From Sphingopyxis sp. (GTDB taxonomy: Bacteria; Pseudomonadota; Alphaproteobacteria; Sphingomonadales; Sphingomonadaceae): a stretch of DNA of 64,000 bases. This document shows positions 1 through 64,000 of the stretch, one piece after another. The DNA lies in contig NZ_JAEMQX010000002.1 in the NCBI RefSeq assembly GCF_016463645.1, positions 62,001 to 126,000 of the forward strand, given 5' to 3'. The translations under genes and the position numbers were made by a program. A model generated the notes under the pieces. That model made no database searches and had not been told where the DNA came from. It was given only the letters and a program-made list of their open reading frames with translations. Each line of letters starts with the position of its first letter. The first letter of the stretch is position 1.

Positions 1-386
1 ACATCGCCGAGCGCCGGTCCAGCCTCGAGCCAGTGGAAGGCGGTCGCAGCGACGATCAGGTCGAAGCTGCCATCGCCCGGCACGGCGGGTCCAAAGGGCA
101 TGGTCATGACCTGCAGCCGTGCCTCGCCCCAATCGCGCAGATGCGCCGACAGTTCGCGATCGGGCTCGACCGCCACGACCCGCGCCGCGCCCGCGTCGAG
201 CAATTCGCGCGTCGCCTGCCCCGTGCCCGGCCCGATTTCGAGCACATTCACGCCCGGCGCCAAGCCGCAACATTCGGTCAGAATAGCGAAGACTTCGCGG
301 GGATAATCGAGCCGCCCAGCGGCGTAGCCCGCGACATCGGCGCCGAATGCGGTGGTGCCCACCGCGCGATCCAAAGCTTTGCTCAT
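1..386 (-). CDS. Class I SAM-dependent methyltransferase, 3' end outside window
   Basis: About 128 N-terminal residues are visible; the gene continues past base 1. The protein reads as a methyltransferase type 11/ubiE-like domain: motif I VLEIGPGTGQATREL, an acidic post-motif region (VVAVEPDREL) and a later FDLIVAATAFHW motif. Together these form the SAM-binding Rossmann fold. The start at 386 is preferred over the adjacent ATG at 389 because a GGGAG Shine-Dalgarno lies 5 nt before it. The substrate cannot be inferred. It is divergent from the M20 hydrolase at 478, and a weak copy of the regional direct repeat (422-439) lies 35 nt upstream in the orientation seen at other genes. Family assignment is firm; function is unknown. 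Confidence 0.85.
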   Translation of the reverse strand, partial: MSKALDRAVGTTAFGADVAGYAAGRLDYPREVFAILTECCGLAPGVNVLEIGPGTGQATRELLDAGAARVVAVEPDRELSAHLRDWGEARLQVMTMPFGPAVPGDGSFDLIVAATAFHWLEAGPALGD

Positions 387-421
387 CATGGCTCCCTTCG
401 CCTTCATTTAGGGGCGGTATT

Positions 422-439
422 CTGTCCTGCCGCTGTCGC
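422..439 (-). promoter_or_regulatory. Weak copy of the GTGACAG-N5-TGACAG direct repeat
   Basis: On the minus strand this reads GCGACAG-CGGCA-GGACAG, two half sites with 11-bp period and two departures from the consensus. It lies 35 nt upstream of the methyltransferase start and points toward it. It is far from the main block of such boxes (15.3-35.4 kb), so it may be chance. Confidence 0.3.
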
Positions 440-477
440 GACAGCGCGATGAAAGCCGCCGATCATAGGATGATATC

Positions 478-1731
478 ATGACGATCACCGATATCGGCCG
501 CGACGAAGCGGACGCCCTCGCCTGGATCGAGACGCTCGGTCCGGCACTGCTCGAACGCACGCTCGCCTGGTCGGCGATCAATTCAGGGAGCTTCAACCTC
601 GCCGGGCTCGACCATATGGCAGAGTTGATCGGCGGCGAGATGGACCGGCTTGGCGGGACGATCGAACTGCGCGACCCCGCGCCCTTCGCCTACCCCGATG
701 CGCGCGGCGATCTCCAGCCGGTACAGCATGGCCGCAACCTCCATTTCCGCCGTGATGCCGCGGGCGCCGCAAACCGGGTGCTTCTCGTCGGGCATATGGA
801 TACGGTGTTCGGCATCGATCATCCGTTCCAGGTCCCCGACTGGATCGACGACAAGACCGTTCGTGGCCCCGGCGTCGCCGACATGAAGGGCGGCATTGTC
901 GTGATGCTGACCGCGATCGAGGCGCTGTCGCAAACCTCGCTCGCCGACCGCCTCGGGGTCGAGGTCATCGTCAATGCCGACGAGGAAGTCTCCTCGGTCG
1001 GGTCCGAGCCGCTGCTCGCCGAGGTCGCGCAGCGTTGCACCGTCGGTTTGGCGTACGAACCCTCGGCGACCCCCGAAGGCGTACTTGCTGGCGCGCGCAA
1101 GGGCTGCGCCAATTTCGCCGCAGCGATCACCGGCCGCGCCGCGCATGCCGGCCGCAATCCGCACGATGGCCGCAACGCAATCGTCGCGGCGGCCGAACTC
1201 GCGGGGCGGATCGCCGCACTGACCGGCGCGCGGCCCGATCTGACTGTCAATCCGGCACGAATCGACGGCGGCGGCCCCGAAAACATTGTGCCCGACCGCG
1301 CCGTTCTGCGCTTCAACGTCCGCCTCGCCGATCCTGCCGATCAGCCGTGGCTGCTGGGTACGCTGAACCGGCTTGTTGCAGAAATCGCCGCCCGTCACGA
1401 TGTCGAAATCAACCTCCACGGCGGAGTCCAGCGCCCGCCAAAGCCGATGGACGCGCACCAGCAGCGCCTGTTCGATCTCGTCCGCGACTGCGGCGCCGCG
1501 CTCGACCTCGATATCGCCTGGCAGGCGACGGGCGGCGCGTGCGACGGCAATAATCTGGCAGCGCACGGACTGGCAGTCGTCGACACGTTGGGCGTGCGCG
1601 GGGGTGCGATCCATTCGGACCACGAGTTCATGATCGTCGACTCGCTCGTCGAGCGCGCCAAGCTGTCGGCGCTGCTCCTGATGCGCCTCGCGCGGATGAA
1701 AGAAAGCTTCTCAGCGTCCCGCGGCGAGTGA
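478..1731 (+). CDS. M20 family metallohydrolase, glutamate carboxypeptidase/desuccinylase-like
   Basis: A 417-residue cytoplasmic M20 zinc hydrolase with no signal peptide. Metal-site motifs are in order: GHMDTVFG, the bridging Asp of GPGVADMKGG, the catalytic Glu pair in NADEEVSS, and a C-terminal IHSDHEF histidine. The AGRNPHDGRNAI segment is the dimerisation (lid) domain boundary. The closest recognisable relatives are carboxypeptidase G2 and succinyl/acetyl-amino acid deacylases. Three AST-pathway genes lie 8.6 kb away and no astE is visible. It may therefore hydrolyse N-succinylglutamate, but this is inference. AGGA precedes the ATG by about 6 nt. Its 3' end overlaps the convergent esterase gene by 21 nt. 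Confidence 0.85.
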   Translation: MTITDIGRDEADALAWIETLGPALLERTLAWSAINSGSFNLAGLDHMAELIGGEMDRLGGTIELRDPAPFAYPDARGDLQPVQHGRNLHFRRDAAGAANRVLLVGHMDTVFGIDHPFQVPDWIDDKTVRGPGVADMKGGIVVMLTAIEALSQTSLADRLGVEVIVNADEEVSSVGSEPLLAEVAQRCTVGLAYEPSATPEGVLAGARKGCANFAAAITGRAAHAGRNPHDGRNAIVAAAELAGRIAALTGARPDLTVNPARIDGGGPENIVPDRAVLRFNVRLADPADQPWLLGTLNRLVAEIAARHDVEINLHGGVQRPPKPMDAHQQRLFDLVRDCGAALDLDIAWQATGGACDGNNLAAHGLAVVDTLGVRGGAIHSDHEFMIVDSLVERAKLSALLLMRLARMKESFSASRGE

Positions 1732-2715
1732 CTCGAAAAAGGCGAAGGTTCGCCCGAGCGCAAGCAAATTGGCGTCGCGCGTGATTTGGGGCGAGTTCCC
1801 CGTCAGGCCGTGATCGACGTCGGGGATGAGCAGCAATTCCGCCTTTGCGCCGACGTTGCGCAGCGCTGCCGTCATCGTTTTCGATTGCGACACCTCGACC
1901 GTCTCGTCCTTCGTCCCGTGGATCAGCAGCATCGGCGGTACATTCTTGCCGATCCGGTACAGCGGGCTTGCCGCGCGCGCGACATCGCGGCATGCTGCAG
2001 GGTCGCAGCCAAGCAGGCCCGCGACATTGACACTTGGCACATGCTCGAGATCGAAGACGCCGTACCATAGCGCCGCGCCTTGCACGCAATCGTCGACCGG
2101 CGGCGCCTTGCTGCCCTTCAGCGCATTGATCTGGCTCCGCGAAAGCCGGCCGGTCGACGGCTGCGGATCATATTCGCCGGCGCCGCAAGTGAGCGCGGCG
2201 AGCGACGCGAGATGGCCGCCAGCCGAACCGCCCCACAGATAGACACGCGACGGGTCGATCCCGAGCGCGCCGGCCTGCGAACGCAGGTGCCGGATCGCGG
2301 CGTTCACGTCCTGGATCTGCGCCGGGAACTTTGCCTCGCCGCTGAGGCGATAATCGAGCGAGGCGACGACAAAGCCCCGCGCCGCGAGCGATGCGAGCAC
2401 CGCCGGCCAGTTCGCATAGGCGCCCGATGTCCTCGCATCGCCGCGGCTCCACCCGCCGCCGTGGATCCAGAGCACCGCGGGGCGCGCCTTGCTGCGATCG
2501 CGGGGGGCATAGATATCCATGCGGACGGGGCGGAAGCCGTCGAGGTTCGAAATCTCGACCTGCGGCCAAGCGACGACATCGCCGCGAAAGGCGATTTCGG
2601 ATTGCGGAAAGACATCTTCGCGTGCGCTCTTTTCGGAGATTTCGGCCTCGACCGGCTGTGCCGCCACGGGCGAAGCGAGAAGCATTGCAATGACGGGCAG
2701 GCAGATTTTATTCAT
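1711..2715 (-). CDS. Exported alpha/beta hydrolase (HSL/BD-FAE-type esterase)
   Basis: A 334-residue secreted esterase-like protein. The N-terminal 20 residues form a signal peptide ending near AAQ. HGGG at about 85-88 forms the oxyanion hole, GGSAG places the nucleophile at about Ser164, and the Asp (GTKDETV) and His (VDHGL) of the triad follow. The start at 2715 overlaps the aconitase stop by 4 nt (ATGA), so the two are co-transcribed and translationally coupled. An open frame upstream of this ATG is only shadow of the aconitase gene. The substrate is unknown; context suggests it supplies an organic acid from an ester to the neighbouring aconitase/dehydrogenase pathway (inference). Confidence 0.85.
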   Translation of the reverse strand: MNKICLPVIAMLLASPVAAQPVEAEISEKSAREDVFPQSEIAFRGDVVAWPQVEISNLDGFRPVRMDIYAPRDRSKARPAVLWIHGGGWSRGDARTSGAYANWPAVLASLAARGFVVASLDYRLSGEAKFPAQIQDVNAAIRHLRSQAGALGIDPSRVYLWGGSAGGHLASLAALTCGAGEYDPQPSTGRLSRSQINALKGSKAPPVDDCVQGAALWYGVFDLEHVPSVNVAGLLGCDPAACRDVARAASPLYRIGKNVPPMLLIHGTKDETVEVSQSKTMTAALRNVGAKAELLLIPDVDHGLTGNSPQITRDANLLALGRTFAFFESLAAGR

Positions 2716-5279
2716 ACGACTTTCTCCGCGTGGCCGAGCAGCCGCTGCAACAGCGCGGGGAGCATGCCGCCGTGCGCCAGGATATCGCATTCGGCCTGCG
2801 TATCGGCCGCGAGGCGTGCGGCATAATCCCGAACCGCGCCCCGGTCCTCGACACGCAGCGTGACGAGCGCGCCGGGTTTCAGCGACACGGTGGCGGGAAA
2901 GCCGATCAGCGCGTCGGGCGACAATTCGCGCAGCGCCAGCGCGTCTTCGCGCGCGACGGTCAGCGGCAGCACCGCCATGTTGATCAGGTTGCTCCGATGG
3001 ATGCGCTCGAAGCTCGAAGCGATCACCGCGCGCACGCCGAGCAATTGCGGTCCCTTGGCGGCCCAGTCGCGCGACGATCCGGTGCCGTAGCGGTCACCCG
3101 CGACGATCACCAGCGGCGTGCCTTCGGCGGCGTAAAGTTCGGCCGCGTCCCACAGGGTCATCTCCGCCCCGCTTGGCGCGTGCATTGTGCGGCCCGGCCC
3201 AATCCCCGGGCGCAGCAGATTGTCGACCGAGGGGTTGGTGAACAACCCGGGCACCATCGCCTCCCAATTCCCGCGCCGCGCGGCAAAGACGTTGAGGTCG
3301 CCCGGTGTCTCGCCGCGCTCGATCAGATAACGCGCGGCCGGTGTGCCCGCCGGAATGGCACCCGCCGGCGAAATATGATCGGTCGTGATGTCGTCGCCGA
3401 GCACGAGGAGCGGCCTCGCCACTGCGCCCTCCAGCGTGGGCCGCGCGTCGGCGCGAACGAAAGGCGGCGGACGCAGGTAGGTCGATCCCGCATCCCACGG
3501 AAACAAGGCGGCATCAGGCGCATCGAGCGCGACCCACGCCGGGTTCGCTTCGGCGGCGTCATAGCGAAGCTGCACATCGTGCGGCGCGCGCGCATCGGCG
3601 AGTATGCGGTCGATCTCCTCGGCATCGGGCCAGATGTGGTCGAGTGGGACGGGCGTGCCGTCGCCGCGATGACCGATCGGATCGCGCAAAATGTCGCGCG
3701 CCGCATCACCGGCGACGGCGAAGGCGACGACCATCGGCGGCGACAGGAGAAAACTTTCGCGTACGTCGGGATGGACGCGGCCGGGGAAGTTGCGATTGCC
3801 CGACAGCACCGCGACCGGCACCACGCCCCCGGCAATCGCCTCATACATCTTGGGCACCAGCGGCCCCGAATTGCCGATGCAGGTCGTGCAGCCGACCCCG
3901 ACGATCCCGAACCCCAATTCTTCGAGCGGCTCCATCAGTCCGGCACGGCGCAGCAGCGCCTCGGCGGCCGGCGACCCGGGCGCAAGCGACGTCTTCACCC
4001 AATCGGGCACCGTCAGCCCCGATGCGACCGCATGGCGCGCGAGCAGCCCCGCGGCGACGAGCATCCGCGGATCGCTGGTGTTGGTGCAGCTGGTAATCGC
4101 AGCGATCGCGATCGCGCCCGCGGGGACGCCGCCCGCTGCGACGCCCGAAGTGATATGCGACGCCGTATCGTCGACGGCGCGCAGATCCTGTGGGCGCGAC
4201 GGCCCCGCAGCGGCCCGCGCGACGTCGGCGAGATCGATCGTCAGCACCTCGGTATAATCGGGTTCAGCCGCGGGGTCGAACCACAGCCCCTGTCGGCGGC
4301 AATAATCCTCGACCAGTGCAAGGACATCTCCCGAGCGGCCGGTTTCACGCAGGTAGGCGATCGTTCGCGGGTCGACCGGGAAGAAGCCGGTGGTTGCGCC
4401 ATATTCGGGCGCCATATTGGCCACCGCCGCACGCGTATCGGCCGACAGGGTGGCAACACCCGGGCCGAAATATTCGACGAAGCGCCCTGCGACCCCGTGC
4501 GTGCGCAGTCTTTGCGTCACGAGCAGCGCAAGGTCGGCACCGAACACGTCGGCCGGCAATTCGCCGACCAGCCGCACGCCGACGACATCGGGCACGCGCA
4601 GGATCACGGGCAGCCCGAGCATCGCCGCCTCGGCCTCCAGCCCGCCGACACCCCAGCCGAGCACGCCGATGCCGTTCGCCATCGGGGTGTGGCTGTCGGT
4701 GCCGATCAGCGTGTCGGGGACCGCCCACGCCACGCCGTCGCGCTCTTCGATGCGTACCACGCTCGCGAGGCGCTCTAGGTTCAGCGTGTGCATGATGCCG
4801 GTGCCGGGCGGATGGACGGTCAGCTTGTCGAACGCCCCGCTCGCCCATTTCATCAACCGCAGCCGCTCGGCGTTACGCTCGCGCTCGCGTGCCATGTTGA
4901 GCCGCGCCGCATCGGGATCGGCAAAATGGTCGACCGCGAGCGAATGGTCGGTCGATACGTCGACTGGCACAACCGGATCGATCCGCGCCGGGTCGCCGCC
5001 GCGTGCCGCGAGCACATCGCGCGCGGCAGCGAGATCCACGAGCGCGGGGACACAGGTCGTGTCGTGCATCATGATGCGGCCGGGATGGAATGGCAGCTCG
5101 ACGTCCTTCTGCCCGCCGTCGATCCACGCCGCAAACGCCGCCGCGCCGTCCGCGCCGCCGGCACGCAACAGGTTTTCCGCCACCAGCCGGTGGATTACCG
5201 GCATAGTCGCCAGGCGGGGCCCCAAGCGGGCGGGAAGGTCGATGATGCGAAGCTGCTGCCCCGCGGTGTCGAGAATCAT
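2712..5279 (-). CDS. acnA: Aconitate hydratase family protein (AcnA/IRP type)
   Basis: A full-length 855-residue aconitase-superfamily enzyme, slightly shorter than typical AcnA (about 890). The three 4Fe-4S cysteines are present: Cys398 in SCTNTS and Cys464/Cys467 in GCTTCIGNSG. The substrate-loop region GTDSHTPMANGIGVLGWGVGG and the C-terminal swivel domain with GSSRDWAAKG are also intact. The start has GAGG about 7 nt upstream. It heads an operon with the exported esterase and is divergent from a dehydrogenase cluster across a GntR gene. A palindrome shared with that cluster lies about 60 bp upstream. The setting suggests an inducible catabolic isomerase (citrate, a homologue or another tricarboxylate) rather than the housekeeping TCA enzyme; that part is inference. 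Confidence 0.9.
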   Translation of the reverse strand: MILDTAGQQLRIIDLPARLGPRLATMPVIHRLVAENLLRAGGADGAAAFAAWIDGGQKDVELPFHPGRIMMHDTTCVPALVDLAAARDVLAARGGDPARIDPVVPVDVSTDHSLAVDHFADPDAARLNMARERERNAERLRLMKWASGAFDKLTVHPPGTGIMHTLNLERLASVVRIEERDGVAWAVPDTLIGTDSHTPMANGIGVLGWGVGGLEAEAAMLGLPVILRVPDVVGVRLVGELPADVFGADLALLVTQRLRTHGVAGRFVEYFGPGVATLSADTRAAVANMAPEYGATTGFFPVDPRTIAYLRETGRSGDVLALVEDYCRRQGLWFDPAAEPDYTEVLTIDLADVARAAAGPSRPQDLRAVDDTASHITSGVAAGGVPAGAIAIAAITSCTNTSDPRMLVAAGLLARHAVASGLTVPDWVKTSLAPGSPAAEALLRRAGLMEPLEELGFGIVGVGCTTCIGNSGPLVPKMYEAIAGGVVPVAVLSGNRNFPGRVHPDVRESFLLSPPMVVAFAVAGDAARDILRDPIGHRGDGTPVPLDHIWPDAEEIDRILADARAPHDVQLRYDAAEANPAWVALDAPDAALFPWDAGSTYLRPPPFVRADARPTLEGAVARPLLVLGDDITTDHISPAGAIPAGTPAARYLIERGETPGDLNVFAARRGNWEAMVPGLFTNPSVDNLLRPGIGPGRTMHAPSGAEMTLWDAAELYAAEGTPLVIVAGDRYGTGSSRDWAAKGPQLLGVRAVIASSFERIHRSNLINMAVLPLTVAREDALALRELSPDALIGFPATVSLKPGALVTLRVEDRGAVRDYAARLAADTQAECDILAHGGMLPALLQRLLGHAEKVV

Positions 5280-5337
5280 GATTGCACCTCATCGGTTATC
5301 GAACTCCGCTGGGTCCGCTAATGACTTTTGTCAATTC

Positions 5338-5350
5338 AAAATGCAATTAT
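5338..5350. promoter_or_regulatory. Candidate GntR operator upstream of the aconitase gene
   Basis: AAAATGCAATTAT, an almost perfect AAAAT-GCA-ATTTT palindrome, 58 nt upstream of the aconitase start and overlapping the gntR stop codon. The 11-bp core AAAATGCAATT recurs exactly at 6230-6240, in the other promoter region controlled from this locus. Two AT-rich copies in very GC-rich DNA suggest a binding site for the intervening GntR protein. Confidence 0.5.
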
Positions 5351-6210
5351 TCGACCAGCCCGACCTTCTGATCGAGCGCTTGGCCGATATGGCGGCGCAG
5401 GAAGTCGGCGGCGAGCAGCATGTCGCCACGCTCGATCAGGTCGAGCAGCGCCAGATGTTCGCGACATTGCTGGTCGAGCCGGGCACGATCGGCGATGGCG
5501 CGAAACTCGATCAACCGGCGCAAGCGATTCACACGCCGGATCGCGTCGAGGAAGAAGCGGTTGCCCGACCAGGCGACGAGCGTCTCGTGGAGGCCCGCGT
5601 TGATTTCGTACAGACCGGCGCGCGGCAAACGGACGATCCCGCCTTCGAGCAACCGCTTTTGGCCGGCGCGCAATTCCTCCAGTTCGGCAGGGACGAAGCG
5701 ATATCCGGGTTGCAGGAGCGCCTCGGTCTCGATCGTGGCGCGGAACCGGTACGCTTGCTCATAAGCCTCGGCTGTGTGCAGCGTCGCGAGAAACAGCCAG
5801 CCATGCCCCGGAAGGCGCTCGACCCAGCCCTCCTCGGCAATCTGCGCGAGCACGCGCTGAAGCCGTGCGCGGGTCGTACCGAAGCGGCGCATCATTTCAT
5901 TCTCGCTCGCCCGGTCGGGCAGCACGCCCGACAAGCGCGCCTCGACAATGGCGCCATAGAGCGGGTCGTCGCCTTGCCCCGTCGCCACGGCGTTATCGGG
6001 AGCGCGCTTGACGAAGAAGCCGCGGTTCGCCTGAGCCTCGACGATGCCCGCCGCAGCGAGCGCCTTCAGCGCCGCCGTCACCGGGGCGCGCGATACGCGG
6101 AAGCGGTCGGCAAGCGCTTGCGCGGCCAGATGCTCGCCCTCGCCCAGCCCCTCGATGCGGATATGGTCGGCGATTTGCCGCGCGATCCGGTCTGCCAAGC
6201 GTTCGGTCAT
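5347..6210 (-). CDS. GntR family transcriptional regulator, FCD (FadR) subfamily
   Basis: A 287-residue regulator. The N-terminal winged helix includes LADRFRVSRAPVTAALKALAAAG and the wing AQANRGFFVKR. A second winged-helix-like stretch (residues ~95-150) and an all-helical FCD ligand-binding domain follow. In the FCD domain, YRFRATIETEALL, the NAGLHETLV helix and the EHLALLDLIERGD segment with FLRRHI are typical and usually bind a metal and a carboxylate effector. The start MTERLADRI (6210) is chosen over an upstream frame extension because that extension would run through the intergenic palindrome. It lies between the aconitase operon and the dehydrogenase operon and probably represses both until an organic acid is present. 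Confidence 0.88.
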   Translation of the reverse strand: MTERLADRIARQIADHIRIEGLGEGEHLAAQALADRFRVSRAPVTAALKALAAAGIVEAQANRGFFVKRAPDNAVATGQGDDPLYGAIVEARLSGVLPDRASENEMMRRFGTTRARLQRVLAQIAEEGWVERLPGHGWLFLATLHTAEAYEQAYRFRATIETEALLQPGYRFVPAELEELRAGQKRLLEGGIVRLPRAGLYEINAGLHETLVAWSGNRFFLDAIRRVNRLRRLIEFRAIADRARLDQQCREHLALLDLIERGDMLLAADFLRRHIGQALDQKVGLVE

Positions 6211-6229
6211 GCCAAAGACTTGAATCGAC

Positions 6230-6242
6230 AAAATGCAATTTT
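6230..6242. promoter_or_regulatory. Candidate GntR operator between gntR and the dehydrogenase operon
   Basis: AAAATGCAATTTT is a perfect palindrome (AAAAT-GCA-ATTTT) lying 19 nt upstream of gntR and about 60 nt upstream of the dehydrogenase. It is nested in a wider inverted repeat, CTTGAA (6219-6224) and TTCAAG (6241-6246). The core is identical to that at 5338-5348, supporting autoregulation and shared control of both operons. Confidence 0.55.
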
Positions 6243-6302
6243 CAAGCAAAAACGGCGTGCCGTGTCAGCGACATGACAGCCAAGGGAGTGCAACAGGCGC
6301 TT

Positions 6303-7343
6303 ATGACTCATATCCTTACGCTTCCCGGCGACGGCATCGGTCCCGAAATCACCGAAGCCACGCTCGCCATCGCCCGCGCCGCCGGCGGCGACGCGATCCG
6401 CTTCGAAACGATGGACATCGGCCTTGCCAGCCTTGCGGCGCAGGGCAGCACACTTCCCGGCTCGGTGCTCGATGCAATTCCGGGCGCCGACGGGGTCATC
6501 CTGGGGCCGGTTTCGCACTATGACTATCCCACGGGCCAGCCCAACCCGTCGGCGAAGCTGCGCACCCACTTCAACCTGTTCGCAAACATCCGCCCGTGCC
6601 GCGCGCGCGCGGGGTTGTCGATCCTGCGCAAACCGATGGACCTCGTCATCGTGCGCGAGAATACCGAGGGCTTTTATGCCGACCGGTCGATGCATATGGG
6701 GCCGGGCGAGTTCATGCCCGATGCCGACAGCGCCTTTGCGATCCGCAAGATTACCGCGACCGCAGTACGCCGCGTCGCACGCGCCGCCTTCGAACTCGCC
6801 GCCGAGCGCCGCCGTAAGGTCACAGCGGTGCACAAGGCCAATGTGCTCAAGCTCACCGACGGACTGTTCCTGCGCGAAGTGCGCGCGGTGGCGGCGGACT
6901 TCCCCGACGTGACGCTCGACGAGGTGATCGTCGACGCCGCCGCGGCGCTGCTGATCCGTAGCCCCGACCGCTTCGACGTCATCGTCACCACCAACATGTT
7001 CGGCGACATATTGTCCGACGAGGCCTCGGAATTGAGTGGAAGCCTCGGCCTCGGCGGGTCGATCAATGCGAGCGACGATATTTGCGTCGCGCAGGCGCAA
7101 CATGGCTCGGCGCCCGATATTGCCGGCCAAGGCATCGCCAATCCGACCTCGTTGATCCTGTCGGCGGCAATGCTGTTCGACTGGCTTGGCCGCAAGCGCG
7201 GCGACGCGGAACTCGGCGATGTCGCGCGTCGGATCGAGGCAGCGATCGAGGTCGCTCTCGCGGATCCGGCGACGCGCACGCGCGACATTGGCGGGCCGCT
7301 CGATACGCGCGGTTTCACCGACGCCGTGATCGCCGCGCTATGA
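6303..7343 (+). CDS. Isocitrate/isopropylmalate-family beta-decarboxylating dehydrogenase
   Basis: A 346-residue NAD(P)-dependent decarboxylating dehydrogenase. Typical signatures are LPGDGIGPEI at the N-terminus, VIVRENTEGFYADR, the KANVLKLTDG catalytic Lys region, TTNMFGDILSDEASELSGSLG, and the cofactor loop HGSAPDIAGQGIANP. The substrate-recognition stretch NPSAKLRTHFNLFANIRP keeps the two recognition arginines. It matches neither the Ser/Asn pattern of NADP isocitrate dehydrogenase nor the usual Leu-rich isopropylmalate pattern. The substrate may thus be a related malate or isocitrate analogue. ATG 6303 is chosen by homology; AAGGGAG sits about 14 nt upstream, and a GTG at 6288 is an alternative. 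It overlaps the next gene by ATGA. Confidence 0.85.
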   Translation: MTHILTLPGDGIGPEITEATLAIARAAGGDAIRFETMDIGLASLAAQGSTLPGSVLDAIPGADGVILGPVSHYDYPTGQPNPSAKLRTHFNLFANIRPCRARAGLSILRKPMDLVIVRENTEGFYADRSMHMGPGEFMPDADSAFAIRKITATAVRRVARAAFELAAERRRKVTAVHKANVLKLTDGLFLREVRAVAADFPDVTLDEVIVDAAAALLIRSPDRFDVIVTTNMFGDILSDEASELSGSLGLGGSINASDDICVAQAQHGSAPDIAGQGIANPTSLILSAAMLFDWLGRKRGDAELGDVARRIEAAIEVALADPATRTRDIGGPLDTRGFTDAVIAAL

Positions 7344-8707
7344 TCGCGACGATCAATCCGGCGACCGGCGAGACGCTCGCACGCTTCGACCTCCACAGCG
7401 CCACCGAAATCGACGCGCGGCTCGAACGCGCGACGCGCGCGCAGGCGGCGTGGCGATGGCAACCCGCCGACGAACGCGCGGCATTGCTTCCCCGCCTCGC
7501 CGCGCTGTTTCGCGCCGAAAACGAAACGCTCGCCACGCTGATCACGAGCGAAATGGGCAAGCCGATGGCCGAGGCGATGGCCGAGGTTGAGAAATGCGCA
7601 CTTAACTGCGACTTCTACGCCGAACACGCTCCGGCGATGCTTGCCGATGCGCCGGTCGCCGCAGTTCCGGGCGCCACGCTCGCCTTCGAACCTCTTGGCG
7701 TGATCCTCGCGATCATGCCGTGGAATTATCCGCTGTGGCAGGTCGTCCGTTTCCTCGCTCCCGCGCTCGCGGCGGGCAATGGCGCGATCCTGAAGCACGC
7801 CGCTAACGTCCCGCAATCGGCGCTCGCGCTCGAGCGACTGGCAGCGGAAGCGGGCTTTCCCGAAGGCTTGTTCGCAAACCTGTTCGTCGAGCCCGCGGCC
7901 GTCGCACGCGTCATCACTGACCCGCGCATCGCCGGGGTGACGCTGACCGGATCGACCGAGGTCGGTGCCATCGTCGCAGGACAGGCGGGCGCCGCTCTCA
8001 AGAAGCAGGTCCTCGAGCTCGGCGGTTCCGACCCGTTCGTGGTGCTCGCCGATGCCGACCTCGACCGCGCCGCACGCACCGCGGTGACCGCACGCTTCAC
8101 CAACGCCGGGCAGAGCTGCGTCAATGCCAAGCGCTTCATCGTCGAGGCTAGCGTTGCCGACGCCTTCGCCGAGCGTTTCCTTGCAGGCATTGCCGAACTC
8201 AGGCTCGGCGATCCGCGCGATGCTGCGACCACCCTCGGCCCCCTTGCGCGCGGAAATTTGCGCGCAGCGATCGACGACCAGGTCCAGCGGAGCATTGCTT
8301 CGGGCGCGCAACTCCGCACCGGCGGCACGATGCCCGATGGTGCGGGCTTCTATTATCCCGCGACTTTGCTCGACCATGTCGCGCCCGGCATGGCGGCGTT
8401 CGACGAGGAGACCTTTGGCCCCGCCGCCGCGATCATCCGCGCCGCCGATGCCGATGAAGCGATCGCACTCGCCAACCGGACAAGCTTCGGCCTCGGCGCG
8501 TCGATCTGGACGGTCGACGCCGACCGTGGCCGCGCTCTCGCCCGGCGGATCGATGCGGGCGCGGTGTTCGTCAATGCGATGGTCGCGTCCGATCCACGTG
8601 TGCCGTTCGGCGGGATCAAGCGTTCGGGTTACGGCCGCGAGCTCGGCGAGGCCGGGATGAAGGAGTTTACCAATATGAAGACCATCCGCGTGGTGGATGC
8701 CGCATGA
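7340..8707 (+). CDS. Aldehyde dehydrogenase, succinate-semialdehyde dehydrogenase-like
   Basis: A 455-residue member of the NAD(P)-dependent aldehyde dehydrogenase superfamily, closest in appearance to Sad/GabD-type succinate-semialdehyde dehydrogenases. Visible motifs are the catalytic Glu226 in LELGGSDPF, the nucleophile Cys260 in NAGQSCVNAKRF, the PWNYPLW cofactor-side motif and PFGGIKRSGYGRELG near the C-terminus. The start codon overlaps the dehydrogenase stop (ATGA), so an earlier in-frame extension is discarded. It would oxidise an aldehyde, perhaps one formed after decarboxylation of a 2-oxo acid made by the upstream enzyme, to a carboxylate that enters central metabolism. The true substrate is not determined. 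Confidence 0.88.
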   Translation: MIATINPATGETLARFDLHSATEIDARLERATRAQAAWRWQPADERAALLPRLAALFRAENETLATLITSEMGKPMAEAMAEVEKCALNCDFYAEHAPAMLADAPVAAVPGATLAFEPLGVILAIMPWNYPLWQVVRFLAPALAAGNGAILKHAANVPQSALALERLAAEAGFPEGLFANLFVEPAAVARVITDPRIAGVTLTGSTEVGAIVAGQAGAALKKQVLELGGSDPFVVLADADLDRAARTAVTARFTNAGQSCVNAKRFIVEASVADAFAERFLAGIAELRLGDPRDAATTLGPLARGNLRAAIDDQVQRSIASGAQLRTGGTMPDGAGFYYPATLLDHVAPGMAAFDEETFGPAAAIIRAADADEAIALANRTSFGLGASIWTVDADRGRALARRIDAGAVFVNAMVASDPRVPFGGIKRSGYGRELGEAGMKEFTNMKTIRVVDAA

Positions 8708-9096
8708 GCGCGCCGCAGATCCTTGTTCCCGAAGGGCTGCCGGTCAAGGATCGCGGCAACGGTGTCGTCACGACGCCGCTGGTCACCGCCGGCTGCGGGT
8801 CGAAATCGATGCTCAACGGCATCACGCGGATCGCGCCGGGCGCCGCGGTGCCGCTCCACATCCACAATTGCGAGGAAAGCGTCGTCGTGATGTCGGGTAC
8901 CGGCAAGGTGCATATCGACGGCGTCGAAACTCCTGTCGCGCCTGGGATCACGAGCTGGATCCCGCCCGAGGTGCCGCATTGTTTCCTGAACCTGGAGGGC
9001 AGCGAGCCGCTGGTGATCTTCTGGACCTATGCGTCGGTCGACGCGACGCGGACGGTGATCGCCACCGGCGTCACCACCCGCATCGACGAGGAATGA
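8704..9096 (+). CDS. Small single-domain cupin protein
   Basis: A 130-residue cupin. Motif 1 is PLHIHNCEESVVVMSGTGKVHIDG (His, His, Glu metal ligands) and motif 2 is PPEVPHCFLNLEG (third His). It overlaps the aldehyde dehydrogenase stop codon by 4 nt, closing the operon that starts at 6303. Metal-binding cupins of this size in catabolic operons are often isomerases, decarboxylases or ligand-binding accessory proteins; the sequence does not say which. It ends 4 nt from the convergent astD gene. Confidence 0.82.
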   Translation: MSAPQILVPEGLPVKDRGNGVVTTPLVTAGCGSKSMLNGITRIAPGAAVPLHIHNCEESVVVMSGTGKVHIDGVETPVAPGITSWIPPEVPHCFLNLEGSEPLVIFWTYASVDATRTVIATGVTTRIDEE

Positions 9097-9099
9097 CCC

Positions 9100-10515
9100 T
9101 CAGGCGACGCCCTTGAGCGTCGCCAGTTGGTCGACCACGCGATCGGCTTCGAGGGTTGCGACCGGCCAGGCACAGTAATCGGCGGCATAATAAGCGCTCG
9201 GCCGGTGATTGCCCGAATCGCCGATTCCACCGAAGGGCATGTCGGACGAGGCGCCGGTGATCGCGCGGTTGCGGTTGACCACGCCCGCGCGTGCTTCGAC
9301 GCGAAAACGCGCCCACATCGCATCATCGTCGCTGATCAGTCCCGCCGACAGGCCGAAGCGCGTCGCGTTGACTGCGCCCATTGCGGCATCGAAACCGGCG
9401 ACGCGGCGAACCTGCAAGACCGGCGCGAAAATCTCCTCGTCGGGAACGTCGAGTCCGGTGACGTCAAGGATTGCAGGCCGCACAAACGCCGCCGGGCGCC
9501 CGACCACAGGTTCGAATGCGCGGATGACCCGCGCGCCCAGCCCAACCAGGGTTTCGACCTGGGCCGCCGCGCGCCCGGCGGCGACCCCCGAAATCAGGGG
9601 TCCCATGAAAGGTTCGGGCGCGTCATCCCATGCCCCGATCTGCAAACGGTCGGTCAGCGCGGCGACCGCATCGACGATCTTGTCGCCCGCGGCGCCCGCA
9701 GGCACAATCAGCCGCCGCGCGCACGAACAGCGCTGCCCCGCGGTGATGAAAGCCGACGCGACGATGATCGAGGCGGCAGCGTCGGGATCGCCGTCCCACG
9801 CGACCAGCGGATTGTTGCCGCCGAGTTCGAGAGCGAGGATCACCTCGGGCCGGTCCGCGAACAGGCGGCGGAAATGCGCCCCTGCCCCCGCCGAGCCGGT
9901 GAACAGCAGCCCGTCGATATCCTGCGCGACCAGCGCCGCACCGGTGTCACGCCCGCCCTGAACGAGGATCGCGGCATCCTTGGGCACGCCCGCTGCGTGG
10001 AGTGCCTCGACAAGCAATTGCCCGACCAGCGGTGTTTCTTCCGACGGCTTGAAGACGATCGTGTTACCTGCGAGCAGCGCCGGCACGATATGACCGTTGG
10101 GCAGGTGGCCGGGGAAATTATACGGCCCAAGCACCGCCATAACGCCGTGCGGCCGATGGTCCAGCCGCGCACGGCCGAACGCCGTTTCGCTTTCGCGCGC
10201 GCCGGTGCGCTCGGCCATCGCCTTCACCGAAATTCCGACCTTGCCGATCATCGACGCGACTTCGGTCTCAGCTTCCCACAAGGGTTTGCCCGTTTCGCGG
10301 GCAATCGTTTCGGCAAGCGCCGCCTGTCGTTCGCCCAGCACCGCGGCATAACGTTGCAGAACGGCGATGCGTCCGTCCGCGGACTGCCCTGCCCAGGCGA
10401 GACTCGCCGCTCGCGCCGCGGCAACGGCACGCGCGCAGTCATCGGCCGACGCCGCGGCGCCTTCCCATATGGTTTCGCCGCTCGCCGGATCGATGGAAAC
10501 GAAGGACGCGCTCAT
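9100..10515 (-). CDS. astD: N-succinylglutamate 5-semialdehyde dehydrogenase
   Basis: A 471-residue aldehyde dehydrogenase of the AstD branch. It has the PYNFPGHLPNGHIVPALLAGN signature, catalytic Glu230 in LELGGNNPL, nucleophile Cys263 in TAGQRCSCARRL (AstD enzymes carry this CxC-type context) and PFGGIGDSGNHRPSA near the end. It performs the fourth step of the AST pathway, oxidising succinylglutamate semialdehyde to succinylglutamate with NAD. The start at 10515 overlaps the astC stop (ATGA); the 12-residue upstream extension is rejected. It is the last gene of the M20-PepSY-astA-astC-astD operon. Confidence 0.92.
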   Translation of the reverse strand: MSASFVSIDPASGETIWEGAAASADDCARAVAAARAASLAWAGQSADGRIAVLQRYAAVLGERQAALAETIARETGKPLWEAETEVASMIGKVGISVKAMAERTGARESETAFGRARLDHRPHGVMAVLGPYNFPGHLPNGHIVPALLAGNTIVFKPSEETPLVGQLLVEALHAAGVPKDAAILVQGGRDTGAALVAQDIDGLLFTGSAGAGAHFRRLFADRPEVILALELGGNNPLVAWDGDPDAAASIIVASAFITAGQRCSCARRLIVPAGAAGDKIVDAVAALTDRLQIGAWDDAPEPFMGPLISGVAAGRAAAQVETLVGLGARVIRAFEPVVGRPAAFVRPAILDVTGLDVPDEEIFAPVLQVRRVAGFDAAMGAVNATRFGLSAGLISDDDAMWARFRVEARAGVVNRNRAITGASSDMPFGGIGDSGNHRPSAYYAADYCAWPVATLEADRVVDQLATLKGVA

Positions 10516-11711
10516 GCCGCGACCTCGGCGGCTGCAGTCATCGCCGCGCACGTCGCTTCGAGCCGTGCGACAACGTCGTGGGCCTCGGCAAAGCTCATCG
10601 TCAGCGGCGGCAGCAACCGCACGATATTGTCACCGCCGCCCGCAACGAGCAGGCGTTGTTCGCGCGCTGCGGCGATGAAGGCGCGGTTGTTCACCACCAG
10701 CTTCAACCCGATGAGCAACCCCTTGCCGCGAACTTCGGTGATAAGATTGGGCCAGCCCGCCGCCAGCGTCGCGAGGCTACCGCGCAGATGCTCGGACAGC
10801 GCCCGCACATGATCGAGCGTCTCGGGCTTCGCAATCTCGTCGAACGCCGCGATCGCAACCGCCATCGCCAGCGGATTCCCGCCAAAGGTCGAGCCGTGAC
10901 CGCCTGGCGCCATTCCCGATGCCGCCTCGGCGGTGGCGAGACAGGCGGCGACCGGAAGGCCCGACCCCAGCGCCTTGGCCACCGCCATGATGTCGGGCTC
11001 GGTGCCCGAAAACCACTGATGCGCAAAAAGCTGTCCGGTGCGCCCCATGCCGCTCTGCACCTCGTCATAGATCAAAAGAACGCCCGCTGAGGTGCAGGCC
11101 GCGCGCAGACTTTCGAGGAAACCCCCCGTCATCGTGCGAGCGCCGCCCTCACCCTGCACCGGCTCGATCAGCACCGCGGCCGCCGCGGGATCGGCTATCG
11201 CGGCGGCGAGTGAAGCCCAATCGTCGGGCGAGCGATGGGTGAAGCCGGCCATCGGCGCTCCGAACCCGTCGAGGTGCGCGGCGTTGCCGGCGGCATTGAG
11301 CGCGGCATAGGTCCGCCCGTGAAATGCGCCGTGAATTCCGATGATCGTCTGGCGGTGCGTGTCGCCGCGCGCGGCATGATAGCGACGCGCGACCTTGATC
11401 GCGCATTCGACCGCTTCGGTCCCGGTGTTGGCGAAAAAGACGGTGTCGGCGAAGCAGGCGCCAGTCAGCCGCGCGGCCAGCGCATCCTGCCCAGGCACCT
11501 CGAACATGTTCGATATATGCCAGAGTTTGTTCGCCTGTTCGGTCAGTGCGGCGACCAGCACCGGATGGCAATGACCAAGTGCGTTCGACGCGACCCCGGC
11601 GACGCAATCGAGATAGGGTTCGCCGCCCTCGCGGCTATGGAGCCAGACGCCTTCGCCCTTCATAAAGGCAAGTGGCGCGCGGGCATAGACATTCATCAGC
11701 GGGCTGGTCAT
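10512..11711 (-). CDS. astC: Succinylornithine/acetylornithine aminotransferase
   Basis: A 399-residue class-III PLP aminotransferase. The PLP Lys246 lies in VAKALGSGLP, the Asp in IYDEVQSGMGRTG, and NTGTEAVECAIKVARR and HGSTFGGNPLA are diagnostic of the ArgD/AstC subfamily. Position between astA and astD argues for succinylornithine transaminase (third AST step, transferring the amino group to 2-oxoglutarate), though such enzymes often double as acetylornithine aminotransferase. It starts 7 nt after the astA stop and overlaps astD by ATGA. Confidence 0.92.
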   Translation of the reverse strand: MTSPLMNVYARAPLAFMKGEGVWLHSREGGEPYLDCVAGVASNALGHCHPVLVAALTEQANKLWHISNMFEVPGQDALAARLTGACFADTVFFANTGTEAVECAIKVARRYHAARGDTHRQTIIGIHGAFHGRTYAALNAAGNAAHLDGFGAPMAGFTHRSPDDWASLAAAIADPAAAAVLIEPVQGEGGARTMTGGFLESLRAACTSAGVLLIYDEVQSGMGRTGQLFAHQWFSGTEPDIMAVAKALGSGLPVAACLATAEAASGMAPGGHGSTFGGNPLAMAVAIAAFDEIAKPETLDHVRALSEHLRGSLATLAAGWPNLITEVRGKGLLIGLKLVVNNRAFIAAAREQRLLVAGGGDNIVRLLPPLTMSFAEAHDVVARLEATCAAMTAAAEVAA

Positions 11712-11718
11712 CGCATTC

Positions 11719-12750
11719 TCACGTAACGAGGCTCAATTGGACGGGCGACAACCGAAGCTTCTCGCCCCGGTCGGCTCCCAGCGCCCGCACCGCATCGTCG
11801 CCAATCGCGATCTCGCCCGGCCCCGGTCGCGCCGGCGCCATCGTGACGCGAAAGCGGCTCAGATCACCGGTGCACACCAGATATTCGGATGCGCCCGGCG
11901 CAAAATTGGGCGAGAGCGATACTGGAAGGCCGCAGCGCGAGTGGCGTACTGTCGCAATCTGGTCACGGTCGCAATGCACCTGCGGCCCGACATCGAACAC
12001 ATCGACATAGCCCTCGTAGCGGAAGCCCTCCTGCATCAGCAGCGCCTTCGCCGGCGCGCTCGCATCGTGCGGGCGGCCAATGACCGCGCGCGCGGCATCG
12101 GGCAGCAGGTCGATATAGATCGGATGCTTGGGCAGCAGTTCGGCGATGAAATCGGCGCCGCGAACCGCGCTCAGCCGGTCGGCGGTCGCAAAATCCATGT
12201 TGAAGAAGCGCGCGCCGACCGCATCCCAAAAGGGATTGCGCCCCTCGGCGTCCTGCCAGCCGCGCATCTCGGCCATCAGCAGCGGCGCGAACAGGTCGGG
12301 CCGCGACGCGACCAGCATGTAGCGCGCGCGCGCGAGCAGGCGCCCCGCCCCGCTGCCCTTCTCGCTTGGCCGCACGGCCAGCGTTCCGACCTCGGTCGTG
12401 CCGGTATAGTCGTTGGCGAGGGTCAGCATCTCGACGTCGCAGGTCGCGCCGACTGCCTGGCTGCGCTGGACGAGCCGGATCCGCTTGTACGAGAAGAAAC
12501 CGAAGGGCGCACCGACCGACGGATAGAGCGCCGAGGTACCGAGCAATCCTCCCTCTCCATCCTCGAGCACCAGCATATAATGCGCGTCGGCGCGGTCGAT
12601 GGTTCCGGCAAAACTCGCGACCGACCGCTCGACCTTCTCACCAAGCACGGCACGGTCGGCGGGCAGTGTCGTCATGCCCGGACCGAGACTCTCGGCAAGG
12701 TCGACGAGCCCGGCGACGTCGCGCGTTTCGATCGGACGGACAACGCGCAT
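11719..12750 (-). CDS. astA: Arginine N-succinyltransferase
   Basis: A 343-residue AstA-family acyltransferase (usual length about 340). It starts RPIETRDVAGLVDLAESLG with the typical GMTTLPADRAVLGEKVERS region. It also has the TNEVGTL-like segment (TGTTEVGTLAVRPSEKGSGAGRLLARARYML), the GAT acyl-CoA-binding turn, and FWDAVGARFFNMDFATADRLSA. It transfers succinyl from succinyl-CoA to arginine, the first AST step. The start at 12750 shares one base with the stop of the upstream PepSY gene (TGATG); the 61-residue upstream frame extension is PepSY shadow. astB and astE are not in the window. Confidence 0.93.
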   Translation of the reverse strand: MRVVRPIETRDVAGLVDLAESLGPGMTTLPADRAVLGEKVERSVASFAGTIDRADAHYMLVLEDGEGGLLGTSALYPSVGAPFGFFSYKRIRLVQRSQAVGATCDVEMLTLANDYTGTTEVGTLAVRPSEKGSGAGRLLARARYMLVASRPDLFAPLLMAEMRGWQDAEGRNPFWDAVGARFFNMDFATADRLSAVRGADFIAELLPKHPIYIDLLPDAARAVIGRPHDASAPAKALLMQEGFRYEGYVDVFDVGPQVHCDRDQIATVRHSRCGLPVSLSPNFAPGASEYLVCTGDLSRFRVTMAPARPGPGEIAIGDDAVRALGADRGEKLRLSPVQLSLVT

Positions 12751-13874
12751 CAGGCGCCCTCCGCCTTCACGGTCGCGCGCGCTGCCCGCCCCCGCTTGCG
12801 CCCCCGCGACGTTCGCGAATACCAGAGCCACAGCCCGCTCGCCGAAAGCCCGGCGAGCGAGAAGCCCGCGATCACCATCAGCAGGCGGGTAGCCGTGCCC
12901 CCGAACATCCCCGAATGGAGTGTAATCAGCCAATCGACGATCTCGGTCCCGACCGGCAGTGCGCCCGAGACATAATGACCTACGTCGCTGCCGTCGTACC
13001 GGTTGTAATAGATTTGCCGGGCGCCCTCGGCGCGGATCGTGAGGTCGCTTTCGAGGAAGATCGCCGCGACACGGCCTTCGCTGGAAAAGCGGATCTGCCG
13101 AAGCGGGGTTGCACCATATTCGGTGCGCGCCTTCGCGATCAACCGATCGAGCGGAACCATCGCCGCGCCGGGTTGCTCGGCGACTTTCGGCGCCGGTTTG
13201 TCAGTCACCGGCGTGAAAATGCGAAGCACGTCACGGAATTCGGGCTTCCACACCATCAGCACCCCGGTCGTTGCCGACATCACAAGCACGACGGCGATCG
13301 ACGCGCCAACCGCGCGGTGCAGCGTGCGCCATTTGAGGTCGGCGCCGCGATCGGCGATCACCTTGAACCCTTGCTTGAACCGCTTGCGTCCCGGCCACCA
13401 CACGATCGGCCCGGTCAGTGCGAGAAACAGGAGGCCGAGGCCCTCGATCCCCACGATGGTTTCGCCGACCGGGCCGGCGAGCAGGCTGTCATGGATCAGG
13501 AACATCCATTCGCCCGGCCATGCCGCCAGCGTTCCGTCGCGGACGATCACGCCGCGATAGGGGTCGACCGCGGTCAGCCAACGCGTTCCGTCCTTCGTGG
13601 TCAGCTTGAACAGTACAGCGCCGTCTTCCCACACCGAAAATTCGGCGCGGCTGACCGGCACGCCTGGATGCCGCGCCTCGACGGCGTCCATCAGCACCTG
13701 CACCGGTACACGCGTGACCGCCGGTTCGACCACCAGCGCCGGATGGATCACCCGCTCGATCTCGTCGCGAAAGACGAGCGACATTCCGCTGAGTCCCTGG
13801 ATCGTCAGCAGAACCGCGAGGGTCAACCCGACCCAGCGGTGAAGTTTCAGCAATTGTGGCTTCAGGGCCTTCAT
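12750..13874 (-). CDS. PepSY-associated TM helix protein (iron-regulated membrane protein family)
   Basis: A 374-residue PepSY_TM membrane protein. Four hydrophobic segments are visible: LHRWVGLTLAVLLTIQGLSG near residue 12, a pair around GETIVGIEGLGLLFLALTGPIVWW and LHRAVGASIAVVLVMSATTGVLMVW, and a last one near RLLMVIAGFSLAGLSASGLWLWY. Several LHxxxG histidines lie at membrane edges, as in haem-binding or ferric-reductase-like members, and the periplasmic PepSY domains lie between. A highly basic tail (SRGRKRGRA) is probably cytoplasmic. It is embedded in the AST operon, overlapping the M20 gene (ATGA) and astA (1 nt), an unusual partnership. Iron reduction/uptake or protease control are family possibilities only. 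Confidence 0.85.
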   Translation of the reverse strand: MKALKPQLLKLHRWVGLTLAVLLTIQGLSGMSLVFRDEIERVIHPALVVEPAVTRVPVQVLMDAVEARHPGVPVSRAEFSVWEDGAVLFKLTTKDGTRWLTAVDPYRGVIVRDGTLAAWPGEWMFLIHDSLLAGPVGETIVGIEGLGLLFLALTGPIVWWPGRKRFKQGFKVIADRGADLKWRTLHRAVGASIAVVLVMSATTGVLMVWKPEFRDVLRIFTPVTDKPAPKVAEQPGAAMVPLDRLIAKARTEYGATPLRQIRFSSEGRVAAIFLESDLTIRAEGARQIYYNRYDGSDVGHYVSGALPVGTEIVDWLITLHSGMFGGTATRLLMVIAGFSLAGLSASGLWLWYSRTSRGRKRGRAARATVKAEGA

Positions 13875-15301
13875 CGCGCGCTCGCGTATGTCTTGACGAG
13901 ACGGTGGAGGAACCGGCGCGCGTCATATAGCGACTTTACCCGCACGCGCTCGTTAAGCCCGTGCACGCCATTGCCGTCGGGGTCGACAAAAATCGCCGAA
14001 ATGCCATAGGTCGGGATGCCCGCCGCCATCAGGAAACGACCGTCGGTCGCACCGGTGCTGAGGTTCGGGATTACCGGCACGCCCGGCCACATTTCGGCGA
14101 CGAGCTTCTCGATCGGCTTCATGATTTCGGGCGTCAGCGGCGGCGGAGCCGAGATCGGACCAGGTTCATCGGCGAGCGTCACCTCGATACGGGGATCGGC
14201 GACCACATCGACCAGTGCCTTGTGAATCGTGTCGATGCTGGTACCGGGCAATATGCGGCAGTTGATCGTCGCCTGCGCGCGCTGCGGCACCGCGTTGGGA
14301 GCATGGCCGCCCGCTACCTGCGTGTTGGTGCAGGTAGTGCGGATCATCGCGTTCCACACCGGGTCGGCCTTGCTCAGAAGGTCGAGCGCGGCTGCATCAT
14401 CCTTGCCCGCGCCGACGATGCGCATCGCATCGCCCTTCTCTCCCGGATAGAGCGGTGCCGAGCGCGCGAAGAAGTTGCGCACGGCGTCGCCGGGCATGGC
14501 GGGAAAGTGATAATTTCCGACGCGCGCGAGCGTCTCCGACATCCGCGTAATCGGATTGTCCGGGTGAGGCCGCGCGCTATGTCCGCCCGGCCCCGTCGTG
14601 GTGAGGGTGAAATCCTGGTAGACTTTCTCGCCGACCTGGATTCCGAAAGTGCGCGGCGCGCCCTTGTCGTCGAGCCAGCCCTTGCCGCCCTCGTTGATCG
14701 CAAAACCGGCCTTCAGCGTCCCGGGCTCGGTCGCGAGCAGATATTCGACCCCGTCGAACACCGCATCGGTTTCCTCGCCGCAGGTCAGCGCGAGCTTGAT
14801 TGTGCGGCGCGGTTTGAATTTCTCTTCACGGTAACGGACCAGCGAGTCGACGAAGATCGACGCCATCGCCTTGTCGTCGATCGCACCGCGCGCAAAGAAA
14901 TAGCCGTTTTCCTCAACCAGCTTGAACGGGTCGCGTTCCCAGTCTTCGCGCTTGGCTTCGACGACGTCGATGTGCGCAACGAGCAGAATCGCCGGCGCCC
15001 CGGGGTCGCTACCGGGGATTTCACCGACAAGATTACCGAATTTCGGGAACTTTTCGGGGACGACGACGCGGAACCGATTTTCGGAATAGCCGGCCGCGAC
15101 GAGCCGCGCCTTCATCCGGTTCGCCGCCAGCGTGCAATCGCCGTTGGAGAGCGACGTGTCGGTCTCGATCAACTCCTGATAGGTTTCGCGGAACCGGTCG
15201 CGGCCGGCATCGGCCTGCGCCTGCGCAGCAGTCGGCAGCAGCAGGAAGGCGGCGAGCGCTGCGCGCGATAACAGCGTAGGTACGACGCCCGATGGACGCA
15301 T
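13871..15301 (-). CDS. Exported M20 metallopeptidase (dipeptidase/carboxypeptidase type)
   Basis: A 476-residue M20/M28-fold zinc peptidase with a cleavable signal peptide (hydrophobic ALAAFLLLPTAAQAQA, residues ~14-29), so periplasmic. Metal/catalytic motifs: VAHIDVVEA, ARGAIDDKAMAS, TCGEETDA (catalytic Glu pair) and the C-terminal GNGVHGLNER histidine. The lid begins near TGPGGHSARPHPDNP. Its natural role is release of amino acids from peptides, which fits its place at the head of an arginine catabolic operon (peptide to arginine to glutamate; inference). A strong GTGACAG-N5-TGACAG box with a GCATAA -10-like element lies upstream. Confidence 0.88.
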   Translation of the reverse strand: MRPSGVVPTLLSRAALAAFLLLPTAAQAQADAGRDRFRETYQELIETDTSLSNGDCTLAANRMKARLVAAGYSENRFRVVVPEKFPKFGNLVGEIPGSDPGAPAILLVAHIDVVEAKREDWERDPFKLVEENGYFFARGAIDDKAMASIFVDSLVRYREEKFKPRRTIKLALTCGEETDAVFDGVEYLLATEPGTLKAGFAINEGGKGWLDDKGAPRTFGIQVGEKVYQDFTLTTTGPGGHSARPHPDNPITRMSETLARVGNYHFPAMPGDAVRNFFARSAPLYPGEKGDAMRIVGAGKDDAAALDLLSKADPVWNAMIRTTCTNTQVAGGHAPNAVPQRAQATINCRILPGTSIDTIHKALVDVVADPRIEVTLADEPGPISAPPPLTPEIMKPIEKLVAEMWPGVPVIPNLSTGATDGRFLMAAGIPTYGISAIFVDPDGNGVHGLNERVRVKSLYDARRFLHRLVKTYASAR

Positions 15302-15403
15302 GAAATGCTCCCTCCCAGAAGGTCCGACAAGACTGGCGCGCGGGCTGCGTCCCGCACTTCGCCCGTTCCGGGCAGTGTCATGGGGGGAAATTATGCGGGC
15401 TTC

Positions 15404-15421
15404 CTGTCACGGCGCTGTCAC
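15404..15421 (-). promoter_or_regulatory. Direct-repeat regulator box of the M20-PepSY-ast operon
   Basis: Minus-strand GTGACAG-CGCCG-TGACAG, both half sites perfect with 11-bp period, followed after exactly 7 nt by GCATAATTT, a good -10 element. It is 102 nt upstream of the M20 start, inside the 132-nt gap after the histidine kinase gene, so the ast operon has its own promoter. Confidence 0.65.
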
Positions 15422-15433
15422 GTTGCAGCAAGG

Positions 15434-16840
15434 TTACGATCGCGCCTCGGAACCCGCCGAAACGGTCGGAAAACGGACGGTGACGCGAAGACCGGGCAAG
15501 ACGCCACGGTCAGCGAGTTCGACCCTTGCGCCGAGGCTGTCGGCGAGCGCCCGAACGATCGCAAGCCCCAGCCCGCTGCCTTCACGCCCCTGATCGGGCG
15601 CCAGCCGTCCAAACCGCTCGAACGCGGTCGCACGCGCATCGGGTGGGATACCGGGACCTTCGTCCTCGATGATCACGATGCCGTCACCCAGCACCGTCAC
15701 CGTCACGATGCCCTTGTCGCGATTGTAACGGATCGCATTATCGATCAGATTGCCGACCAGTTCTCCCGCCAGATCGGCCTGGGAGAGGATGGTGACTTCC
15801 CCTTCGGGCGCCTCGAAATGCAGGTCGATCCCAGTCTTCACGGCATGCGGCGCATGCTCTACGCTCACGGCGCGGGTGATCTCGCCAAGGTCGACTCGCG
15901 CGCGCAGGTCGGGGCCGCCTTCGCGTGCCCCTTCGGCACGCGCGAGCGCAAGAAGCTGGGTCAGGAGACGCTGGAGGCGCCCGGTTGCGGCCTCGATGTC
16001 GGTCACCGACTGCTGCGCCGGACCCGCGGGCAGCTTTGCGGAGCGCAGTGCCGCGACATGCGCGCGCAGGATCGACAGCGGCGTCCGCATCTGGTGCGAC
16101 GCATCCGCAGTGAACCGCCTGATCCCCTGCATAGCGGCATCGAGGCGTCCGAGCAGGCTGTTGAACGCGCCGACGAGCCCTCGTAGCTCGACCGGCACAT
16201 AGTCGAGCGACAACGGCGTAAAATCGGCTTCGCGCCGCGTTCCCATCGAGCTTAGAACGCGCTTGAGCGGCGCCAGGCCCCAGCGCACGGCGAGCGGCAA
16301 CAGCCCCAGCGACACCGCGATCAGCAACACCTCCAGCATGGCGAGCGCGACGAGCATGCGGTCGCGCAAGGCGTGGCGCGCCTCGAGCGTTTCGGCGACT
16401 TCGACGATAACCGGCCGATTGATCCGCGGCACCTTGCGCGCAACCGCGGCGATGCGGATGCGATAATCGCGATAATAGGCATATTGATAGACCATCTCGC
16501 CATCGTCGTCGGGCAGCTCGCTCACCCGCGGAAGATCGGGATAGCCGGTCAACAATTCGCCGTTCGCCCACACGCTGTAATAGACGTTGTCGCGCGCCTC
16601 GTTTTCGAGCATCCCGAGTGCCGACGCCGGCAGATCGAGCGTCACCTCGTCGTTTTCGAGCGCCAGCGTCTCCGCGATCGCGCGCGCCGAAGCCCCGAGC
16701 AGCCGATCATTGACGCCCTCGACGACCTCGTTGATCGTTACCGCCCCCCCGACGCCGAGCAGAACCGCCAGCGCCGCCAAGGGGAAGCCCATCCCCACCA
16801 TCATCCGGCGTGTGATCGAGCTGACGCGCCGGGGCGGCAC
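15434..16840 (-). CDS. Sensor histidine kinase, TctE/QseC-like
   Basis: A 468-residue membrane kinase. TM1 lies at ~12-35. A periplasmic 2CSK_N-type domain contains NDRLLGASARAIAETLAL and the VYYSVWANGELLTGYPDLP signature known from TctE. TM2 is near residue 170 (LVALAMLEVLLIAVSLGLLPLAVRW) and a HAMP segment follows. The H-box is ASHQMRTPLS, with N-box NLIDNAIRYN and G-boxes EDEGPGIP and GSGLGLAIV. The start is a GTG directly abutting the response-regulator stop codon; in-frame ATGs at about residues 13-14 would cut into TM1. TctE-type kinases sense tri- and dicarboxylates, often with a periplasmic binding protein; one is encoded divergently next door. Confidence 0.9.
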   Translation of the reverse strand: MPPRRVSSITRRMMVGMGFPLAALAVLLGVGGAVTINEVVEGVNDRLLGASARAIAETLALENDEVTLDLPASALGMLENEARDNVYYSVWANGELLTGYPDLPRVSELPDDDGEMVYQYAYYRDYRIRIAAVARKVPRINRPVIVEVAETLEARHALRDRMLVALAMLEVLLIAVSLGLLPLAVRWGLAPLKRVLSSMGTRREADFTPLSLDYVPVELRGLVGAFNSLLGRLDAAMQGIRRFTADASHQMRTPLSILRAHVAALRSAKLPAGPAQQSVTDIEAATGRLQRLLTQLLALARAEGAREGGPDLRARVDLGEITRAVSVEHAPHAVKTGIDLHFEAPEGEVTILSQADLAGELVGNLIDNAIRYNRDKGIVTVTVLGDGIVIIEDEGPGIPPDARATAFERFGRLAPDQGREGSGLGLAIVRALADSLGARVELADRGVLPGLRVTVRFPTVSAGSEARS

Positions 16841-17509
16841 TCAATTCTCTTCCATCAGATAGCCAAGGCCGCGCAGCGTCCTGATCGTCGGGCCGTCCGG
16901 CTCGAGTTTCCTGCGCAGCCGGGCTATATAGACTTCGATCGCGTTGGGCGCGACGGGCTCGTCATAGCCGAAGACCTCGGACGCCAGCCGGTCTTTCGAC
17001 ACCACCTGTCCGACGCGCGAGAGCAGCCGTTCGAGCACCACCCATTCGCGGCGACGAAGATCGAGGTCGCGGCCGTCTACGCGCGCAACATGGTGCGAGC
17101 GGTCGAATTCGAGTTTGCCGACGCGGATGACCGGTGCCGGATCGACCTGCGGGCGCCGCAGCAGCGCGCGGATACGCGCCGCCATCTCGCGCGGTTCGAA
17201 AGGCTTCAGCAGATAATCGTCGGCACCCAGATCGAGCCCCCGCACGCGGTCGTCGATCTCGTCGCGCGCGGTCAGGATCAGCACGGGGGCATGACATCCC
17301 CTGGCGCGGAGCGACTTCAGCACGTCGAACCCCGACATGTCGGGAAGGCCAATGTCGAGCGTGATAATCGCATAAGGTTCGTCCGACGCCATCATCAACG
17401 CCGACGCGCCGTCGGGCGCGGGGTCGACCGAATAGCCCTCCGCCGTCAGCGCTGCAACCAGCCCGCGCGAGAGCGCGGCATCGTCTTCGATCAATAATAT
17501 GCGCGCCAT
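16841..17509 (-). CDS. OmpR-family response regulator, TctD-like
   Basis: A 222-residue regulator. The receiver domain has acidic residues near 9-10, the phosphoacceptor at about Asp52 in LDIGLPDMSG, and Lys in LLKPFEP. A C-terminal winged helix follows with NAIEVYIARLRRKLEPDG and the terminal TLRGLGYLM. OmpR-family proteins bind tandem half sites spaced 10-11 bp. One such direct repeat (17521-17538) sits immediately upstream of this gene and matches boxes before nearly all transcription units to 35.4 kb, making this the best candidate regulator. ATG 17509 begins MARILLIEDD; longer in-frame sequence upstream is intergenic. The kinase gene follows with no gap. Confidence 0.92.
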   Translation of the reverse strand: MARILLIEDDAALSRGLVAALTAEGYSVDPAPDGASALMMASDEPYAIITLDIGLPDMSGFDVLKSLRARGCHAPVLILTARDEIDDRVRGLDLGADDYLLKPFEPREMAARIRALLRRPQVDPAPVIRVGKLEFDRSHHVARVDGRDLDLRRREWVVLERLLSRVGQVVSKDRLASEVFGYDEPVAPNAIEVYIARLRRKLEPDGPTIRTLRGLGYLMEEN

Positions 17510-17520
17510 TGCTTCGATCC

Positions 17521-17538
17521 GTGACAGCCGGTTGACAG
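17521..17538 (+). promoter_or_regulatory. Direct-repeat regulator box between tctD-like gene and binding protein
   Basis: Plus-strand GTGACAG-CCGGT-TGACAG, perfect half sites. It points to the substrate-binding protein (54 nt ahead) and lies 11 nt from the response-regulator start codon on the other side. Binding could activate one gene and repress or autoregulate the other. Confidence 0.62.
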
Positions 17539-17592
17539 GTTGACCATGTTTCCCTTGGCCATAAACATAAGCGAAATCGGGGAGAAGGACAG

Positions 17593-18708
17593 GTGGCGCA
17601 TTTTGCGGGGCGGAGGAAGTTTGCGGCCACGCTGCTGCTGGCATTTATGGGCCCGTCGCTGCTTACCTCTGCCGCGAAGCCGCTCAGCGACCCGCCGAAG
17701 GGCTATCCCCGCTCCTATCGCGTGATCATGGATGCCGCGCGCGCCGAACGCACGCTCGTAATCTATTCGACCACCGATCGGCGAGAGGCGGCGGGGCTGA
17801 TCGCCGCGTTCGAAAAGCGCTATCCTTTCGTGCGGGTCGATTACCGCGAAATCACGACGGCGACACTGCATAACCGCGTCATCGCCGAAGCGCGCGCGAA
17901 GCGCCCCGGTGCCGACCTGCTGTGGAGCGCCGCGATGGATTTGCAGACCAAGCTCGTCAACGACGGCTATGCGCAGGCCTATGCCTCGCCCGAAAAGCCG
18001 TACCTGCCGCCCTGGGCCGTGTGGAAGAACGAGGCATGGGGCACGACCGCCGAACCCGTCGTCTTCGCCTATAATCGCAAACTGGTTCCCGCCGCCGACG
18101 TGCCGCGAACCCACGCCGAGCTGACACGCCTGTTGCACGCCAAGGCGCGTTTCTATCGCGGCCGCATCGCGACCTTCGACCCCGCGCGGTCGAGCGCCGG
18201 CTATCTTTTCCTGAGCCAGGATTTGCAGGTCAGCCGCGACACCATTCCGCTGATGGCGGCGCTCGGGCGAACGCGGGTCACGACCTTTCCGACCAGCTCC
18301 GAAATGCTGACACGGCTCGGCGACGGCCGGCTGGCCTTCGTCTATAACATGATCGGTTCCTATGCGCTCGAACGCCAGTCGCACGATGCGAACATCGGCG
18401 TCGTCATGCCGAGCGACTATACGCTGATCATGTCGCGGATCGCGATCATCCCCGATCAGGCGCGACATCCCAATGCCGCGAAGCTGTTCCTCGATTTCAT
18501 GCTGTCGCGCGAGGGGCAGGCACAGCTTTCCTATCGTTACATGACCCCCGTGCGCGCCGACGTCCGCGCCCGGGCCGGCGCCCGTGCGCCCGCCAGCGCG
18601 GCGCGTACCTTGCGCATCGGACCGGCGCTGATTGCCAACCTCGACCAGATGAAACGCCGCCGCATCATGAATCAGTGGCACGCCGCGGTCGGCACCCCCC
18701 GAAAATAG
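17593..18708 (+). CDS. Periplasmic substrate-binding protein (PgtC/iron-binding-like), solitary
   Basis: A 371-residue extracellular solute-binding protein with a signal peptide (RRKFAATLLLAFMGPSLLTSAA). It has the type-2 binding protein lobes LVIYSTTDRREAAGLIAAFEKRYPFV, GADLLWSAAMDLQTKLVNDGYAQAY, and EPVVFAYNRKLVP. No permease or ATPase gene is adjacent. Family precedents are PgtC and TctC/BctC-like proteins that present ligand to a sensor kinase. The divergent TctDE-like system makes a co-sensor role more likely than transport (inference). The start is GTG at 17593 behind GGAGAAGGA. It converges with the first CitMHS transporter 11 nt beyond its stop. Confidence 0.85.
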   Translation: MAHFAGRRKFAATLLLAFMGPSLLTSAAKPLSDPPKGYPRSYRVIMDAARAERTLVIYSTTDRREAAGLIAAFEKRYPFVRVDYREITTATLHNRVIAEARAKRPGADLLWSAAMDLQTKLVNDGYAQAYASPEKPYLPPWAVWKNEAWGTTAEPVVFAYNRKLVPAADVPRTHAELTRLLHAKARFYRGRIATFDPARSSAGYLFLSQDLQVSRDTIPLMAALGRTRVTTFPTSSEMLTRLGDGRLAFVYNMIGSYALERQSHDANIGVVMPSDYTLIMSRIAIIPDQARHPNAAKLFLDFMLSREGQAQLSYRYMTPVRADVRARAGARAPASAARTLRIGPALIANLDQMKRRRIMNQWHAAVGTPRK

Positions 18709-18719
18709 CGTCCGCCGCG

Positions 18720-20039
18720 TCATCCAGCGTGGAGCGGGAAGGTTCCGGTCAGCAGGCATGTCGCCATGAAGACGAAACACGCGCCGACCGCCCAGCGGAA
18801 GATATATTTCTGATGATCGCCAAGCTCGATGCCCGACATGCCGACGAGCAGATAGGTCGAGGCGACGAGCGGGCTGAGCAGGTGGATCTGCTGCCCGACG
18901 AGTGACGCGCGCGCCATTTCCATCGGCGTCACGCCATATTCGGCGCCGGTCCCGGCAAGCACGGGCAGCATCCCGAAATAGAAGGCGTCGTTCGATATCA
19001 GGAAGGTGAAGGGCATCGACAGCAGCGCGGTGATCGGCGCCATATAGGGACCGAGCGCGTCTGGAATGACCGCGACCACCGACCCCGCCATCGCGTCGAC
19101 CATCTTCGTCCCCGACAATATGCCGGTAAAGATGCCCGCCGCGAACACCAGGCTGACCGTCGCCATCGCATTGCCCGCGTGCGCGGCAATGCGGTCCTTC
19201 TGCTGCTGGAGATTGGGGTAATTCACCGCTGCGGCAATCGCAAAGGCGCCCATGAACAGGATGACGAGCGGGATCGAGCCGCCGATCAGCAGACCGAGCA
19301 GCCCAAGCGTCAGCGCGAGATTGAACCAGAATAGCCCTGGCCGGCGGTGCTCCTCGCCATCCATCTGCTCGCGGATCACTTCCTCGCCCGTCGCGTCTTC
19401 ATCGACCGCGTCGGCGGGCAGTGCAGCGAGGCGCTTGCGTTCGCGGCGCCCGAATATCCACGCGACGAACAGCACCCAGATCGCAGTCGTAATCATGGCG
19501 GGGATCAACGACACGAAGAGCTCGCGCGGATCGACGCCGAGCGCGAGCGCGGCGCGCGTCGTCGGGCCGCCCCATGGCACGACGTTCATCACCGCGACCG
19601 ACATCATGATCAGGCACGCCATGATCCGCACGTCCATCTTCATGTGACGATAGAGCGGAAGCAGCGCCGATACGGTGATCATATAGGTCGTGGTGCCGTC
19701 GCCATCGAGCGCGACGATTAGCGTCATCACCGCGGTGCCGATACAGATGCGCATCGGGTCGCCATGAACGATGCGGACGATCGTCTTCACGAGCGGGTCG
19801 AACAGCCCGACGTCGATCATCAGGCCGAAATAGAGGATCGCGAAGAGCAGCATCACGCCGGTCGGTGCGAGGTCGCGGACCCCCGCCAGCATCATCTCGC
19901 CCAGCCCCGCGCCGAAGCCCGCGATCAGGGCAAAGATCGTCGGCACGACGATCAGCGCGATCAGCGCCGACAGCCGCTTCGTCATGATCAACGTCATGAA
20001 GGTCGCGACCATCAAAAATGCCAGAAGTGTCAGCATCAT
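18720..20039 (-). CDS. CitMHS family metal-citrate/proton symporter, copy 1
   Basis: A 439-residue polytopic inner-membrane protein with about 12 hydrophobic segments, matching CitMHS in full length. Signatures include GDPMRICIGTAVMTLIVALDGDGTTTYMITVSALLPLYRHM, the VVPWGGPTTRAALALG loop, and FLISNDAFYFGMLPVLAGTGAEYG. A hydrophilic loop rich in Asp/Glu (AVDEDATGEEVIREQMDGEEH) separates the halves. CitMHS proteins import citrate complexed with divalent metal. A second copy at 26465 is near-identical over long stretches. ATG 20039 or the adjacent ATG 20036 may be used. A consensus direct-repeat box is 68 nt upstream, and the TctDE-like system is the neighbour. Confidence 0.92.
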   Translation of the reverse strand: MMLTLLAFLMVATFMTLIMTKRLSALIALIVVPTIFALIAGFGAGLGEMMLAGVRDLAPTGVMLLFAILYFGLMIDVGLFDPLVKTIVRIVHGDPMRICIGTAVMTLIVALDGDGTTTYMITVSALLPLYRHMKMDVRIMACLIMMSVAVMNVVPWGGPTTRAALALGVDPRELFVSLIPAMITTAIWVLFVAWIFGRRERKRLAALPADAVDEDATGEEVIREQMDGEEHRRPGLFWFNLALTLGLLGLLIGGSIPLVILFMGAFAIAAAVNYPNLQQQKDRIAAHAGNAMATVSLVFAAGIFTGILSGTKMVDAMAGSVVAVIPDALGPYMAPITALLSMPFTFLISNDAFYFGMLPVLAGTGAEYGVTPMEMARASLVGQQIHLLSPLVASTYLLVGMSGIELGDHQKYIFRWAVGACFVFMATCLLTGTFPLHAG

Positions 20040-20107
20040 CCCCGTCTCGATTACAGGTGCCTGCTTCGTCGTGCACCTTGTTTCATGCTCTGGCTAAAAG
20101 GCGATGC

Positions 20108-20125
20108 CTGTCATGCTGCTGTCAC
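20108..20125 (-). promoter_or_regulatory. Direct-repeat regulator box of CitMHS copy 1
   Basis: Minus-strand GTGACAG-CAGCA-TGACAG, perfect half sites, 68 nt from the start codon. An AT-rich CTTTTAGCC follows 7 nt downstream in the place where copy 2 has GCATAGCC. Box-to-start distance matches copy 2 to within 1 nt. Confidence 0.65.
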
Positions 20126-20172
20126 GCAGCGACAAGTCTTTTTGCCAAGCAATTTCAGAGATGAATCCAACG

Positions 20173-20202
20173 AAAAACCCCCGACGCTTGCCGCGCCGGG
20201 GG
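20173..20202 (-). terminator. Rho-independent terminator after the serine hydrolase gene
   Basis: On the minus strand a GC-rich 10-bp stem with one mismatch (20178-20187 with 20193-20202) and a short loop is followed by five T residues (20173-20177). It is 48 nt past the serine hydrolase stop, separating that gene from CitMHS copy 1. Confidence 0.7.
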
Positions 20203-20250
20203 GAAGGATATCGGGTGCTGGTGTCAGGTCAGCACCATCGAATGGCGCAA

Positions 20251-21828
20251 TCAGGCGATCCGGCCGGTCAGAACGGGGAGGCGGGTCTCCTTCGAGTTCA
20301 CGTTGACGCTGCGATCGACCGCAACGCCATCGGCCGCGAAGGTGCAGACCAGCGTGTCGCGGAACGCCGTTTCGACGAACTGCCAAGTCATTTCGAGCGT
20401 GTCCGGCGCGGTCCAGCGCGCGCCCGCGACGACGCGCTGGCTCGGCGGACGATATTCATGGTGCAGCCGGTTGCCGGTCATACTGGTGTCCTGTTCCAGA
20501 TAGTCGGCAAAACCCGCTGTGACGACATGCTCGCCATGCGCGTCGAACATCCGGTAGGTACAGCGGTCGCCCGCGAAATCGAACGACAGCCATTCGACCC
20601 CCTGGTCGTTCGCCTCGACCCTCAGCCGCTTGCCGTTGACACCCGCCGGCGGCGCAACATGGCTCGGCTTCAGCGGCGGCAACAGCCGCAGACCGGCGGT
20701 CTTGCGCTGCAACACCACCGCCTCGGGATCGGCGGGCAGCTTGTCGGCGACGAACGCTGCCGGAAAATGCTTCCATATAAGGGGCTTGATCTTCTTGCTG
20801 CCGTCGATCGCCGAAAACAGCGCCAGCACGGCATTGTGCTCGGGAAAGACAATCGACATCTGGCTGAACAGCCCGAGCGCGAGATAGGCCTTTCCCGGCC
20901 CCATCCACCATTGGTAGCCATAGGCGCCGTCGTCGTCGCCCGGCGCCTGCTCGGTCGTCGCTTCGCGCACCCATTTTTCGGAGAGGATGCGGTGGCCATT
21001 CCATGTCCCGCCGCTCGCGTGCACCGCACCGAGCTTGATCGACGCCGCGGTGTTCCACGTCAGTCCGTTACCGCCAGGGCTGACCCCGCCGGGGCTCGTG
21101 TCCCAATGCCAGCGGTCGATCCCCATCGGTTCGAAAAAGCGCGGTTTCAGATAATCGGCCATCGCCTCGCCCGTCGTCTTGCCGACGATCGCCGAGAGCA
21201 TGAAGCTCGCTGCGCTGGTGTACTGGAAATGCCCGCCTGGCTGATGCACGACGGGGATCTTGAAGAATTCGGCCGCCCAAGGCGTGTCGATCGGCCGCCA
21301 TGCGGAACCCGAGGTCTCCTTGTCATGACCGCACTGCATCGTCAGCAGGTTGCGCACCGTCATCGCGCGCATATTCTCGCTCGCGTCGGCGGGCACATAT
21401 TCGGGGAAGAAGGAGACGACCTTGTCGTCGAAGCCGAAGCGCCCCTCGTCGATCGCGAGCCCCGCAGCGACCGCGGTCACGCTCTTGGTCAACGAATGGG
21501 TGATGTGGATACGCCCGGGCGAATAGGGCCACCACCAGCCTTCTGCGACAACGTGGCGATTGCGCATCAGCATGAAGGAATGGAGTTCGAGCCCCGCGCC
21601 TTCGACATCGGCAAGGAACGCCAAAATCTGTTCGGAGGATACGCCCTGCGCCTCGGGCGTGCTGCGCAGCAGGCCGTCCTTGTACATATCGCGCTGGACC
21701 GGACCGACGCCGGGCGGTGCCGCCGTGACGCGACCGAGGCGTTCGACGCAGCCGCCGAGCATCACAAAGGCGCTGGCGCCCATAACGAGCTGTCCGGCCC
21801 GCCGCCGCGTTACATTCATGTCTTTCAC
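20251..21828 (-). CDS. Exported serine hydrolase, class C beta-lactamase/esterase family
   Basis: A 525-residue penicillin-binding-protein-like serine hydrolase. The N-terminus TRRRAGQLVMGASAFVMLGGC has a twin-arginine-like start and a lipobox Cys at about 27, so a periplasmic lipoprotein is likely. The SxxK motif is SLTK at 112-115 and a Tyr at about 203 (FQYTS) stands for the YxN motif. Substrate is unknown; relatives include beta-lactamase-like esterases and D-amino-peptidases. The C-terminal ~150 residues form an extra beta-rich domain. A box (21875-21892) lies 46 nt upstream and a terminator follows, so it is a monocistronic unit. ATG 21819 is an alternative start. Confidence 0.85.
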   Translation of the reverse strand: MKDMNVTRRRAGQLVMGASAFVMLGGCVERLGRVTAAPPGVGPVQRDMYKDGLLRSTPEAQGVSSEQILAFLADVEGAGLELHSFMLMRNRHVVAEGWWWPYSPGRIHITHSLTKSVTAVAAGLAIDEGRFGFDDKVVSFFPEYVPADASENMRAMTVRNLLTMQCGHDKETSGSAWRPIDTPWAAEFFKIPVVHQPGGHFQYTSAASFMLSAIVGKTTGEAMADYLKPRFFEPMGIDRWHWDTSPGGVSPGGNGLTWNTAASIKLGAVHASGGTWNGHRILSEKWVREATTEQAPGDDDGAYGYQWWMGPGKAYLALGLFSQMSIVFPEHNAVLALFSAIDGSKKIKPLIWKHFPAAFVADKLPADPEAVVLQRKTAGLRLLPPLKPSHVAPPAGVNGKRLRVEANDQGVEWLSFDFAGDRCTYRMFDAHGEHVVTAGFADYLEQDTSMTGNRLHHEYRPPSQRVVAGARWTAPDTLEMTWQFVETAFRDTLVCTFAADGVAVDRSVNVNSKETRLPVLTGRIA

Positions 21829-21874
21829 GGCGTCACTCCCATTTGCCGACCCGCCGTCATCGTGCGGTCCGCGC

Positions 21875-21892
21875 CTTTCACCACGCTGTCAC
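21875..21892 (-). promoter_or_regulatory. Direct-repeat regulator box of the serine hydrolase gene
   Basis: Minus-strand GTGACAG-CGTGG-TGAAAG, one mismatch in the second half site, 46 nt from the start codon, pointing toward it. Confidence 0.55.
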
Positions 21893-21926
21893 AGGTACGG
21901 CGCGGAGCAAAGTCGATGCTGGCGCG

Positions 21927-21944
21927 ACGACAGGATCGTGACAG
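21927..21944 (+). promoter_or_regulatory. Direct-repeat regulator box of the S9-like hydrolase gene
   Basis: Plus-strand ACGACAG-GATCG-TGACAG, 75 nt before the ATG at 22020. Together with 21875-21892 it gives each of the two divergent hydrolase genes its own correctly oriented box within one 191-nt spacer. Confidence 0.5.
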
Positions 21945-22019
21945 CATGCGCCCGGCATGAAAAACTAGGTGCGAGGCGTCACCGGGGAATAGGTCTGATA
22001 ACAGACCAAGGGGAGAGAA

Positions 22020-23087
22020 ATGATGCGGGCAAAAAGATATTTGCGCATGGCTGCGGCACCGGCCGCCCTGTTGATGCTCGTCTCTGTGGCGCCCGCCACG
22101 GCGGCGCCCAAAAAAGAAGCGCCACGCGAGGGCGATCTCAGCACCCATATCAACCTCGATGCGCGCGACGCCGAGACAAAGCTCGAGATCATCCAGCACG
22201 AGCTGTTCGCCGCTCAGCAGCAGTCGGTGCGCATCGAATTCATGCTGCGCTACGGCAACCGCGTCGAAATGGACTTCATCGACTATCCCTCGGGAAGCGA
22301 CCTGATCCCGGGGTATGTGTTCCGCGCGAAAGATGGTGCCGGCCATATTCCGGCCGGCCGCAAACCCGCGATCGTCCTCGTTCATGGCGGATTCCACGAA
22401 CGGCTCAATTCGCACTGGTTCCGCATGGTCGTCGAACTCGCCGAGAAGGGCTATCTTGTCATTTTCCCCGAATATCGCGGCAGCCGCGGCTACGGGGAAA
22501 ATCATTACCAGAACGACTATGGCGTCACCGACACGGCCGACGTGCTCGCCGCCGCCGCTTATCTCTCGCGCCGCCCCGACGTCGATCCCGAACGGCTCGC
22601 GATCATCGGCGAAAGCCGCGGCGGCATGGTGACGCTGCTCGCGATCGAACAGGAGGCGAAAAGATTCAAGGCCGCGGTCGACATTGTCGGACTGACGGAT
22701 TTCGTCGCCTATATGGGCTACAAGCCCGAATATCGCCGGCAGGAAGTCGCACGCCAGAGCCCGAGCCTCGGTGGCAAATTGCCCAACGAGAATCTCGCCG
22801 CCTATATGGCGATTTCGCCGATCAACGCGGTCGACAAGATCGAGACGCCGCTCCTCGTACTTGCCACGACAGGCGACAAGATCGCGCCCCTCACGCTCCA
22901 CACCGGGCGCCTCCTCGACGCGCTGAAGGCGCGCGACAAGGTGCACGAAGCAAAAATCTACGACAATGCGCCAGGCGGCCACGTCTTCATGCACGGCGAT
23001 CAGCCCGAGCGCGACGATGCGATGGCCCGGATCTTCGCCTGGCTCGAGCGCTTCATGGGCGCCCCGGCCCCGGCCCCGGCGCAATAG
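22020..23087 (+). CDS. Exported alpha/beta hydrolase, prolyl-oligopeptidase (S9)-like
   Basis: A 355-residue secreted hydrolase: signal peptide to about residue 28 (LLMLVSVAPATAAP), then a region of unclear fold, then a peptidase S9 catalytic domain. HGGF is the oxyanion hole, YRGSRGYGENHY resembles S9 members, the nucleophile Ser is in IIGESRGGM (~198), the Asp is in TTGDKIAP and the His in PGGHVF. AAGGGGAG precedes the ATG closely. It is divergent from the serine hydrolase and convergent with the TonB receptor at 23198. Likely a periplasmic peptidase or esterase. Confidence 0.85.
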   Translation: MMRAKRYLRMAAAPAALLMLVSVAPATAAPKKEAPREGDLSTHINLDARDAETKLEIIQHELFAAQQQSVRIEFMLRYGNRVEMDFIDYPSGSDLIPGYVFRAKDGAGHIPAGRKPAIVLVHGGFHERLNSHWFRMVVELAEKGYLVIFPEYRGSRGYGENHYQNDYGVTDTADVLAAAAYLSRRPDVDPERLAIIGESRGGMVTLLAIEQEAKRFKAAVDIVGLTDFVAYMGYKPEYRRQEVARQSPSLGGKLPNENLAAYMAISPINAVDKIETPLLVLATTGDKIAPLTLHTGRLLDALKARDKVHEAKIYDNAPGGHVFMHGDQPERDDAMARIFAWLERFMGAPAPAPAQ

Positions 23088-23110
23088 AAGCGCCGGCAAA
23101 TTTCACAGAA

Positions 23111-23139
23111 AATGGCCACCGCATGCAGCGGTGGCCATT
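23111..23139. terminator. Hairpin terminator between convergent genes
   Basis: A perfect 12-bp stem (23111-23122 with 23128-23139) and 5-nt loop. On the minus strand it is followed by TTTTC, fitting termination of the TonB receptor transcript; it may also end the plus-strand hydrolase transcript, though no T run follows there. Confidence 0.65.
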
Positions 23140-23197
23140 GCCCAAGGGCCAAGGAATGGGGACGGCTCGCCGCTGACGCGCCGTCCCCGGAGGCGCG

Positions 23198-25393
23198 TTA
23201 GAAGAGGCTCACGGCGACCGAGAATTTGACGGTCGGCGGGGCGCCCCAGGCAAGATAGTTGCCACCCGAGGCCGCCCAATAGCGCTTGCCGGTGACATTT
23301 TCGCCGGTCACGCGGAACGTCACTTCGGAGCCGGCGATTTCGGCGGTGTAGGAGCCGCCGACATTGAGCAGCGTGTAGGCCGGCAGATAGGCGCTGTTCT
23401 CCGGATTGATCGCGCGCTTGCCGACATGATAGACGCCGGCATTGAGCGCCAGCCCGGGCAGCAACTGCGAGAATTCATACTCGCCGAACACCGACCAGGT
23501 CGTCTTGGCCGTATTCTCGATATCCTTGCCGATCAGCACCGGATCGGCGGTCGCGCCCTGCTTCGCCTTCAGGAACAAGGCCGAGGCGTAGATCGAGAGA
23601 TCGCGCGTGACATTGCCCGTCGCGCTCAGTTCGAGCCCCTTGTAGCTCGCCTTGCCGTCCTTCACATAATCGTTCGCCGCGTTGATATAGGCATTGGCAC
23701 GGCTGATATCGAAATAGGCGGCGGTGAACAGCAGATTGCTGTTCGGCTGGATCTTGATGCCGCCTTCATATTGCTTCGACGCGCTCGCGGGCAGGATCTC
23801 GCCCGCATTGTTCGCGCTCGCCGGCGCACCCGGCGTGCTTTCCAGACCCTCGATGTAGGTTCCGTATACGCTGAACCATTCCATCGGCTTCACGACGAGG
23901 CCGCCCGAAATCGAGAAGGGCTTGTCGGAGAAGGTCGTCGTATCGCCGCCGGCGGGGTTCGCCGCGGTTTCCTTGTAATCCGACTTGCGCGCGCCGATGA
24001 GGACGCTGATCAGATCCTGGTTGGCGCCGCCGAAGCGCGCGCGATCGAAGATATAATATCCGGTGTCGTGAATCTTCGTGTCGCGCGTGGCATTATAGGG
24101 CGTTGCGCCGCTGAAGCTCAGGTCGCGGAGCGGGATCGGGTCGTAGAGGTTCTGCACGCAGTCGCTCGCCAAACCTAGTGCGACGCAATTCTGCCGCCGG
24201 ATATCGTTCGCGCCACCGGCTGCTTGAGCAAAGGTCGTCGTCGCGGTCGAATATTGCCGCCGGACATTCTTCGAGGCACCGATCAGAAGCTCGTGTACCA
24301 CCGGGCCGGTCTCGAAAGTGCCCGCGACCTCGCCGCGAAAATTACGGTTGCGATAGAGCTGCCCGTCGGCGGCGCCGGCATTGAGCGTTCCCGTTCCCGT
24401 AACCGGATTGAAGTTCTCGAGACGCGAAAAGCGGCGGTCGCGTTCGGCATAGGAAATGCCGCCTTCGACGATCGCTTCCCATTGTGGCGAGATATGCCAT
24501 GCCGCGCGTGCGAGAACGTTGGTTTCGGCAGCCCGGTTCATGAACCCCTCGCTGCCGGGATTCGTCGACCCCTTCGGCGCGCGCGGGATGACGGTCAGCA
24601 AATCTGCCCGCCTCGTCGGCCCCTGGATGATCGTCGGCTCGGTCACGCGCTTGTTGATCTGCTCGACATCGACATTGAAGGTCAGCGTATCGGTCGGCTT
24701 CAGCTGGAAAGCGCCCGAGATGAAGCTCCGCTCACCCGATGTGCGCTCGATGCCCGAATCCACGTTGCCGTAGACGAAGTTGCCGCGCACCCCGAAGATA
24801 CCGAAGGTCGCCCCGGCGTCGATATGCCCCTGCGTCTGGCCATGGTCATTGGCGTTGAGGGCTGCGTAGAAGACCGGATCGTCGGTAGGACGCTTGGTAA
24901 TGAGGTTGATGATACCCGACGGCGGCGTGAAGCCGTAGTAAAGCGCCGACGCGCCCTTCAACGCTTCGACGCGAACCTTGTTCTCGAGCGGCAGGTCGAC
25001 GAGGTTGACGATCGGAAGCGAGCCGTTGAGGCGGTAGTTGCCGCGGTTTTCGACAGGGATGCCGCGGATCGCAAGATTGTTGTACACCGTCGTGTTGGTC
25101 TGCGAGTTGGTCACGCCTGGCGTGTTGCGCAGCGCGTCCAAAAGCCCCGCGGCTTGCTGCGACTGGAGCAATTCTTCCGAAATGACACTGACGGTGAGCG
25201 GCGTGTCGATGATCTTCGCGCCGCGAAAGCTGCCGACCTGCACCGTTTCGGTACCCTTGCGGTCGGCGGTAACAACGATTTCCTCAAGAATGGGTCCGTC
25301 GCGCTCCCCTTCCTGTGCGGCGGCCAGCGACGGCAGCAATGCCGAGCCGACCATCGCGCTTGCCAGTAAAACCGATCTTTTTGAACCTGCCAT
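23198..25393 (-). CDS. TonB-dependent siderophore-type receptor
   Basis: A 731-residue outer-membrane receptor: signal peptide to AAAQ (~27), a TonB-box-like ILEEIVVTADRK, a plug domain (VQVGSFRGAKIIDTPLTVSVISEELL, LLDALRNTPGV, LAIRGI, VRVEALKGASALYYGFTPPSGIINLITKRP), then a beta-barrel ending ...VKFSVAVSLF with the terminal aromatic. The plug resembles ferric-siderophore receptors (FhuA/FecA class). It follows the 262-residue exported protein on the same strand with a 125-nt gap lacking a box, suggesting one transcript. The ligand is unknown; the nearby citrate-metal symporters make a ferric-citrate-like ligand conceivable. Confidence 0.92.
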   Translation of the reverse strand: MAGSKRSVLLASAMVGSALLPSLAAAQEGERDGPILEEIVVTADRKGTETVQVGSFRGAKIIDTPLTVSVISEELLQSQQAAGLLDALRNTPGVTNSQTNTTVYNNLAIRGIPVENRGNYRLNGSLPIVNLVDLPLENKVRVEALKGASALYYGFTPPSGIINLITKRPTDDPVFYAALNANDHGQTQGHIDAGATFGIFGVRGNFVYGNVDSGIERTSGERSFISGAFQLKPTDTLTFNVDVEQINKRVTEPTIIQGPTRRADLLTVIPRAPKGSTNPGSEGFMNRAAETNVLARAAWHISPQWEAIVEGGISYAERDRRFSRLENFNPVTGTGTLNAGAADGQLYRNRNFRGEVAGTFETGPVVHELLIGASKNVRRQYSTATTTFAQAAGGANDIRRQNCVALGLASDCVQNLYDPIPLRDLSFSGATPYNATRDTKIHDTGYYIFDRARFGGANQDLISVLIGARKSDYKETAANPAGGDTTTFSDKPFSISGGLVVKPMEWFSVYGTYIEGLESTPGAPASANNAGEILPASASKQYEGGIKIQPNSNLLFTAAYFDISRANAYINAANDYVKDGKASYKGLELSATGNVTRDLSIYASALFLKAKQGATADPVLIGKDIENTAKTTWSVFGEYEFSQLLPGLALNAGVYHVGKRAINPENSAYLPAYTLLNVGGSYTAEIAGSEVTFRVTGENVTGKRYWAASGGNYLAWGAPPTVKFSVAVSLF

Positions 25394-25518
25394 GATAAAT
25401 TCCCTCCACTAGTCCCGATAATGATATTATTCGAAGATGAAGTGCGGACGGGCCTTGCTCAGCCCCTGTTTCCGCCCTCCCGATCATAATCCGTCATTTG
25501 CACCGCGCCGGCGCCGGC

Positions 25519-26307
25519 TCAGTGCGCGATCAGTTCCGCGATGCTGTTTTCGGTCTCGCTGCGGATGTCGGCCTTGCGCTTGTGCCAGGCCATCCATTCG
25601 GGTTTTTCGCGCAGTCCGACGCGGACCTTGTCGAGCACCGACTGACGCTTCCCGAAGGCGTCGAAATCGCGGTAGCGCTGGATGAAAAGCGAATCCCAGG
25701 GCGCACCGACCGAATAGCGGTTCATGTAGAGCTGATAGCCCGACAGGGCGCCCTCGCGGATCCAGCCGTCGAATTGTGGCAAGACATAGCCCGCAACATA
25801 CTCCCGATATTCCGCCGCTTCGCGATAGGAATAGGGGATTACGTAATAGACTTCGCCGACATCGAGATCGTCGACGCTCTTCTCCCAAGAAAGATCGGCC
25901 GAAAAGGTTGCCACGGGCGCGCCCAGCGCGAGGCCCGCTGCATCGAGGCCGCCCGGGCTCGCGCGTTCGACCGCCTGCCATTTGCGAACGGCTGCATAGT
26001 CCGGGAAATGAAGGACTGCCATCGCGTCCCACACGCCCGGCTGACGGTACCAGGAATAATAGACCTCATAAGAGGAGAGGCCGCCTGCAGCGCGGAGGGA
26101 TGCGAGCTTCTTGGCGAACGGCCCAGCCATATGCTGCCGGAAAGCCGTCCGGTCTGCGGCATCTGCGCGATAGTTGATGATCAACGTGCGCGGCCCCTCG
26201 GCGAGTTCTGCCTGCGCCGATGCAACGACAGGTGCCGCGAGCAGCAGCATGGCAATGGCCGCAACCAGGCTGCGAGTAAAATTATGGATCGAACTCAGCA
26301 TACGCAC
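25519..26307 (-). CDS. Exported protein of unknown function with two ferredoxin-like repeats
   Basis: A 262-residue protein with a clear signal peptide (AAIAMLLLAAPVVASAQA, ~15-32). The mature part looks duplicated. TLIINYRADAADRTAFRQHMAGPFAKKLASLRAAGGLSSYEVYYSWYRQPGVWDAMAVLHFPDYAAVRKWQAVERA is echoed by EVYYVIPYSYREAAEYREYVAGYVLPQFDGWIREGALSGYQLYMNRYSVGAPWDSLFIQRYRDFDAFGKRQSV. This is the pattern of dimeric alpha/beta-barrel (NIPSNAP/EthD-like) domains fused in tandem. Export is unusual for that fold. It is cotranscribed with the TonB receptor and has its own consensus box. The function is not known; it could bind a ligand imported by the receptor. Confidence 0.75.
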   Translation of the reverse strand: MRMLSSIHNFTRSLVAAIAMLLLAAPVVASAQAELAEGPRTLIINYRADAADRTAFRQHMAGPFAKKLASLRAAGGLSSYEVYYSWYRQPGVWDAMAVLHFPDYAAVRKWQAVERASPGGLDAAGLALGAPVATFSADLSWEKSVDDLDVGEVYYVIPYSYREAAEYREYVAGYVLPQFDGWIREGALSGYQLYMNRYSVGAPWDSLFIQRYRDFDAFGKRQSVLDKVRVGLREKPEWMAWHKRKADIRSETENSIAELIAH

Positions 26308-26399
26308 GATAACCCCTTCCCCTTTCGCCCGATCGTCGCGGATTTCTTCCGCAGTCTTTCACTCGGGCTGATACGATCCTGCAAACCTATGCAGTCTAC

Positions 26400-26417
26400 C
26401 TGTCATCCTCCTGTCAC
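26400..26417 (-). promoter_or_regulatory. Direct-repeat regulator box of the exported protein/TonB receptor unit
   Basis: Minus-strand GTGACAG-GAGGA-TGACAG, perfect half sites, followed after exactly 7 nt by GCATAGG (-10-like), 92 nt upstream of the start at 26307. Confidence 0.65.
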
Positions 26418-26464
26418 GATGCGGGGGCCGCCCTTTTCCGGGCCGAGCCCGTCCGCTGGAATTC

Positions 26465-27781
26465 CTAACCCGTGCGTAGCGGGAAGAGTCCGAGTGCAAG
26501 ACAGGTCCCGAGGAAGACGAGACAGGCGATCACGGCCCAGCGGAACATGAACTTCTGGTGCTCGCCGAGCTCGAGGCCGGACATGCCGACCAGCAAATAG
26601 GTCGAGGCGACAAGCGGGCTCAGCAGGTGAATTTGCTGCCCGACGAGCGACGCGCGCGCGATTTCCATCGGCGTCAGCCCATATTCCGCGGCGGTCTTGG
26701 CCAATATCGGCAACATCCCGAAATAGAAGGCGTCGTTCGAGATGAGGAAAGTGAACGGCATGGAAAGCAGCGCGGTGATCGGCGCCATATAAGGTCCAAG
26801 CTCGGGCGGGATGATTGCGATCACCGAGCCCGCCATCGCGTCGACCATCTTGGTCCCCGACAGGATGCCGGTGAAGATGCCCGCTGCGAACACGAGGCTG
26901 ACTGTTGCCATCGCATTACCCGCGTGCGCCGAGATCCGCTCTTTCTGGAGCTGCAGATTGGGATAATTGACCGCCGCGGCAACTGCGAACGCACCCATGA
27001 AAAGAATGACGAGCGGGATAGACCCCGCCATGAGGAGCCCGAGAAGCGCCAGGGTCAAGGCGAGATTGAGCCAGAAGAGCTTCGGCCGGCGGTGGTCCTC
27101 GCCATCCATCTGTTCGCGGATCACCTCGTCGCCGGTCGCATCTTCATCGACCGCATCTTCGGGGAGAGCGGCCAACCGCTGGCGTTCGCGCATCCCGAAC
27201 ATCCACGCAACGACGAGTACCCAGACTGCCGTTACCGCCATCGCTGGAATGAGCGACACAAACAGTTCGCGCGCGTCGACGCCGAGCGCGAGCGCGGCCC
27301 GCGTCGTTGGACCGCCCCACGGAACGATGTTCATCACCGCCACCGACATCATGACGAGACACGCCATGATGCGAATATCCATCTTCATGTGGCGGTAGAG
27401 GGGTAGCAAGGCCGAAACCGTGATCATGTAGGTCGTGGTGCCGTCGCCATCGAGCGCGACGATCAAGGTCATGACGGCGGTCCCGATGCAGATGCGAAGC
27501 GGGTCGCCGTGGACGAGCTTGACGATTGCCTTCACCAGCGGGTCGAACAGGCCCGCGTCGATCATCAGTCCGAAATAGAGGATCGCGAACAGCAGCATAA
27601 CGCCCGTCGGTGCGAGTTCGCGCACGCCTTCGAACATCATGTCGCCCAGTCCCGCAGTGAAACCGGCGATCACCGCAAATAATGTCGGGATCAGGATCAG
27701 CGCAAGCAAGGCCGAGAGACGCTTCGTCATGATCAGGGTCATGAAGGTCGCGACCATCAGGAAGGCCAGGATCGTCAGCAT
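26465..27781 (-). CDS. CitMHS family metal-citrate/proton symporter, copy 2
   Basis: A 438-residue paralogue of the protein at 18720-20039, colinear over the full length. The great majority of residues are identical, including the GDPLRICIGTAVMTLIVALDGDGTTTYMITVSALLPLYRHM segment, the GGPTTRAALALG loop and the acidic central loop. Substitutions are mostly conservative and scattered (for example in the N-terminal helices and GELGPYMAP-like regions), so the duplication is not brand new. The start at 27781 (MLTILAFLM) aligns with copy 1; an upstream frame extension is rejected. Its box lies 69 nt upstream. It is followed at 26307 by the exported protein and TonB receptor. Confidence 0.92.
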   Translation of the reverse strand: MLTILAFLMVATFMTLIMTKRLSALLALILIPTLFAVIAGFTAGLGDMMFEGVRELAPTGVMLLFAILYFGLMIDAGLFDPLVKAIVKLVHGDPLRICIGTAVMTLIVALDGDGTTTYMITVSALLPLYRHMKMDIRIMACLVMMSVAVMNIVPWGGPTTRAALALGVDARELFVSLIPAMAVTAVWVLVVAWMFGMRERQRLAALPEDAVDEDATGDEVIREQMDGEDHRRPKLFWLNLALTLALLGLLMAGSIPLVILFMGAFAVAAAVNYPNLQLQKERISAHAGNAMATVSLVFAAGIFTGILSGTKMVDAMAGSVIAIIPPELGPYMAPITALLSMPFTFLISNDAFYFGMLPILAKTAAEYGLTPMEIARASLVGQQIHLLSPLVASTYLLVGMSGLELGEHQKFMFRWAVIACLVFLGTCLALGLFPLRTG

Positions 27782-27850
27782 TGTTCCCCCATTTTCGGCA
27801 AATGGTCGTTCCGCGCCATGCCGTCTCTGCCACGAGGCTATGCCTCTCAC

Positions 27851-27868
27851 CTGTCATCGGGCTGTCGC
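27851..27868 (-). promoter_or_regulatory. Direct-repeat regulator box of CitMHS copy 2
   Basis: Minus-strand GCGACAG-CCCGA-TGACAG, one mismatch, followed after exactly 7 nt by GCATAGCC (-10-like). It is 69 nt from the start codon, compared with 68 nt for copy 1. Confidence 0.62.
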
Positions 27869-27890
27869 GGTGTGAAAGGGCGCTCGGGCG

Positions 27891-27908
27891 CTGACAGTCG
27901 GGTGAAAG
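27891..27908 (+). promoter_or_regulatory. Direct-repeat regulator box of the beta-propeller gene
   Basis: Plus-strand CTGACAG-TCGGG-TGAAAG, with GCTATGC nine nt downstream as a possible -10, 53 nt before the ATG at 27962. It lies 22 nt from the oppositely oriented box of CitMHS copy 2. Confidence 0.5.
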
Positions 27909-27961
27909 GCTGTCGGCGCTATGCGCGCGCTCCTACCTGCCACAGCAAGGAGATGAGAGAG

Positions 27962-29014
27962 ATGCGAGGTTCAAGATTTACAATGGCCGCGATTGCCGCG
28001 CTGGCGATGGTGCCCGCCGCCGGTGCCGCCGACCCGCTTTACACGCTCGACGCGGCCAGGACGCTCGCCAGCAGCGATACCGATTGGGACTATATCAAGC
28101 TCGAGCCCGGAACGCCGCGCCTCTTCATCGCGCGCCGGAAGGATGGACTCAGCGTCTACGACGTGCGGGAAAACAAGCTCATCGGTCAGGTCGAGAATTC
28201 GGTCGGCGCGAACGGCCCGTTGCTCCTTCCCCAGTTCGACCGGGGTTATGTCGCGATGACCGACGGATCGCTGCTCATCTTCGAGCTGAAGTCGTTGAAG
28301 GTGATCGAACGCAGACAACTCGCGAGCGACGGGGGACTTAACGGTGTCGTCTACGATCCGAAATCCAGGCATGTCTTCGCCGTGGTCGGCGCGCGCACGG
28401 CGGAGTCGGCCTGGTATGTGATCGACGCGGCGACCGGGAAGTCGCTCGACAGCAAGGCCTTCCCGTTCCGCAAGATGGACGACCCGTCACCCGACGGGAA
28501 AGGCCATCTCTTCGCGCCGGCGCGCTACGACAAGCTTCTCCTGAAACTCGATTCCGCGACGCTTGCGGAAAAGGCACGCTGGGATATCGGCTGCGATCAG
28601 GTCGTTGCGGTCGAATATCATGCACCCAGCGACCGCATCATGGTCGGTTGCCGCGGCGACAAGCCTGTGTTTCTGGTCATTCATCCCGACACGGGCGCGG
28701 AGATCGCTCGCCTTCCCATCGGGAAGGGTATCGACGGCATGGGGATCGACGAAAGGCGCCACCGGATCGTTACGACGAACGGAGGAGACGCAAGCCTGAC
28801 GGTGATTCAGCAGGACGGCCCCGACAATTACCGCCTGCTCGGCAATGTCCAGACCCGCCCGCAGGCTCGCGTTATGGCGATCGACGAGGGCGATGGCCGC
28901 ATCTTCACGGTCACCGCCGACGCCACCTTCGGCGCGTCTACGGGCGATGCCACTCCGGCCCCGATCTTCCATCCCGACAGCTTCGCGGTCCTCGCTTATA
29001 AGCCCGCCGAATAA
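27962..29014 (+). CDS. Exported YncE/surface-antigen-like beta-propeller protein
   Basis: A 350-residue periplasmic protein: signal peptide FTMAAIAALAMVPAAGA (~7-23), then repeated ~45-residue beta-propeller blades such as GLSVYDVRENKLIGQVEN, GSLLIFELKSLKVIERRQL, WYVIDAATGKSLDSKAF and KPVFLVIHPDTGAEIARLPIG. YncE-like proteins bind DNA or ligands in the periplasm; their roles are poorly known. ATG 27962 is chosen because AAGGAG (27947-27952) is 9 nt away; the ATG at 27953 abuts the Shine-Dalgarno. Divergent from CitMHS copy 2 and preceded by its own box. Confidence 0.83.
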   Translation: MRGSRFTMAAIAALAMVPAAGAADPLYTLDAARTLASSDTDWDYIKLEPGTPRLFIARRKDGLSVYDVRENKLIGQVENSVGANGPLLLPQFDRGYVAMTDGSLLIFELKSLKVIERRQLASDGGLNGVVYDPKSRHVFAVVGARTAESAWYVIDAATGKSLDSKAFPFRKMDDPSPDGKGHLFAPARYDKLLLKLDSATLAEKARWDIGCDQVVAVEYHAPSDRIMVGCRGDKPVFLVIHPDTGAEIARLPIGKGIDGMGIDERRHRIVTTNGGDASLTVIQQDGPDNYRLLGNVQTRPQARVMAIDEGDGRIFTVTADATFGASTGDATPAPIFHPDSFAVLAYKPAE

Positions 29015-29020
29015 GACTGG

Positions 29021-29046
29021 AGCTCCCGGGCCTCGGCCCGGGAGCT
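29021..29046. terminator. Hairpin between convergent genes at 29014/29056
   Basis: A perfect 12-bp GC-rich inverted repeat (29021-29032 and 29035-29046) in the 41-nt gap between the beta-propeller gene and the convergent hydrolase. No T run on either side, so it may act as a bidirectional stop or mRNA end stabiliser. Confidence 0.5.
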
Positions 29047-29055
29047 GCTCGTCAC

Positions 29056-30702
29056 TCAGGGAAGAACCGTCGGCTTGGTCGAGGGCTCCCAGACATCCGA
29101 GCTGGTTGCGACCAGTTCCTTCATGTCGGTCCAGGGCCGTCCGCCCGCGATGCTCTTCTCGCCGCGGATGACGCCTGTCGCGAAGGCGACCATGCGCTCG
29201 CGAACCCGATTCTGTTCGACCTCGGGCCAGACTTCATACGGATGCGGCGCACGCACGACGACCAGTTCCTTCGGCCCATCGACCCGCCGATAACTTTCGA
29301 CGGTGCCCTGGAGCGACGCCGCATAATCCCACAAGCCGCGCGCGAAGAACGCCGCAGGCCATTTGTCGACGCCCCCCAGGATTGCCGAGCTCGGAAAGAA
29401 GACGAGATTATTCTCGACCGCATTGCCGCCGATGAACATCGGTCGGTCGCGTCCCAGTCCCCGCTCCTCATCCTCTTCGCTCGGCCTATCCATCACGAAG
29501 CCGGGACCGCTCGTGAATTCGGCCATCAGGAGCGCACCCTTGATGTTCCTGTCGCCAACCGCGGCGCTGCACCGGATCTCGGGAAGGTCATAGGTGCAAT
29601 TCTTGTCGAAGTTCATCGTCATCGCCCAGCCGCTCGCCATGGTACCGCGCGAATTGCCGAACAGGAGGACCGGGAGCGCAGCTGCCGAACCGCGCAGCGT
29701 CGATGCGGCAGCGCTGCCGCGCTGCTCGCGGCCGGCGGGCGACAGGATGCGAAGGCCTTCGCCGCTGCGAAGGCTCGCGACCATCGCCAATATGTCGCGG
29801 CCCTGCTGCAGCGTGTTGGTATCGACATAGCCCGTCGAGATGCCGACGCCGCGCCGGTCGTAGAGCAGCACGTCGAAGCCCGCGACCTGGAAGGTCCGCG
29901 CAAGCTCACGCCACATCTGCTGGCCGGTGCCGCCGCTTCGCTCGCTCGGAAAGCTGTTGATCTTCGTCTCGCCGTCTTCCTTGATGCGGTAGAGCCGGTC
30001 GTCGGGATGCGTGATCGCCGCGATGCGGCCGCCGCCGCCCGGGGTCATCACGATCAGCGCGCGGCGCTTGCCCCCCTTCCCGTCGTCGACGCCGGAACCG
30101 CGCACATACCAGCCGCGAATCCTGACATCGCCCTCCATCTTGTGGTGGATCCGTTCGTGCGGATCGCGCGGCGCCTTGAACTCGACCGTGTAGGCCTGTC
30201 CGTCGAGCGCGGCAAATGCCTCGTTCCAGGGCGCCGCGGCAAAGAATGCCGGCCGGCGCACCCGGCCGAGGTCGATATCGCCGACTTCGTCCTGCGGCAA
30301 TTTCCCGAGGAGCCGGATTTGTTCGGGATTGGTGTTGCGATATTCCTTGTTGGGCGGGCGCCGTGCCTGGATTTGCTTGCCCACCCGCTCGCGGCATTTC
30401 TCTTCGAGCTTGCAATCGGCCCATTTCGCCCGCAGCCGCTCGTCGCTGAACTCGTCGACATAGAAATCACCCACATAGTTCGCGGGCGGCTTCGCCTTGA
30501 CGGTCGAAAAGGGAATGCAGGTGCGCGGACCGGCCGCGGTCGGGAGAATATAGCCCGTCATCTCGCGGTCGCGATCATATCCGACGCGCGCTTCGCATTC
30601 GGCGGCCGGCTCGGGGATGGCGGGCGCATCGATCTGCGCGCCGGCGCTCAGCGGCAGCAGCAACATCGCCCCCGTTGCCATCCATTGAATCGGTCCTCGC
30701 AT
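29056..30702 (-). CDS. Exported large alpha/beta hydrolase of unknown substrate
   Basis: A 548-residue secreted protein: signal peptide WMATGAMLLLPLSAGAQ (~7-23), an N-terminal ~170-residue Cys-containing region (Cys36, 62, 97 and 103), then an alpha/beta-hydrolase core. Visible are VMTPGGGGR as oxyanion region, YDRRGVGIS, and the nucleophile in FGNSRGTM at about Ser351; a later APHPYEVWPEVEQNR His is a possible triad member. It is unusually long for the fold. A perfect box (30821-30838) points to it from 118 nt upstream. A peptidase, esterase or thioesterase role cannot be decided from sequence. Confidence 0.72.
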   Translation of the reverse strand: MRGPIQWMATGAMLLLPLSAGAQIDAPAIPEPAAECEARVGYDRDREMTGYILPTAAGPRTCIPFSTVKAKPPANYVGDFYVDEFSDERLRAKWADCKLEEKCRERVGKQIQARRPPNKEYRNTNPEQIRLLGKLPQDEVGDIDLGRVRRPAFFAAAPWNEAFAALDGQAYTVEFKAPRDPHERIHHKMEGDVRIRGWYVRGSGVDDGKGGKRRALIVMTPGGGGRIAAITHPDDRLYRIKEDGETKINSFPSERSGGTGQQMWRELARTFQVAGFDVLLYDRRGVGISTGYVDTNTLQQGRDILAMVASLRSGEGLRILSPAGREQRGSAAASTLRGSAAALPVLLFGNSRGTMASGWAMTMNFDKNCTYDLPEIRCSAAVGDRNIKGALLMAEFTSGPGFVMDRPSEEDEERGLGRDRPMFIGGNAVENNLVFFPSSAILGGVDKWPAAFFARGLWDYAASLQGTVESYRRVDGPKELVVVRAPHPYEVWPEVEQNRVRERMVAFATGVIRGEKSIAGGRPWTDMKELVATSSDVWEPSTKPTVLP

Positions 30703-30820
30703 CGCTTCCCTCTCCCTTTCTTCCGTATCGGCGCGGGCGCGCCTTCAAGCACGCCTTTTCGACGAACCGCCAGGCGGCCTCCCTCTGGTCGATCCTTTGC
30801 TTTCAACCTGCAATGGCTGC

Positions 30821-30838
30821 CTGTCACCATGCTGTCAC
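30821..30838 (-). promoter_or_regulatory. Direct-repeat regulator box upstream of the hydrolase at 30702
   Basis: Minus-strand GTGACAG-CATGG-TGACAG, both half sites perfect. It points to the hydrolase gene (118 nt) and lies 93 nt from the divergent PepSY-response regulator-kinase operon, which it could also affect. Confidence 0.6.
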
Positions 30839-30931
30839 AGGACAGCGGGGACGCCGGAACAGGAAAATTGTCAGCTTCGCATCAGCAAGGGACTCGTAAA
30901 TTGGCTCCATCAATGGATAAGGACCATCCCC

Positions 30932-31291
30932 ATGCGTAAAATTTCCGCCATCGCGCTTGCCGCGACCGTCAGCTTAGGAATTGGCTTCGCGGCCGGCCCG
31001 GCGATTGTCCATAGTTTCGAGACCAATGTCGCGAAGGCGAGCAAGGCCGAACGCAAACGCGCCGAGCAGGAGGCCATCCGGACCGCCGTCCAGCGCGGCG
31101 AGCTCCTGCCGCTTCCCCGGGTTCTGGCTATCGCCCAGTCCAAGGTGCGCGGCGAGGTCGTCAAGGTCGAACTCGAAAATGAGCCGGGCTTCATCAAATA
31201 TGAGGTGAAGATATTGACCCCCTCGGGCCGCGTTCGCGAAGTCGAAATCAATGCTCGGACCGGAGCCCTGATCAAGATCGAGGATGATTGA
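30932..31291 (+). CDS. Small exported PepSY-domain protein
   Basis: A 119-residue protein: signal peptide (KISAIALAATVSLGIGFAAG), a charged linker rich in Lys/Glu/Arg, then one PepSY domain (AVQRGELLPLPRVLAIAQSKVRGEVVKVELENEPGFIKYEVKILTPSGRVREVEINARTGALIKIEDD). It is the first gene of an operon with an OmpR-type regulator and kinase; such PepSY-TCS trios are common and the periplasmic protein is thought to modulate the sensor. The start MRKISAI has AAGGA about 8 nt upstream. The stop shares one base with the next ATG (TGATG). Confidence 0.87.
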   Translation: MRKISAIALAATVSLGIGFAAGPAIVHSFETNVAKASKAERKRAEQEAIRTAVQRGELLPLPRVLAIAQSKVRGEVVKVELENEPGFIKYEVKILTPSGRVREVEINARTGALIKIEDD

Positions 31292-31956
31292 TGCGGGTAT
31301 TGCTGGTCGAGGACGATCCCGATCTCGCTGAGGACGTTGCCCGCGCGCTGACCGCCGCGGGCTTCGTCGTTGATCGATCCGGAAACGGCGAGGATGCCTG
31401 GTTTCAGGGGGATGTCGAGGATTATGCCCTTGTCATTCTCGATCTCGGCCTGCCCCGCCTCGACGGACTCACCATTCTCAAGCGCTGGCGAAGCGCCGGA
31501 CGGACCATGCCGGTCCTCATCCTGACGGCGCGCGGCGACTGGACGGAGAAGGTCGAAGGCATCGAGGCCGGGGCCGACGATTATATGGCGAAGCCATTTG
31601 CCGTGGGCGAGCTGATCGCCCGGGCCCGCGCGCTTGTCCGCCGCGCCGCGGGTCATGCGACTGCGACGCTCAAGGTCGGCGAACTCGCGATCGATACCGC
31701 CCGGATGACGGCGTCGATCGGCGGACGGCAGACGCAACTCTCGCAGCTCGAATACCGCCTCCTGAATTTCTTGGGGCATGAACAGGACCGTGTCGTTTCC
31801 GCCGGCGAAATCGCCGAACATCTTTACGGGGCAAGCGACGGGCAGGATACAAATGCCGTGGAGGCGATCGTCACCCGCCTCCGGCGCAAGCTTGGTAGCC
31901 GCGCGATCGAAACCCGGCGCGGGCTCGGCTATCTGCTTACCGGGCAGATCGAGTGA
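31291..31956 (+). CDS. OmpR-family response regulator, PhoP/QseB-like
   Basis: A 221-residue regulator. The receiver has acidic residues 8-10, the phospho-acceptor Asp51 in LDLGLPRLDG, TARGDWTEKVEGIEAGADDY and Lys in MAKPFAVGEL. A winged helix follows with QLSQLEYRLLNFLGHEQ, NAVEAIVTRLRRKLG and TRRGLGYLL. It is translated in coupling with the PepSY gene (TGATG) and the kinase (GTGA). The TTG one codon earlier is not needed as a start. Genes controlled are not evident; it is the second candidate to bind the direct-repeat boxes of this region. Confidence 0.92.
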   Translation: MRVLLVEDDPDLAEDVARALTAAGFVVDRSGNGEDAWFQGDVEDYALVILDLGLPRLDGLTILKRWRSAGRTMPVLILTARGDWTEKVEGIEAGADDYMAKPFAVGELIARARALVRRAAGHATATLKVGELAIDTARMTASIGGRQTQLSQLEYRLLNFLGHEQDRVVSAGEIAEHLYGASDGQDTNAVEAIVTRLRRKLGSRAIETRRGLGYLLTGQIE

Positions 31957-33290
31957 AGCGAAGCTCGCTCCGCCTGCGGCTCCTTCTGGGCGCTGCCATC
32001 GCGGTATTCCTCGCCTTGGCGCTCGCCTGGGGCGGTATTTCGCTGCTCATTCACCAGCATATCGAAACACGCGAAGCCGCGCAGCTTCGCAGTGTCGCGG
32101 AACGGGTTGTCGCGGGCCTGACGCTCGACGCCGCGGGCAAGCCGATGATCGATCCCGCGCCCTCCGATGCGGCTTTTCAGGCCATCGCCGGCGGAACCTA
32201 TTGGCAGGCTATCGGTCCCGGCGGATCGGCGCAGTCACCCTCCCTCTGGGACCAGAGCCTGCCCGAGGCGGCAGCCAGCGGCGATGACTGGACAACCGCG
32301 ACGGTTCCCGGTCCTTTCGGCAAGCAGCTCACGATGGTAAGCAGGCGGATCCAACCGGACCGGCGCGCACGCGACGTCATCGTGCGCGTTGCCGCCGACG
32401 ACAGCGAAATGCGCGACGCGCTTCGCGAATTCGATGCCGAACTCGCGCTCTCTCTCGCTTTTCTCTGGGTGGTTCTGTCGCTTGCCGCCTATTTCCAGGT
32501 GAGCCTGGGCCTGCGTCCGCTCGATCGGCTGCGGCGCGAGCTCGATCGGCTGCGGCGCAGCCCGGCTGCCCGTCTTTCGGATAATCATCCCGCCGAAATT
32601 CTGCCGCTCACCGAGGCGATCAACGCGATGGCGGCTGCCCGCGAAAGCGATCTCGCCCGTGCACGCCGCCGCGCGGCCGATCTTGCCCACAGCCTGAAGA
32701 CCCCCTTGGCCGTGGTCGCGGCGCAGAGCCGCCGGGCTCGCGATGAAGGAGCGACCAGCGCGGCCGAGGGCATAGACCGCGCTGTTACGGCGGTCGGCGC
32801 CGCGCTCGAGGCCGAACTCGCCCGTTCGCGCGCCGCCGCCGCCCGCGGGAGCGGCGGCGAGTCGAACCCGAGCGAGGTCGCCGACGGCTTGATTTCGGTG
32901 ATCGAGCGGACCGAGAAGGGTGAGCAGATCGCCTTTTCGGCCGATCTTGCTTCCAATCTGCGACTGGCGGTTGACAGCTCCGATCTCGCCGAAATGCTGG
33001 GCGCGTTGATCGAAAATGCGTCGCGTCATGCGCGGCGGCACGTTGCCGTCTCGGGTGATCTGGAGGACGGCGCCATCGTGCTCCGGGTCGAAGATGACGG
33101 TCCCGGAATGGAAGATGCGGCAATAACGCGCGCGATGGAACGCGGCGTACGGATCGACGAAACGGGCGGCGGCCACGGCTTTGGGCTCGCGATCGTCCGC
33201 GATCTCGCCGAGGCGACCGAGGGCGAGTTTCGCCTCGGTCGCTCGAAGCTCGGCGGGCTGTCCGCCGAGTTGCGCTGGCAATCCGACTGA
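31953..33290 (+). CDS. Sensor histidine kinase, PhoQ/QseC-like
   Basis: A 445-residue membrane kinase starting with GTG that overlaps the regulator stop by 4 nt. TM1 is at ~8-30 (LLLGAAIAVFLALALAWGGISLLI), followed by a ~130-residue periplasmic domain and TM2 near 165-185 (LALSLAFLWVVLSLAAYFQV), then HAMP. The H-box DLAHSLKTPLAVVAAQ is of the PhoQ type, with N-box ALIENASRHA and G-boxes VEDDGPGMED and GGGHGFGLAIVRDLAE. It probably senses a metal, peptide or envelope cue with the PepSY partner. It is convergent with a TonB receptor 6 nt away. Confidence 0.9.
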   Translation: MKRSSLRLRLLLGAAIAVFLALALAWGGISLLIHQHIETREAAQLRSVAERVVAGLTLDAAGKPMIDPAPSDAAFQAIAGGTYWQAIGPGGSAQSPSLWDQSLPEAAASGDDWTTATVPGPFGKQLTMVSRRIQPDRRARDVIVRVAADDSEMRDALREFDAELALSLAFLWVVLSLAAYFQVSLGLRPLDRLRRELDRLRRSPAARLSDNHPAEILPLTEAINAMAAARESDLARARRRAADLAHSLKTPLAVVAAQSRRARDEGATSAAEGIDRAVTAVGAALEAELARSRAAAARGSGGESNPSEVADGLISVIERTEKGEQIAFSADLASNLRLAVDSSDLAEMLGALIENASRHARRHVAVSGDLEDGAIVLRVEDDGPGMEDAAITRAMERGVRIDETGGGHGFGLAIVRDLAEATEGEFRLGRSKLGGLSAELRWQSD

Positions 33291-33295
33291 CAACG

Positions 33296-35335
33296 TCAAA
33301 CGCCAAAGTTGCGCTGGATGGTCAGCCCGACATAGGGGCCGCTTCGCAGCGTGCGGATTTCGCTGTAGCGAAACGGACTGGCACCACGCACGCCGGTGTA
33401 GATTTCCCGGGTCCGCGTCGCCGGGCTGTCGGTAAGATTTCGGCCGAAGAGCCGGAAGGTCCAGTTCGCGTCCGGCTTGTATTCGACAAAGAGATCGAGC
33501 CGCGCGCCGAGGCGGTCGGCCTCGATCTCGCGAACCTTGTAGCTCGTCTCGGTTTCGGCAAGCACGAGCGTGCCGCCCCAGCGTAGCTTCCATGCGGGAA
33601 TGTCGTGGGTGAGCGCGATCTTGCCTTCGACGGGTCCTTCGCCCGAGATGCGGCGGCGCTCGCCCGTCGACGGATCGGTCGCGCGGCTCCGCCGCGCCAC
33701 GATATCGCCCGTCAGGATCACACCCTTGAGCCCCAGATCATCGAGAGGCCATTTGATCGCCGCCTCGATCTCGTCCTGGCGCGCCGATCCGATGTTCCCG
33801 ACCGCGTCATAGATTTCCCCGTTCGACACGATCGGAAGCTGATCGACGAGATCCGATATCCATTCGCGGCGCGCGGAAAAGACGAGCGATCCCGATCCGA
33901 AGCGATGCTCGTAGGTCGCCTCGGCACGCCATCGGCTGTCGGGCTCGAGATCCTGGTTACCGGCGCTGATCGTTCCACTGTTGAGCGACGCCGCACCGAC
34001 GAAATCCTCGAAATCGAGCTGCCCCACCTCACGCTCGATGAGGAAGCGAAGCTGGTCGCTCTTCGAAAGCGACCAATTCAGCCGCGCGCGCGGCTTCCAG
34101 AAGGCAAGCGATTTTGAGAGGTCGGTGTCGCCCGACTGCGCGAGCCTCGATGTCTCGAAGCGCAGGCCGGTCTCGGCGGTAAGACGGCTGTTCAGCGTCC
34201 ACGTCGCGTTGGTGAAGAACTCGGCGCGATGTTCCTCGACGCGGACGTTCGAATTGGGAAGAGGGACGGCCACGTCATCCTCGAAGAGCAGATTCGAGCT
34301 GTCGAGAATATTGATGGCTCCCTCGGCCCCGACCTCGAGCGCGAGCGAGCCAGTCCGGTGACGGAATGCCGCGCGCAGGATGCTCTCACTGCTGTCCGAA
34401 CTCTCGTCCGAACGGTCGCTTCCCGATGCCGTCGTCTCGCGGTCGATGCCGAGCTTCGCCACCGATCGGTAATTGCCGATGAGCTCGAAGTCGCTCGCAG
34501 CGCCGAGCGGCCGCTCGTATCGAAGCCCTGCCTCATAGGTGCGCGTATGGTTGCGCTCGCTGCCGCGGATGGTTTCCGGCGCCGGGACGACGATGTCATA
34601 GCCGATATCGGCGAACATCCGCTTGTCCTGGATGAGTCCATTGAGGCGGAGCGTACCTCCCAGAAGGGGTGTGCGATAGGCGATCGTGCCTTCGAGGACG
34701 TCGGTGCCCTCGGGCTGAAAATAGCTTGAGAGCCGGATCGGGGTTCCATCTTCGGCGAAGCGGTTTCGCGTCCCGAAGCCATGTTCATCGTCGATCTCGC
34801 GATAGGCGGCACCAAATAGCGTGATCACCCGGCCGTTCCGGTCGAGCTCGATCTGGGCCGACCCGCGCGGCGCCCGATATCCATGGCGATAGACCGCATA
34901 TTCGCCCTCGATGCGCCCTCCGATTTTGCCGCCCGAAGCGAGAATCACATTCGCGAGCAGAGCATATCCCTGCATGTCGTAGCCTGCCCTCCCAGCTCGG
35001 ATGAGCTCGATGCGCGCGACACGCGCTGCCGGAATGCGCTTGAGGAGCGTCTCTAGCGTCTCGGCCTTGCCCGCCGGCCGCTGGCCGTCGATCAGGATGT
35101 TTCCTGCTGCCCCTGAATAGCCCCGTACTTCCGCGTCGCCTTCGATCAGACGGAAGCCCGGAAGCTGGGTGACCATGTCATAGGCGTTCGTGGGTTGCAC
35201 CCGTGCAAAAAAGTCGCTCGCGTAGACGGTTGCACTCTGGCCGGTGTCTTCAGCAGCACTGGCGGAGGACACAGGATAAGCGGCCGGTAGCAGGATGGCC
35301 GCGCCGAGCAAAAACCGGTGATTGCGCAATTTCAT
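33296..35335 (-). CDS. TonB-dependent receptor with short plug
   Basis: A 679-residue outer-membrane receptor: signal peptide to SASAAE (~28), a plug (DMVTQLPGFRLIEGDAEVRGYSGAAGNILIDGQRPAGKAETLETLLKRIPAARVARIELIRAGRAGYDMQGYALLANVIL), then a ~560-residue barrel ending VGLTIQRNFGV. The NILIDGQRPAGK/IPAARVARIELIRAG plug is that of sphingomonad and caulobacter receptors of unknown ligand, with no obvious siderophore signature. It converges with the PepSY-PhoPQ-like operon and has a degenerate box 76 nt upstream (35412-35429). Confidence 0.9.
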   Translation of the reverse strand: MKLRNHRFLLGAAILLPAAYPVSSASAAEDTGQSATVYASDFFARVQPTNAYDMVTQLPGFRLIEGDAEVRGYSGAAGNILIDGQRPAGKAETLETLLKRIPAARVARIELIRAGRAGYDMQGYALLANVILASGGKIGGRIEGEYAVYRHGYRAPRGSAQIELDRNGRVITLFGAAYREIDDEHGFGTRNRFAEDGTPIRLSSYFQPEGTDVLEGTIAYRTPLLGGTLRLNGLIQDKRMFADIGYDIVVPAPETIRGSERNHTRTYEAGLRYERPLGAASDFELIGNYRSVAKLGIDRETTASGSDRSDESSDSSESILRAAFRHRTGSLALEVGAEGAINILDSSNLLFEDDVAVPLPNSNVRVEEHRAEFFTNATWTLNSRLTAETGLRFETSRLAQSGDTDLSKSLAFWKPRARLNWSLSKSDQLRFLIEREVGQLDFEDFVGAASLNSGTISAGNQDLEPDSRWRAEATYEHRFGSGSLVFSARREWISDLVDQLPIVSNGEIYDAVGNIGSARQDEIEAAIKWPLDDLGLKGVILTGDIVARRSRATDPSTGERRRISGEGPVEGKIALTHDIPAWKLRWGGTLVLAETETSYKVREIEADRLGARLDLFVEYKPDANWTFRLFGRNLTDSPATRTREIYTGVRGASPFRYSEIRTLRSGPYVGLTIQRNFGV

Positions 35336-35936
35336 TCCCCTGACTTGCGGACAAGATGTCCGGATCGGGGCGCACCTTGCATTCGGCTAGCTGACGGGAG
35401 GACGTTGGCGCTCGTCAGTTTCCTGTCAGCGAAACCGTGCACGCGTTACGGGCGCGGCCATGGCAACCGGCAGTCGTACCAGACTGATGAAGCGTCCCGC
35501 CGGAGAACGAGATGTTCGCACGCGGCATTAATCTCGGCCTTGATCGCCACGGGACGCGTCAACGCCGGTATTCGCCACGCGCGGCCGAGACGCGGTCGAT
35601 CGGCGAATCACGAATGCAGTCGACACTATCGAGCTTTGCGGATCGAAATCGAGAGCGTGCGAACGCACTATAGACCGCGACACCCGTCAGCACTGATATC
35701 CGGTCGCCCTGGGCCCAGCAAAATCATTCCGTTTCGGATTTCATGGGCCGGGCTCCGGCTCGCCCATGCTGATCGCCGGCGAGGCTATCGCGGCTACATC
35801 TGCGCCGCACAGGTTTGTTCTCGCTGGGCGAGACGCGCGCTCGCTTCGGCGGCGCAACAGGATGCTGCGCGCCGTAAGTGCAACCGATGGAGTTCATGTC
35901 GGTTCAACCCGGGAGGGTATCGAGAAGGACGATCCG
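35336..35936. other. 600-nt intergenic region without a supported gene
   Basis: Between the TonB receptor start and the VOC gene. It contains a degenerate regulator box near the receptor. The plus-strand open frame that spans it has Arg-rich, low-complexity shadow composition, no Shine-Dalgarno and overlaps both neighbours. It may hold the promoters of both divergent genes and remnants of a lost gene. Confidence 0.5.
35412..35429 (-). promoter_or_regulatory. Degenerate direct-repeat box upstream of the TonB receptor
   Basis: Minus-strand CTGACAG-GAAAC-TGACGA: first half site perfect, second with two changes, 11-bp period kept, 76 nt before the start codon, same orientation as the other boxes. 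Confidence 0.4.
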
Positions 35937-36311
35937 ATGGCGAAAGACGAGTTGGCGCTGGGCGGGAGAGGCACGGAGCTGTTTTCGGGAATCGCCGTGA
36001 ACGATCTCCAGGCATCGCTTAAATGGTACGAGCGGCTCCTGGGTGCTCCGCCGAGTTTCTTGCCCAATGACCGGGAAGCGGTCTGGGCTATCGCCGATCA
36101 CCGGTGGATTTACATCATCGTTGAGCCGGCCCGCGCCGGACGATCGGTCCTGACGATCATTTGTGACGATCTCGAAGGGTTGGTCGAAGACATCAGCATG
36201 CGCGGCATCACCTTCGACAAGGAGGAAATACCGGCGGAGAATGTCCGCAAGGTGATGTACTACGATCCGGATGGCAACGAGGTCGGCCTTGGCCGTGTCA
36301 CGGCCAGCTAG
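35937..36311 (+). CDS. VOC (glyoxalase/bleomycin resistance-like) family protein
   Basis: A 124-residue single VOC domain: TELFSGIAVNDLQASLKWYERLLGAPPSFLPNDREAVWAIADHRWIYIIVEPARAG in the first betaalphabetabetabeta unit, and VLTIICDDLEGLVEDISMRGITFDKEEIP...KVMYYDPDGNEVGLG in the second. The final DPDGNEVGL is the usual metal-proximal VOC end. GAGAAGGA precedes ATG 35937; upstream in-frame ATGs lack one. Enzymes of this fold include glyoxalases, dioxygenases and resistance proteins; no specific role is evident. Confidence 0.82.
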   Translation: MAKDELALGGRGTELFSGIAVNDLQASLKWYERLLGAPPSFLPNDREAVWAIADHRWIYIIVEPARAGRSVLTIICDDLEGLVEDISMRGITFDKEEIPAENVRKVMYYDPDGNEVGLGRVTAS

Positions 36312-36329
36312 CGAACGACATCGGCAATA

Positions 36330-36713
36330 TCAGCATGGGTCGGACCTGTCCGGTTTGAGAGCGAGCAGAAACGACAGGGCGAAGAGAGAATGGATCACGA
36401 GGAAAAGCTTCGCGATCTCGCGCGCCTCGCCGCTCACGACACCCCACAGATCATTCAGGGCCACGGCACCGAAGCCGACGAGGTTGGCGAGGAGGATCGG
36501 GCGAAGCACGAACCCGGTGTCGAGACGACGGGTAAGCCAGTTCAGTACCGCGATACCCAGAAACGGGCCACCCAGCAGACGCAGCAGCGCGATGAGTTCC
36601 GGCGATGCGTCCGCGGGGACGGCGCCTGTTCCGAACTGCCGGGGCAGAAATATCAGGGCGCACCCGACCAGAGCCATATAGATGGCGGAGAGCAGGAGGA
36701 GGATAGTCCGCAT
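36330..36713 (-). CDS. Small four-helix membrane protein, unknown function
   Basis: A 127-residue protein with about four hydrophobic helices: RTILLLLSAIYMALVGCALIFLP, LLRLLGGPFLGIAVLNWLTR, VLRPILLANLVGFGAVALNDLW and AKLFLVIHSLFALSFLLAL. It resembles short DoxX/DUF4345-type membrane proteins in layout, but I do not recognise the family firmly. The start MRTILLLL is preferred; the preceding 50 in-frame codons are hydrophilic and lie in a spacer. It lies downstream of the LytTR/LytS pair on the same strand and may share their transcript. Confidence 0.62.
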   Translation of the reverse strand: MRTILLLLSAIYMALVGCALIFLPRQFGTGAVPADASPELIALLRLLGGPFLGIAVLNWLTRRLDTGFVLRPILLANLVGFGAVALNDLWGVVSGEAREIAKLFLVIHSLFALSFLLALKPDRSDPC

Positions 36714-36859
36714 GATCAGTCCTTCGTCTGAATTTGGCGATTCCGCCGGCAAAGGGCCGGAATTGGGCTGGCTCTCGAATTTCCCCGTTCGCGGCGCCGA
36801 ATTCCGCGCTGCCGCTTGCTGCCCCTCGTCAGCATCGGGCGGATGTGCGCCGCCGACAT

Positions 36860-37654
36860 TCAACCGATCGCCGGCAGCGAGCGGAGCAATTTCCTGGCAT
36901 AGACCCGGCCTGCGGCGACTTCGGTGCCATCCCGGAGCCGAATACGGACTCCAAGCTCGGCCGAGCGCCGAACGCCGACCATCGATCCGCGACGCAGAAG
37001 CGTGCGCCGATGCACGCGGACGAATTCCTCGTCGGACAGGCAGAGATTTGCTTGCGTTGCCTTGATCGACCCGCGGATCAGGTAGGAGGCCGAAGCCGTA
37101 TGGAGCCGGACATAGTCGTCTTCGGCGGTGACCATTTCGATATCGCCTCGCTGGACGCAGGTCAGCGCACCCGCCGCCGAGCGGAGCCAGAGCTCGTCAT
37201 CTCGCGGCGACGAAGTCCGGCCATGATAGCCCGCGCGCAGATCGTCGATCACGGCGCGCATCTGCTCGATCTGCTCGCGAGCATCCGCCGCAGCAAGACT
37301 TTGCCGCGATCGATCGATCGCGATCCGCAGGCGCCCGGCTTCGACCGGCTTCAGAATATAGTCGATGGCATGCGTTTCGAACGCCTGGACGGCGAAATGA
37401 TCGAAGGCGGTCGTGAAAATGATGCCGGGATGCCGGTCCGCCGGAAGTCGATCGAGGACATCGAAACCTGTTCCGTCTCGCATCTTGATATCGAGCAGCA
37501 CCACGTCGGGTCTCGCCTCGGCGATCATTTCGAGCGCCTTGCCGCAACCACCGGCCGATCCGACATGGTCGACGTCGGGAATCTTCGCCAGAATCAGCTC
37601 GAGGCGGCGAAGCGCCAGCGGCTCGTCGTCGACGGTCAGGACCGATATCGTCAT
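36860..37654 (-). CDS. LytTR-family response regulator
   Basis: A 264-residue regulator: receiver domain with DDEP at ~9-12, phospho-acceptor Asp55 in LLDIKMRDG, TTAFDHFAVQAFETHAIDYILKPVEAGRL; then a LytTR DNA-binding domain (residues ~160-264, ...VTAEDDYVRLHTASASYLIRGSIKATQ...EFVRVHRRTLLRRGSMVGVRRS). LytTR regulators bind paired ~9-bp repeats, usually regulating cell-surface or uptake genes. The start overlaps the kinase stop (ATGA). Its targets may include the TonB receptor at 38954-41818, on the other side of the kinase. Confidence 0.9.
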   Translation of the reverse strand: MTISVLTVDDEPLALRRLELILAKIPDVDHVGSAGGCGKALEMIAEARPDVVLLDIKMRDGTGFDVLDRLPADRHPGIIFTTAFDHFAVQAFETHAIDYILKPVEAGRLRIAIDRSRQSLAAADAREQIEQMRAVIDDLRAGYHGRTSSPRDDELWLRSAAGALTCVQRGDIEMVTAEDDYVRLHTASASYLIRGSIKATQANLCLSDEEFVRVHRRTLLRRGSMVGVRRSAELGVRIRLRDGTEVAAGRVYARKLLRSLPAIG

Positions 37655-38772
37655 GCCCGATAGCTCAGCGGCATCGCGAGCGTCACCTGAAACCCGGACG
37701 TACCGAGCCGCTCGGTCGCCAGCCTCGCTCTTGTTCCAAACCGGCTGGACAATCGCTCCCGGACATTCCGCAAGCCGGTCCCCGTTCCCGAAACGCATCT
37801 TTGATGGGCGATCGTCGAGCAGCTGTTCGCGACGACAATGCGTAGGGTCTCGCTATCCTCCCGGGCCGAAATGGCGATGAACGTGGCGCCGGCCCCCGAA
37901 GCCCCGCCGTGCTTGACAGCATTTTCGACCAGCGGCTGCAAAAGAAAGGCCGGTATCGCAGCAGGCCCGAGCGCCTCCGGCAAATCGATGCGAAACTCGA
38001 GATCGGGATAGCGGGCCTGCTCGATTTCCAGATAGGTGGTCTGGAGCGCAATCTCTTCCGCCAGCGAGATATCGATCTCCGGGTCGGTCGCGAGGTTCAC
38101 GCGGAAGAAGCTCGCCAATCGCTCGACCATCGCATTCGCGTCCTCCGCCCGGCCATCGAGGATGAGCGCCGATACCGAATTGAAACTGTTGAACAGGAAA
38201 TGCGGATTGATCTGGTAATGGAGGGCCTGAAGCTTGGCCGATTGCGCCATGCTTCTGAGACGCGCCGACCTGCGTTCCTCCTCACGCGCTTCGAAGCCAT
38301 ATTGGACCGCCAGATAGAGACCGACCCAAGCCAGAAAGAACCAGGTCCAGGGGACGAGGGTGCGGATCACGCCGCTGCCTTCGATCGCGACATGGATCGG
38401 AGTACCCTTGGCATAGGCCAGAGCGAAATAGCTGCACCAGGCGAACAGCTCGGCGGCGACGAGCGAAGCCAAAAGGACGATCGGCGCCTTTCTGCGCCAG
38501 GCGCGCCCGTTCAGCTTTTGCAGGATGATGTGGATGGCGTAGCAAAGAGCAAGGCCGATCAGGGTGAGCCCGATCCGCACCGCCGCCGCCTTCAGCAGGT
38601 GCGGATGCCGGTCGAGCAGATCGGCGACCCACAAAGCCAGCGCGTGCAGGCCCCAGAATGCGCCGGTCAGCCAGAGGATTGCGTGGCGCTTGCGGATTGC
38701 CAGGCTGTCGCCGCGACCGGTCGGGGCGACTTCGTAGATATCGGACGAGGTGAAGGCCGCGACCTGGTTCAT
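37651..38772 (-). CDS. LytS/AlgZ-type sensor histidine kinase
   Basis: A 373-residue kinase of the His_kinase (LytS) family: an N-terminal ~150-residue region with four hydrophobic segments (ILWLTGAFWGLHALALWVADLL, ALTLIGLALCYAIHIIL, IVLLASLVAAELFAWCSYFALAY, LVPWTWFFLAWVGLYLAVQYGF), then LQALHYQINPHFLFNSFNSVSALI with the phosphoacceptor His, and a degenerate HATPase (LVENAVKHGGASG, GTGTGLRNVRERL). No extracytoplasmic domain, so it probably senses a membrane or intracellular signal. Start MNQVAAF chosen; upstream 37 codons are intergenic. Confidence 0.88.
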   Translation of the reverse strand: MNQVAAFTSSDIYEVAPTGRGDSLAIRKRHAILWLTGAFWGLHALALWVADLLDRHPHLLKAAAVRIGLTLIGLALCYAIHIILQKLNGRAWRRKAPIVLLASLVAAELFAWCSYFALAYAKGTPIHVAIEGSGVIRTLVPWTWFFLAWVGLYLAVQYGFEAREEERRSARLRSMAQSAKLQALHYQINPHFLFNSFNSVSALILDGRAEDANAMVERLASFFRVNLATDPEIDISLAEEIALQTTYLEIEQARYPDLEFRIDLPEALGPAAIPAFLLQPLVENAVKHGGASGAGATFIAISAREDSETLRIVVANSCSTIAHQRCVSGTGTGLRNVRERLSSRFGTRARLATERLGTSGFQVTLAMPLSYRA

Positions 38773-38915
38773 GATCCGGTTATCGCAGGAAGGCAGCGGG
38801 CTGTCGACGGACGTTCGGCTACGGATATCGTGCGTTCGCCCGCATCCCGGGGTGCCGGAACGGGAAAGGCGATGTGCGGACAAAGGATGCCGCCTTCATC
38901 CGCACACCCCGGGGC

Positions 38916-38944
38916 GGCGCCGGAGGGGACTGATCCCCGGCGCC
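38916..38944. terminator. Possible hairpin after the TonB receptor gene
   Basis: An 8-bp GC-rich inverted repeat (38916-38923 and 38937-38944) just past the TonB receptor stop on the minus strand, with no T run. A weak candidate for transcript end formation between the receptor and kinase genes. Confidence 0.3.
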
Positions 38945-38953
38945 GGAAACGAC

Positions 38954-41818
38954 CTAGAAGCGCAACCTCGCGGTGACACTGTAGCGCCGCCCGAGAACAT
39001 CATAGGTGGTCGGATAGGTGTTACCCGAGTTCAGTGACGTCGTTCCGACATAGTTGCTGACCAGCGGCGGATCCTTGTCGAGCAGATTCTGCACCGACAG
39101 CGTCAGGGTGAAGATATCGGCGACCTTCGCGCGGTAGGTGAGATCCAAATAGCTGTAGCTGGGAATATGCAGATAGTCGGGCTCGATCCCGTCGGCGTCC
39201 AGGATGCGTTCATAGTCGACACCGTCGAGCCAGCGCCACAGCAACGAAATATCCCCGAAATCGTCGATCTGCGCGGTCGCACGCATGTTGAAGCTCAGCT
39301 TGGGCGTAATCTCGCCGGCGAAGAAGCCGCAGTTCGCGCTATACTGGCCGACGCATTCCCGGTTGAGCCCGGTGGGTGATGCCTGAAACTTCGACCGCTC
39401 GGTCCAGTTGCCCGTCATGTCGAAACTCAGCCGCCCGAAGCCCGTCGACATGCCATAGGCGACGCGAAGGTCAATGCCCGAGGTCACGATCGTTCCCTGG
39501 TTGGTGAGCACGGCGATCAGCCCCGGAGTGTCGCCGCCGCCATTGAGCGACCCGTTGAGCGGATTGCGGCGAATGAGCGCGCAGGCCGCCGCGTCGCCCT
39601 CGTCGAAGCAGGGGCCGAAGATGTCGTCGGGCGTCGGCAGGGTGATCGCGTCGCTGACCTTGATATGATAATAGTCGGCGGTGATCGCGAGGCCGGGGAT
39701 CTGCGGCGGGGTCGCGACGAGCCCGATGGTGTAGGAATTCGCGACCTCGACACCGAGATCGGGGTTGCCGCCGCTCGTCAGGTTGATCTGGCCAGCCGAG
39801 GGTTCGGGGATGCTGCCGATCCGCCCCGCGGGCGCGCCTTGCGCGATACAGATTGCGGTCAGCGCGGCATTTCCGACCGGGTTGGTTCCCTGACAAGGGT
39901 CTTCCGGCAAATTCGACAGGCCCGTCGTTACCGGCGTGTAGAGCTCCGAGATATTCGGCGAGCGAACCGAATGCTGGTAGATACCGCGGATCTTGTAGCC
40001 GCGGAACGGCTCCCATGTCCCGCCCGCCTTCCACGTCGTACTCGTGCCCGTGTTCGAATAATCCGACAGGCGAATGCCCGCTTCGGCGGTCAGGCTGTAG
40101 ATGCCCGGCACATCTTCGACGATCGGGACGATCAGCTCGCCGAAGACTTCCTTCACGCTATAGCGGCCCGAGAAGGACGGCGACGGCGCGCCCGTCCCCA
40201 GCACCTCGTCCTGCGTCCCGAAGGCGACATCTGCAACCTGCGACGCGCCATAACGGCGGTACTCGGCACCCAGCGCGAAGCCGATCGGCGTTTCGCCGGC
40301 GAGAAAATTGGCGACCTCGCCGGACAGGCTTCCGTTGACGACCGACAGGCTGGTGCTGATCGTCGCACCCGCCGGCTGGTTGAAAAAGGCGATGGACTCA
40401 GGCGAAATATCGGTGCCGTCGCCGAAAAGATTGATCGGGACGCAGCCGTTCGAGGTATCGGCGCATTCGGTCTCGCTGACGGCCCGCAGCGCCTGCTGAA
40501 CCCGCGACTTCAGGCCCCAGCCGAGGTTACTGTTCTTGCGGTCGGATTCGCCGTGGAGGCCGTAGACATCGAATTTCAGCGTCTCGGTGATCGACCCGCG
40601 AACGCCGGCCCAGACCTGGAACTGGTTGGTCGTCAGATTGCGGATGCGCGGCCCCATTTCGATGAAGCGGCGATTGATCGTCGTCGCAACCTCACGGTAG
40701 TCCGGGTCGGTCGGCCCTGCCGCGGCGCCGGCTGCAGCACAGTCGGCCGCCGAGATCGCGTTGGACGCGCAAACTTCCGAACGGACGGCCTCGGGCATGA
40801 AAGGATTGTTCAGCGGCAGCATCCAAGTGTCGCCGAACATCCCCGACGATGCGAGACTCAGTTGGACTTTCGACCGGGTGAACATGCCCTTGGCATAGAC
40901 TTCGACACCATCGGTCACTTCGTAATGCGCCGCACCGAACAGGTTATAGCGTTCGAGCGGGGTCTGGAAATAATTGTCGGGCGCGAAATTATAGGCGTCG
41001 CGCGAACCCACATAATCGCGCAACGCGCCATCTGCCGGATTGTAGATGCGATTGTTGATGCGCGTCGGCGTCGTTGTTCCCGAACCGATCTTGCTGCCGT
41101 CGAGAAAATAGGTGTCGCGGGAAACGGCGCGATCGCCCTGCGACACCGGTTCGACCTGCTGATAACCGACGCTGAGCACCGCATTACCCCGGTCGTCGTC
41201 GAAATTCGCTCCGACGGTCAAATCGAAGCGGTAGCGCGCCCCGTCACCGCGTTCGGTGATGCCGACCGTGCTGGCAAGTTCGGCGCCCGAGAAGTCGCGC
41301 TTGGTTATGAAGTTCGCGACCCCTGCGATCGCGTCGGCGCCATAGACCGACGAAGCGCCACCGGTAACGATCTCGGCGCGCTCGATCAGCGCGACGGGAA
41401 TGATATTGAGATCGGTCTCGCTGAGCAGCGAAGAGGGGACCAGCCGCGTCCCGTCGAGCAGCACGAGGTTGCGGTTGGTGCCGACGCCGCGCAGGTTCAG
41501 CGACGCGAAGCCCGCGCCGCCATTGTTGACGGCGCTGTTGGCGCCGGGCGACACGCCCGGAAGATCGCCGATGAGTTCCTCCGCATTGGTCGCCTGACGA
41601 AGTCCGATCTCGTTCTCGCCGACGACCTGAACAGGGCTCGACTGCTCAAGGTTGGGATTCTGGATGCGCGACCCGGTCACCACGATCGTCTGCGACGCAT
41701 CCTCCACCACCGTATCTTGGCCGGCCATGTCCTGCGCATGGACGGGTACCGCACAGGCGACACTTCCCAGCAATGTGGTGGAAAGCAGGTAATGACGCGT
41801 TCGAAATATGCCCAACAT
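38954..41818 (-). CDS. Large TonB-dependent receptor (sphingomonad type)
   Basis: A 954-residue outer-membrane receptor: signal peptide to VPVHAQ (~29), TonB-box-like SQTIVVTGSRI, plug with QVVGENEIGLRQATNAEELIGDLPGVSPGANSAVNNGGAGFASLNLRGVGTNRNLVLLDGTRLVPSSLLSETDLNIIPVALIERAEIVTGGASSVYGADAIAGVANFITKRDF, and a long barrel ending VLGRRYSVTARLRF. This N-terminal signature defines a large family in sphingomonads and xanthomonads thought to import carbohydrates, peptides or xenobiotic fragments; the ligand here is unknown. Adjacent LytTR/LytS genes suggest specific regulation. No regulator box of the 15-35 kb type was found upstream. Confidence 0.93.
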   Translation of the reverse strand: MLGIFRTRHYLLSTTLLGSVACAVPVHAQDMAGQDTVVEDASQTIVVTGSRIQNPNLEQSSPVQVVGENEIGLRQATNAEELIGDLPGVSPGANSAVNNGGAGFASLNLRGVGTNRNLVLLDGTRLVPSSLLSETDLNIIPVALIERAEIVTGGASSVYGADAIAGVANFITKRDFSGAELASTVGITERGDGARYRFDLTVGANFDDDRGNAVLSVGYQQVEPVSQGDRAVSRDTYFLDGSKIGSGTTTPTRINNRIYNPADGALRDYVGSRDAYNFAPDNYFQTPLERYNLFGAAHYEVTDGVEVYAKGMFTRSKVQLSLASSGMFGDTWMLPLNNPFMPEAVRSEVCASNAISAADCAAAGAAAGPTDPDYREVATTINRRFIEMGPRIRNLTTNQFQVWAGVRGSITETLKFDVYGLHGESDRKNSNLGWGLKSRVQQALRAVSETECADTSNGCVPINLFGDGTDISPESIAFFNQPAGATISTSLSVVNGSLSGEVANFLAGETPIGFALGAEYRRYGASQVADVAFGTQDEVLGTGAPSPSFSGRYSVKEVFGELIVPIVEDVPGIYSLTAEAGIRLSDYSNTGTSTTWKAGGTWEPFRGYKIRGIYQHSVRSPNISELYTPVTTGLSNLPEDPCQGTNPVGNAALTAICIAQGAPAGRIGSIPEPSAGQINLTSGGNPDLGVEVANSYTIGLVATPPQIPGLAITADYYHIKVSDAITLPTPDDIFGPCFDEGDAAACALIRRNPLNGSLNGGGDTPGLIAVLTNQGTIVTSGIDLRVAYGMSTGFGRLSFDMTGNWTERSKFQASPTGLNRECVGQYSANCGFFAGEITPKLSFNMRATAQIDDFGDISLLWRWLDGVDYERILDADGIEPDYLHIPSYSYLDLTYRAKVADIFTLTLSVQNLLDKDPPLVSNYVGTTSLNSGNTYPTTYDVLGRRYSVTARLRF

Positions 41819-41846
41819 ATTGATACTCCCTGTTGATCTTATGTCT

Positions 41847-42341
41847 TTATGAAGCGCCCCCTGCCCACCGATGCGCCGCGAGCGCGATCGGAAGACCGAA
41901 GAGGAACATGTGCGAAGCCAGATCGGCGAGGCTCAGTGGCATGCCGCCGGCGGGAACCGCGAAGTTGGAGAGCGGCAGGACGATACGGTTCATCACAAAA
42001 TAGACGCCGACTCCGTAGAGCGGTCCGGCGAGCCACGGCGATTGCCGCCCGGCGAACTCGATCCGCGTGATGATGGAGACGAACGCCGCCGCAAACAGGA
42101 AGGAGAGCAGAAAATGGCTCGCCAGGCCAAGCGCGACGGGCGCAGTGCCGGTCCGGGCCGCCGGACCCAGCATGCCCGACGCGATACCCCTCAGAATATC
42201 GACGGGCGCAACGCCTCTGAGCGCCCAGGAGGTAAATGCAAAGCCGAGGTCGAGCGCCCCGCCCGCAAGTCCCCCGATCAGCACCGCCTTGACTGGCATC
42301 GCCGAGCCCTGGGCGGCGATGGCTTTCGTGGCCTCGATCAT
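41847..42341 (-). CDS. Small integral membrane protein, unknown function
   Basis: A 164-residue protein with about four hydrophobic helices: VKAVLIGGLAGGALDLGFAFTSWAL, VALGLASHFLLSFLFAAAFVSII, LAGPLYGVGVYFVMNRIVLPL and LADLASHMFLFGLPIALAA. Two conserved-looking His residues (SHF and SHM) sit within helices. It resembles DUF1440/YagU-like proteins in layout but I cannot assign a family. It lies 28 nt upstream of the TonB receptor on the same strand and could be cotranscribed. Confidence 0.7.
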   Translation of the reverse strand: MIEATKAIAAQGSAMPVKAVLIGGLAGGALDLGFAFTSWALRGVAPVDILRGIASGMLGPAARTGTAPVALGLASHFLLSFLFAAAFVSIITRIEFAGRQSPWLAGPLYGVGVYFVMNRIVLPLSNFAVPAGGMPLSLADLASHMFLFGLPIALAAHRWAGGAS

Positions 42342-42536
42342 GATTTCTCCCCTTTGATCGGGGGAGTGCTACCGTGCAGCGTCAGCCGATTGGAGCGAAA
42401 GGCGGCCGATCGTCGTCAGCGTGCAGCCGGACGCCAAGCGGAGAAGGCGAACGTCATGTTCGTGCGGTTGAACGAACTTCGAGCGCGTCTGTGCGACACG
42501 AGAGGGTTTGTGATGGACGGCGATAGCTGCCCGAAT

Positions 42537-43541
42537 TCAGCCAGCCGACCAGAGAGAAGCCATCGAGAGGGACTGGACCCCGTCAAAGCCGCTGTCGATG
42601 CCATCGGCAGGCCCGTGATCGAGCGATTTGACCCCGCCCGCAATTTCATCGGCCAACGACAGAAATGACATGGGATGGGCGTGATCGAGATCCAGGGCAT
42701 TCTGCAAAAGCGCGTCGAGGTCCGAAGGCCGCCCATCCCTGAACGCGAATATGATCCGGTTCATTCCTATTCTTGAGGGAAGATCGATCGTGGCTCCGAA
42801 ACACCCCCTTATGCGCGACAGGATGGCGCCGTGCTTCCAATGATCGTCGCATAGATTGACGACGAGGATGCCGCCAGGGTTCAGCCGCGAACGGCAATCG
42901 CGATAAAATTCCGAAGAGCAAAGCTGGGCCGGCTGTCCGTCCTTGTCGAAACCATCGACCAGCAGAATGTCGCAGCGCCCCGGATCCCGCGCGACGAATT
43001 CCGCGCCATCGTCGCAGACGATCTCGAAGCGCTCGCTCTCGGGCGGCATGAAGAATTGCTCCCGAACCGCGATGACGTCGGGGTCGATCTCGACCGCGAC
43101 GATCGACGCCTCCGGAAGATATCGGTGGCAGTATTTTGCCAGCGATCCGCCGCCGAGCCCGATGATCTCGATGGTCCCCGGAGAGGGATGGAACAGGAGG
43201 AACCCCATCATCCGGCGCGTATAGTCGAGGATCAACATGTCCGGATCGTCGATACTCATCGCGCTTTGCACGAAAGCCCAGTTTGCGAGGAGGCTCCGTA
43301 TATTGCCCAGCTCGAAGACGAGCGGGGCGGCGAGTTCGCCCGGCTCCATCGGAGACGCGCGATGATGTTCGGTCCCATATCGTTCGAAATAACGCTGTTC
43401 GCGGTCGATATCGTCGAGATGATCGAGAAAGCGATCGAGCTCCGTTTCCGCTTGATCGATGCTCCGGCAAACCGTCCCTGTTTCGAGTTCGCAAGCGATT
43501 TCGCTCTCGACCTCGAAATCTTCCGCGGACCTATCTGTCAT
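42537..43541 (-). CDS. Spermidine synthase-like (aminopropyltransferase fold) protein
   Basis: A 334-residue protein. It has a long acidic N-terminal extension (~80 residues), then a SpeE-like Rossmann domain: DMLILDYTRRMMGFLLF, IIGLGGGSLAKYCHRYLP (nucleotide-binding glycine loop, 127-141), VAVEIDPDVIAVRE, the proton-acceptor-region LLVDGFDKDGQPAQLCSSEFYRDCRSRL. No speA/speD is nearby and the canonical putrescine-pocket tyrosines are not obvious, so it may be a methyltransferase-like derivative. ATG 43541 overlaps the stop of the 39-residue gene by 11 nt; ATG 43568 and TTG 43586 are alternatives inside that gene. Confidence 0.72.
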   Translation of the reverse strand: MTDRSAEDFEVESEIACELETGTVCRSIDQAETELDRFLDHLDDIDREQRYFERYGTEHHRASPMEPGELAAPLVFELGNIRSLLANWAFVQSAMSIDDPDMLILDYTRRMMGFLLFHPSPGTIEIIGLGGGSLAKYCHRYLPEASIVAVEIDPDVIAVREQFFMPPESERFEIVCDDGAEFVARDPGRCDILLVDGFDKDGQPAQLCSSEFYRDCRSRLNPGGILVVNLCDDHWKHGAILSRIRGCFGATIDLPSRIGMNRIIFAFRDGRPSDLDALLQNALDLDHAHPMSFLSLADEIAGGVKSLDHGPADGIDSGFDGVQSLSMASLWSAG

Positions 43542-43650
43542 GGTCGCGGCGCTCGTTCTGCCGATCATGCGATCGTCCGCCCGCAATGGTGACGCCGATA
43601 AACAGGGCGAGAAGCAAGACGGAGACGAGAATGATCAGGAATATCGTCAT
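43531..43650 (-). CDS. 39-residue single-TM membrane peptide
   Basis: Start ATG 43650 preceded by GGGAGG at 5-nt spacing. The peptide begins MTIFLIILVSVLLLALFIGV, an uninterrupted hydrophobic helix, followed by GGRSHDRQNERRDHDR, a highly charged His/Arg/Asp tail, then TAG. The strong ribosome site, the ideal helix-plus-tail pattern and the 11-nt overlap with the aminopropyltransferase-like gene support a real, translationally coupled microprotein. Function unknown; it might anchor or regulate its partner. It was too short for ordinary gene calling. Confidence 0.68.
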   Translation of the reverse strand: MTIFLIILVSVLLLALFIGVTIAGGRSHDRQNERRDHDR

Positions 43651-43753
43651 GCGCACCTCCCGCAAGAATGTGTCGATTGTCCGAAGGGCAGGCTGCCGGT
43701 CGCCTCCGAACGCCAGACAAACCCCGTCCGGGTCATGATCGCCGCAGCCGGGA

Positions 43754-43942
43754 TCATTGGTTTAGCCGCTGCTCGAACTGTAGTGCCTTCTGGTACATCT
43801 CGCGCCATGCAACGGCCGCACGAAGGGCCCGGTCCCGTACATTCGGAAGCGACGCCTCGTTCGCTTCCGTCTGACACGCCTGCATGCGAGCCAGATAGAA
43901 GCGGCTGTTCCGTGCGGTCGGTTTGAGATTCTGGGAAATCAT
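43754..43942 (-). CDS. Small hypothetical protein (sphingomonad coiled-coil type)
   Basis: A 62-residue protein ending NVRDRALRAAVAWREMYQKALQFEQRLNQ. The N-x-R-x-R-x-LR-x2-A-x-W-x2-M pattern is a recurring feature of very small helical proteins in sphingomonads (recollection of family pattern, not a search). Predicted mostly helical and soluble. Weak ribosome site (GGAA). It is isolated on the minus strand with no clear partner. Confidence 0.55.
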   Translation of the reverse strand: MISQNLKPTARNSRFYLARMQACQTEANEASLPNVRDRALRAAVAWREMYQKALQFEQRLNQ

Positions 43943-44100
43943 GTCGCAAGTTCCGTTTCTCGGGATTGTGGTGGAACGTCATCGCGAAACCCGGTCGATC
44001 CGGCCCCGGCAGGGCCGCGGAACTTTGCGGCTCCAACCGATCGGCCCGGCTACGAGCCACGCGCAGCTGCCGCCACGACAAGGCTTCGCAAGCGGAAAAA

Positions 44101-44406
44101 CTAGCGCTTGCGCACGAACTCGGCGCGCAGCACGAGGCCCTTGATGCTTTCGTGACGGCAATCGATCTCCTGCGGATCGCCCGTCAGACGGATCGACTTG
44201 ATGACCGTCCCCACCTTGAGCGTCTTGCCGGCGCCCTTGACCTCGAGATCCTTGATCAGTGCGACGCTGTCGCCATCCTGGAGCAGGTTCCCGACCGCGT
44301 CGCGAACCTCGACCTGCGAGGCTGCGGCCTTGCGTTCCGCAAGCTCCGACGCCGGCATCCACTCGCCGCTTTCCTCGTCATAGACATAGTCGTCGTTGTC
44401 ACTCAT
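44101..44406 (-). CDS. PhnA/YjdM-family protein lacking the zinc ribbon
   Basis: A 101-residue protein whose C-terminal ~70 residues (VRDAVGNLLQDGDSVALIKDLEVKGAGKTLKVGTVIKSIRLTGDPQEIDCRHESIKGLVLRAEFVRKR) match the PhnA domain. The N-terminal zinc ribbon of E. coli YjdM is replaced by an acidic segment (YVYDEESGEWMPASELAERKAAA). The name comes from phosphonate loci, but the domain does not take part in phosphonate cleavage; its function is unknown. It stands alone between the small genes and the SulP transporter. Confidence 0.85.
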   Translation of the reverse strand: MSDNDDYVYDEESGEWMPASELAERKAAASQVEVRDAVGNLLQDGDSVALIKDLEVKGAGKTLKVGTVIKSIRLTGDPQEIDCRHESIKGLVLRAEFVRKR

Positions 44407-44502
44407 TTCATTCTCCAGACTTGGTCAGAATTGGGTTTTCCCGGCCGCCGGCCGATCGAGAAGCGGCGCGTGCGAATGGCCTGCCGCACACGGGGGCCGC
44501 CG

Positions 44503-46164
44503 TCATTTCGCGTCCGCCAGATCGACCGCGAGCGCCTGCGCGCCCGCATAATCGGCCGCATAGGAGATGCGACCCGCCGCTTCGCCAAGGCCGATCCGCC
44601 CGAGCATCGCCCGTGGCTGGGGCTGAACGCCCGAGACAATCACCCGCGCGCCCGCCAGCCGGGCCTGTTCGACAAACTCCCCGAGCGCCTGCGCGCCGCT
44701 CGCATCGAGCAGCGGCACGAGACGCATGCGCAAGATGATGACGCGCGGCGACTGCCCGACGCGGCGCAGCGTGTCGAGCAGCTCGCCCGCGACCCCGAAA
44801 AAGAAGGGACCGGCGATCCGGAACACCTCGACCCCGGGCGGCAGATCGTCGCGCTGGTCGAGATCTTCGGCATCGAGTTCGGCGTCGCGCCGGCCGCTTC
44901 GATCGACCTCGACCGCCTCGGCCATACGCGCCATGAACAGCAGCGACGCAAGCGTCACCCCGACCGCGATCGCCACCGTCAGATCGACGAGGATCGTCAA
45001 TCCGAAGGTGATCAGCAGCACCGCCCGGTCGCTGTTCGGCATTCGCAGCAGTGCGAGGAAGCGCTGATACTCGCTCATGCCCCAGGCGACCATGAACAGG
45101 ATCGCGGCGAGCGCCGCCATCGGCACATAGGCCATCAGGTCCGTGCCGAAGAGAATGAAGACGAGCAGAAAGGCCGCGTGCATCATGCCCGCGACCGGCG
45201 TCTTCGCACCCGACCGGATATTGGTCGCGGTGCGCGCGATCGCTCCGGTGGCCGGGAGGCCGCCGAACAGAGCCGAGCCGAGATTGGCGACGCCCTGCCC
45301 GATCAGTTCCTGGTTCGAGCGATGCCGCGTCCCTGCCATGCCGTCGGCTACGACCGCCGACAGCAGCGCTTCGATCCCGGCGAGGAAGGCGATCGTGAAG
45401 GCCGATGGCAGGACGGCATTGATCTTGGCGAGCGAGATGTCGGGAAACGACGGCACCGGGAGCCCGGCCGGTATATCAGGAAAGCGCGATCCGATCGTAT
45501 CGACAGGAAGATTCAGAAGCGGGGCGGCGAGCGAGGTCGCGATCACCGCGATCAGTAAACCCGGCAGCCGCGGCGCGAATTTGCGGAGCGCAATAATGAT
45601 CGCGAGCGCGCCGCCGCCGACGCCGATCGCGGCCCAGTTCGCGCTGGGCAGCGCCCCCAGATAAGCCTGCCACTTGGGCAGGAAATCGGCGGGCACCTTG
45701 TCGATCGCGAGGCCGAGAAAATCCTTGACCTGGCTCGAGGCGATGATGACCGCGATCCCCGCGGTGAAGCCGGTCACCACCGGATGCGGGATATATTTGA
45801 TCATCTGGCCGAAACGGAGCAGGCCCGCCGCGATGAGGATGAGCCCGGCGAGCAGGGTCGCGATCAACAGGCCATCATAGCCGTGGCTCGCGATGACGTT
45901 GAAGATCACGACGACGAAGGCGCCCGTCGGGCCGCCCACCTGCACGCGCGATCCGCCGAGCGCCGAGATCAGGAAACCCGCGACGACGGCTGTGATCAGC
46001 CCCTTGTCGGGCGACGCTCCGCTCGCGATGCCGAGCGCCATGGCGAGCGGCAACGCGACGATCGCGACGGTCAGGCCGGCGATCGCATCGGCGCGGAATG
46101 CGGCGGCGGAATAGCCCTCGCGAAATACCGTGAGGAGTTTCGGCGTATAGGCCTCGGTCTTCAC
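44503..46164 (-). CDS. SulP-family anion transporter with STAS domain
   Basis: A 553-residue inner-membrane transporter. The membrane part has the SulP signatures [51 protein letters not shown] and [70 protein letters not shown]. A C-terminal STAS domain follows (residues ~445-553, [20 protein letters not shown]...[27 protein letters not shown]). SulP proteins move sulfate, bicarbonate or other anions; the substrate is not clear here. Its ATG overlaps the stop of an XRE regulator (ATGA), a close coupling of transporter and regulator. Confidence 0.92.
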   Translation of the reverse strand: [553 protein letters not shown]

Positions 46165-46481
46165 CGAATTTCGGGCCGGCTCGGAAATTTGGCGGACAGA
46201 AGCGCACGACCGGGCCGGCCGGGATCGGCGCCGGCAACTTCGCGCAGTCGCACGCCGCGCCCCGTCCCGACGCTCGACGAATATTCGCCTAGCAGTTCGA
46301 TGCCGGCACCTTCGAACGCGCCGATCACCTTGACCAGCGTATCGACGACACCGCGAACCTGCCCGTTCGACGCTTCCATGCGCTGGATCGTCGGCAGCGA
46401 AAGACCGGCGAGTTCGGCCAGTTCGCGCTGGTCGATCCCGAGGAGCGCGCGCGCCGCGCGCATCTGCTGCGATGTGATCAT
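46161..46481 (-). CDS. XRE-family HTH regulator of the SulP operon
   Basis: A 106-residue protein: HTH_3 domain at the N-terminus (QQMRAARALLGIDQRELAELAGLSLPTIQRMEAS) with an extension of unknown role (FEGAGIELLGEY...GRGVRLREVAG). The ATG at 46481 is preferred over 46502 because AAGGGG lies 5 nt upstream. It overlaps the SulP start (ATGA). A TGATGT-N5-ACATCA palindrome just upstream is a likely autoregulatory operator. Confidence 0.88.
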   Translation of the reverse strand: MITSQQMRAARALLGIDQRELAELAGLSLPTIQRMEASNGQVRGVVDTLVKVIGAFEGAGIELLGEYSSSVGTGRGVRLREVAGADPGRPGRALLSAKFPSRPEIR

Positions 46482-46491
46482 ATCAGCCCCT

Positions 46492-46508
46492 TGATGTTTC
46501 ATACATCA
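46492..46508. promoter_or_regulatory. Palindrome upstream of the XRE gene
   Basis: TGATGT-TTCAT-ACATCA, a perfect 6-bp-arm palindrome 11 nt before the XRE start codon, within an AT-rich stretch that also holds several GATGAT/ATCATC motifs. Position over the ribosome-binding region suits an autorepressor operator. Confidence 0.45.
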
Positions 46509-46626
46509 TTTATCAGTCTTAACACCATCATCTTATGCTGTATATATCGATGATGCAATATCATCATGCAGATCACCAAGGCGCGAGGACCGGTATGGGA
46601 GAACCTTCACCGCTCCGCGATGGCGA

Positions 46627-47127
46627 ATGCGGCTGATGCCCGATTTCATGTCGTCGCCCTTCGACCAGATCCCGGCAAAGAAGCAGCCCAAGCCCGCAGG
46701 CGCCCCGCCGGCGGGGCCGGCGAATGCCAAGCTGCCGGAATCGGGTTGGGGCGCGATCCATCGGGGCGCTTGCGGGCGCTGCCCTCGCTGCGGCGATGCG
46801 ACGCTGTTTCGCGCCTTCCTCAAGCCCGTGGAGCATTGTTCCGCATGCAGGCAGGACTGGACGCATCAGCAGGCCGACGATTTTCCGGCCTATGTATCGA
46901 TTTTCCTGACCGGACATATCATGGCGCCAGTGATCATCGCGCTCGTTCAGGAAACGAAGCTGTCCCTGCCCGCCCTCGCCGCGATCATCCTGCCGCTCAT
47001 GCTCGGCTTGATGATCCTGTTTCTCCAGCCCGCCAAGGGCGGCATCATCGCCCTGCAATGGTGGTTCGGCATGCACGGGTTCGCGAAGGAACGGCGCGCG
47101 CCGGAAAGAACCGACCGCGAAGAGTGA
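46627..47127 (+). CDS. DUF983 family membrane protein with zinc-ribbon-like cysteines
   Basis: A 166-residue protein: a proline-rich N-terminus, then four cysteines in GRCPRCGDATLFRAF and EHCSACRQDW (CxxC pairs), followed by DDFPAYVSIFLTGHIMAPVIIAL and LPALAAIILPLMLGLMILFLQPAKGGIIALQWWFGMHGF, two membrane segments. This is the typical DUF983 layout; role unknown. Starts at 46636 and 46648 are also possible; no strong ribosome site is present before any of them. It precedes the antiporter gene on the same strand. Confidence 0.88.
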   Translation: MRLMPDFMSSPFDQIPAKKQPKPAGAPPAGPANAKLPESGWGAIHRGACGRCPRCGDATLFRAFLKPVEHCSACRQDWTHQQADDFPAYVSIFLTGHIMAPVIIALVQETKLSLPALAAIILPLMLGLMILFLQPAKGGIIALQWWFGMHGFAKERRAPERTDREE

Positions 47128-47176
47128 AGCTTGCCCGGAGCGGCAACCGCCCTCTAGATGAGCGGCAATCCCGCCC

Positions 47177-47190
47177 AAAGGAGCGAATAG
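47177..47190 (+). promoter_or_regulatory. Shine-Dalgarno and in-frame stop that fix a CTG start
   Basis: AAAGGAG at 47177-47183, seven nt before CTG 47191; the preceding codon TAG (47188-47190) is in the antiporter reading frame, so no ATG/GTG/TTG start can lie upstream. Confidence 0.6.
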
Positions 47191-48822
47191 CTGGATACGG
47201 TATCGATCATACTCTTCCTGTTGCTCGCCGTCGTCGTGAGCGGCGCGATATCGCGGATGCTGCCGGTGTCGCTGCCGACGCCGCTGGTGCAGATCCTGCT
47301 TGGCGCGGGGATCGGCCTGTCGACCTCCTACCGCGTCGAGCTTGATCCCGAACTGTTCCTGCTGCTTTTCCTGCCGCCGCTGCTGTTCCTCGATGGCTGG
47401 CGCATTCCCAAGGACGAGCTGCTGAAGGACCTCTCGACCGTCGTCGAACTCGCCCTCGGCCTCGTCCTCATGACCGTCATCGGCATGGGCCTGTTCATCC
47501 ACTGGATGATCCCCGCGATGCCGATGGCGGTCGCCTTCGCGCTCGCCGCCGTCGTGTCGCCGACCGATCCGATCGCGGTGTCCGCCATCGCCGCGCGCGT
47601 GCCGATCCCCAAGCGGATGATGCATATACTGGAGGGCGAATCGCTCCTGAACGATGCCTCGGGCCTCGTATGCCTGCGCTTCGCGATCGCCGCGGCGCTG
47701 ACCGGCACCTTCTCCGCCGGCGCGGCGGCGCTCAACTTCCTGTGGGTCGCGGGGGCCGGATTGGCGATCGGCGTCGCGGTGACGCTGTCGGTCACGCGCG
47801 CCAAGGCGTGGGTGACGAAGCGCTGGGGCGAGGATACCGGTTCGCAAATCCTCGTCAGCCTGCTGATCCCGTTCGGTTCGTATCTGCTCGCCGAGCATGT
47901 CCATGCCTCGGGCATCCTCGCCGCGGTGAGCGCCGGCGTGACCATGACCTTCGCCGAAATATCGCGGCAGGCGATGGCGGTCACACGGATGCGCCGCAAT
48001 TCGGTATGGGACACGATCCAGTTCGCGCTCAACGGGATCATCTTTGTGCTGCTCGGCGAGCAACTGCCCGCCATCCTCGCCGGCGCGAAAGAGACGGTCG
48101 CGCTCACCGGTCATGGCACGCCCTGGTGGCTCGCCGTCTACATCGTCGCAATCGTCGCAGGCCTCGCGGCGCTTCGCTTTCTGTGGGTATGGATATCGTT
48201 CCGGCTCACGATCCTTCGCAAGCGCGACAAGAATATCGAATTTCAAAGCCCCAACTGGCGACTGGTCGCCGCGATGTCGTTCGCCGGCGTACGCGGGGCG
48301 ATCACACTCGCGGGCGTCCTGACGCTGCCGCTGGCCCTTGACGACGGCACCCCCTTCCCTGCGCGCGACCTGGCGATCTTCCTGGCAGCGGGCGTCATCA
48401 TCGTCTCACTGGCCCTTGCCACCGTCGCATTGCCCCTGCTGCTCAGGGGACTGGTCATGCCGCCGGACCAGTCGAGGCAGGCGGAGGAAGATGCGGCCCG
48501 CCTCGCTACGGCGGAGGCCGCGATCCGCGCGATCGAACAACGACAACATGCGCTGGCGGAGCAGCACGGCGAAGCCGATCTCTACGCCGCAGCCGGCGCG
48601 CGCGTCATGGATTTTTACCGCGAGCGCATCGAAAGCCGGACCAACGGCCTTTCCGACGCCCGCAAGGCGGAAGAACAGCTTGTGCGCGAGTTCCAGCTTG
48701 TCGGGATCAAGGCCGAACGCGAGGCGCTTCTCGGTCTCGGCCGTTCACGTGCCATCGGCAGCGGGGTTGCACAGAAACTGAGCCGCGAACTCGATTTGTC
48801 CGAGGCACGATATCGCGGCTAG
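47191..48822 (+). CDS. Cation/proton antiporter (CPA1, NhaP/KefF-like exchanger)
   Basis: A 543-residue Na+(K+)/H+ exchanger with about 12 helices. Signatures: LIAVVSPTDPIAVSAIAARVPIPKRMMHILEGESLLNDASGLVCLRFA (the ND of the ion site) and a C-terminal regulatory tail with several coiled segments (AEQHGEADLYAAAGARVMDFYRERIESR). The start is most likely CTG at 47191: an in-frame TAG directly precedes it and a perfect AAAGGAG sits 7 nt upstream. Starting at the first conventional codon (TTG 47221) would remove half of the first helix (TVSIILFLLLAVVVSGAI). Confidence 0.82.
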   Translation: MDTVSIILFLLLAVVVSGAISRMLPVSLPTPLVQILLGAGIGLSTSYRVELDPELFLLLFLPPLLFLDGWRIPKDELLKDLSTVVELALGLVLMTVIGMGLFIHWMIPAMPMAVAFALAAVVSPTDPIAVSAIAARVPIPKRMMHILEGESLLNDASGLVCLRFAIAAALTGTFSAGAAALNFLWVAGAGLAIGVAVTLSVTRAKAWVTKRWGEDTGSQILVSLLIPFGSYLLAEHVHASGILAAVSAGVTMTFAEISRQAMAVTRMRRNSVWDTIQFALNGIIFVLLGEQLPAILAGAKETVALTGHGTPWWLAVYIVAIVAGLAALRFLWVWISFRLTILRKRDKNIEFQSPNWRLVAAMSFAGVRGAITLAGVLTLPLALDDGTPFPARDLAIFLAAGVIIVSLALATVALPLLLRGLVMPPDQSRQAEEDAARLATAEAAIRAIEQRQHALAEQHGEADLYAAAGARVMDFYRERIESRTNGLSDARKAEEQLVREFQLVGIKAEREALLGLGRSRAIGSGVAQKLSRELDLSEARYRG

Positions 48823-48891
48823 TGGTCGGGACTGAATCGATGGAAACACGGGGCGACGTCGCACGGACGAGCAGATATCGCCGTTCCCGTC

Positions 48892-49812
48892 TCAACCGGT
48901 GAAATAGCGATATTTTTCGGCAAGACCGATATCTTTCAAGATGCGTAGTCCTGCGGCAAGTTCTGCGCCGCCGAGTTCGCGAAGCGGCTTGCGAAGCCCG
49001 CCCACCGGTAAACCGCACGCGCGCATCAGCGATTTGACCGCGACGGGATTGATTGCTGAATAGTTGAAATGAAGCAGCGGCAAAAGTTTGAGATATTGCT
49101 CGCGGAAGGTCGCCGCTTCACCCTCGCCCGCCCATGGCGCCGAGATGGCAGCCATTTCCGCAGGTGCGATATTGCCTCCCATATTCGCGGTTCCATGACC
49201 TCCGAGTGCCATCGTCGGCACGACGAGGCCGAGGTTGGGGGAGTCGCAGCACATAACCGAAACCTCGGGCGCCGCTGCGAGTATTTGTGCCACCTGCCCG
49301 ACGCGCGCGGTCGATTCCTTGTGAATGACGATGTTGGGATGGCGGAAGAGCCGTAGCAGTTGATCCCAGTGCAGATCGGTCTTCACGCGCGGCGGGTTGT
49401 TGTAGATGCCGAGCGGGAGGTCGACCGCGTCGGCGACCTCGAGATAGAATTGCTCGATGTCGGCTTCCGACGCGCAGATATAGGGCGGTGCGGCGATGAT
49501 CGCGCCGTCGGCGCCGTTCGCGGCCGCGAAGCGGACATTCTCGATCACCTGTTCGGTCGAGGGGCCGGTGCAGCCATAGAAAAAAGCCATGCCGCCGGTC
49601 CGCATCTTCACCGTTTCGACGATGATCCGCTTCTTTTCCTCGGGCGAGAGGAGCGACGGCTCGCCCGTCGAGCCCATGAACAGGATCGCGCGCGTGCCAT
49701 GTCGCTCCTGATGGTCGAGAAGCGCGCGCCAGGCGCCGAAATCAATCTCCCCCGCGCTATCGAACGGGGTCACTGTCGCGACGAAAGATCCCTCGATCCG
49801 GGTATTGGACAT
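48892..49812 (-). CDS. Dihydrodipicolinate synthase family (DapA-like) lyase
   Basis: A 306-residue TIM-barrel lyase/aldolase: GSTGEPSLLSPEE at ~47-60 (pyruvate site), Tyr137 in GIYNNPP and Schiff-base Lys165 in VIHKEST, with GGHGTANMGGNIAPAE as the later phosphate-like loop. Members of this superfamily include DapA, N-acetylneuraminate lyase and KDG aldolase, and are often pathway enzymes in peptide or sugar catabolism. The start MSNTRIEG is chosen; the 35-codon extension is in the divergent promoter region. Divergent from the exported amidohydrolase at 49971, which may supply its substrate. Confidence 0.85.
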   Translation of the reverse strand: MSNTRIEGSFVATVTPFDSAGEIDFGAWRALLDHQERHGTRAILFMGSTGEPSLLSPEEKKRIIVETVKMRTGGMAFFYGCTGPSTEQVIENVRFAAANGADGAIIAAPPYICASEADIEQFYLEVADAVDLPLGIYNNPPRVKTDLHWDQLLRLFRHPNIVIHKESTARVGQVAQILAAAPEVSVMCCDSPNLGLVVPTMALGGHGTANMGGNIAPAEMAAISAPWAGEGEAATFREQYLKLLPLLHFNYSAINPVAVKSLMRACGLPVGGLRKPLRELGGAELAAGLRILKDIGLAEKYRYFTG

Positions 49813-49970
49813 GGCGCACCTCGCTGAAAAATGCCGTTGGACAAGGACAAGGATGAGTGGGACCGTCGAAATCCGCCATCCGGGCTGGCGGAATTCGGCG
49901 CGTCGTCGCTCGTACAATCAGGAACAGCGATCCCGGGGCCGGTTGGCCGGGACATTGCGGGGGATCAGGG

Positions 49971-51311
49971 ATGCGGAAAACCGCCAACGGCATCGCGCGC
50001 GCACTCGCCGCCGGCCTCCTGTTCCTGTGCGCGGGATCGGCGGCGACGGGGTCGGCACAGGACGGATCGGAGACGATCGTCCTGCGCGCCGCGCGGATGT
50101 TCGACGCGACGAGCGAACGCATGCGCAGCGATGCCGTCGTCGTCGTGCGGAACGGACAAATCGTCGGCGTCGGAGCCGATGCGCCGATCCCCGACGGAGC
50201 GCGGACGATCAACCTCGGCGATGCCACGCTGCTGCCGGGGTTCATCGACGTCCATTCGCACCTGACGCTCGAACCCGACGAAAATTATTATCGCAAGACG
50301 CTCAACGAGTTGATGCGCAATCCGACCGAAATGGCCTTTTACGCGGGCGCCAACGCCCGCCGGACGCTTGAGGCGGGGTTCACCACCGTGCGCCACGTCG
50401 GTGCGCGCGAGTTCATCGACGTCGGTCTCCGCAACGCGATCGCCGCGAACCTGACCCCGGGACCGCGGATCCTCGCGGCGGGCAATGCGATCACCGCCAC
50501 TGGGGGAAGCTGCGACCGGGCGCCCTATCCCGCGCAGCGCGTCGCACCGCTGACTCCCCGCGAGGGCGTCTGCACCGGTGCCGACCAGTGCCGCGACGCG
50601 GTGCGCAACCAGATCAAATGGGGTGCCGACGCGATCAAGGTCTGCGCATCGGGCGGCGTCCTGTCCTATGATCCCGTGGACGTCCCGCAATTCACGCGCG
50701 AGGAACTCGATGCGGCGATCGGCGAAGCGCATCATTGGGGGCGCAAGGTCGCGGCGCATTCGCATGGCGATACCGCCTCGCGGCTCGCTGTCGACGCGGG
50801 GATTGATTCGATCGAGCATGGCAGCTTCCTCTCCGAAGACACGCTGAAGCGGATGAAGGCGAAAGGCGTCTTCCTTGTCCCCACCTTCATGGCGATCGAC
50901 TGGGTGAAGCAGAACGCCGACAGCTATCCGCCCAATATCGCCCTGAAAGCCCGTGCCGCAGCGGCCGCACACGGTGATATGTTCAAGACCGCGCTGCGCC
51001 TCGGCGTACCGATCGCGCTCGGCACCGATGCGACGGTGCGCCCCGACGGTCACGGCCGCAATGCGATGGAATTCGGCCTGATGGTCGATGCCGGCATGCC
51101 TCCAGCGGCAGCGCTGATCGCGGGAACGAGCAACGCGGCGCGTCTGCTCGGCCTCAACGCCGAAATCGGGACGCTCAGCGTCGGCAAGACGGCCGACATC
51201 GTTGCCGTGCCCGGCGATCCGGTCGCCGACATCCGCGTCACCGAAAGGCCGATCTTCGTCATGCAGCGCGGCCGCGTGATTCGACAGGATGGCCAATCGC
51301 TGCCCCGCTGA
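49971..51311 (+). CDS. Exported amidohydrolase (imidazolonepropionase/Xaa-Pro dipeptidase-like)
   Basis: A 446-residue amidohydrolase with a signal peptide (ARALAAGLLFLCAGSAATGSAQ). The metal site is complete: HSH at 95-97 in FIDVHSHLTL, the later AIKVCASGGVLS Lys region, AAHSHGDTASR and DSIEHGS histidines, and the Asp in ALGTDATVRPDGHG. Such periplasmic amidohydrolases of sphingomonads degrade Xaa-Pro or carboxylate-capped dipeptides. It shares a divergent promoter region with the DapA-like lyase and precedes the M16 protease by 38 nt, a possible peptide-degradation unit. Confidence 0.87.
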   Translation: MRKTANGIARALAAGLLFLCAGSAATGSAQDGSETIVLRAARMFDATSERMRSDAVVVVRNGQIVGVGADAPIPDGARTINLGDATLLPGFIDVHSHLTLEPDENYYRKTLNELMRNPTEMAFYAGANARRTLEAGFTTVRHVGAREFIDVGLRNAIAANLTPGPRILAAGNAITATGGSCDRAPYPAQRVAPLTPREGVCTGADQCRDAVRNQIKWGADAIKVCASGGVLSYDPVDVPQFTREELDAAIGEAHHWGRKVAAHSHGDTASRLAVDAGIDSIEHGSFLSEDTLKRMKAKGVFLVPTFMAIDWVKQNADSYPPNIALKARAAAAAHGDMFKTALRLGVPIALGTDATVRPDGHGRNAMEFGLMVDAGMPPAAALIAGTSNAARLLGLNAEIGTLSVGKTADIVAVPGDPVADIRVTERPIFVMQRGRVIRQDGQSLPR

Positions 51312-51349
51312 AAAACGGGTCCGTTTCCCGAAAGCTCAAGGAAAATCCG

Positions 51350-54163
51350 ATGCGCCGTTTCCTGACCATCCTCTTGCTCGCAGCGAGCCCGCTGCCTTTC
51401 GCATCCGCCGCGGCGACCGAGGCCGAGACCGCCGCGCCATCGCTGCTCGCCGTCCCGCCGCTCGATTTCACCAAGCGCGTGCTCGCCAATGGCGCGACGA
51501 TTTACGCGATCCGCGACACCGGCACCGCGACGGTCTCGGTCAACATCTGGTACGACGTCGGGCAACGCGACGACCCGCCGGCGCGCGGCGGCTTTGCGCA
51601 CCTGTTCGAGCATCTGATGTTCAAGACGACCCGCAACCTGCCCGGCGGAGTGCTCGAAGCGGTCAACGCAATGGGCGGCAACACCAACGCCTCGACCCTG
51701 TTCGACTATACCGATTACTACATCACCGTTCCCGCGAACCAGCTCGAGGGCATGCTGTGGCTCGAGGGCGAGCGGCTCCGCAACCTCGTGATCGACGAAA
51801 AGTCCTTCCACTCCGAACGCGACGTCGTGAAGGAGGAACTGCGTCAGCGCGTCCTGTCGCAGCCCTATGGGCGCATCCTCTACACGCTGCTTCCCGCCTT
51901 CGCGTTCGACGGTCATCCCTATACCCGCCCGATCGGTGGCACGATCGCCGATCTCGACCAGGCCAAACTTGCCGACGTCCAGGCGTTTCACGAAGCCTAT
52001 TACCGGCCCGACAATGCGGTCTTCGTCGTCTCGGGCAATTTCGATCCGGCCCAGCTCGACGCGTGGGCCGACCGCTACCTCGGTTCGGTGCCGCGGCCGG
52101 GCCGCACGATCCCGCGCGATGCCGCGAAGGGCCGTCCGGTCGCGGCGCGGACGATCGACGCCTATGCGCCGAACGTTCCGCTGCCCGCGGTTGCCTTCGC
52201 CTGGCGCGCGCCTTTCGCCGCCGACACCGACGCGGCGGGGATCGATCTGATCGAGGCGGTGCTCACGCGCGGTGCCGCATCGCGCCTGCGACGCCATCTG
52301 GTCGACGAAAAGGGCGTCGCCTCGGCAATCAGCAACTACAACCTTCCCGCCCGCGACGGCCATGCCTTTGCGCTCGTCGTGACGCTTGCGAAGGGTCGCG
52401 ACCTCGCCGACGCCGAAGCGGCGCTTGGCGCCGAGATCGCGCGGCTTCGCGACACACCGCTGCTCCCGGCCGAGCTCGACGCGGTCAAGAACGGCCTGTT
52501 CGGCGACGCGCTTGCGCGGCGCGAGACCGCGCGCGGCCGCGCCTACGAGCTTGGCGGCGGCGCCGCGCTGACCGGCGACCCGTCGCTCGCCGATGCGCGG
52601 CTCGCCGCTATCCGCCGCATGACCCCCGCCGACCTCCAGCGCGTCGCGCAGAACTGGCTCGACGACAGGAAAAGGGTGACGCTGCGCTACCGCGACGAAA
52701 GCCTGCGTCCTGCGGGCTATACCGGCGACAATGCCCCCGACGTATCGAAAATGGGTCCCGCGGTCCCTCCGGCAAGCCAGCCGCCGGTCGTCATCGCAAG
52801 CGAGAGCGCCCGCGAGGCCCGCCCCGGTCCCGCCGCGGCCCTCCCGTCAGTCGCGCCTGTACTCTCCGAGCGCCGCCTCGCCAACGGGCTGCGCGTCGTC
52901 GTCGCCCAATCGTCGAAGGTTCCGCTCGCTAGCGTCCGGCTGGTGATAGACGGCGGCGATGCGGCGGACCCCGCTGGCCAGGCCGGCCGTGGCGACATGG
53001 CAGCGGCGATGGCGCTCAAGGGCGCGGGCGGACGCAGCGCCGACCGGATCGCCAGCGACATCGCGGCGCTCGGCGGTACGATCGGCGCAAGCTCGGACGC
53101 CGACGCGACGGTCTTTTCGGTCAACGCGCCGGCCGCCAATATCGAAGCCGCGGCGCGCATCCTTGCCGACGTCGCAACGCATCCCGATTTCCCCGGCGAC
53201 GCACTCGAAGGCATCCGCGGCCAGCAGATGTCCGCCATCGCCGTCGCCGCGAAACAACCGATGCAAGCCGCGATGCGCGCGCTGCCCGCCGCGATCTTCG
53301 GCAAGACGCCCTATGGCGCAGTTCCCACGACCGCGAGTCTGGGCGCGCTAACGCGCGACAGCATCGCCGCCGCGCAACGAGAGAGCTGGAGCCCGAATGC
53401 CGCAACGCTGATCGTCACCGGCGCGCTGGCTCCCGAGGCCGGGTTCGCGCTCGCCGAGCGCAGCTTCGGTGCGTGGAAGGGGAGCGGGACAGCCTTCCCC
53501 TCCCCGACGCCGCGCGGCACGGTCTCCACCACTCCGCGTGTCATCGCGGTCGATATGCCCGGCGTCGCGCAAGCTGCGGTGATCGCCGCGTTGCCCGCTG
53601 CCGGACGGCGCGATGCGGACTGGCCGTCGCTCCGCATCGCCAACGCCGCCCTCGGCGGCGGTTTCCAAGGCTGGCTGACGCAGGAGATCCGCGTCAAGCG
53701 CGGTCTCACCTATGGCGCTGGCAGCTTGCTCGACAGCCGCCGCGATGCCGCGCTCCTGATGGCTGTGACGCAGACCAAGACGGCCTCGGCAAACGAGGTG
53801 GTCGGACTGATCCTCGATCAGATCGATCGCTTTGGCAGCGAACCGGTCGACGCAGGACGTGCGGCCGAACGCAGCGTCTTTCTTGCGAACGGCTTGTCAG
53901 GGCAGACGGAGCGCGCTGCCGGGCTTGCCGACTATCTGGCGACGCTGGTCGCGAGCGGCGCGCCGCTCGACGCGCTGCCCGCCGAGCTCGCTTCGTCAGC
54001 GCCCCCCTCACCCGAGCGTATCGCCGCCGCGATCGCCGCGCATCTGCGTGCCGATCAGGCGACGATCATCGTCGCCGGCGATTCAAGCCAATGGGCCGGC
54101 GCGCTCCGCGAACGTTTCCCGGCGCTCGAGCTGATCGATATCGATGGGAAGCCCTTGCCCTGA
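51350..54163 (+). CDS. Exported M16 zinc protease with two tandem domains
   Basis: A 937-residue fused M16 peptidase: signal peptide (FLTILLLAASPLPFASAA), an active N-terminal half with the inverted HxxEH motif (His84-x-x-Glu87-His88 in FAHLFEHLMF) and a distal NxxxERxVVxEE-like Glu, and a C-terminal half without HxxEH, acting as the usual inactive partner. The two-domain single-chain arrangement matches pitrilysin-like/PqqL-type enzymes. Probably degrades peptides in the periplasm. It ends 10 nt before a convergent amidohydrolase, with a hairpin covering both stop codons. Confidence 0.9.
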   Translation: MRRFLTILLLAASPLPFASAAATEAETAAPSLLAVPPLDFTKRVLANGATIYAIRDTGTATVSVNIWYDVGQRDDPPARGGFAHLFEHLMFKTTRNLPGGVLEAVNAMGGNTNASTLFDYTDYYITVPANQLEGMLWLEGERLRNLVIDEKSFHSERDVVKEELRQRVLSQPYGRILYTLLPAFAFDGHPYTRPIGGTIADLDQAKLADVQAFHEAYYRPDNAVFVVSGNFDPAQLDAWADRYLGSVPRPGRTIPRDAAKGRPVAARTIDAYAPNVPLPAVAFAWRAPFAADTDAAGIDLIEAVLTRGAASRLRRHLVDEKGVASAISNYNLPARDGHAFALVVTLAKGRDLADAEAALGAEIARLRDTPLLPAELDAVKNGLFGDALARRETARGRAYELGGGAALTGDPSLADARLAAIRRMTPADLQRVAQNWLDDRKRVTLRYRDESLRPAGYTGDNAPDVSKMGPAVPPASQPPVVIASESAREARPGPAAALPSVAPVLSERRLANGLRVVVAQSSKVPLASVRLVIDGGDAADPAGQAGRGDMAAAMALKGAGGRSADRIASDIAALGGTIGASSDADATVFSVNAPAANIEAAARILADVATHPDFPGDALEGIRGQQMSAIAVAAKQPMQAAMRALPAAIFGKTPYGAVPTTASLGALTRDSIAAAQRESWSPNAATLIVTGALAPEAGFALAERSFGAWKGSGTAFPSPTPRGTVSTTPRVIAVDMPGVAQAAVIAALPAAGRRDADWPSLRIANAALGGGFQGWLTQEIRVKRGLTYGAGSLLDSRRDAALLMAVTQTKTASANEVVGLILDQIDRFGSEPVDAGRAAERSVFLANGLSGQTERAAGLADYLATLVASGAPLDALPAELASSAPPSPERIAAAIAAHLRADQATIIVAGDSSQWAGALRERFPALELIDIDGKPLP

Positions 54164-54179
54164 CCGCAACGGGTCAGGG
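54158..54179. terminator. Hairpin spanning both convergent stop codons
   Basis: An 8-bp inverted repeat (54158-54165 and 54172-54179) that contains the M16 TGA (54161-54163) and the amidohydrolase stop (54174-54176). No T run; it may form a shared mRNA 3' structure. Confidence 0.4.
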
Positions 54180-55439
54180 TGATGGCGGCATGTACCGGTC
54201 GCGCAAATCGAGCGGGCGGGCGGTCAGCGGCTTTTCCACCCCCTCGACGAACAGCGCCTGTGGCTGCGACAGCGGTTCGAGCGGATCGCCGTTCCACAGC
54301 ACGAGGTCGGCGGCGCGCCCCGCCTCCAGCGTCCCGACACGGTCGGCGACGCCGAAGACGCGCGCGGGATTGACGGTGATCGCCGCCACCGCGGCCTCAT
54401 GCGGCAAGCCCCAGGCGACGGCGTTGCCCGCACCATAGCGCAATTCGCGCGCGCGATGCGCGACGCCGCTTCCCGTCTTGATGACGATAGTTACCCCCGC
54501 GGCGTGAAGCCGCGCGGCATTTTCCATCGTCGCGCCAAGCTCGGAGAAGCTGCGCGGCAGATCGGCGAGCGGGTCGAGGATGACGGGGACGTTCGCCGCG
54601 GATATCTCGTCCGCGACGCGCCACCCCTCCTCCGCACCGTCGATGATGACGCGCAGCTTCTCTTCGCGCGCGAGCGCGATCATTTCGCTGATGTCCGACG
54701 CCCGGTCGACCTTGACGATCAGCGGCATGCGCCCCTGAACCACCGGTACAAGCGCCTCGAGGTCAACGCGCGACAAGCTCTGCGGCCGCCCTTCGCCGCG
54801 ATCATATGCCGCGCGGTGCGCAGCAAAATGGCGAACGTCGGCCAATGTCGTACGCAGCTGGACGATCGCCGATCCGCGCGCGCCGCCCGCGCGCCCGGCA
54901 CCGCCCTCGCCCATCTCCAGCACCATGGCGGCGCGCGGACGCGTCACCATCTGCGGCCGCTGGGCAAGATCGATCACCGCGGCCTGCCCGGCGAATTGCA
55001 GCGCGCGCCCGCGACGGTCGTCATAGGGCGGCGTGGTCACCGCGTGGGTGATGCCCGCCAGCCGCGATACAGGCAGCAGGATCGAGTCGGGATTGAGGCC
55101 GAGCGAAATGTCGAAGCCCGCGCTGATCGCCGCGCTGTGCGTCGCTCGATCCGCGCTCGTCGGAACCTGGCTGACCTCGACCGCTCCCAGCGTGCTGTCG
55201 GCCTGGATAAAGCCCGGAGTCACGACCCCGCCGCGCCCGTCGATGACCCGCGCATCGGCCGGGACCGCGACACGGGCGCCGAGCGCCGCGATGCGTCCGT
55301 CGCGGATCACGATCGTCCCCCCGTCGATTTCTCCGGCGCCCGTCATCGTCATCAGCCGCGCATCGACGATCGCGATCGTCTCGGCCGAAGCGGGCGCCGC
55401 GAGAAGAAGCGCTACGAGCGCGGCGAGCCGGCGGGTCAT
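54174..55439 (-). CDS. Amidohydrolase-fold protein B2, metal motif lost (putative pseudoenzyme)
   Basis: A 421-residue exported protein of the amidohydrolase/imidazolonepropionase fold: signal peptide LAALVALLLAAPASAE, N-terminal beta-sandwich (GTIVIRDGRIAALGARVAVPADARVIDGRG), barrel, and a conserved C-terminal NPARVFGVADRVGTLEAGRAADLVLWNGDPLE. Where active members have DAHSHLG it reads QADSTLG (His positions replaced by Asp81 and Thr83), and the catalytic Asp region is TGSGVAH instead of GSD. It is thus unlikely to bind metals in the standard way. It is cotranscribed with a metal-competent partner (ATGA overlap). Confidence 0.8.
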   Translation of the reverse strand: MTRRLAALVALLLAAPASAETIAIVDARLMTMTGAGEIDGGTIVIRDGRIAALGARVAVPADARVIDGRGGVVTPGFIQADSTLGAVEVSQVPTSADRATHSAAISAGFDISLGLNPDSILLPVSRLAGITHAVTTPPYDDRRGRALQFAGQAAVIDLAQRPQMVTRPRAAMVLEMGEGGAGRAGGARGSAIVQLRTTLADVRHFAAHRAAYDRGEGRPQSLSRVDLEALVPVVQGRMPLIVKVDRASDISEMIALAREEKLRVIIDGAEEGWRVADEISAANVPVILDPLADLPRSFSELGATMENAARLHAAGVTIVIKTGSGVAHRARELRYGAGNAVAWGLPHEAAVAAITVNPARVFGVADRVGTLEAGRAADLVLWNGDPLEPLSQPQALFVEGVEKPLTARPLDLRDRYMPPSP

Positions 55440-56839
55440 CTTTTCTCTCCGGGTTGGCCAAGCAGGAAGTCGGAATGGCGGCGATAGCGCACGTCGGCGC
55501 GGTCGAAAACGATGCCGCCGTCGATCCAGACCCTTTCGGCGCGCGCATAGATGCTGAACGGGTCGTGGCTCCACAATACGACATCGGCATTCTTGCCGGG
55601 CTCGATCGTGCCGACGCGATCGGCGATGCCGAGCGCCTTCGCCGGATTGGCGGTGAACCAGCGGATCGCATCGGCCTTGTTGATCCGGATGCCCGCGCGC
55701 CATGCTGCCGACAGCGCCGCCGCGGCTTCTTGGTTCAGTCGCTGGATGACGATCGGATCGTCCGAATGGATGATCGCACAGCCGCCCGCCGCGTGGACCA
55801 GCGCCGCATTCTCCTCGATCGCATCGAACACCTCCATCTTGTATCCCCACCAACTGGCCCAGGTGGCGACGCAAATGTCTTCCTTCTCCAGCAACGGCGC
55901 GATCTTGTACGCCTCGTTGGCGTGATGGAAGGTACGGATTTTGAACCCGAATTCGCGCGAGACATCGATCATGTTCGCCATCTCGTCGGCGCGATAGCAA
56001 TGATTCTGGACGAGGATTTCGCCCTTCAGCACCCCGGCGAGCGTTTCGAGCTGCAAGTCGCGCTTCGGCGCTTCGCCGGTCCGGCCGGACGCCTCCCATT
56101 TGTCCCGGCGGCGCGCATAGTCCTGTGCGTCGATCCACGCCTTGCGATAGCCCGCGACATTGCCCATTCGCGTCGCTGGCGAGCGCCCCTTGCCGCCATA
56201 GACGCGCTTGGGATTCTCCCCGCACGCGATCTTCAGGCCATAGGGGGCGCCCGGGAACTTCATTCCCTGCATCGTCACCGAGGGCACGTTCTTCAACGTC
56301 ACCGTCCGCCCGCCGAACAGATTTCCCGATCCGGGCAGGATCATCATCGTCGTGACGCCAGCCTCGCGCGCGGCATCGAAACCGGGATCCTGCGGCCAGA
56401 CCGAATGCTCGACCCACACCAGCGCGGTATTGGGATCGGTCATCTCGTTGACGTCGTTATGCGCGTCGACCGACTCGGGCTGTGCCCAAGCCCCGAGATG
56501 CGAGTGCGCATCGATGACCCCCGGGGTTACCCATTTGCCGCGCGCATCGATCGTCCGATAGCCGTCCGGCACCGCGAGCGACGCGCCGACGGCGGCAATC
56601 TTGCCGCCCTCCATCAGCACGGTACCGTTCGCGATCTCTTCGCCCGTCGCGGTCAGCACGGTGGCACCCACCAACGCGACGCGCTCGACAGCGGGCGCAT
56701 GATAGGTGCTGGGATAGGGATCGCGGTCGAATACCGGCGCCGCGTCGGCGGCGGGCGCCGACGCCGGTTGCGGGCGCCCGGACGCGGCGCATCCGGCCAG
56801 CGCGGTGGCCGTGAGAAGGACGAACGCCGCGCGCCTCAT
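55436..56839 (-). CDS. Exported amidohydrolase A2 (lipoprotein), metal site intact
   Basis: A 467-residue amidohydrolase with a lipobox (LTATALAGC, Cys17), so probably membrane-anchored in the periplasm. Metal ligands: HSH at 112-114 in VIDAHSHLGAW, LVQNHCYRADEM, RTFHHANEAYK, and the Asp in AIIHSDDPIV. The segment between is marked by PSVTMQGMKFPGAPYGLKIACGENPKRVYGGKGRSPATRMGNVAGYR. It is paired with B2 and is paralogous to A1 (58829-60214). Substrate unknown; relatives cleave carboxylated dipeptides or cyclic ureides. Confidence 0.87.
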   Translation of the reverse strand: MRRAAFVLLTATALAGCAASGRPQPASAPAADAAPVFDRDPYPSTYHAPAVERVALVGATVLTATGEEIANGTVLMEGGKIAAVGASLAVPDGYRTIDARGKWVTPGVIDAHSHLGAWAQPESVDAHNDVNEMTDPNTALVWVEHSVWPQDPGFDAAREAGVTTMMILPGSGNLFGGRTVTLKNVPSVTMQGMKFPGAPYGLKIACGENPKRVYGGKGRSPATRMGNVAGYRKAWIDAQDYARRRDKWEASGRTGEAPKRDLQLETLAGVLKGEILVQNHCYRADEMANMIDVSREFGFKIRTFHHANEAYKIAPLLEKEDICVATWASWWGYKMEVFDAIEENAALVHAAGGCAIIHSDDPIVIQRLNQEAAAALSAAWRAGIRINKADAIRWFTANPAKALGIADRVGTIEPGKNADVVLWSHDPFSIYARAERVWIDGGIVFDRADVRYRRHSDFLLGQPGEKR

Positions 56840-57558
56840 TTGGCGTCGGGGGTAACCGAGCGGATCACGCCGCCCTTGTCGTCGAGGAAGTCGATCGACG
56901 CCTTGCCGTCGGGAGTGACCTTCATCAGGATGCGCGGACGCCCCATCGCGTCGTTCAGCATCACCGCCGACTCGCGGTCGCGGGTCTTGCCGACATACAG
57001 GCGCTGACGACCAAAGCTGCCGTCGGCCTGCACCTTTTGCAGCGCGGCGGTCTTTTCGGGCCCGTCGGGCATTTTCGACAGCCGCTCGGCCATGTCGAAA
57101 TCGAGCGCCGCGTCGGGGCGGTCGTTGACGACCATCGCGGCCCAGCGCCGACCGTCATATTCGCTCTGCGTCAGCTGGATGACCTGATCCTGCTCATATT
57201 GGTCGAAGCTCAGATGGCCGCCGCCCGATACCTTGCCGTCGGGGCCCTTCTGGCCGCTGAAGGTCAGCCCGCCGTTTTCGGATCCTTCGTTGTTGTAGAA
57301 GATGATCCCGGCGCCGCGGTTGCCGCTCGGATGCGGGCGTTCCTTGCCGTGCATGATGATACCCGGCGAGCGGCTGGTGTTCGACACGATCATGCGGATC
57401 GTCCCGTCATCCTCGCGAATGTTGATCCGCTTGACGTCGATCTCGTCGAAAGCCGCCTTGGCGGGTGCGGTGTCGGCGCCGGCGCTGGTCGCCATGGCGA
57501 TCGCGCAGGCGGCTGTGAGCACGCCTGAATAAAGGACGAGAAGGCGATTGGCGTTCAT
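56836..57558 (-). CDS. Exported protein of unknown function inside the amidohydrolase operon
   Basis: A 240-residue protein with a signal peptide (VLTAACAIAMATSAGA). The mature chain is beta-rich with repeated short motifs (INIREDDGTIRMIVSNTSRSPGIIMHGKERPHPSGNRGAGIIFYNNEGSENGGLTFSGQKGPDGKVSGGGHLSFDQYEQDQVIQLTQSEYD; ...GRPRILMKVTPDGKASIDFLDDKGGVIRSV). I do not recognise the family. It overlaps both neighbours by ATGA, so it is translated stoichiometrically with the flanking amidohydrolases and may be a chaperone, scaffold or ligand-binding subunit. Confidence 0.7.
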   Translation of the reverse strand: MNANRLLVLYSGVLTAACAIAMATSAGADTAPAKAAFDEIDVKRINIREDDGTIRMIVSNTSRSPGIIMHGKERPHPSGNRGAGIIFYNNEGSENGGLTFSGQKGPDGKVSGGGHLSFDQYEQDQVIQLTQSEYDGRRWAAMVVNDRPDAALDFDMAERLSKMPDGPEKTAALQKVQADGSFGRQRLYVGKTRDRESAVMLNDAMGRPRILMKVTPDGKASIDFLDDKGGVIRSVTPDAK

Positions 57559-58832
57559 GGCGTTTCTCCATTGGCAGAAGGCGGGATGGCGGAAAGATAG
57601 CGGTCGCGAAGCTCGGTCGCGCGCGACGTCATCGGCTGCGCCTCGCCGCGGATGAAGATCGCGGTCGGGCGCGCGAGTGTGTCGAGCGGATCGCCGTCCC
57701 AGATCACGACGTCGCCCTCCTTGCCCGCTTCCAGCGAACCGATACGGTCGGCGAGCCCGAAAATGCGCGCGGGGTTGATCGTGATCGCGGCGAGTGCCGC
57801 CTTCCGGTCGAGCCCGTTCGCGGCGGCGTTGCCTGCATTGTAACGCATCTCGCGCTCGCGATGATTGCCATTGCCTTCGATCGCGATGATGACGCCCGCG
57901 GCGGCGAGGCGTGCGGCGTTGGTCAGGGTCGCACCCAGCATCTCGAACGACGCCGGGGTATTTTCGACCGGCGTCAGAAGAACCGGAACCCCCGCGGCGG
58001 CGATCTCGCCCGCGACGCGCCAGCCCTCGCTCGCACTTTCGAGAATCAGCTTCAGCCGTTCTTCGCGGCCGAGCGCCAGCGCATCGCGAATGTCGGCCGC
58101 TCGGTTCACACTGACGAGCAGCGGCATCCGTCCCTCGACGACCGGGATCAGCGCGTCCATGTCGGCGCGCGACAGGGTATAATCGCGCGTTTTGCCGCGA
58201 TCATAAGCCGCGCGCCGCGCCTTGTAATCGCGCACCTCGGCAAAAAGCGCGCGCAGCGCGACCAGTTCGGCGGCGCGGGCGCCACCCGCGCGCTCGGCGC
58301 CCGCGTCACCCATGTCAAGCACCATCGCGACACCGCGCTTCATCAGCATCGCGCGCCCATCGAGCGCGACCGCGGCCGCTTGTCCCGCGAAAAGCAGCTC
58401 GCGGTCGCTCCTGTCCTTATAGGCCGGCGTCGTGATGGCGCGGGTGATGCCGCCGAGCCGCGCGACGGGGATCAGCAGCGAGTCGGGATTGAGGCCATAG
58501 CCCGCATCGAAAGCCGCGCTGAAGTCGGTCGCGGCGGTCCCGCGATCGTCGGTTGTCTCGACCGAGCGCACCTCGATCAGCCCGAGGGCCGTACCCGTCG
58601 CGACGAGCCCGGGGGTCACGATCTTGCCGGTCGCATCGACGGTCTTCGCATCGGCGGGGACGGCGATATCCGCTCCGACCGCGACAATCCGTCCATCGCG
58701 GATCACCACCGTGCCGCGCTCCATCTCGCCCGCCGGTCCCATGGTGACCACACGCCCTCCGGTGATCGCGACGGTTTCGGCCGCAGCGGGCGCAGCGGCG
58801 AGGGCCAGCGCAGCGGCTAGCAGGCGGATCAT
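57555..58832 (-). CDS. Amidohydrolase-fold protein B1, metal motif lost (putative pseudoenzyme)
   Basis: A 425-residue exported paralogue of B2 (signal peptide LLAAALALAAAPAAAE). Here the HxH segment reads VATGTALG (Gly80 and Ala82 in place of His) and the Asp motif is IEGNGNHR. The C-terminal NPARIFGLADRIGSLEAGKEGDVVIWDGDPLD is conserved. Loss of the same catalytic positions in both B copies argues for a maintained non-metal role, probably as partner of A1 in a complex. ATG 58832 overlaps the A1 stop (ATGA). Confidence 0.8.
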   Translation of the reverse strand: MIRLLAAALALAAAPAAAETVAITGGRVVTMGPAGEMERGTVVIRDGRIVAVGADIAVPADAKTVDATGKIVTPGLVATGTALGLIEVRSVETTDDRGTAATDFSAAFDAGYGLNPDSLLIPVARLGGITRAITTPAYKDRSDRELLFAGQAAAVALDGRAMLMKRGVAMVLDMGDAGAERAGGARAAELVALRALFAEVRDYKARRAAYDRGKTRDYTLSRADMDALIPVVEGRMPLLVSVNRAADIRDALALGREERLKLILESASEGWRVAGEIAAAGVPVLLTPVENTPASFEMLGATLTNAARLAAAGVIIAIEGNGNHREREMRYNAGNAAANGLDRKAALAAITINPARIFGLADRIGSLEAGKEGDVVIWDGDPLDTLARPTAIFIRGEAQPMTSRATELRDRYLSAIPPSANGETP

Positions 58833-60214
58833 CGCGCGAACTCCTGCCCCGGCTGCCCGACCACGAAGTCCGACGGTCTCTGGTAGCGCGGGTCGCTCCG
58901 GTCCCACTGGATCACCCCGTCGACCCAGACGCGATCGGCGAGCGCATACACGCTGAACGGGTTCGCGCTCCACAGCACGACGTCGGCCATCTTGCCGGGC
59001 TCGAGCGTGCCGACCTTGTCGGCGATGCCCATCGCCTTCGCGGGATTTGCGGTAACCCACCTGATCGCCTCGCCACGACTTATGGACAGGCCGGCGTGGT
59101 TGGCGGCGGTCATCGCGATTCCGGCTTCCTGATTGAGCCGCTGGACAAGCAGGCCGTCGTCCGAATGGATGATAGCGCAGCCACCGGCGGCGTCGATCAT
59201 GGGGGCATTCTCCTCGATCCCGTCGAGCGATTCCATCTTGGCGCCCCAGCTGTTCGCCCAGGTCGCGACGCAAATATCTTCCTTCGCGAGCAGCGGCGCG
59301 ATCTTGAACGCCTCATTGGCGTGGTGGAACGCGCGGATTTTGAACCCGAACTCGCGCGCGACATCGATCATCACCGCCATCTCGTCGGCGCGGTAGCAGT
59401 GGTTCTGGACGAGGATCTCACCGCGCAGCACGCCGGCGAGCGTTTCGAGCTGCAGGTCGCGCTTCGGTGGATCGCCGGCCTTGCCGCCCGCGTCCCACCT
59501 GTCCTGTCGGCGGACGTAATCGGCGGCGTCGATCCACGCCTTGCGATATCCCGCGACATTGCCCATCCGCGTCGCGGGCGAGCGTCCCTTGCCGCCATAG
59601 ACGCGCTTCGGATTCTCCCCGCACGCGATCTTCAGGCCATAGGGCGCGCCCGGGAACTTCATCCCTTGCGTCGTCACCGACGGCACATTCTTCAGCGTCA
59701 CCGAACGGCCGCCGAACAGGTTGGCCGAACCGGGAAGGATCATCAGGCTGGTCACCCCGCCGGCCCGTGCGAGGCGGAACTTCGGATCCTGCGGCCATAC
59801 CGAATGTTCGGCCCAGACCTCTGCCGTGTTCGGCGACACGGCTTCGTTGCCGTCCTCGTGCGACGGCGTCGCAGGCGACGGATAAACGCCGAGGTGCGAA
59901 TGCGCGTCGATGATCCCGGGGGTCACCCATTTGCCGCGACCGTCCACCCGGGCATAGCCTTCGGGCACGGGGAGCTTCGCACCCACCGCCTCGATCTTGC
60001 CGCTTGCGATCAAGACCGTCGCGTCGGCGATTTCGGCGCCGGTGCCCGTGAGTACCGTCGCGCCGACGAGCGCCAGTGGACCCGATGCGGCGGGGCGATA
60101 AGTCGCCGGGAAGGGATCATCGGGTGCGCCAGGGGCCGCGATCGCGGCACCGGCAGTCGCCAGCGATATCATCGCGATGCACGCCCGGCCCAGATGCTTC
60201 ATCGTCGACGTCAT
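58829..60214 (-). CDS. Exported amidohydrolase A1, metal site intact
   Basis: A 461-residue periplasmic amidohydrolase, paralogue of A2, with signal peptide (ACIAMISLATAGAAIAAP) rather than a lipobox. Metal ligands: HSH at 105-107 in IIDAHSHLGVY, LVQNHCYRADEM, RAFHHANEAFK and the IIHSDDG Asp. The start MTSTMKHLG has GGGAGG about 8 nt upstream. It is the first gene of the five-gene unit A1-B1-240-aa-A2-B2. The duplicated order suggests tandem duplication of an A-B cassette flanking the 240-aa gene. Confidence 0.87.
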   Translation of the reverse strand: MTSTMKHLGRACIAMISLATAGAAIAAPGAPDDPFPATYRPAASGPLALVGATVLTGTGAEIADATVLIASGKIEAVGAKLPVPEGYARVDGRGKWVTPGIIDAHSHLGVYPSPATPSHEDGNEAVSPNTAEVWAEHSVWPQDPKFRLARAGGVTSLMILPGSANLFGGRSVTLKNVPSVTTQGMKFPGAPYGLKIACGENPKRVYGGKGRSPATRMGNVAGYRKAWIDAADYVRRQDRWDAGGKAGDPPKRDLQLETLAGVLRGEILVQNHCYRADEMAVMIDVAREFGFKIRAFHHANEAFKIAPLLAKEDICVATWANSWGAKMESLDGIEENAPMIDAAGGCAIIHSDDGLLVQRLNQEAGIAMTAANHAGLSISRGEAIRWVTANPAKAMGIADKVGTLEPGKMADVVLWSANPFSVYALADRVWVDGVIQWDRSDPRYQRPSDFVVGQPGQEFAR

Positions 60215-60367
60215 TTTATCGCCTCCCCGATCTGCATGAGTGACGAACACCCCGAATCCGCCATTCGTTTTTTGGTCGGTCGGCGATGGCGGATTCGCCG
60301 CCCCGAACCATCGTTCTCGGCAGGGTGAGATGTTCCGCGCCAGGCGGGGCAATGGAGGGGCCGAAAT

Positions 60368-61570
60368 TTGTGGAATGACAATTGCCTGGCGCGCCGGGCC
60401 GAACATCTTTCGACGCAGCTTCCCGCTCCCCATTTTCCGTCCGAATTCGGCGACGAGATCATCCTGTTCGATTCGGGCTTCGCAGCGCCGCAGCTGCTTC
60501 CGGACCTCAGCGGATTCGCCGCCGATGCGCTGACCGCCCACCGCGAGGAGGTGTTGCAATATGCCTCCGGTCGCGGGCAGCCCTATCTGCGCGAATGGCT
60601 CGCGAACTGGATGAACGAGGACGGCTGCGCGCTGACCGCGGACCATATCCTCATCACCAACGGCGCCAAGCAGGGCATCGACCTGGTATGCCGGCTGCTG
60701 CTCGACGAAGGCGACGCGATCGTCGTCACGGCGCCGACCTATTTCACCGCCATCCCCATTTTCCGCAACCATGGCGCCGAATTCGTCGAGATCGGCCAGG
60801 ATGATGCCGGGCTCGACGTCGCCGCACTCGAAGCCGCGCTCGACGCCCGCGCCGCGGTCGGCAAGGCGGCCCCCAAATTCATCTACAATATCCCCGAATT
60901 CCATAATCCGACCGGCGCCACGATGTCGGCGGCACGGCGCGAGGCATTGGTCGCGCTGGCGGAAGCGCGCGGCATTCCGATCGTCGAGGACAGCCCCTAT
61001 CGCCGCGTGCGCTTCGACGGGCCTGACGCGCCGCTGCTGAAAGCGCTCGACCGATCGGGCTCGGTCTTTCATCTCGGGACATTTTCAAAGCTCGTCGCGC
61101 CCGGCCTCCGGATCGGCTGGGTCGCCGCCGAGCCCGCGCTCGTCGCGCGCATGGTCCAGCTCAAGTCCGAGGGCGGATCGTCGCCGCTCATCCAGCGGAT
61201 CATCCATGAATTCGCACGCTCGGATCGGTTTCCCGAACATGTCGCGCGCGTACAGGCGGCTTATCGCGAACGCCGGGACCATATCGTGGCGGCGGTCGCA
61301 CGCGAGCTGCCCGATGCCGTCGTCGCTGTGCCCGAGGGGGGCTATTATGTCTGGCTGACGCTGCCCGAACATGTCGACGGCGACCTTCTCGCCGCCCGCG
61401 CACACGCCGCCGGGGTCCATCTTATCGCCGGCAGCCGCTTTTTTGCCGCGCAAGGCGCCGCAGCGCCGCGGAACCATATCCGCCTGTCCTTCAGCTATAC
61501 GACCCCCGCGCAGATCGACGACGGAGTCGGACGGCTGGGCGCAGTCTATCGGGCGCTGGCCGGCGAATGA
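60368..61570 (+). CDS. PLP-dependent aminotransferase (LysN/MocR-type fold)
   Basis: A 400-residue class I/II aminotransferase: YASGRGQPYLREWLANWMN near 65-85, ITNGAKQGIDLVCRLL, NIPEFHNPTGATMS, EDSPYRRVRF and PLP Lys241 in LGTFSKLVAPGLRIGW. It resembles 2-aminoadipate/valine-pyruvate transaminases. The start is TTG at 60368, seven nt after a strong GGAGGGG; no ATG is in frame nearby. It is translationally coupled (ATGA) to the ABC ATPase and probably processes the amine or amino acid imported by the transporter. Confidence 0.85.
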   Translation: MWNDNCLARRAEHLSTQLPAPHFPSEFGDEIILFDSGFAAPQLLPDLSGFAADALTAHREEVLQYASGRGQPYLREWLANWMNEDGCALTADHILITNGAKQGIDLVCRLLLDEGDAIVVTAPTYFTAIPIFRNHGAEFVEIGQDDAGLDVAALEAALDARAAVGKAAPKFIYNIPEFHNPTGATMSAARREALVALAEARGIPIVEDSPYRRVRFDGPDAPLLKALDRSGSVFHLGTFSKLVAPGLRIGWVAAEPALVARMVQLKSEGGSSPLIQRIIHEFARSDRFPEHVARVQAAYRERRDHIVAAVARELPDAVVAVPEGGYYVWLTLPEHVDGDLLAARAHAAGVHLIAGSRFFAAQGAAAPRNHIRLSFSYTTPAQIDDGVGRLGAVYRALAGE

Positions 61571-62685
61571 CCGTCGCCTTCCCTCTCGTCGAGTTTCGCG
61601 GTGTGGAGAAACGCTATGTCGGGGGCGGCCCCGCCGCCGTCGCCGATCTCGACCTCGCGATCGAGCGCGGCGAATTTCTGACGCTGCTCGGCCCGTCGGG
61701 ATCGGGAAAGACGACGACGCTGATGATGCTCGCGGGATTCGAAACCCCGAGCGCGGGCGAGATATTGCTCGGCGGCGCATCGCTCGCCGACCGGCCGCCC
61801 TACCGGCGCAACATGGGCGTCGTTTTCCAGAATTATGCGCTGTTCCCGCATATGAGCGTCGTAGAAAATGTCGCCTTCCCGCTGCGCGTGCGCGGGATCA
61901 GGGGAAGCGAAGCGGCGAAGAAGGTCGCGAACGTCCTGTCGCTGGTGAAACTCGAGGGGCTCGGGGATCGGCGCCCCGACGCCTTGTCCGGCGGGCAGCG
62001 CCAGCGCGTCGCGCTTGCGCGCGCACTGGTGTTCGAACCCGACCTGGTGCTGATGGACGAACCGCTCGGCGCGCTCGACCGTCAGCTTCGCGAACATCTG
62101 CAGGCTGAAATCAAGCGCATCCAGCGCGCCTTGGGCCTGACCATCGTCTATGTCACCCACGATCAGGGCGAAGCGCTGACGATGTCGGACCGGATCGCGG
62201 TGTTCGCAGGCGGACGCATCCAGCAGATCGGCCGCCCCGACGCCATCTATGAAAAGCCCCAAAACGCCTTCGTCGCGGCTTTTGTCGGCGAGAACAACAT
62301 GCTGACGGGCACGGTGGTGACGCGGCACGACGATCAATGCGCCATCCGGCTGCCCGGCGGACAGATCGTGCGCGCGATGGCGACCGGTGCGATGATGCCC
62401 GGCGACAGCGTGATCGCGGCCATCCGCCCCGAACATGTCGAAACGGGCATCACGCCGCCCGCCTGCTGCAACGCCATCGAGGCGCGGGTCGAAGAGCTTG
62501 CCTATCACGGCGATCACAGCCGCATCCGCGCGGCGCTCGACGGTGGCGGAACGCTCGTGATCCGGATGCCGAGCGCCAGGGGTTTTGCGGCGGGCCAGCG
62601 GCTTCCGATCGGCTGGTGCACCGATCGCTGCTTTGCCTTCCCCGCCGAAGACGGAGCAGCCGCGTGGCGAAAGGCGGTCGCATGA
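61567..62685 (+). CDS. ABC transporter ATP-binding protein, polyamine/opine type (PotA-like)
   Basis: A 372-residue ATPase: Walker A GPSGSGKTT (42-50), Q-loop VFQNYALFPHM, signature LSGGQRQRVALARAL, Walker B DLVLMDEPLGALD, H-loop YVTHDQGEAL, then a C-terminal TOBE domain with NAIEARVEELAYHGDHSRIRAAL. It forms an import system with the binding protein and permease that follow, driving uptake of a small cationic or amino-containing molecule. Confidence 0.92.
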   Translation: MTVAFPLVEFRGVEKRYVGGGPAAVADLDLAIERGEFLTLLGPSGSGKTTTLMMLAGFETPSAGEILLGGASLADRPPYRRNMGVVFQNYALFPHMSVVENVAFPLRVRGIRGSEAAKKVANVLSLVKLEGLGDRRPDALSGGQRQRVALARALVFEPDLVLMDEPLGALDRQLREHLQAEIKRIQRALGLTIVYVTHDQGEALTMSDRIAVFAGGRIQQIGRPDAIYEKPQNAFVAAFVGENNMLTGTVVTRHDDQCAIRLPGGQIVRAMATGAMMPGDSVIAAIRPEHVETGITPPACCNAIEARVEELAYHGDHSRIRAALDGGGTLVIRMPSARGFAAGQRLPIGWCTDRCFAFPAEDGAAAWRKAVA

Positions 62686-63734
62686 AGAGCTGGGCACGCC
62701 TCGCGGGCATCGCAGCGCTTGCCGCCAGTGTGACCGCGTGCGGGTCGAGTTCGGAGCTCCGCCCACTCACCGTCGTCGGCTGGGGCGGATCGTCGCAGGA
62801 CGCGCATCGCAAGGCCTATTGGAGCTCCTTTTCGCGCACCACGGGAATTCCGCTGCGCGAGGATAGCTGGCGCGGCGGCGTCGGTGTGATCCGCACCAAG
62901 GTCGTCGGCGGCGACACGAGTTGGGACATCGTGCAGGTCGAGACCGAGGATCTGATCCTCGGCTGCGAGGAAGGGCTGTTCCAGCGGCTCGACTGGGCCG
63001 CATTGGGCGGGCGCGAGGCATTCCTGCCCGCGGCGGTGCACGATTGCGGGGTGGGCGCGATGCTCTGGTCCTATGTGATCGGCTACGACGGCGACCGGAT
63101 CAAGGGACCCGGGCCACGGAGCTGGGCGGACTTCTGGGACGTCAAACGCTTTCCCGGCAAAAGGGGCATGCGCAAGACGCCCAAATATTCGCTGGAATTC
63201 GCGCTGATGGCCGATGGCGTGCCGCCCGATCAGGTCTATCCGACGCTGCGGACGCCCCAAGGCGTCGACCGCGCCTTCCGCAAGCTCGACGAGATCAAGC
63301 CCAACGTCATCTGGTGGACGTCGATCTCGCAGGTCCCCGACCTTCTCGGTTCGCGCGAGGTCGTGATGTCGGTGACGAGCCCCGGCCGGCTGATCGTCGC
63401 GAACCGCACCGAGGGCCGCAATTTCAAACTCGACTGGCACGGGAATATCTATGCGGTCGATTATTGGGTGATCCTCGCCAACAGCCCGCGCAAGGCCGAA
63501 GCGGCGCAACTGCTCCGCTACATGACGCAGCCCGAAAACCAGATGCGGCTCGCCAGCCATATCCCGACCGGCCTCACCAACATCGAGGCGAACCGGCGCG
63601 TCGATCCCAAGCTCAAGCTCGACACGCCGAGCGACCCGGCGAACATGGCCGGCGCGCTCGAACTCGACGCCAATTTCTGGGTCGAATATGGCGACCAGCT
63701 CACCCAGCGGTTCAATGCCTGGGTCGCGCGCTAA
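62682..63734 (+). CDS. ABC transporter substrate-binding lipoprotein (PotD-like)
   Basis: A 350-residue type-2 periplasmic binding protein with a lipobox (SVTACG, Cys ~20). PotD-like features are VVGWGGSSQDAHRKAYWSSFSRTTGIPLRE, VGVIRTKVVGGDTSWDIVQVE, GPRSWADFWDVKRFPGKRGMRKTPKYSLEFALMADG and DYWVILANSP. The start overlaps the ATPase stop (ATGA). Ligand likely a polyamine, opine or amino acid derivative. Confidence 0.9.
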   Translation: MKSWARLAGIAALAASVTACGSSSELRPLTVVGWGGSSQDAHRKAYWSSFSRTTGIPLREDSWRGGVGVIRTKVVGGDTSWDIVQVETEDLILGCEEGLFQRLDWAALGGREAFLPAAVHDCGVGAMLWSYVIGYDGDRIKGPGPRSWADFWDVKRFPGKRGMRKTPKYSLEFALMADGVPPDQVYPTLRTPQGVDRAFRKLDEIKPNVIWWTSISQVPDLLGSREVVMSVTSPGRLIVANRTEGRNFKLDWHGNIYAVDYWVILANSPRKAEAAQLLRYMTQPENQMRLASHIPTGLTNIEANRRVDPKLKLDTPSDPANMAGALELDANFWVEYGDQLTQRFNAWVAR

Positions 63735-64000
63735 GTTGCCGGAGCTCCGGCGCTGGTGGCGCTTCGCGCTCGTCGCGCCGCTGCTCCTGTTCCTGCTCGC
63801 GAGCTTCGTCGCACCCGTGCTGATGATGTTGTCGCGCGCGGTGATCGACCGCGATCTCGAACGCGTCTGGCCCGACAGCGCGGTGGCCCTCCGGCAATGG
63901 GATGGCGAGGGATTGCCGCCGGAAGCCCTTGCACGAACCGTCGCGCGCGAAATTCGGACCGCGCGGCAAGAGGGAACGCTCAACCAGGTCGCGAATCGGC
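63715..64000 (+). CDS. ABC transporter permease (PotB-like), 3' end outside window
   Basis: The reading frame begins at ATG 63715 inside the end of the binding-protein gene (20-nt overlap). It continues as PGSRAKLPELRRWWRFALVAPLLLFLLASFVAPVLMMLSRAVIDRDLERVWPDSAVALRQWDG, one membrane helix followed by a periplasmic loop, as in PotB/PotH permeases. It runs off the window. A TTG at 63736 is an alternative start. Confidence 0.8.
   Translation, partial: MPGSRAKLPELRRWWRFALVAPLLLFLLASFVAPVLMMLSRAVIDRDLERVWPDSAVALRQWDGEGLPPEALARTVAREIRTARQEGTLNQVANR

Follow-up and report, generated by a model that had tools for sequence, protein, structure and literature searches.

The question raised by this locus is which regulator, or regulators, read a GTGACAG-N5-TGACAG direct repeat that recurs ahead of nearly every transcription unit over about 20 kb of a Sphingopyxis sp. 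contig (NZ_JAEMQX010000002.1). A sequence-only reading of the window, by which we mean the whole 64,000-nucleotide stretch that was analysed, had proposed that ten such boxes form a single regulon under one OmpR/PhoP-family two-component system. We conclude, with a probability of roughly 0.85, that nine of the ten boxes, and probably a further box at 438, are operators of a response regulator designated RR1, which would mediate citrate-responsive activation of one scavenging programme, and that the tenth box (35412), together with another at 30869, fits a second regulator, RR2.

All ten 18-mers are present in the window. The five described as perfect (15404, 17521, 20108, 26400 and 30821) have no mismatch to GTGACAGN5TGACAG, while 21875 and 27851 have one, 21927 and 27891 have two, and 35412 has three. 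The distances from box to start recompute to 46–118 nt for these ten, as had been claimed (69 nt for CitMHS 2), and the flanking sequence differs around each box. Allowing up to three mismatches, the window holds 20 matches compared with a shuffle mean of 8.1 (SD 2.86, maximum 16, 100 shuffles), so a loose match by itself carries little weight. The genome (4.55 Mb in 270 contigs, 94.8% complete) was searched by pattern rather than by matrix scan. All five perfect copies of TGACAGN5TGACAG lie inside the cluster, as do 9 of the 19 copies with at most one mismatch (binomial tail 5e-18; backwards-pattern control, 3), and 8 of 9 matches to the promoter-extended pattern fall within 438–30838 of the window (control, 1). 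Equally good matches elsewhere in the genome are therefore few, and the RR1 regulon is local.

The additional RR1-type box, GCGACAGCGCGATGAAAG (438..455, plus strand), is absent from the earlier list. It scores 14.0 bits with the RR1 matrix, has one mismatch to the extended pattern with TA 11 nt downstream, and stands 22 nt ahead of the start of a predicted target, an M20 family hydrolase of PRK07338 type (478..1731, plus; Pfam; NCBIfam 524 bits, cut-off 357). The RR1 regulon probably reaches upstream to this point. A box at 6262 precedes an isocitrate/isopropylmalate-type dehydrogenase gene; its scores with the two matrices are intermediate (11.2 and 15.9), it has no TA at 11–12 nt, and we assign it to neither regulator.

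The regulator, which the sequence-only reading had not named, very probably sits inside the cluster itself: the RR1/HK1 pair at 15434–17509. RR1 (16841..17509, minus), an OmpR/PhoB-family protein and the proposed reader of the boxes, has the Response_reg and Trans_reg_C domains of an OmpR-type response regulator. TctD is its best NCBIfam model by score, but because 207 bits lies under the curated cut-off of 337, we call RR1 TctD-like and not TctD; nor did any match in 120 sampled genomes of the phylum reach this threshold. HK1 (15434..16840, minus) is a sensor histidine kinase with a 2CSK_N periplasmic sensor domain (PF08521, 111 bits, cut-off 23), which also occurs in the kinases of three other loci (L088, L103 and L274) and presumably ties the kinase to TctE. 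The pair adjoins tricarboxylate uptake genes in the form of two CitMHS symporters, both above cut-off (TIGR00784; PF03600), and none of TctA, TctB and TctC was found among the 30 window proteins scanned.

The boxes are distributed along the cluster as follows. A perfect box followed by N10 and TA (CATAAT) at 15404..15421 (minus) precedes a predicted M20-PepSY-ast operon (9100..15301, minus; Pfam and NCBIfam) that comprises an exported M20 peptidase (13871–15301), a PepSY_TM protein (12750–13874), AOST/AstA (within 11719–12933; AOST 362 bits, cut-off 284), an AstC-like transaminase (10512–11711) and AstD (within 9100–10551; 658 bits, cut-off 579), all on the minus strand. The perfect box at 17521..17538 (plus) lies between RR1 and an exported solute-binding protein of SBP_bac_8 type (17593..18708, plus), a possible sensing partner of HK1. 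This protein matches PDB entries 3c9h (E 5e-67) and 7f6e (E 9e-60), the latter of which we take to be a metal-citrate-binding protein, and the scan of proteins from 13871 to 35335 showed no ABC permease. CitMHS citrate symporter 1 (18720..20039, minus; TIGR00784 592 bits, cut-off 260) follows a perfect box at 20108..20125 (minus), and a pair of boxes, 21875..21892 (minus) and 21927..21944 (plus), separates an exported beta-lactamase-fold serine hydrolase (20251..21828, minus; PF00144) from an exported S9/alpha-beta hydrolase (22020..23087, plus; PF00326). A TonB-dependent siderophore-type receptor (23198..25393, minus; TIGR01783 248.8 bits, cut-off 223.5) has upstream of it an exported 262-aa protein with no Pfam match (25519..26307, minus), and then a perfect box with N10 and TA at 26400..26417 (minus). 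CitMHS symporter 2 (26465..27781, minus; PF03600), whose start was picked by likeness to CitMHS 1, is separated by the boxes at 27851..27868 (minus, TA 11 nt downstream) and 27891..27908 (plus, a weaker RR1-type box) from an exported protein (27962..29014, plus) that had been read as a beta-propeller and has no Pfam match. The last RR1 box, at 30821..30838 (minus), is perfect, has the top RR1-matrix score in the window (25.0), and precedes an exported protein weakly matched to alpha/beta hydrolases (29056..30702, minus; PF00561 20.4 bits, below the 25.8 cut-off).

Next to this box begins a second two-component operon (30932..33290, plus), encoding a PepSY protein, RR2 (31288–31956) and HK2 (31953–33290), followed by TonB-dependent receptor 2 (33296..35335, minus). 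Here the claim of one box type for all ten holds for nine. The box at 35412..35429 (plus), CGTCAG-N5-TGTCAG, scores 4.3 bits with the matrix from RR1 loci and 21.2 with that from RR2 loci, and matches the RR2 pattern exactly. A site ahead of the PepSY-RR2-HK2 operon (30869..30885, plus; TGTCAG-N5-CATCAG; 19-mer at 30868, RR2 matrix 16.4) matches it with one mismatch, and the remaining window boxes depart from this pattern. Upstream of RR2 orthologues, YGTCAG-N5-YGTCAG was present in 12 of 12 loci, the same loci from which the pattern was read and counted with no spacing control. PepSY was recognized by Pfam in 9 of 10 short genes scanned upstream of RR2 in these loci, and in 4 of the 12 a homologue of TonB receptor 2 lies next to RR2 in divergent orientation. 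By motif, 35412 and 30869 fit RR2.

Could RR2 read all ten boxes? It is encoded in the cluster, its operon has 30821 on one side and 35412 on the other, and in one relative (L194) a perfect TGACAG repeat stands just ahead of RR2, though that site is an exact RR2 box when read on the other strand. We give this very little credence, since RR2 orthologues carry their own motif and 8 of the 10 window boxes score 18–25 with the RR1 matrix and 7–12 with the RR2 matrix; 35412 favours RR2. Box 27891 is ambiguous by score: it does slightly better with the RR2 matrix (13.5, compared with 11.9 for RR1, which is below the 12.7 of a chance site at 33426 inside TonB receptor 2), and it fits the TGAMAG rule described below. 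RR2 as sole reader is thus unlikely by matrix scores, yet it explains 35412. The proposal of an OmpR/PhoP-family reader survives for nine of the ten boxes, which an OmpR/PhoB-family regulator very probably reads. As for a single regulon, the receptors, exported hydrolases, CitMHS genes and M20-PepSY-ast operon would be linked in one, but the cluster holds two systems with look-alike 11-bp repeats.

If RR1 reads the boxes, they should accompany its homologues in other genomes, and this is what was found in orthologous regions. Boxes were present in 17 of 23 loci around RR1 homologues, including 16 of 16 at 49% identity or more, one at 47%, and none of six at 44–46%. With at most one mismatch, these 23 loci hold 28 boxes at spacing 5, whereas each of seven alternative spacings yields 0–3. 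At least 7 of the 23 share an arrangement in which the regulator–kinase pair diverges from genes for a solute-binding protein and CitMHS, the box lying in the interval; the gene between solute-binding protein and CitMHS in relatives is a Porin_O_P porin where scanned, or an annotated porin. Porin_O_P proteins are found in RR1 operons as well as in Pho-type loci. Among 199 family genomes, which include those from which the motif was derived, the exact extended motif occurs in 12 of 22 that encode an RR1 homologue and in 4 of the remaining 177 (Fisher 1.7e-10), and no more than 10 kb separates 15 of its 22 matches from the homologue (backwards control, 7). Plasmid records with RR1 homologues, collected after the motif was fixed (12 of 318 records examined), gave 9 exact boxes, all of them at spacing 5 when seven alternatives were also counted, with TA at 11 or 12 in 6 of the 9. 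The perfect box by itself is not specific: of about 102 copies in 79 of the 199 family genomes, only 13 lie within 14 kb of an RR1 homologue. An RR1 homologue of Azospirillum oryzae at 62% identity has no box, and that of Azospirillum sp. B510 has a weak box only.

For more distant regulators the half-site was relaxed to TGAMAG. Exact TGAMAG boxes lie upstream of 7 of 90, among the matches listed, and none at seven other spacings, with the qualification that the rule was set after some of these loci had been seen and that a shifted control half-site gave 1 exact match at spacing 5. The seven include Pseudomonas, Kushneria, a Hyphomicrobiales bacterium and Mesorhizobium. With the strict TGACAG motif, 80 named distant loci among the matches listed showed no spacing preference (spacing 5: 0 exact and 8 one-mismatch; others 3–11). 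Two of the loci with TGAMAG-N5-TGAMAG upstream of the regulator were checked, and in both the divergent operon holds a tct gene, TctC (L102) or TctA (L112); regulators beside such genes thus share the operator proposed for RR1. These data bear on the possibility that the boxes are a dispersed repeat or functionless chance matches. The motif is short, and shuffles are expected to hold 8.1 loose matches; yet the spacing specificity at the 23 loci and on the later plasmids, the fixed TA distance, the differing flanks, and the co-occurrence with one regulator type across classes make this extremely unlikely.

The boxes also have a polarity. Orientation had been said to be the same at every unambiguous site, and indeed 15404, 20108, 26400 and the pairs 21875/21927 and 27851/27891 read TGACAG toward the gene, while 17521 and 30821 lie between divergent genes and are ambiguous alone. 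This extends to a larger set: among 27 boxes at 17 related loci, a gene start is on the TGACAG side only for 13, on both sides for 13, on neither for 1 (by ORF picking), and only on the opposite side for none. TA begins 11–12 nt past the box in 23 of the 27 and on the other side in 2, as would be expected of a −10 element, although only 5 of the 9 RR1 boxes in the window have TA at 11 or 12.

Another reading, that these sites are Pho boxes read by PhoB, we consider very unlikely on gene content, polarity and co-occurrence with RR1. The reverse complement of the box, CTGTCAN5CTGTCAC, matches the Pho consensus and layout, and the genome encodes a true PhoB (339 bits, cut-off 296). The Pho box has been given as two (T)GTCAT boxes with a 5-nt spacer in the available portion of PMC4513871. 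Where they are unambiguous, however, the window boxes point TGACAG at genes, and not CTGTCA as Pho half-sites would; they co-occur with RR1, and the genes they would control encode symporters, hydrolases and receptors. From 30 perfect boxes at other places in the family, of which one (L053) belongs to an RR1 locus, eight were annotated. The informative point is the content of these Pho-type loci: four PBP_like_2 proteins, which we read as PstS, two Porin_O_P, one transglycosylase and one MgtC. At the PstS-type loci CTGTCA faces the gene whereas RR1 boxes face it with TGACAG, the polarity of the eight being by choice, because they were picked for a gene start on the CTGTCA side. A search of this genome with TIGR00975 found no PstS, and no exact Pho repeat occurs on the 8.8 kb phoB contig, so this genome's own Pho sites were not seen.

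We therefore favour RR1 as the reader, and propose the following mechanism. HK1 probably senses a periplasmic tricarboxylate (citrate or metal-citrate), perhaps via the neighbouring exported solute-binding protein, and would phosphorylate RR1, which may then bind the 11-bp repeat TGAMAG-N5-TGAMAG as a head-to-tail dimer. The box appears to replace the −35 element, with a −10 element beginning about 10 bp downstream, so that RR1 would most likely be a class II-type activator of the gene at which TGAMAG points. Predicted targets are both CitMHS genes, the binding protein, the siderophore-type TonB receptor with its exported partner, the exported hydrolases and the M20-PepSY-ast operon, which together would form one scavenging programme within about 30 kb. 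Box positions, the company they keep with RR1, the −10 spacing, the orientation, the local confinement and the RR2 motif are read directly from sequence; binding, activation as opposed to repression, citrate as the ligand and the part played by the binding protein are inferred.

We also speculate, with considerable doubt, that TctD-type regulators form a branch of the PhoB family with mirrored polarity, in which the Pho half-site is reversed relative to the promoter and lies 10–11 bp from the −10 element. RR1 (TGACAG) and RR2 (TGTCAG) would then use mirror half-sites at near-equal −10 distance, the flipped tandem dimer would have to contact RNA polymerase, and the RR1 programme would free and import citrate from metal-citrate or citrate-bearing conjugates. 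A citrate-ornithine type conjugate, of which staphyloferrin is an example, would unite CitMHS, the siderophore-type receptor, M20, PepSY_TM and the arginine/ornithine succinyltransferase.

What is new here is the explicit box-promoter rule, its reach across Proteobacteria, the polarity, and the local expansion to hydrolases and TonB receptors. Beside a TctD-like regulator, TGAMAG-N5-TGAMAG-N10/11-TA predicts target promoters in several Proteobacteria classes from sequence alone. Exported hydrolases and TonB receptors that lack an obvious substrate thereby gain a suggested role, in scavenging that responds to tricarboxylates, and two easily confused operator families, distinct at a single central base of each half-site, can be told apart. 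The contrast in polarity with Pho-type sites is relevant to the way activators of the PhoB family make contact with RNA polymerase, and it may contribute to an explanation of the antagonism between PhoB and TctD described in the available text of PMC4513871. TctD itself and a Pseudomonas TctD motif, shown there as a logo, are already published.

Several known systems resemble this one. The Pho box shares the 11-bp direct repeat and the OmpR/PhoB family of its regulator. A Sphingomonas parapaucimobilis plasmid (NZ_CP155750) likewise has a regulator and kinase divergent from a substrate-binding protein, porin and CitMHS, and continues with genes for an alpha/beta hydrolase and for a TonB receptor whose annotation mentions siderophore transport; its exact box has TA at 11, but it is one box in a 14.7 kb stretch compared with about ten here. 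In Xanthomonas, citH encodes a transporter of the CitMHS type. There the citrate transporter gene is, according to a second-hand account, positively regulated by TctDE (PMC5507510), and that account, as far as its text was available, describes no multi-promoter cluster or box rule. P. aeruginosa TctD-TctE is similar in that an OmpR-family regulator acts on its own gene as well as on an operon for tricarboxylate uptake, opdH-tctCBA, with opdH dropping in a tctD mutant (PMC4513871, in part); contrary to simple activation, the available text of PMC6403454 describes the action on opdH as derepression. That system serves the TctABC transporter and OpdH porin, whereas RR1 is adjoined by CitMHS, a solute-binding protein, TonB receptors and exported hydrolases. 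In the Bordetella BctDE-BctC system, the accessible part of PMC5812351 reports that the solute-binding protein is required for citrate signalling via the kinase, although BctC is homologous to TctC and has a transporter of its own, and the protein here is of SBP_bac_8 type.

All ten 18-bp direct repeats (GTGACAG-N5-TGACAG) that the sequence-only reading had listed between positions 15404 and 35412 were found in place, five of them perfect. In a pattern search of the source genome (4.55 Mb in 270 contigs, 94.8% complete), the five perfect copies of TGACAGN5TGACAG all lay within the cluster, and nine of the 19 sites with at most one mismatch fell in the window at 15404-30838, which has a probability near 5e-18 under uniform placement; the backwards pattern, used as a control, gave three sites. 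Extending a relaxed half-site to the 'TA' of a -10 element (TGAMAGN5TGAMAGN10TA, at most one mismatch) returned nine genome matches, eight of them at 438-30838 in the window, against one for the control. From these counts, the backwards controls and the placement probability, we conclude that the boxes are genuine, confined largely to this cluster in the genome and well in excess of chance, and that equally good copies elsewhere are few, as had been expected. One further box of this type (438-455), absent from the original list, has exact promoter spacing and ends 22 nt before the start of an M20 hydrolase; a transcript from this predicted promoter would be leaderless or nearly so.

We consider it very probable (about 0.85) that nine of the ten boxes are served by a TctD-like activator encoded in the cluster, RR1 (16841-17509), an OmpR-type response regulator according to Pfam and NCBIfam whose best curated model is TctD, with a score under the cut-off. 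Its partner kinase, HK1 (15434-16840), carries a 2CSK_N sensor. By the same models, the neighbours include an SBP_bac_8 solute-binding protein, two CitMHS symporters, a siderophore-type TonB receptor, a beta-lactamase-fold hydrolase, an S9-type hydrolase and an M20 peptidase, the last accompanied by PepSY_TM and arginine succinyltransferase-pathway genes, with an aconitase and an isocitrate/isopropylmalate-type dehydrogenase farther upstream. The siderophore-type receptor, PepSY_TM, M20, arginine/ornithine succinyltransferase, aconitase and CitMHS occur together at 478-15301 and 22020-30702, a gene set that would suit the breakdown of a citrate-ornithine type conjugate. An ORF resembling an ABC transporter ATPase (61567-62685) is distant from the solute-binding protein.

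RR1 homologues (E up to 1e-50) were detected in 22 of 199 family genomes, and stretches were fetched around 23 matches, leaving out the window's own, with several shortened by contig ends. These loci hold 28 boxes with at most one mismatch at spacing 5, while spacings of 2, 3, 4, 6, 7, 8 and 9 gave 1, 1, 0, 0, 3, 0 and 3. Boxes beside orthologous regulators, another expectation of the sequence-only reading, were present in 17 of the 23 loci: all 16 with RR1 identity of at least 49%, plus one at 47%. The six loci lacking a box at this threshold have homologues at 44-46% identity. In at least seven of the 23, genes for a solute-binding protein and CitMHS flank one of about 500 codons, identified as a Porin_O_P porin in the single locus scanned, and the box separates this set from the divergent RR1-HK1 pair; Sphingomonas parapaucimobilis is an annotated example of regulator, binding protein and symporter in this layout. 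At four loci (L079, L085, L086 and L087), RR1-type boxes precede amidohydrolases, a PQQ dehydrogenase, M20 peptidases, a PGA_cap protein, an SDF symporter and TonB receptors, which suggests a set of local regulators, each with a different scavenging cluster.

The position of the boxes bears on how RR1 would act. Excluding one box 9 kb from its regulator (in L086), 'TA' starts 11 nt after the box end in 18 of 27 boxes and 12 nt after it in five, with none at offsets 7-10 or 13-21; on the opposite side of the same boxes, 'TA' lies at that distance in 2/27. Within the window, five of nine RR1 boxes have 'TA' at 11-12, and the box at 438 also fits. A gene start lies on the TGACAG side only for 13 of the 27, on both sides for 13 and on neither for one, consistent with the uniform orientation noted earlier. 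With the box replacing the -35 and the -10 about 10 bp downstream, the layout would suit a class II activator, and because of this geometry we favor a model in which RR1 acts by activation rather than repression.

The tenth box (35412) does not belong to the common motif to which it had been assigned. On the other strand it is an exact YGTCAG-N5-YGTCAG box (35413-35429), scoring 21.2 with the matrix for RR2, the regulator of a second two-component system, and 4.3 with the RR1 matrix. This system (30932-33290), which includes a PepSY protein, adjoins TonB receptor 2 and has its own predicted site at 30869-30885. Upstream of RR2 orthologues (59-70% identity), the exact motif is present in 12/12 loci, the same loci from which it was read, with 'TA' 12 nt downstream in eight and 13 nt in one more. 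The half-site differs from that of RR1 by one central base, and this second operator family marks the PepSY-RR2-HK2 operon; the short gene preceding RR2 encodes a PepSY protein in 9/10 loci scanned. In 4/12 loci RR2 has a homologue of TonB receptor 2 as its divergent neighbor, so the window may retain half of an older divergent arrangement. The box at 27891 scores higher with the RR2 matrix (13.5) than with the RR1 matrix (11.9), and the latter value is below that of a site inside TonB receptor 2 (12.7 at 33426); we retained it as RR1-type since it conforms to the TGAMAG rule and, together with 27851, occupies the interval between two divergent genes. A TGTCAG-N5-TGACAG site intermediate between the two types (6262-6279) lies just upstream of the isocitrate/isopropylmalate-type dehydrogenase. 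Next to a large TonB receptor (38954-41818) there is a further, third two-component system at 36860-38883, made up of a LytTR-type regulator and a kinase of the His_kinase type.

Without its extension, the perfect box is a poor marker of RR1 loci: by our count, 79 of the 199 family genomes contain about 102 copies, of which 13 have an RR1 homologue no more than 14 kb away. The exact extended motif has 22 matches in 16/199 genomes, 12 of the 22 genomes with RR1 versus 4 of the 177 without (Fisher 1.7e-10, in a set that includes the genomes that yielded the motif), and 15/22 matches are no more than 10 kb from RR1; the backwards control gave seven. A TGAAAG-N5-TGAAAG promoter motif found outside the RR1 locus in two members of the same genus (G029:C34:237112 and G112:C1:1325430) may mark a non-local regulon member.

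Later data came from 12 of the first 13 plasmid matches of RR1 among 318 records, one (H12) being omitted as identical in species and identity to H11. Exact TGAMAG boxes at spacing 5 numbered nine, in 8/12 loci, with none at seven other spacings; 'TA' follows at 11 or 12 in 6/9. Some of the sphingomonads in this plasmid set may be near relatives of genomes already used. The Azospirillum oryzae locus has no box, and those of Azospirillum sp. B510, Methylobacterium and Variovorax have one-mismatch sites only. Within 400 nt upstream of 90 more distant regulators, the exact relaxed motif, adopted after some of these loci had been seen, occurs seven times at spacing 5 (two Pseudomonas, Kushneria, a Hyphomicrobiales bacterium, Mesorhizobium and two others) and never at seven other spacings. 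With the strict motif, the complete set of 80 named loci among these showed no preference for any spacing. The two divergent operons checked beside distant regulators encode TctC (L102) and TctA (L112).

We hypothesize that citrate is the ligand, by analogy with the TctDE family and given the CitMHS genes and the known structures related to the binding protein (3c9h and 7f6e, the latter a metal-citrate-binding protein). A search of the open-access literature, weak evidence of absence, found no publication on this box in sphingomonads. Xanthomonas TctDE-citH is a precedent for a citrate transporter as target (PMC5507510), Bordetella BctDE-BctC for a binding protein in signalling (PMC5812351), and in P. 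aeruginosa TctD regulates itself along with opdH-tctCBA, a logo of its motif having been published (PMC4513871); its action on opdH has been termed derepression (PMC6403454). The reverse complement of the RR1 box resembles the Pho box. Among 30 perfect boxes viewed elsewhere in the family, eight were selected for annotation because CTGTCA faced a gene start, and the genes encoded four PBP_like_2 proteins, read as PstS, two Porin_O_P, one transglycosylase and one MgtC; part of the perfect-box background is thus probably made up of Pho sites. PhoB is present in the source genome, and its 8.8 kb phoB contig has no exact Pho repeat. The polarity of these probable Pho sites is opposite to that of the RR1 sites, which is suggestive only, as the selection of the eight fixes theirs. 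In P. aeruginosa, TctD is reported to oppose PhoB at shared promoters (PMC4513871).
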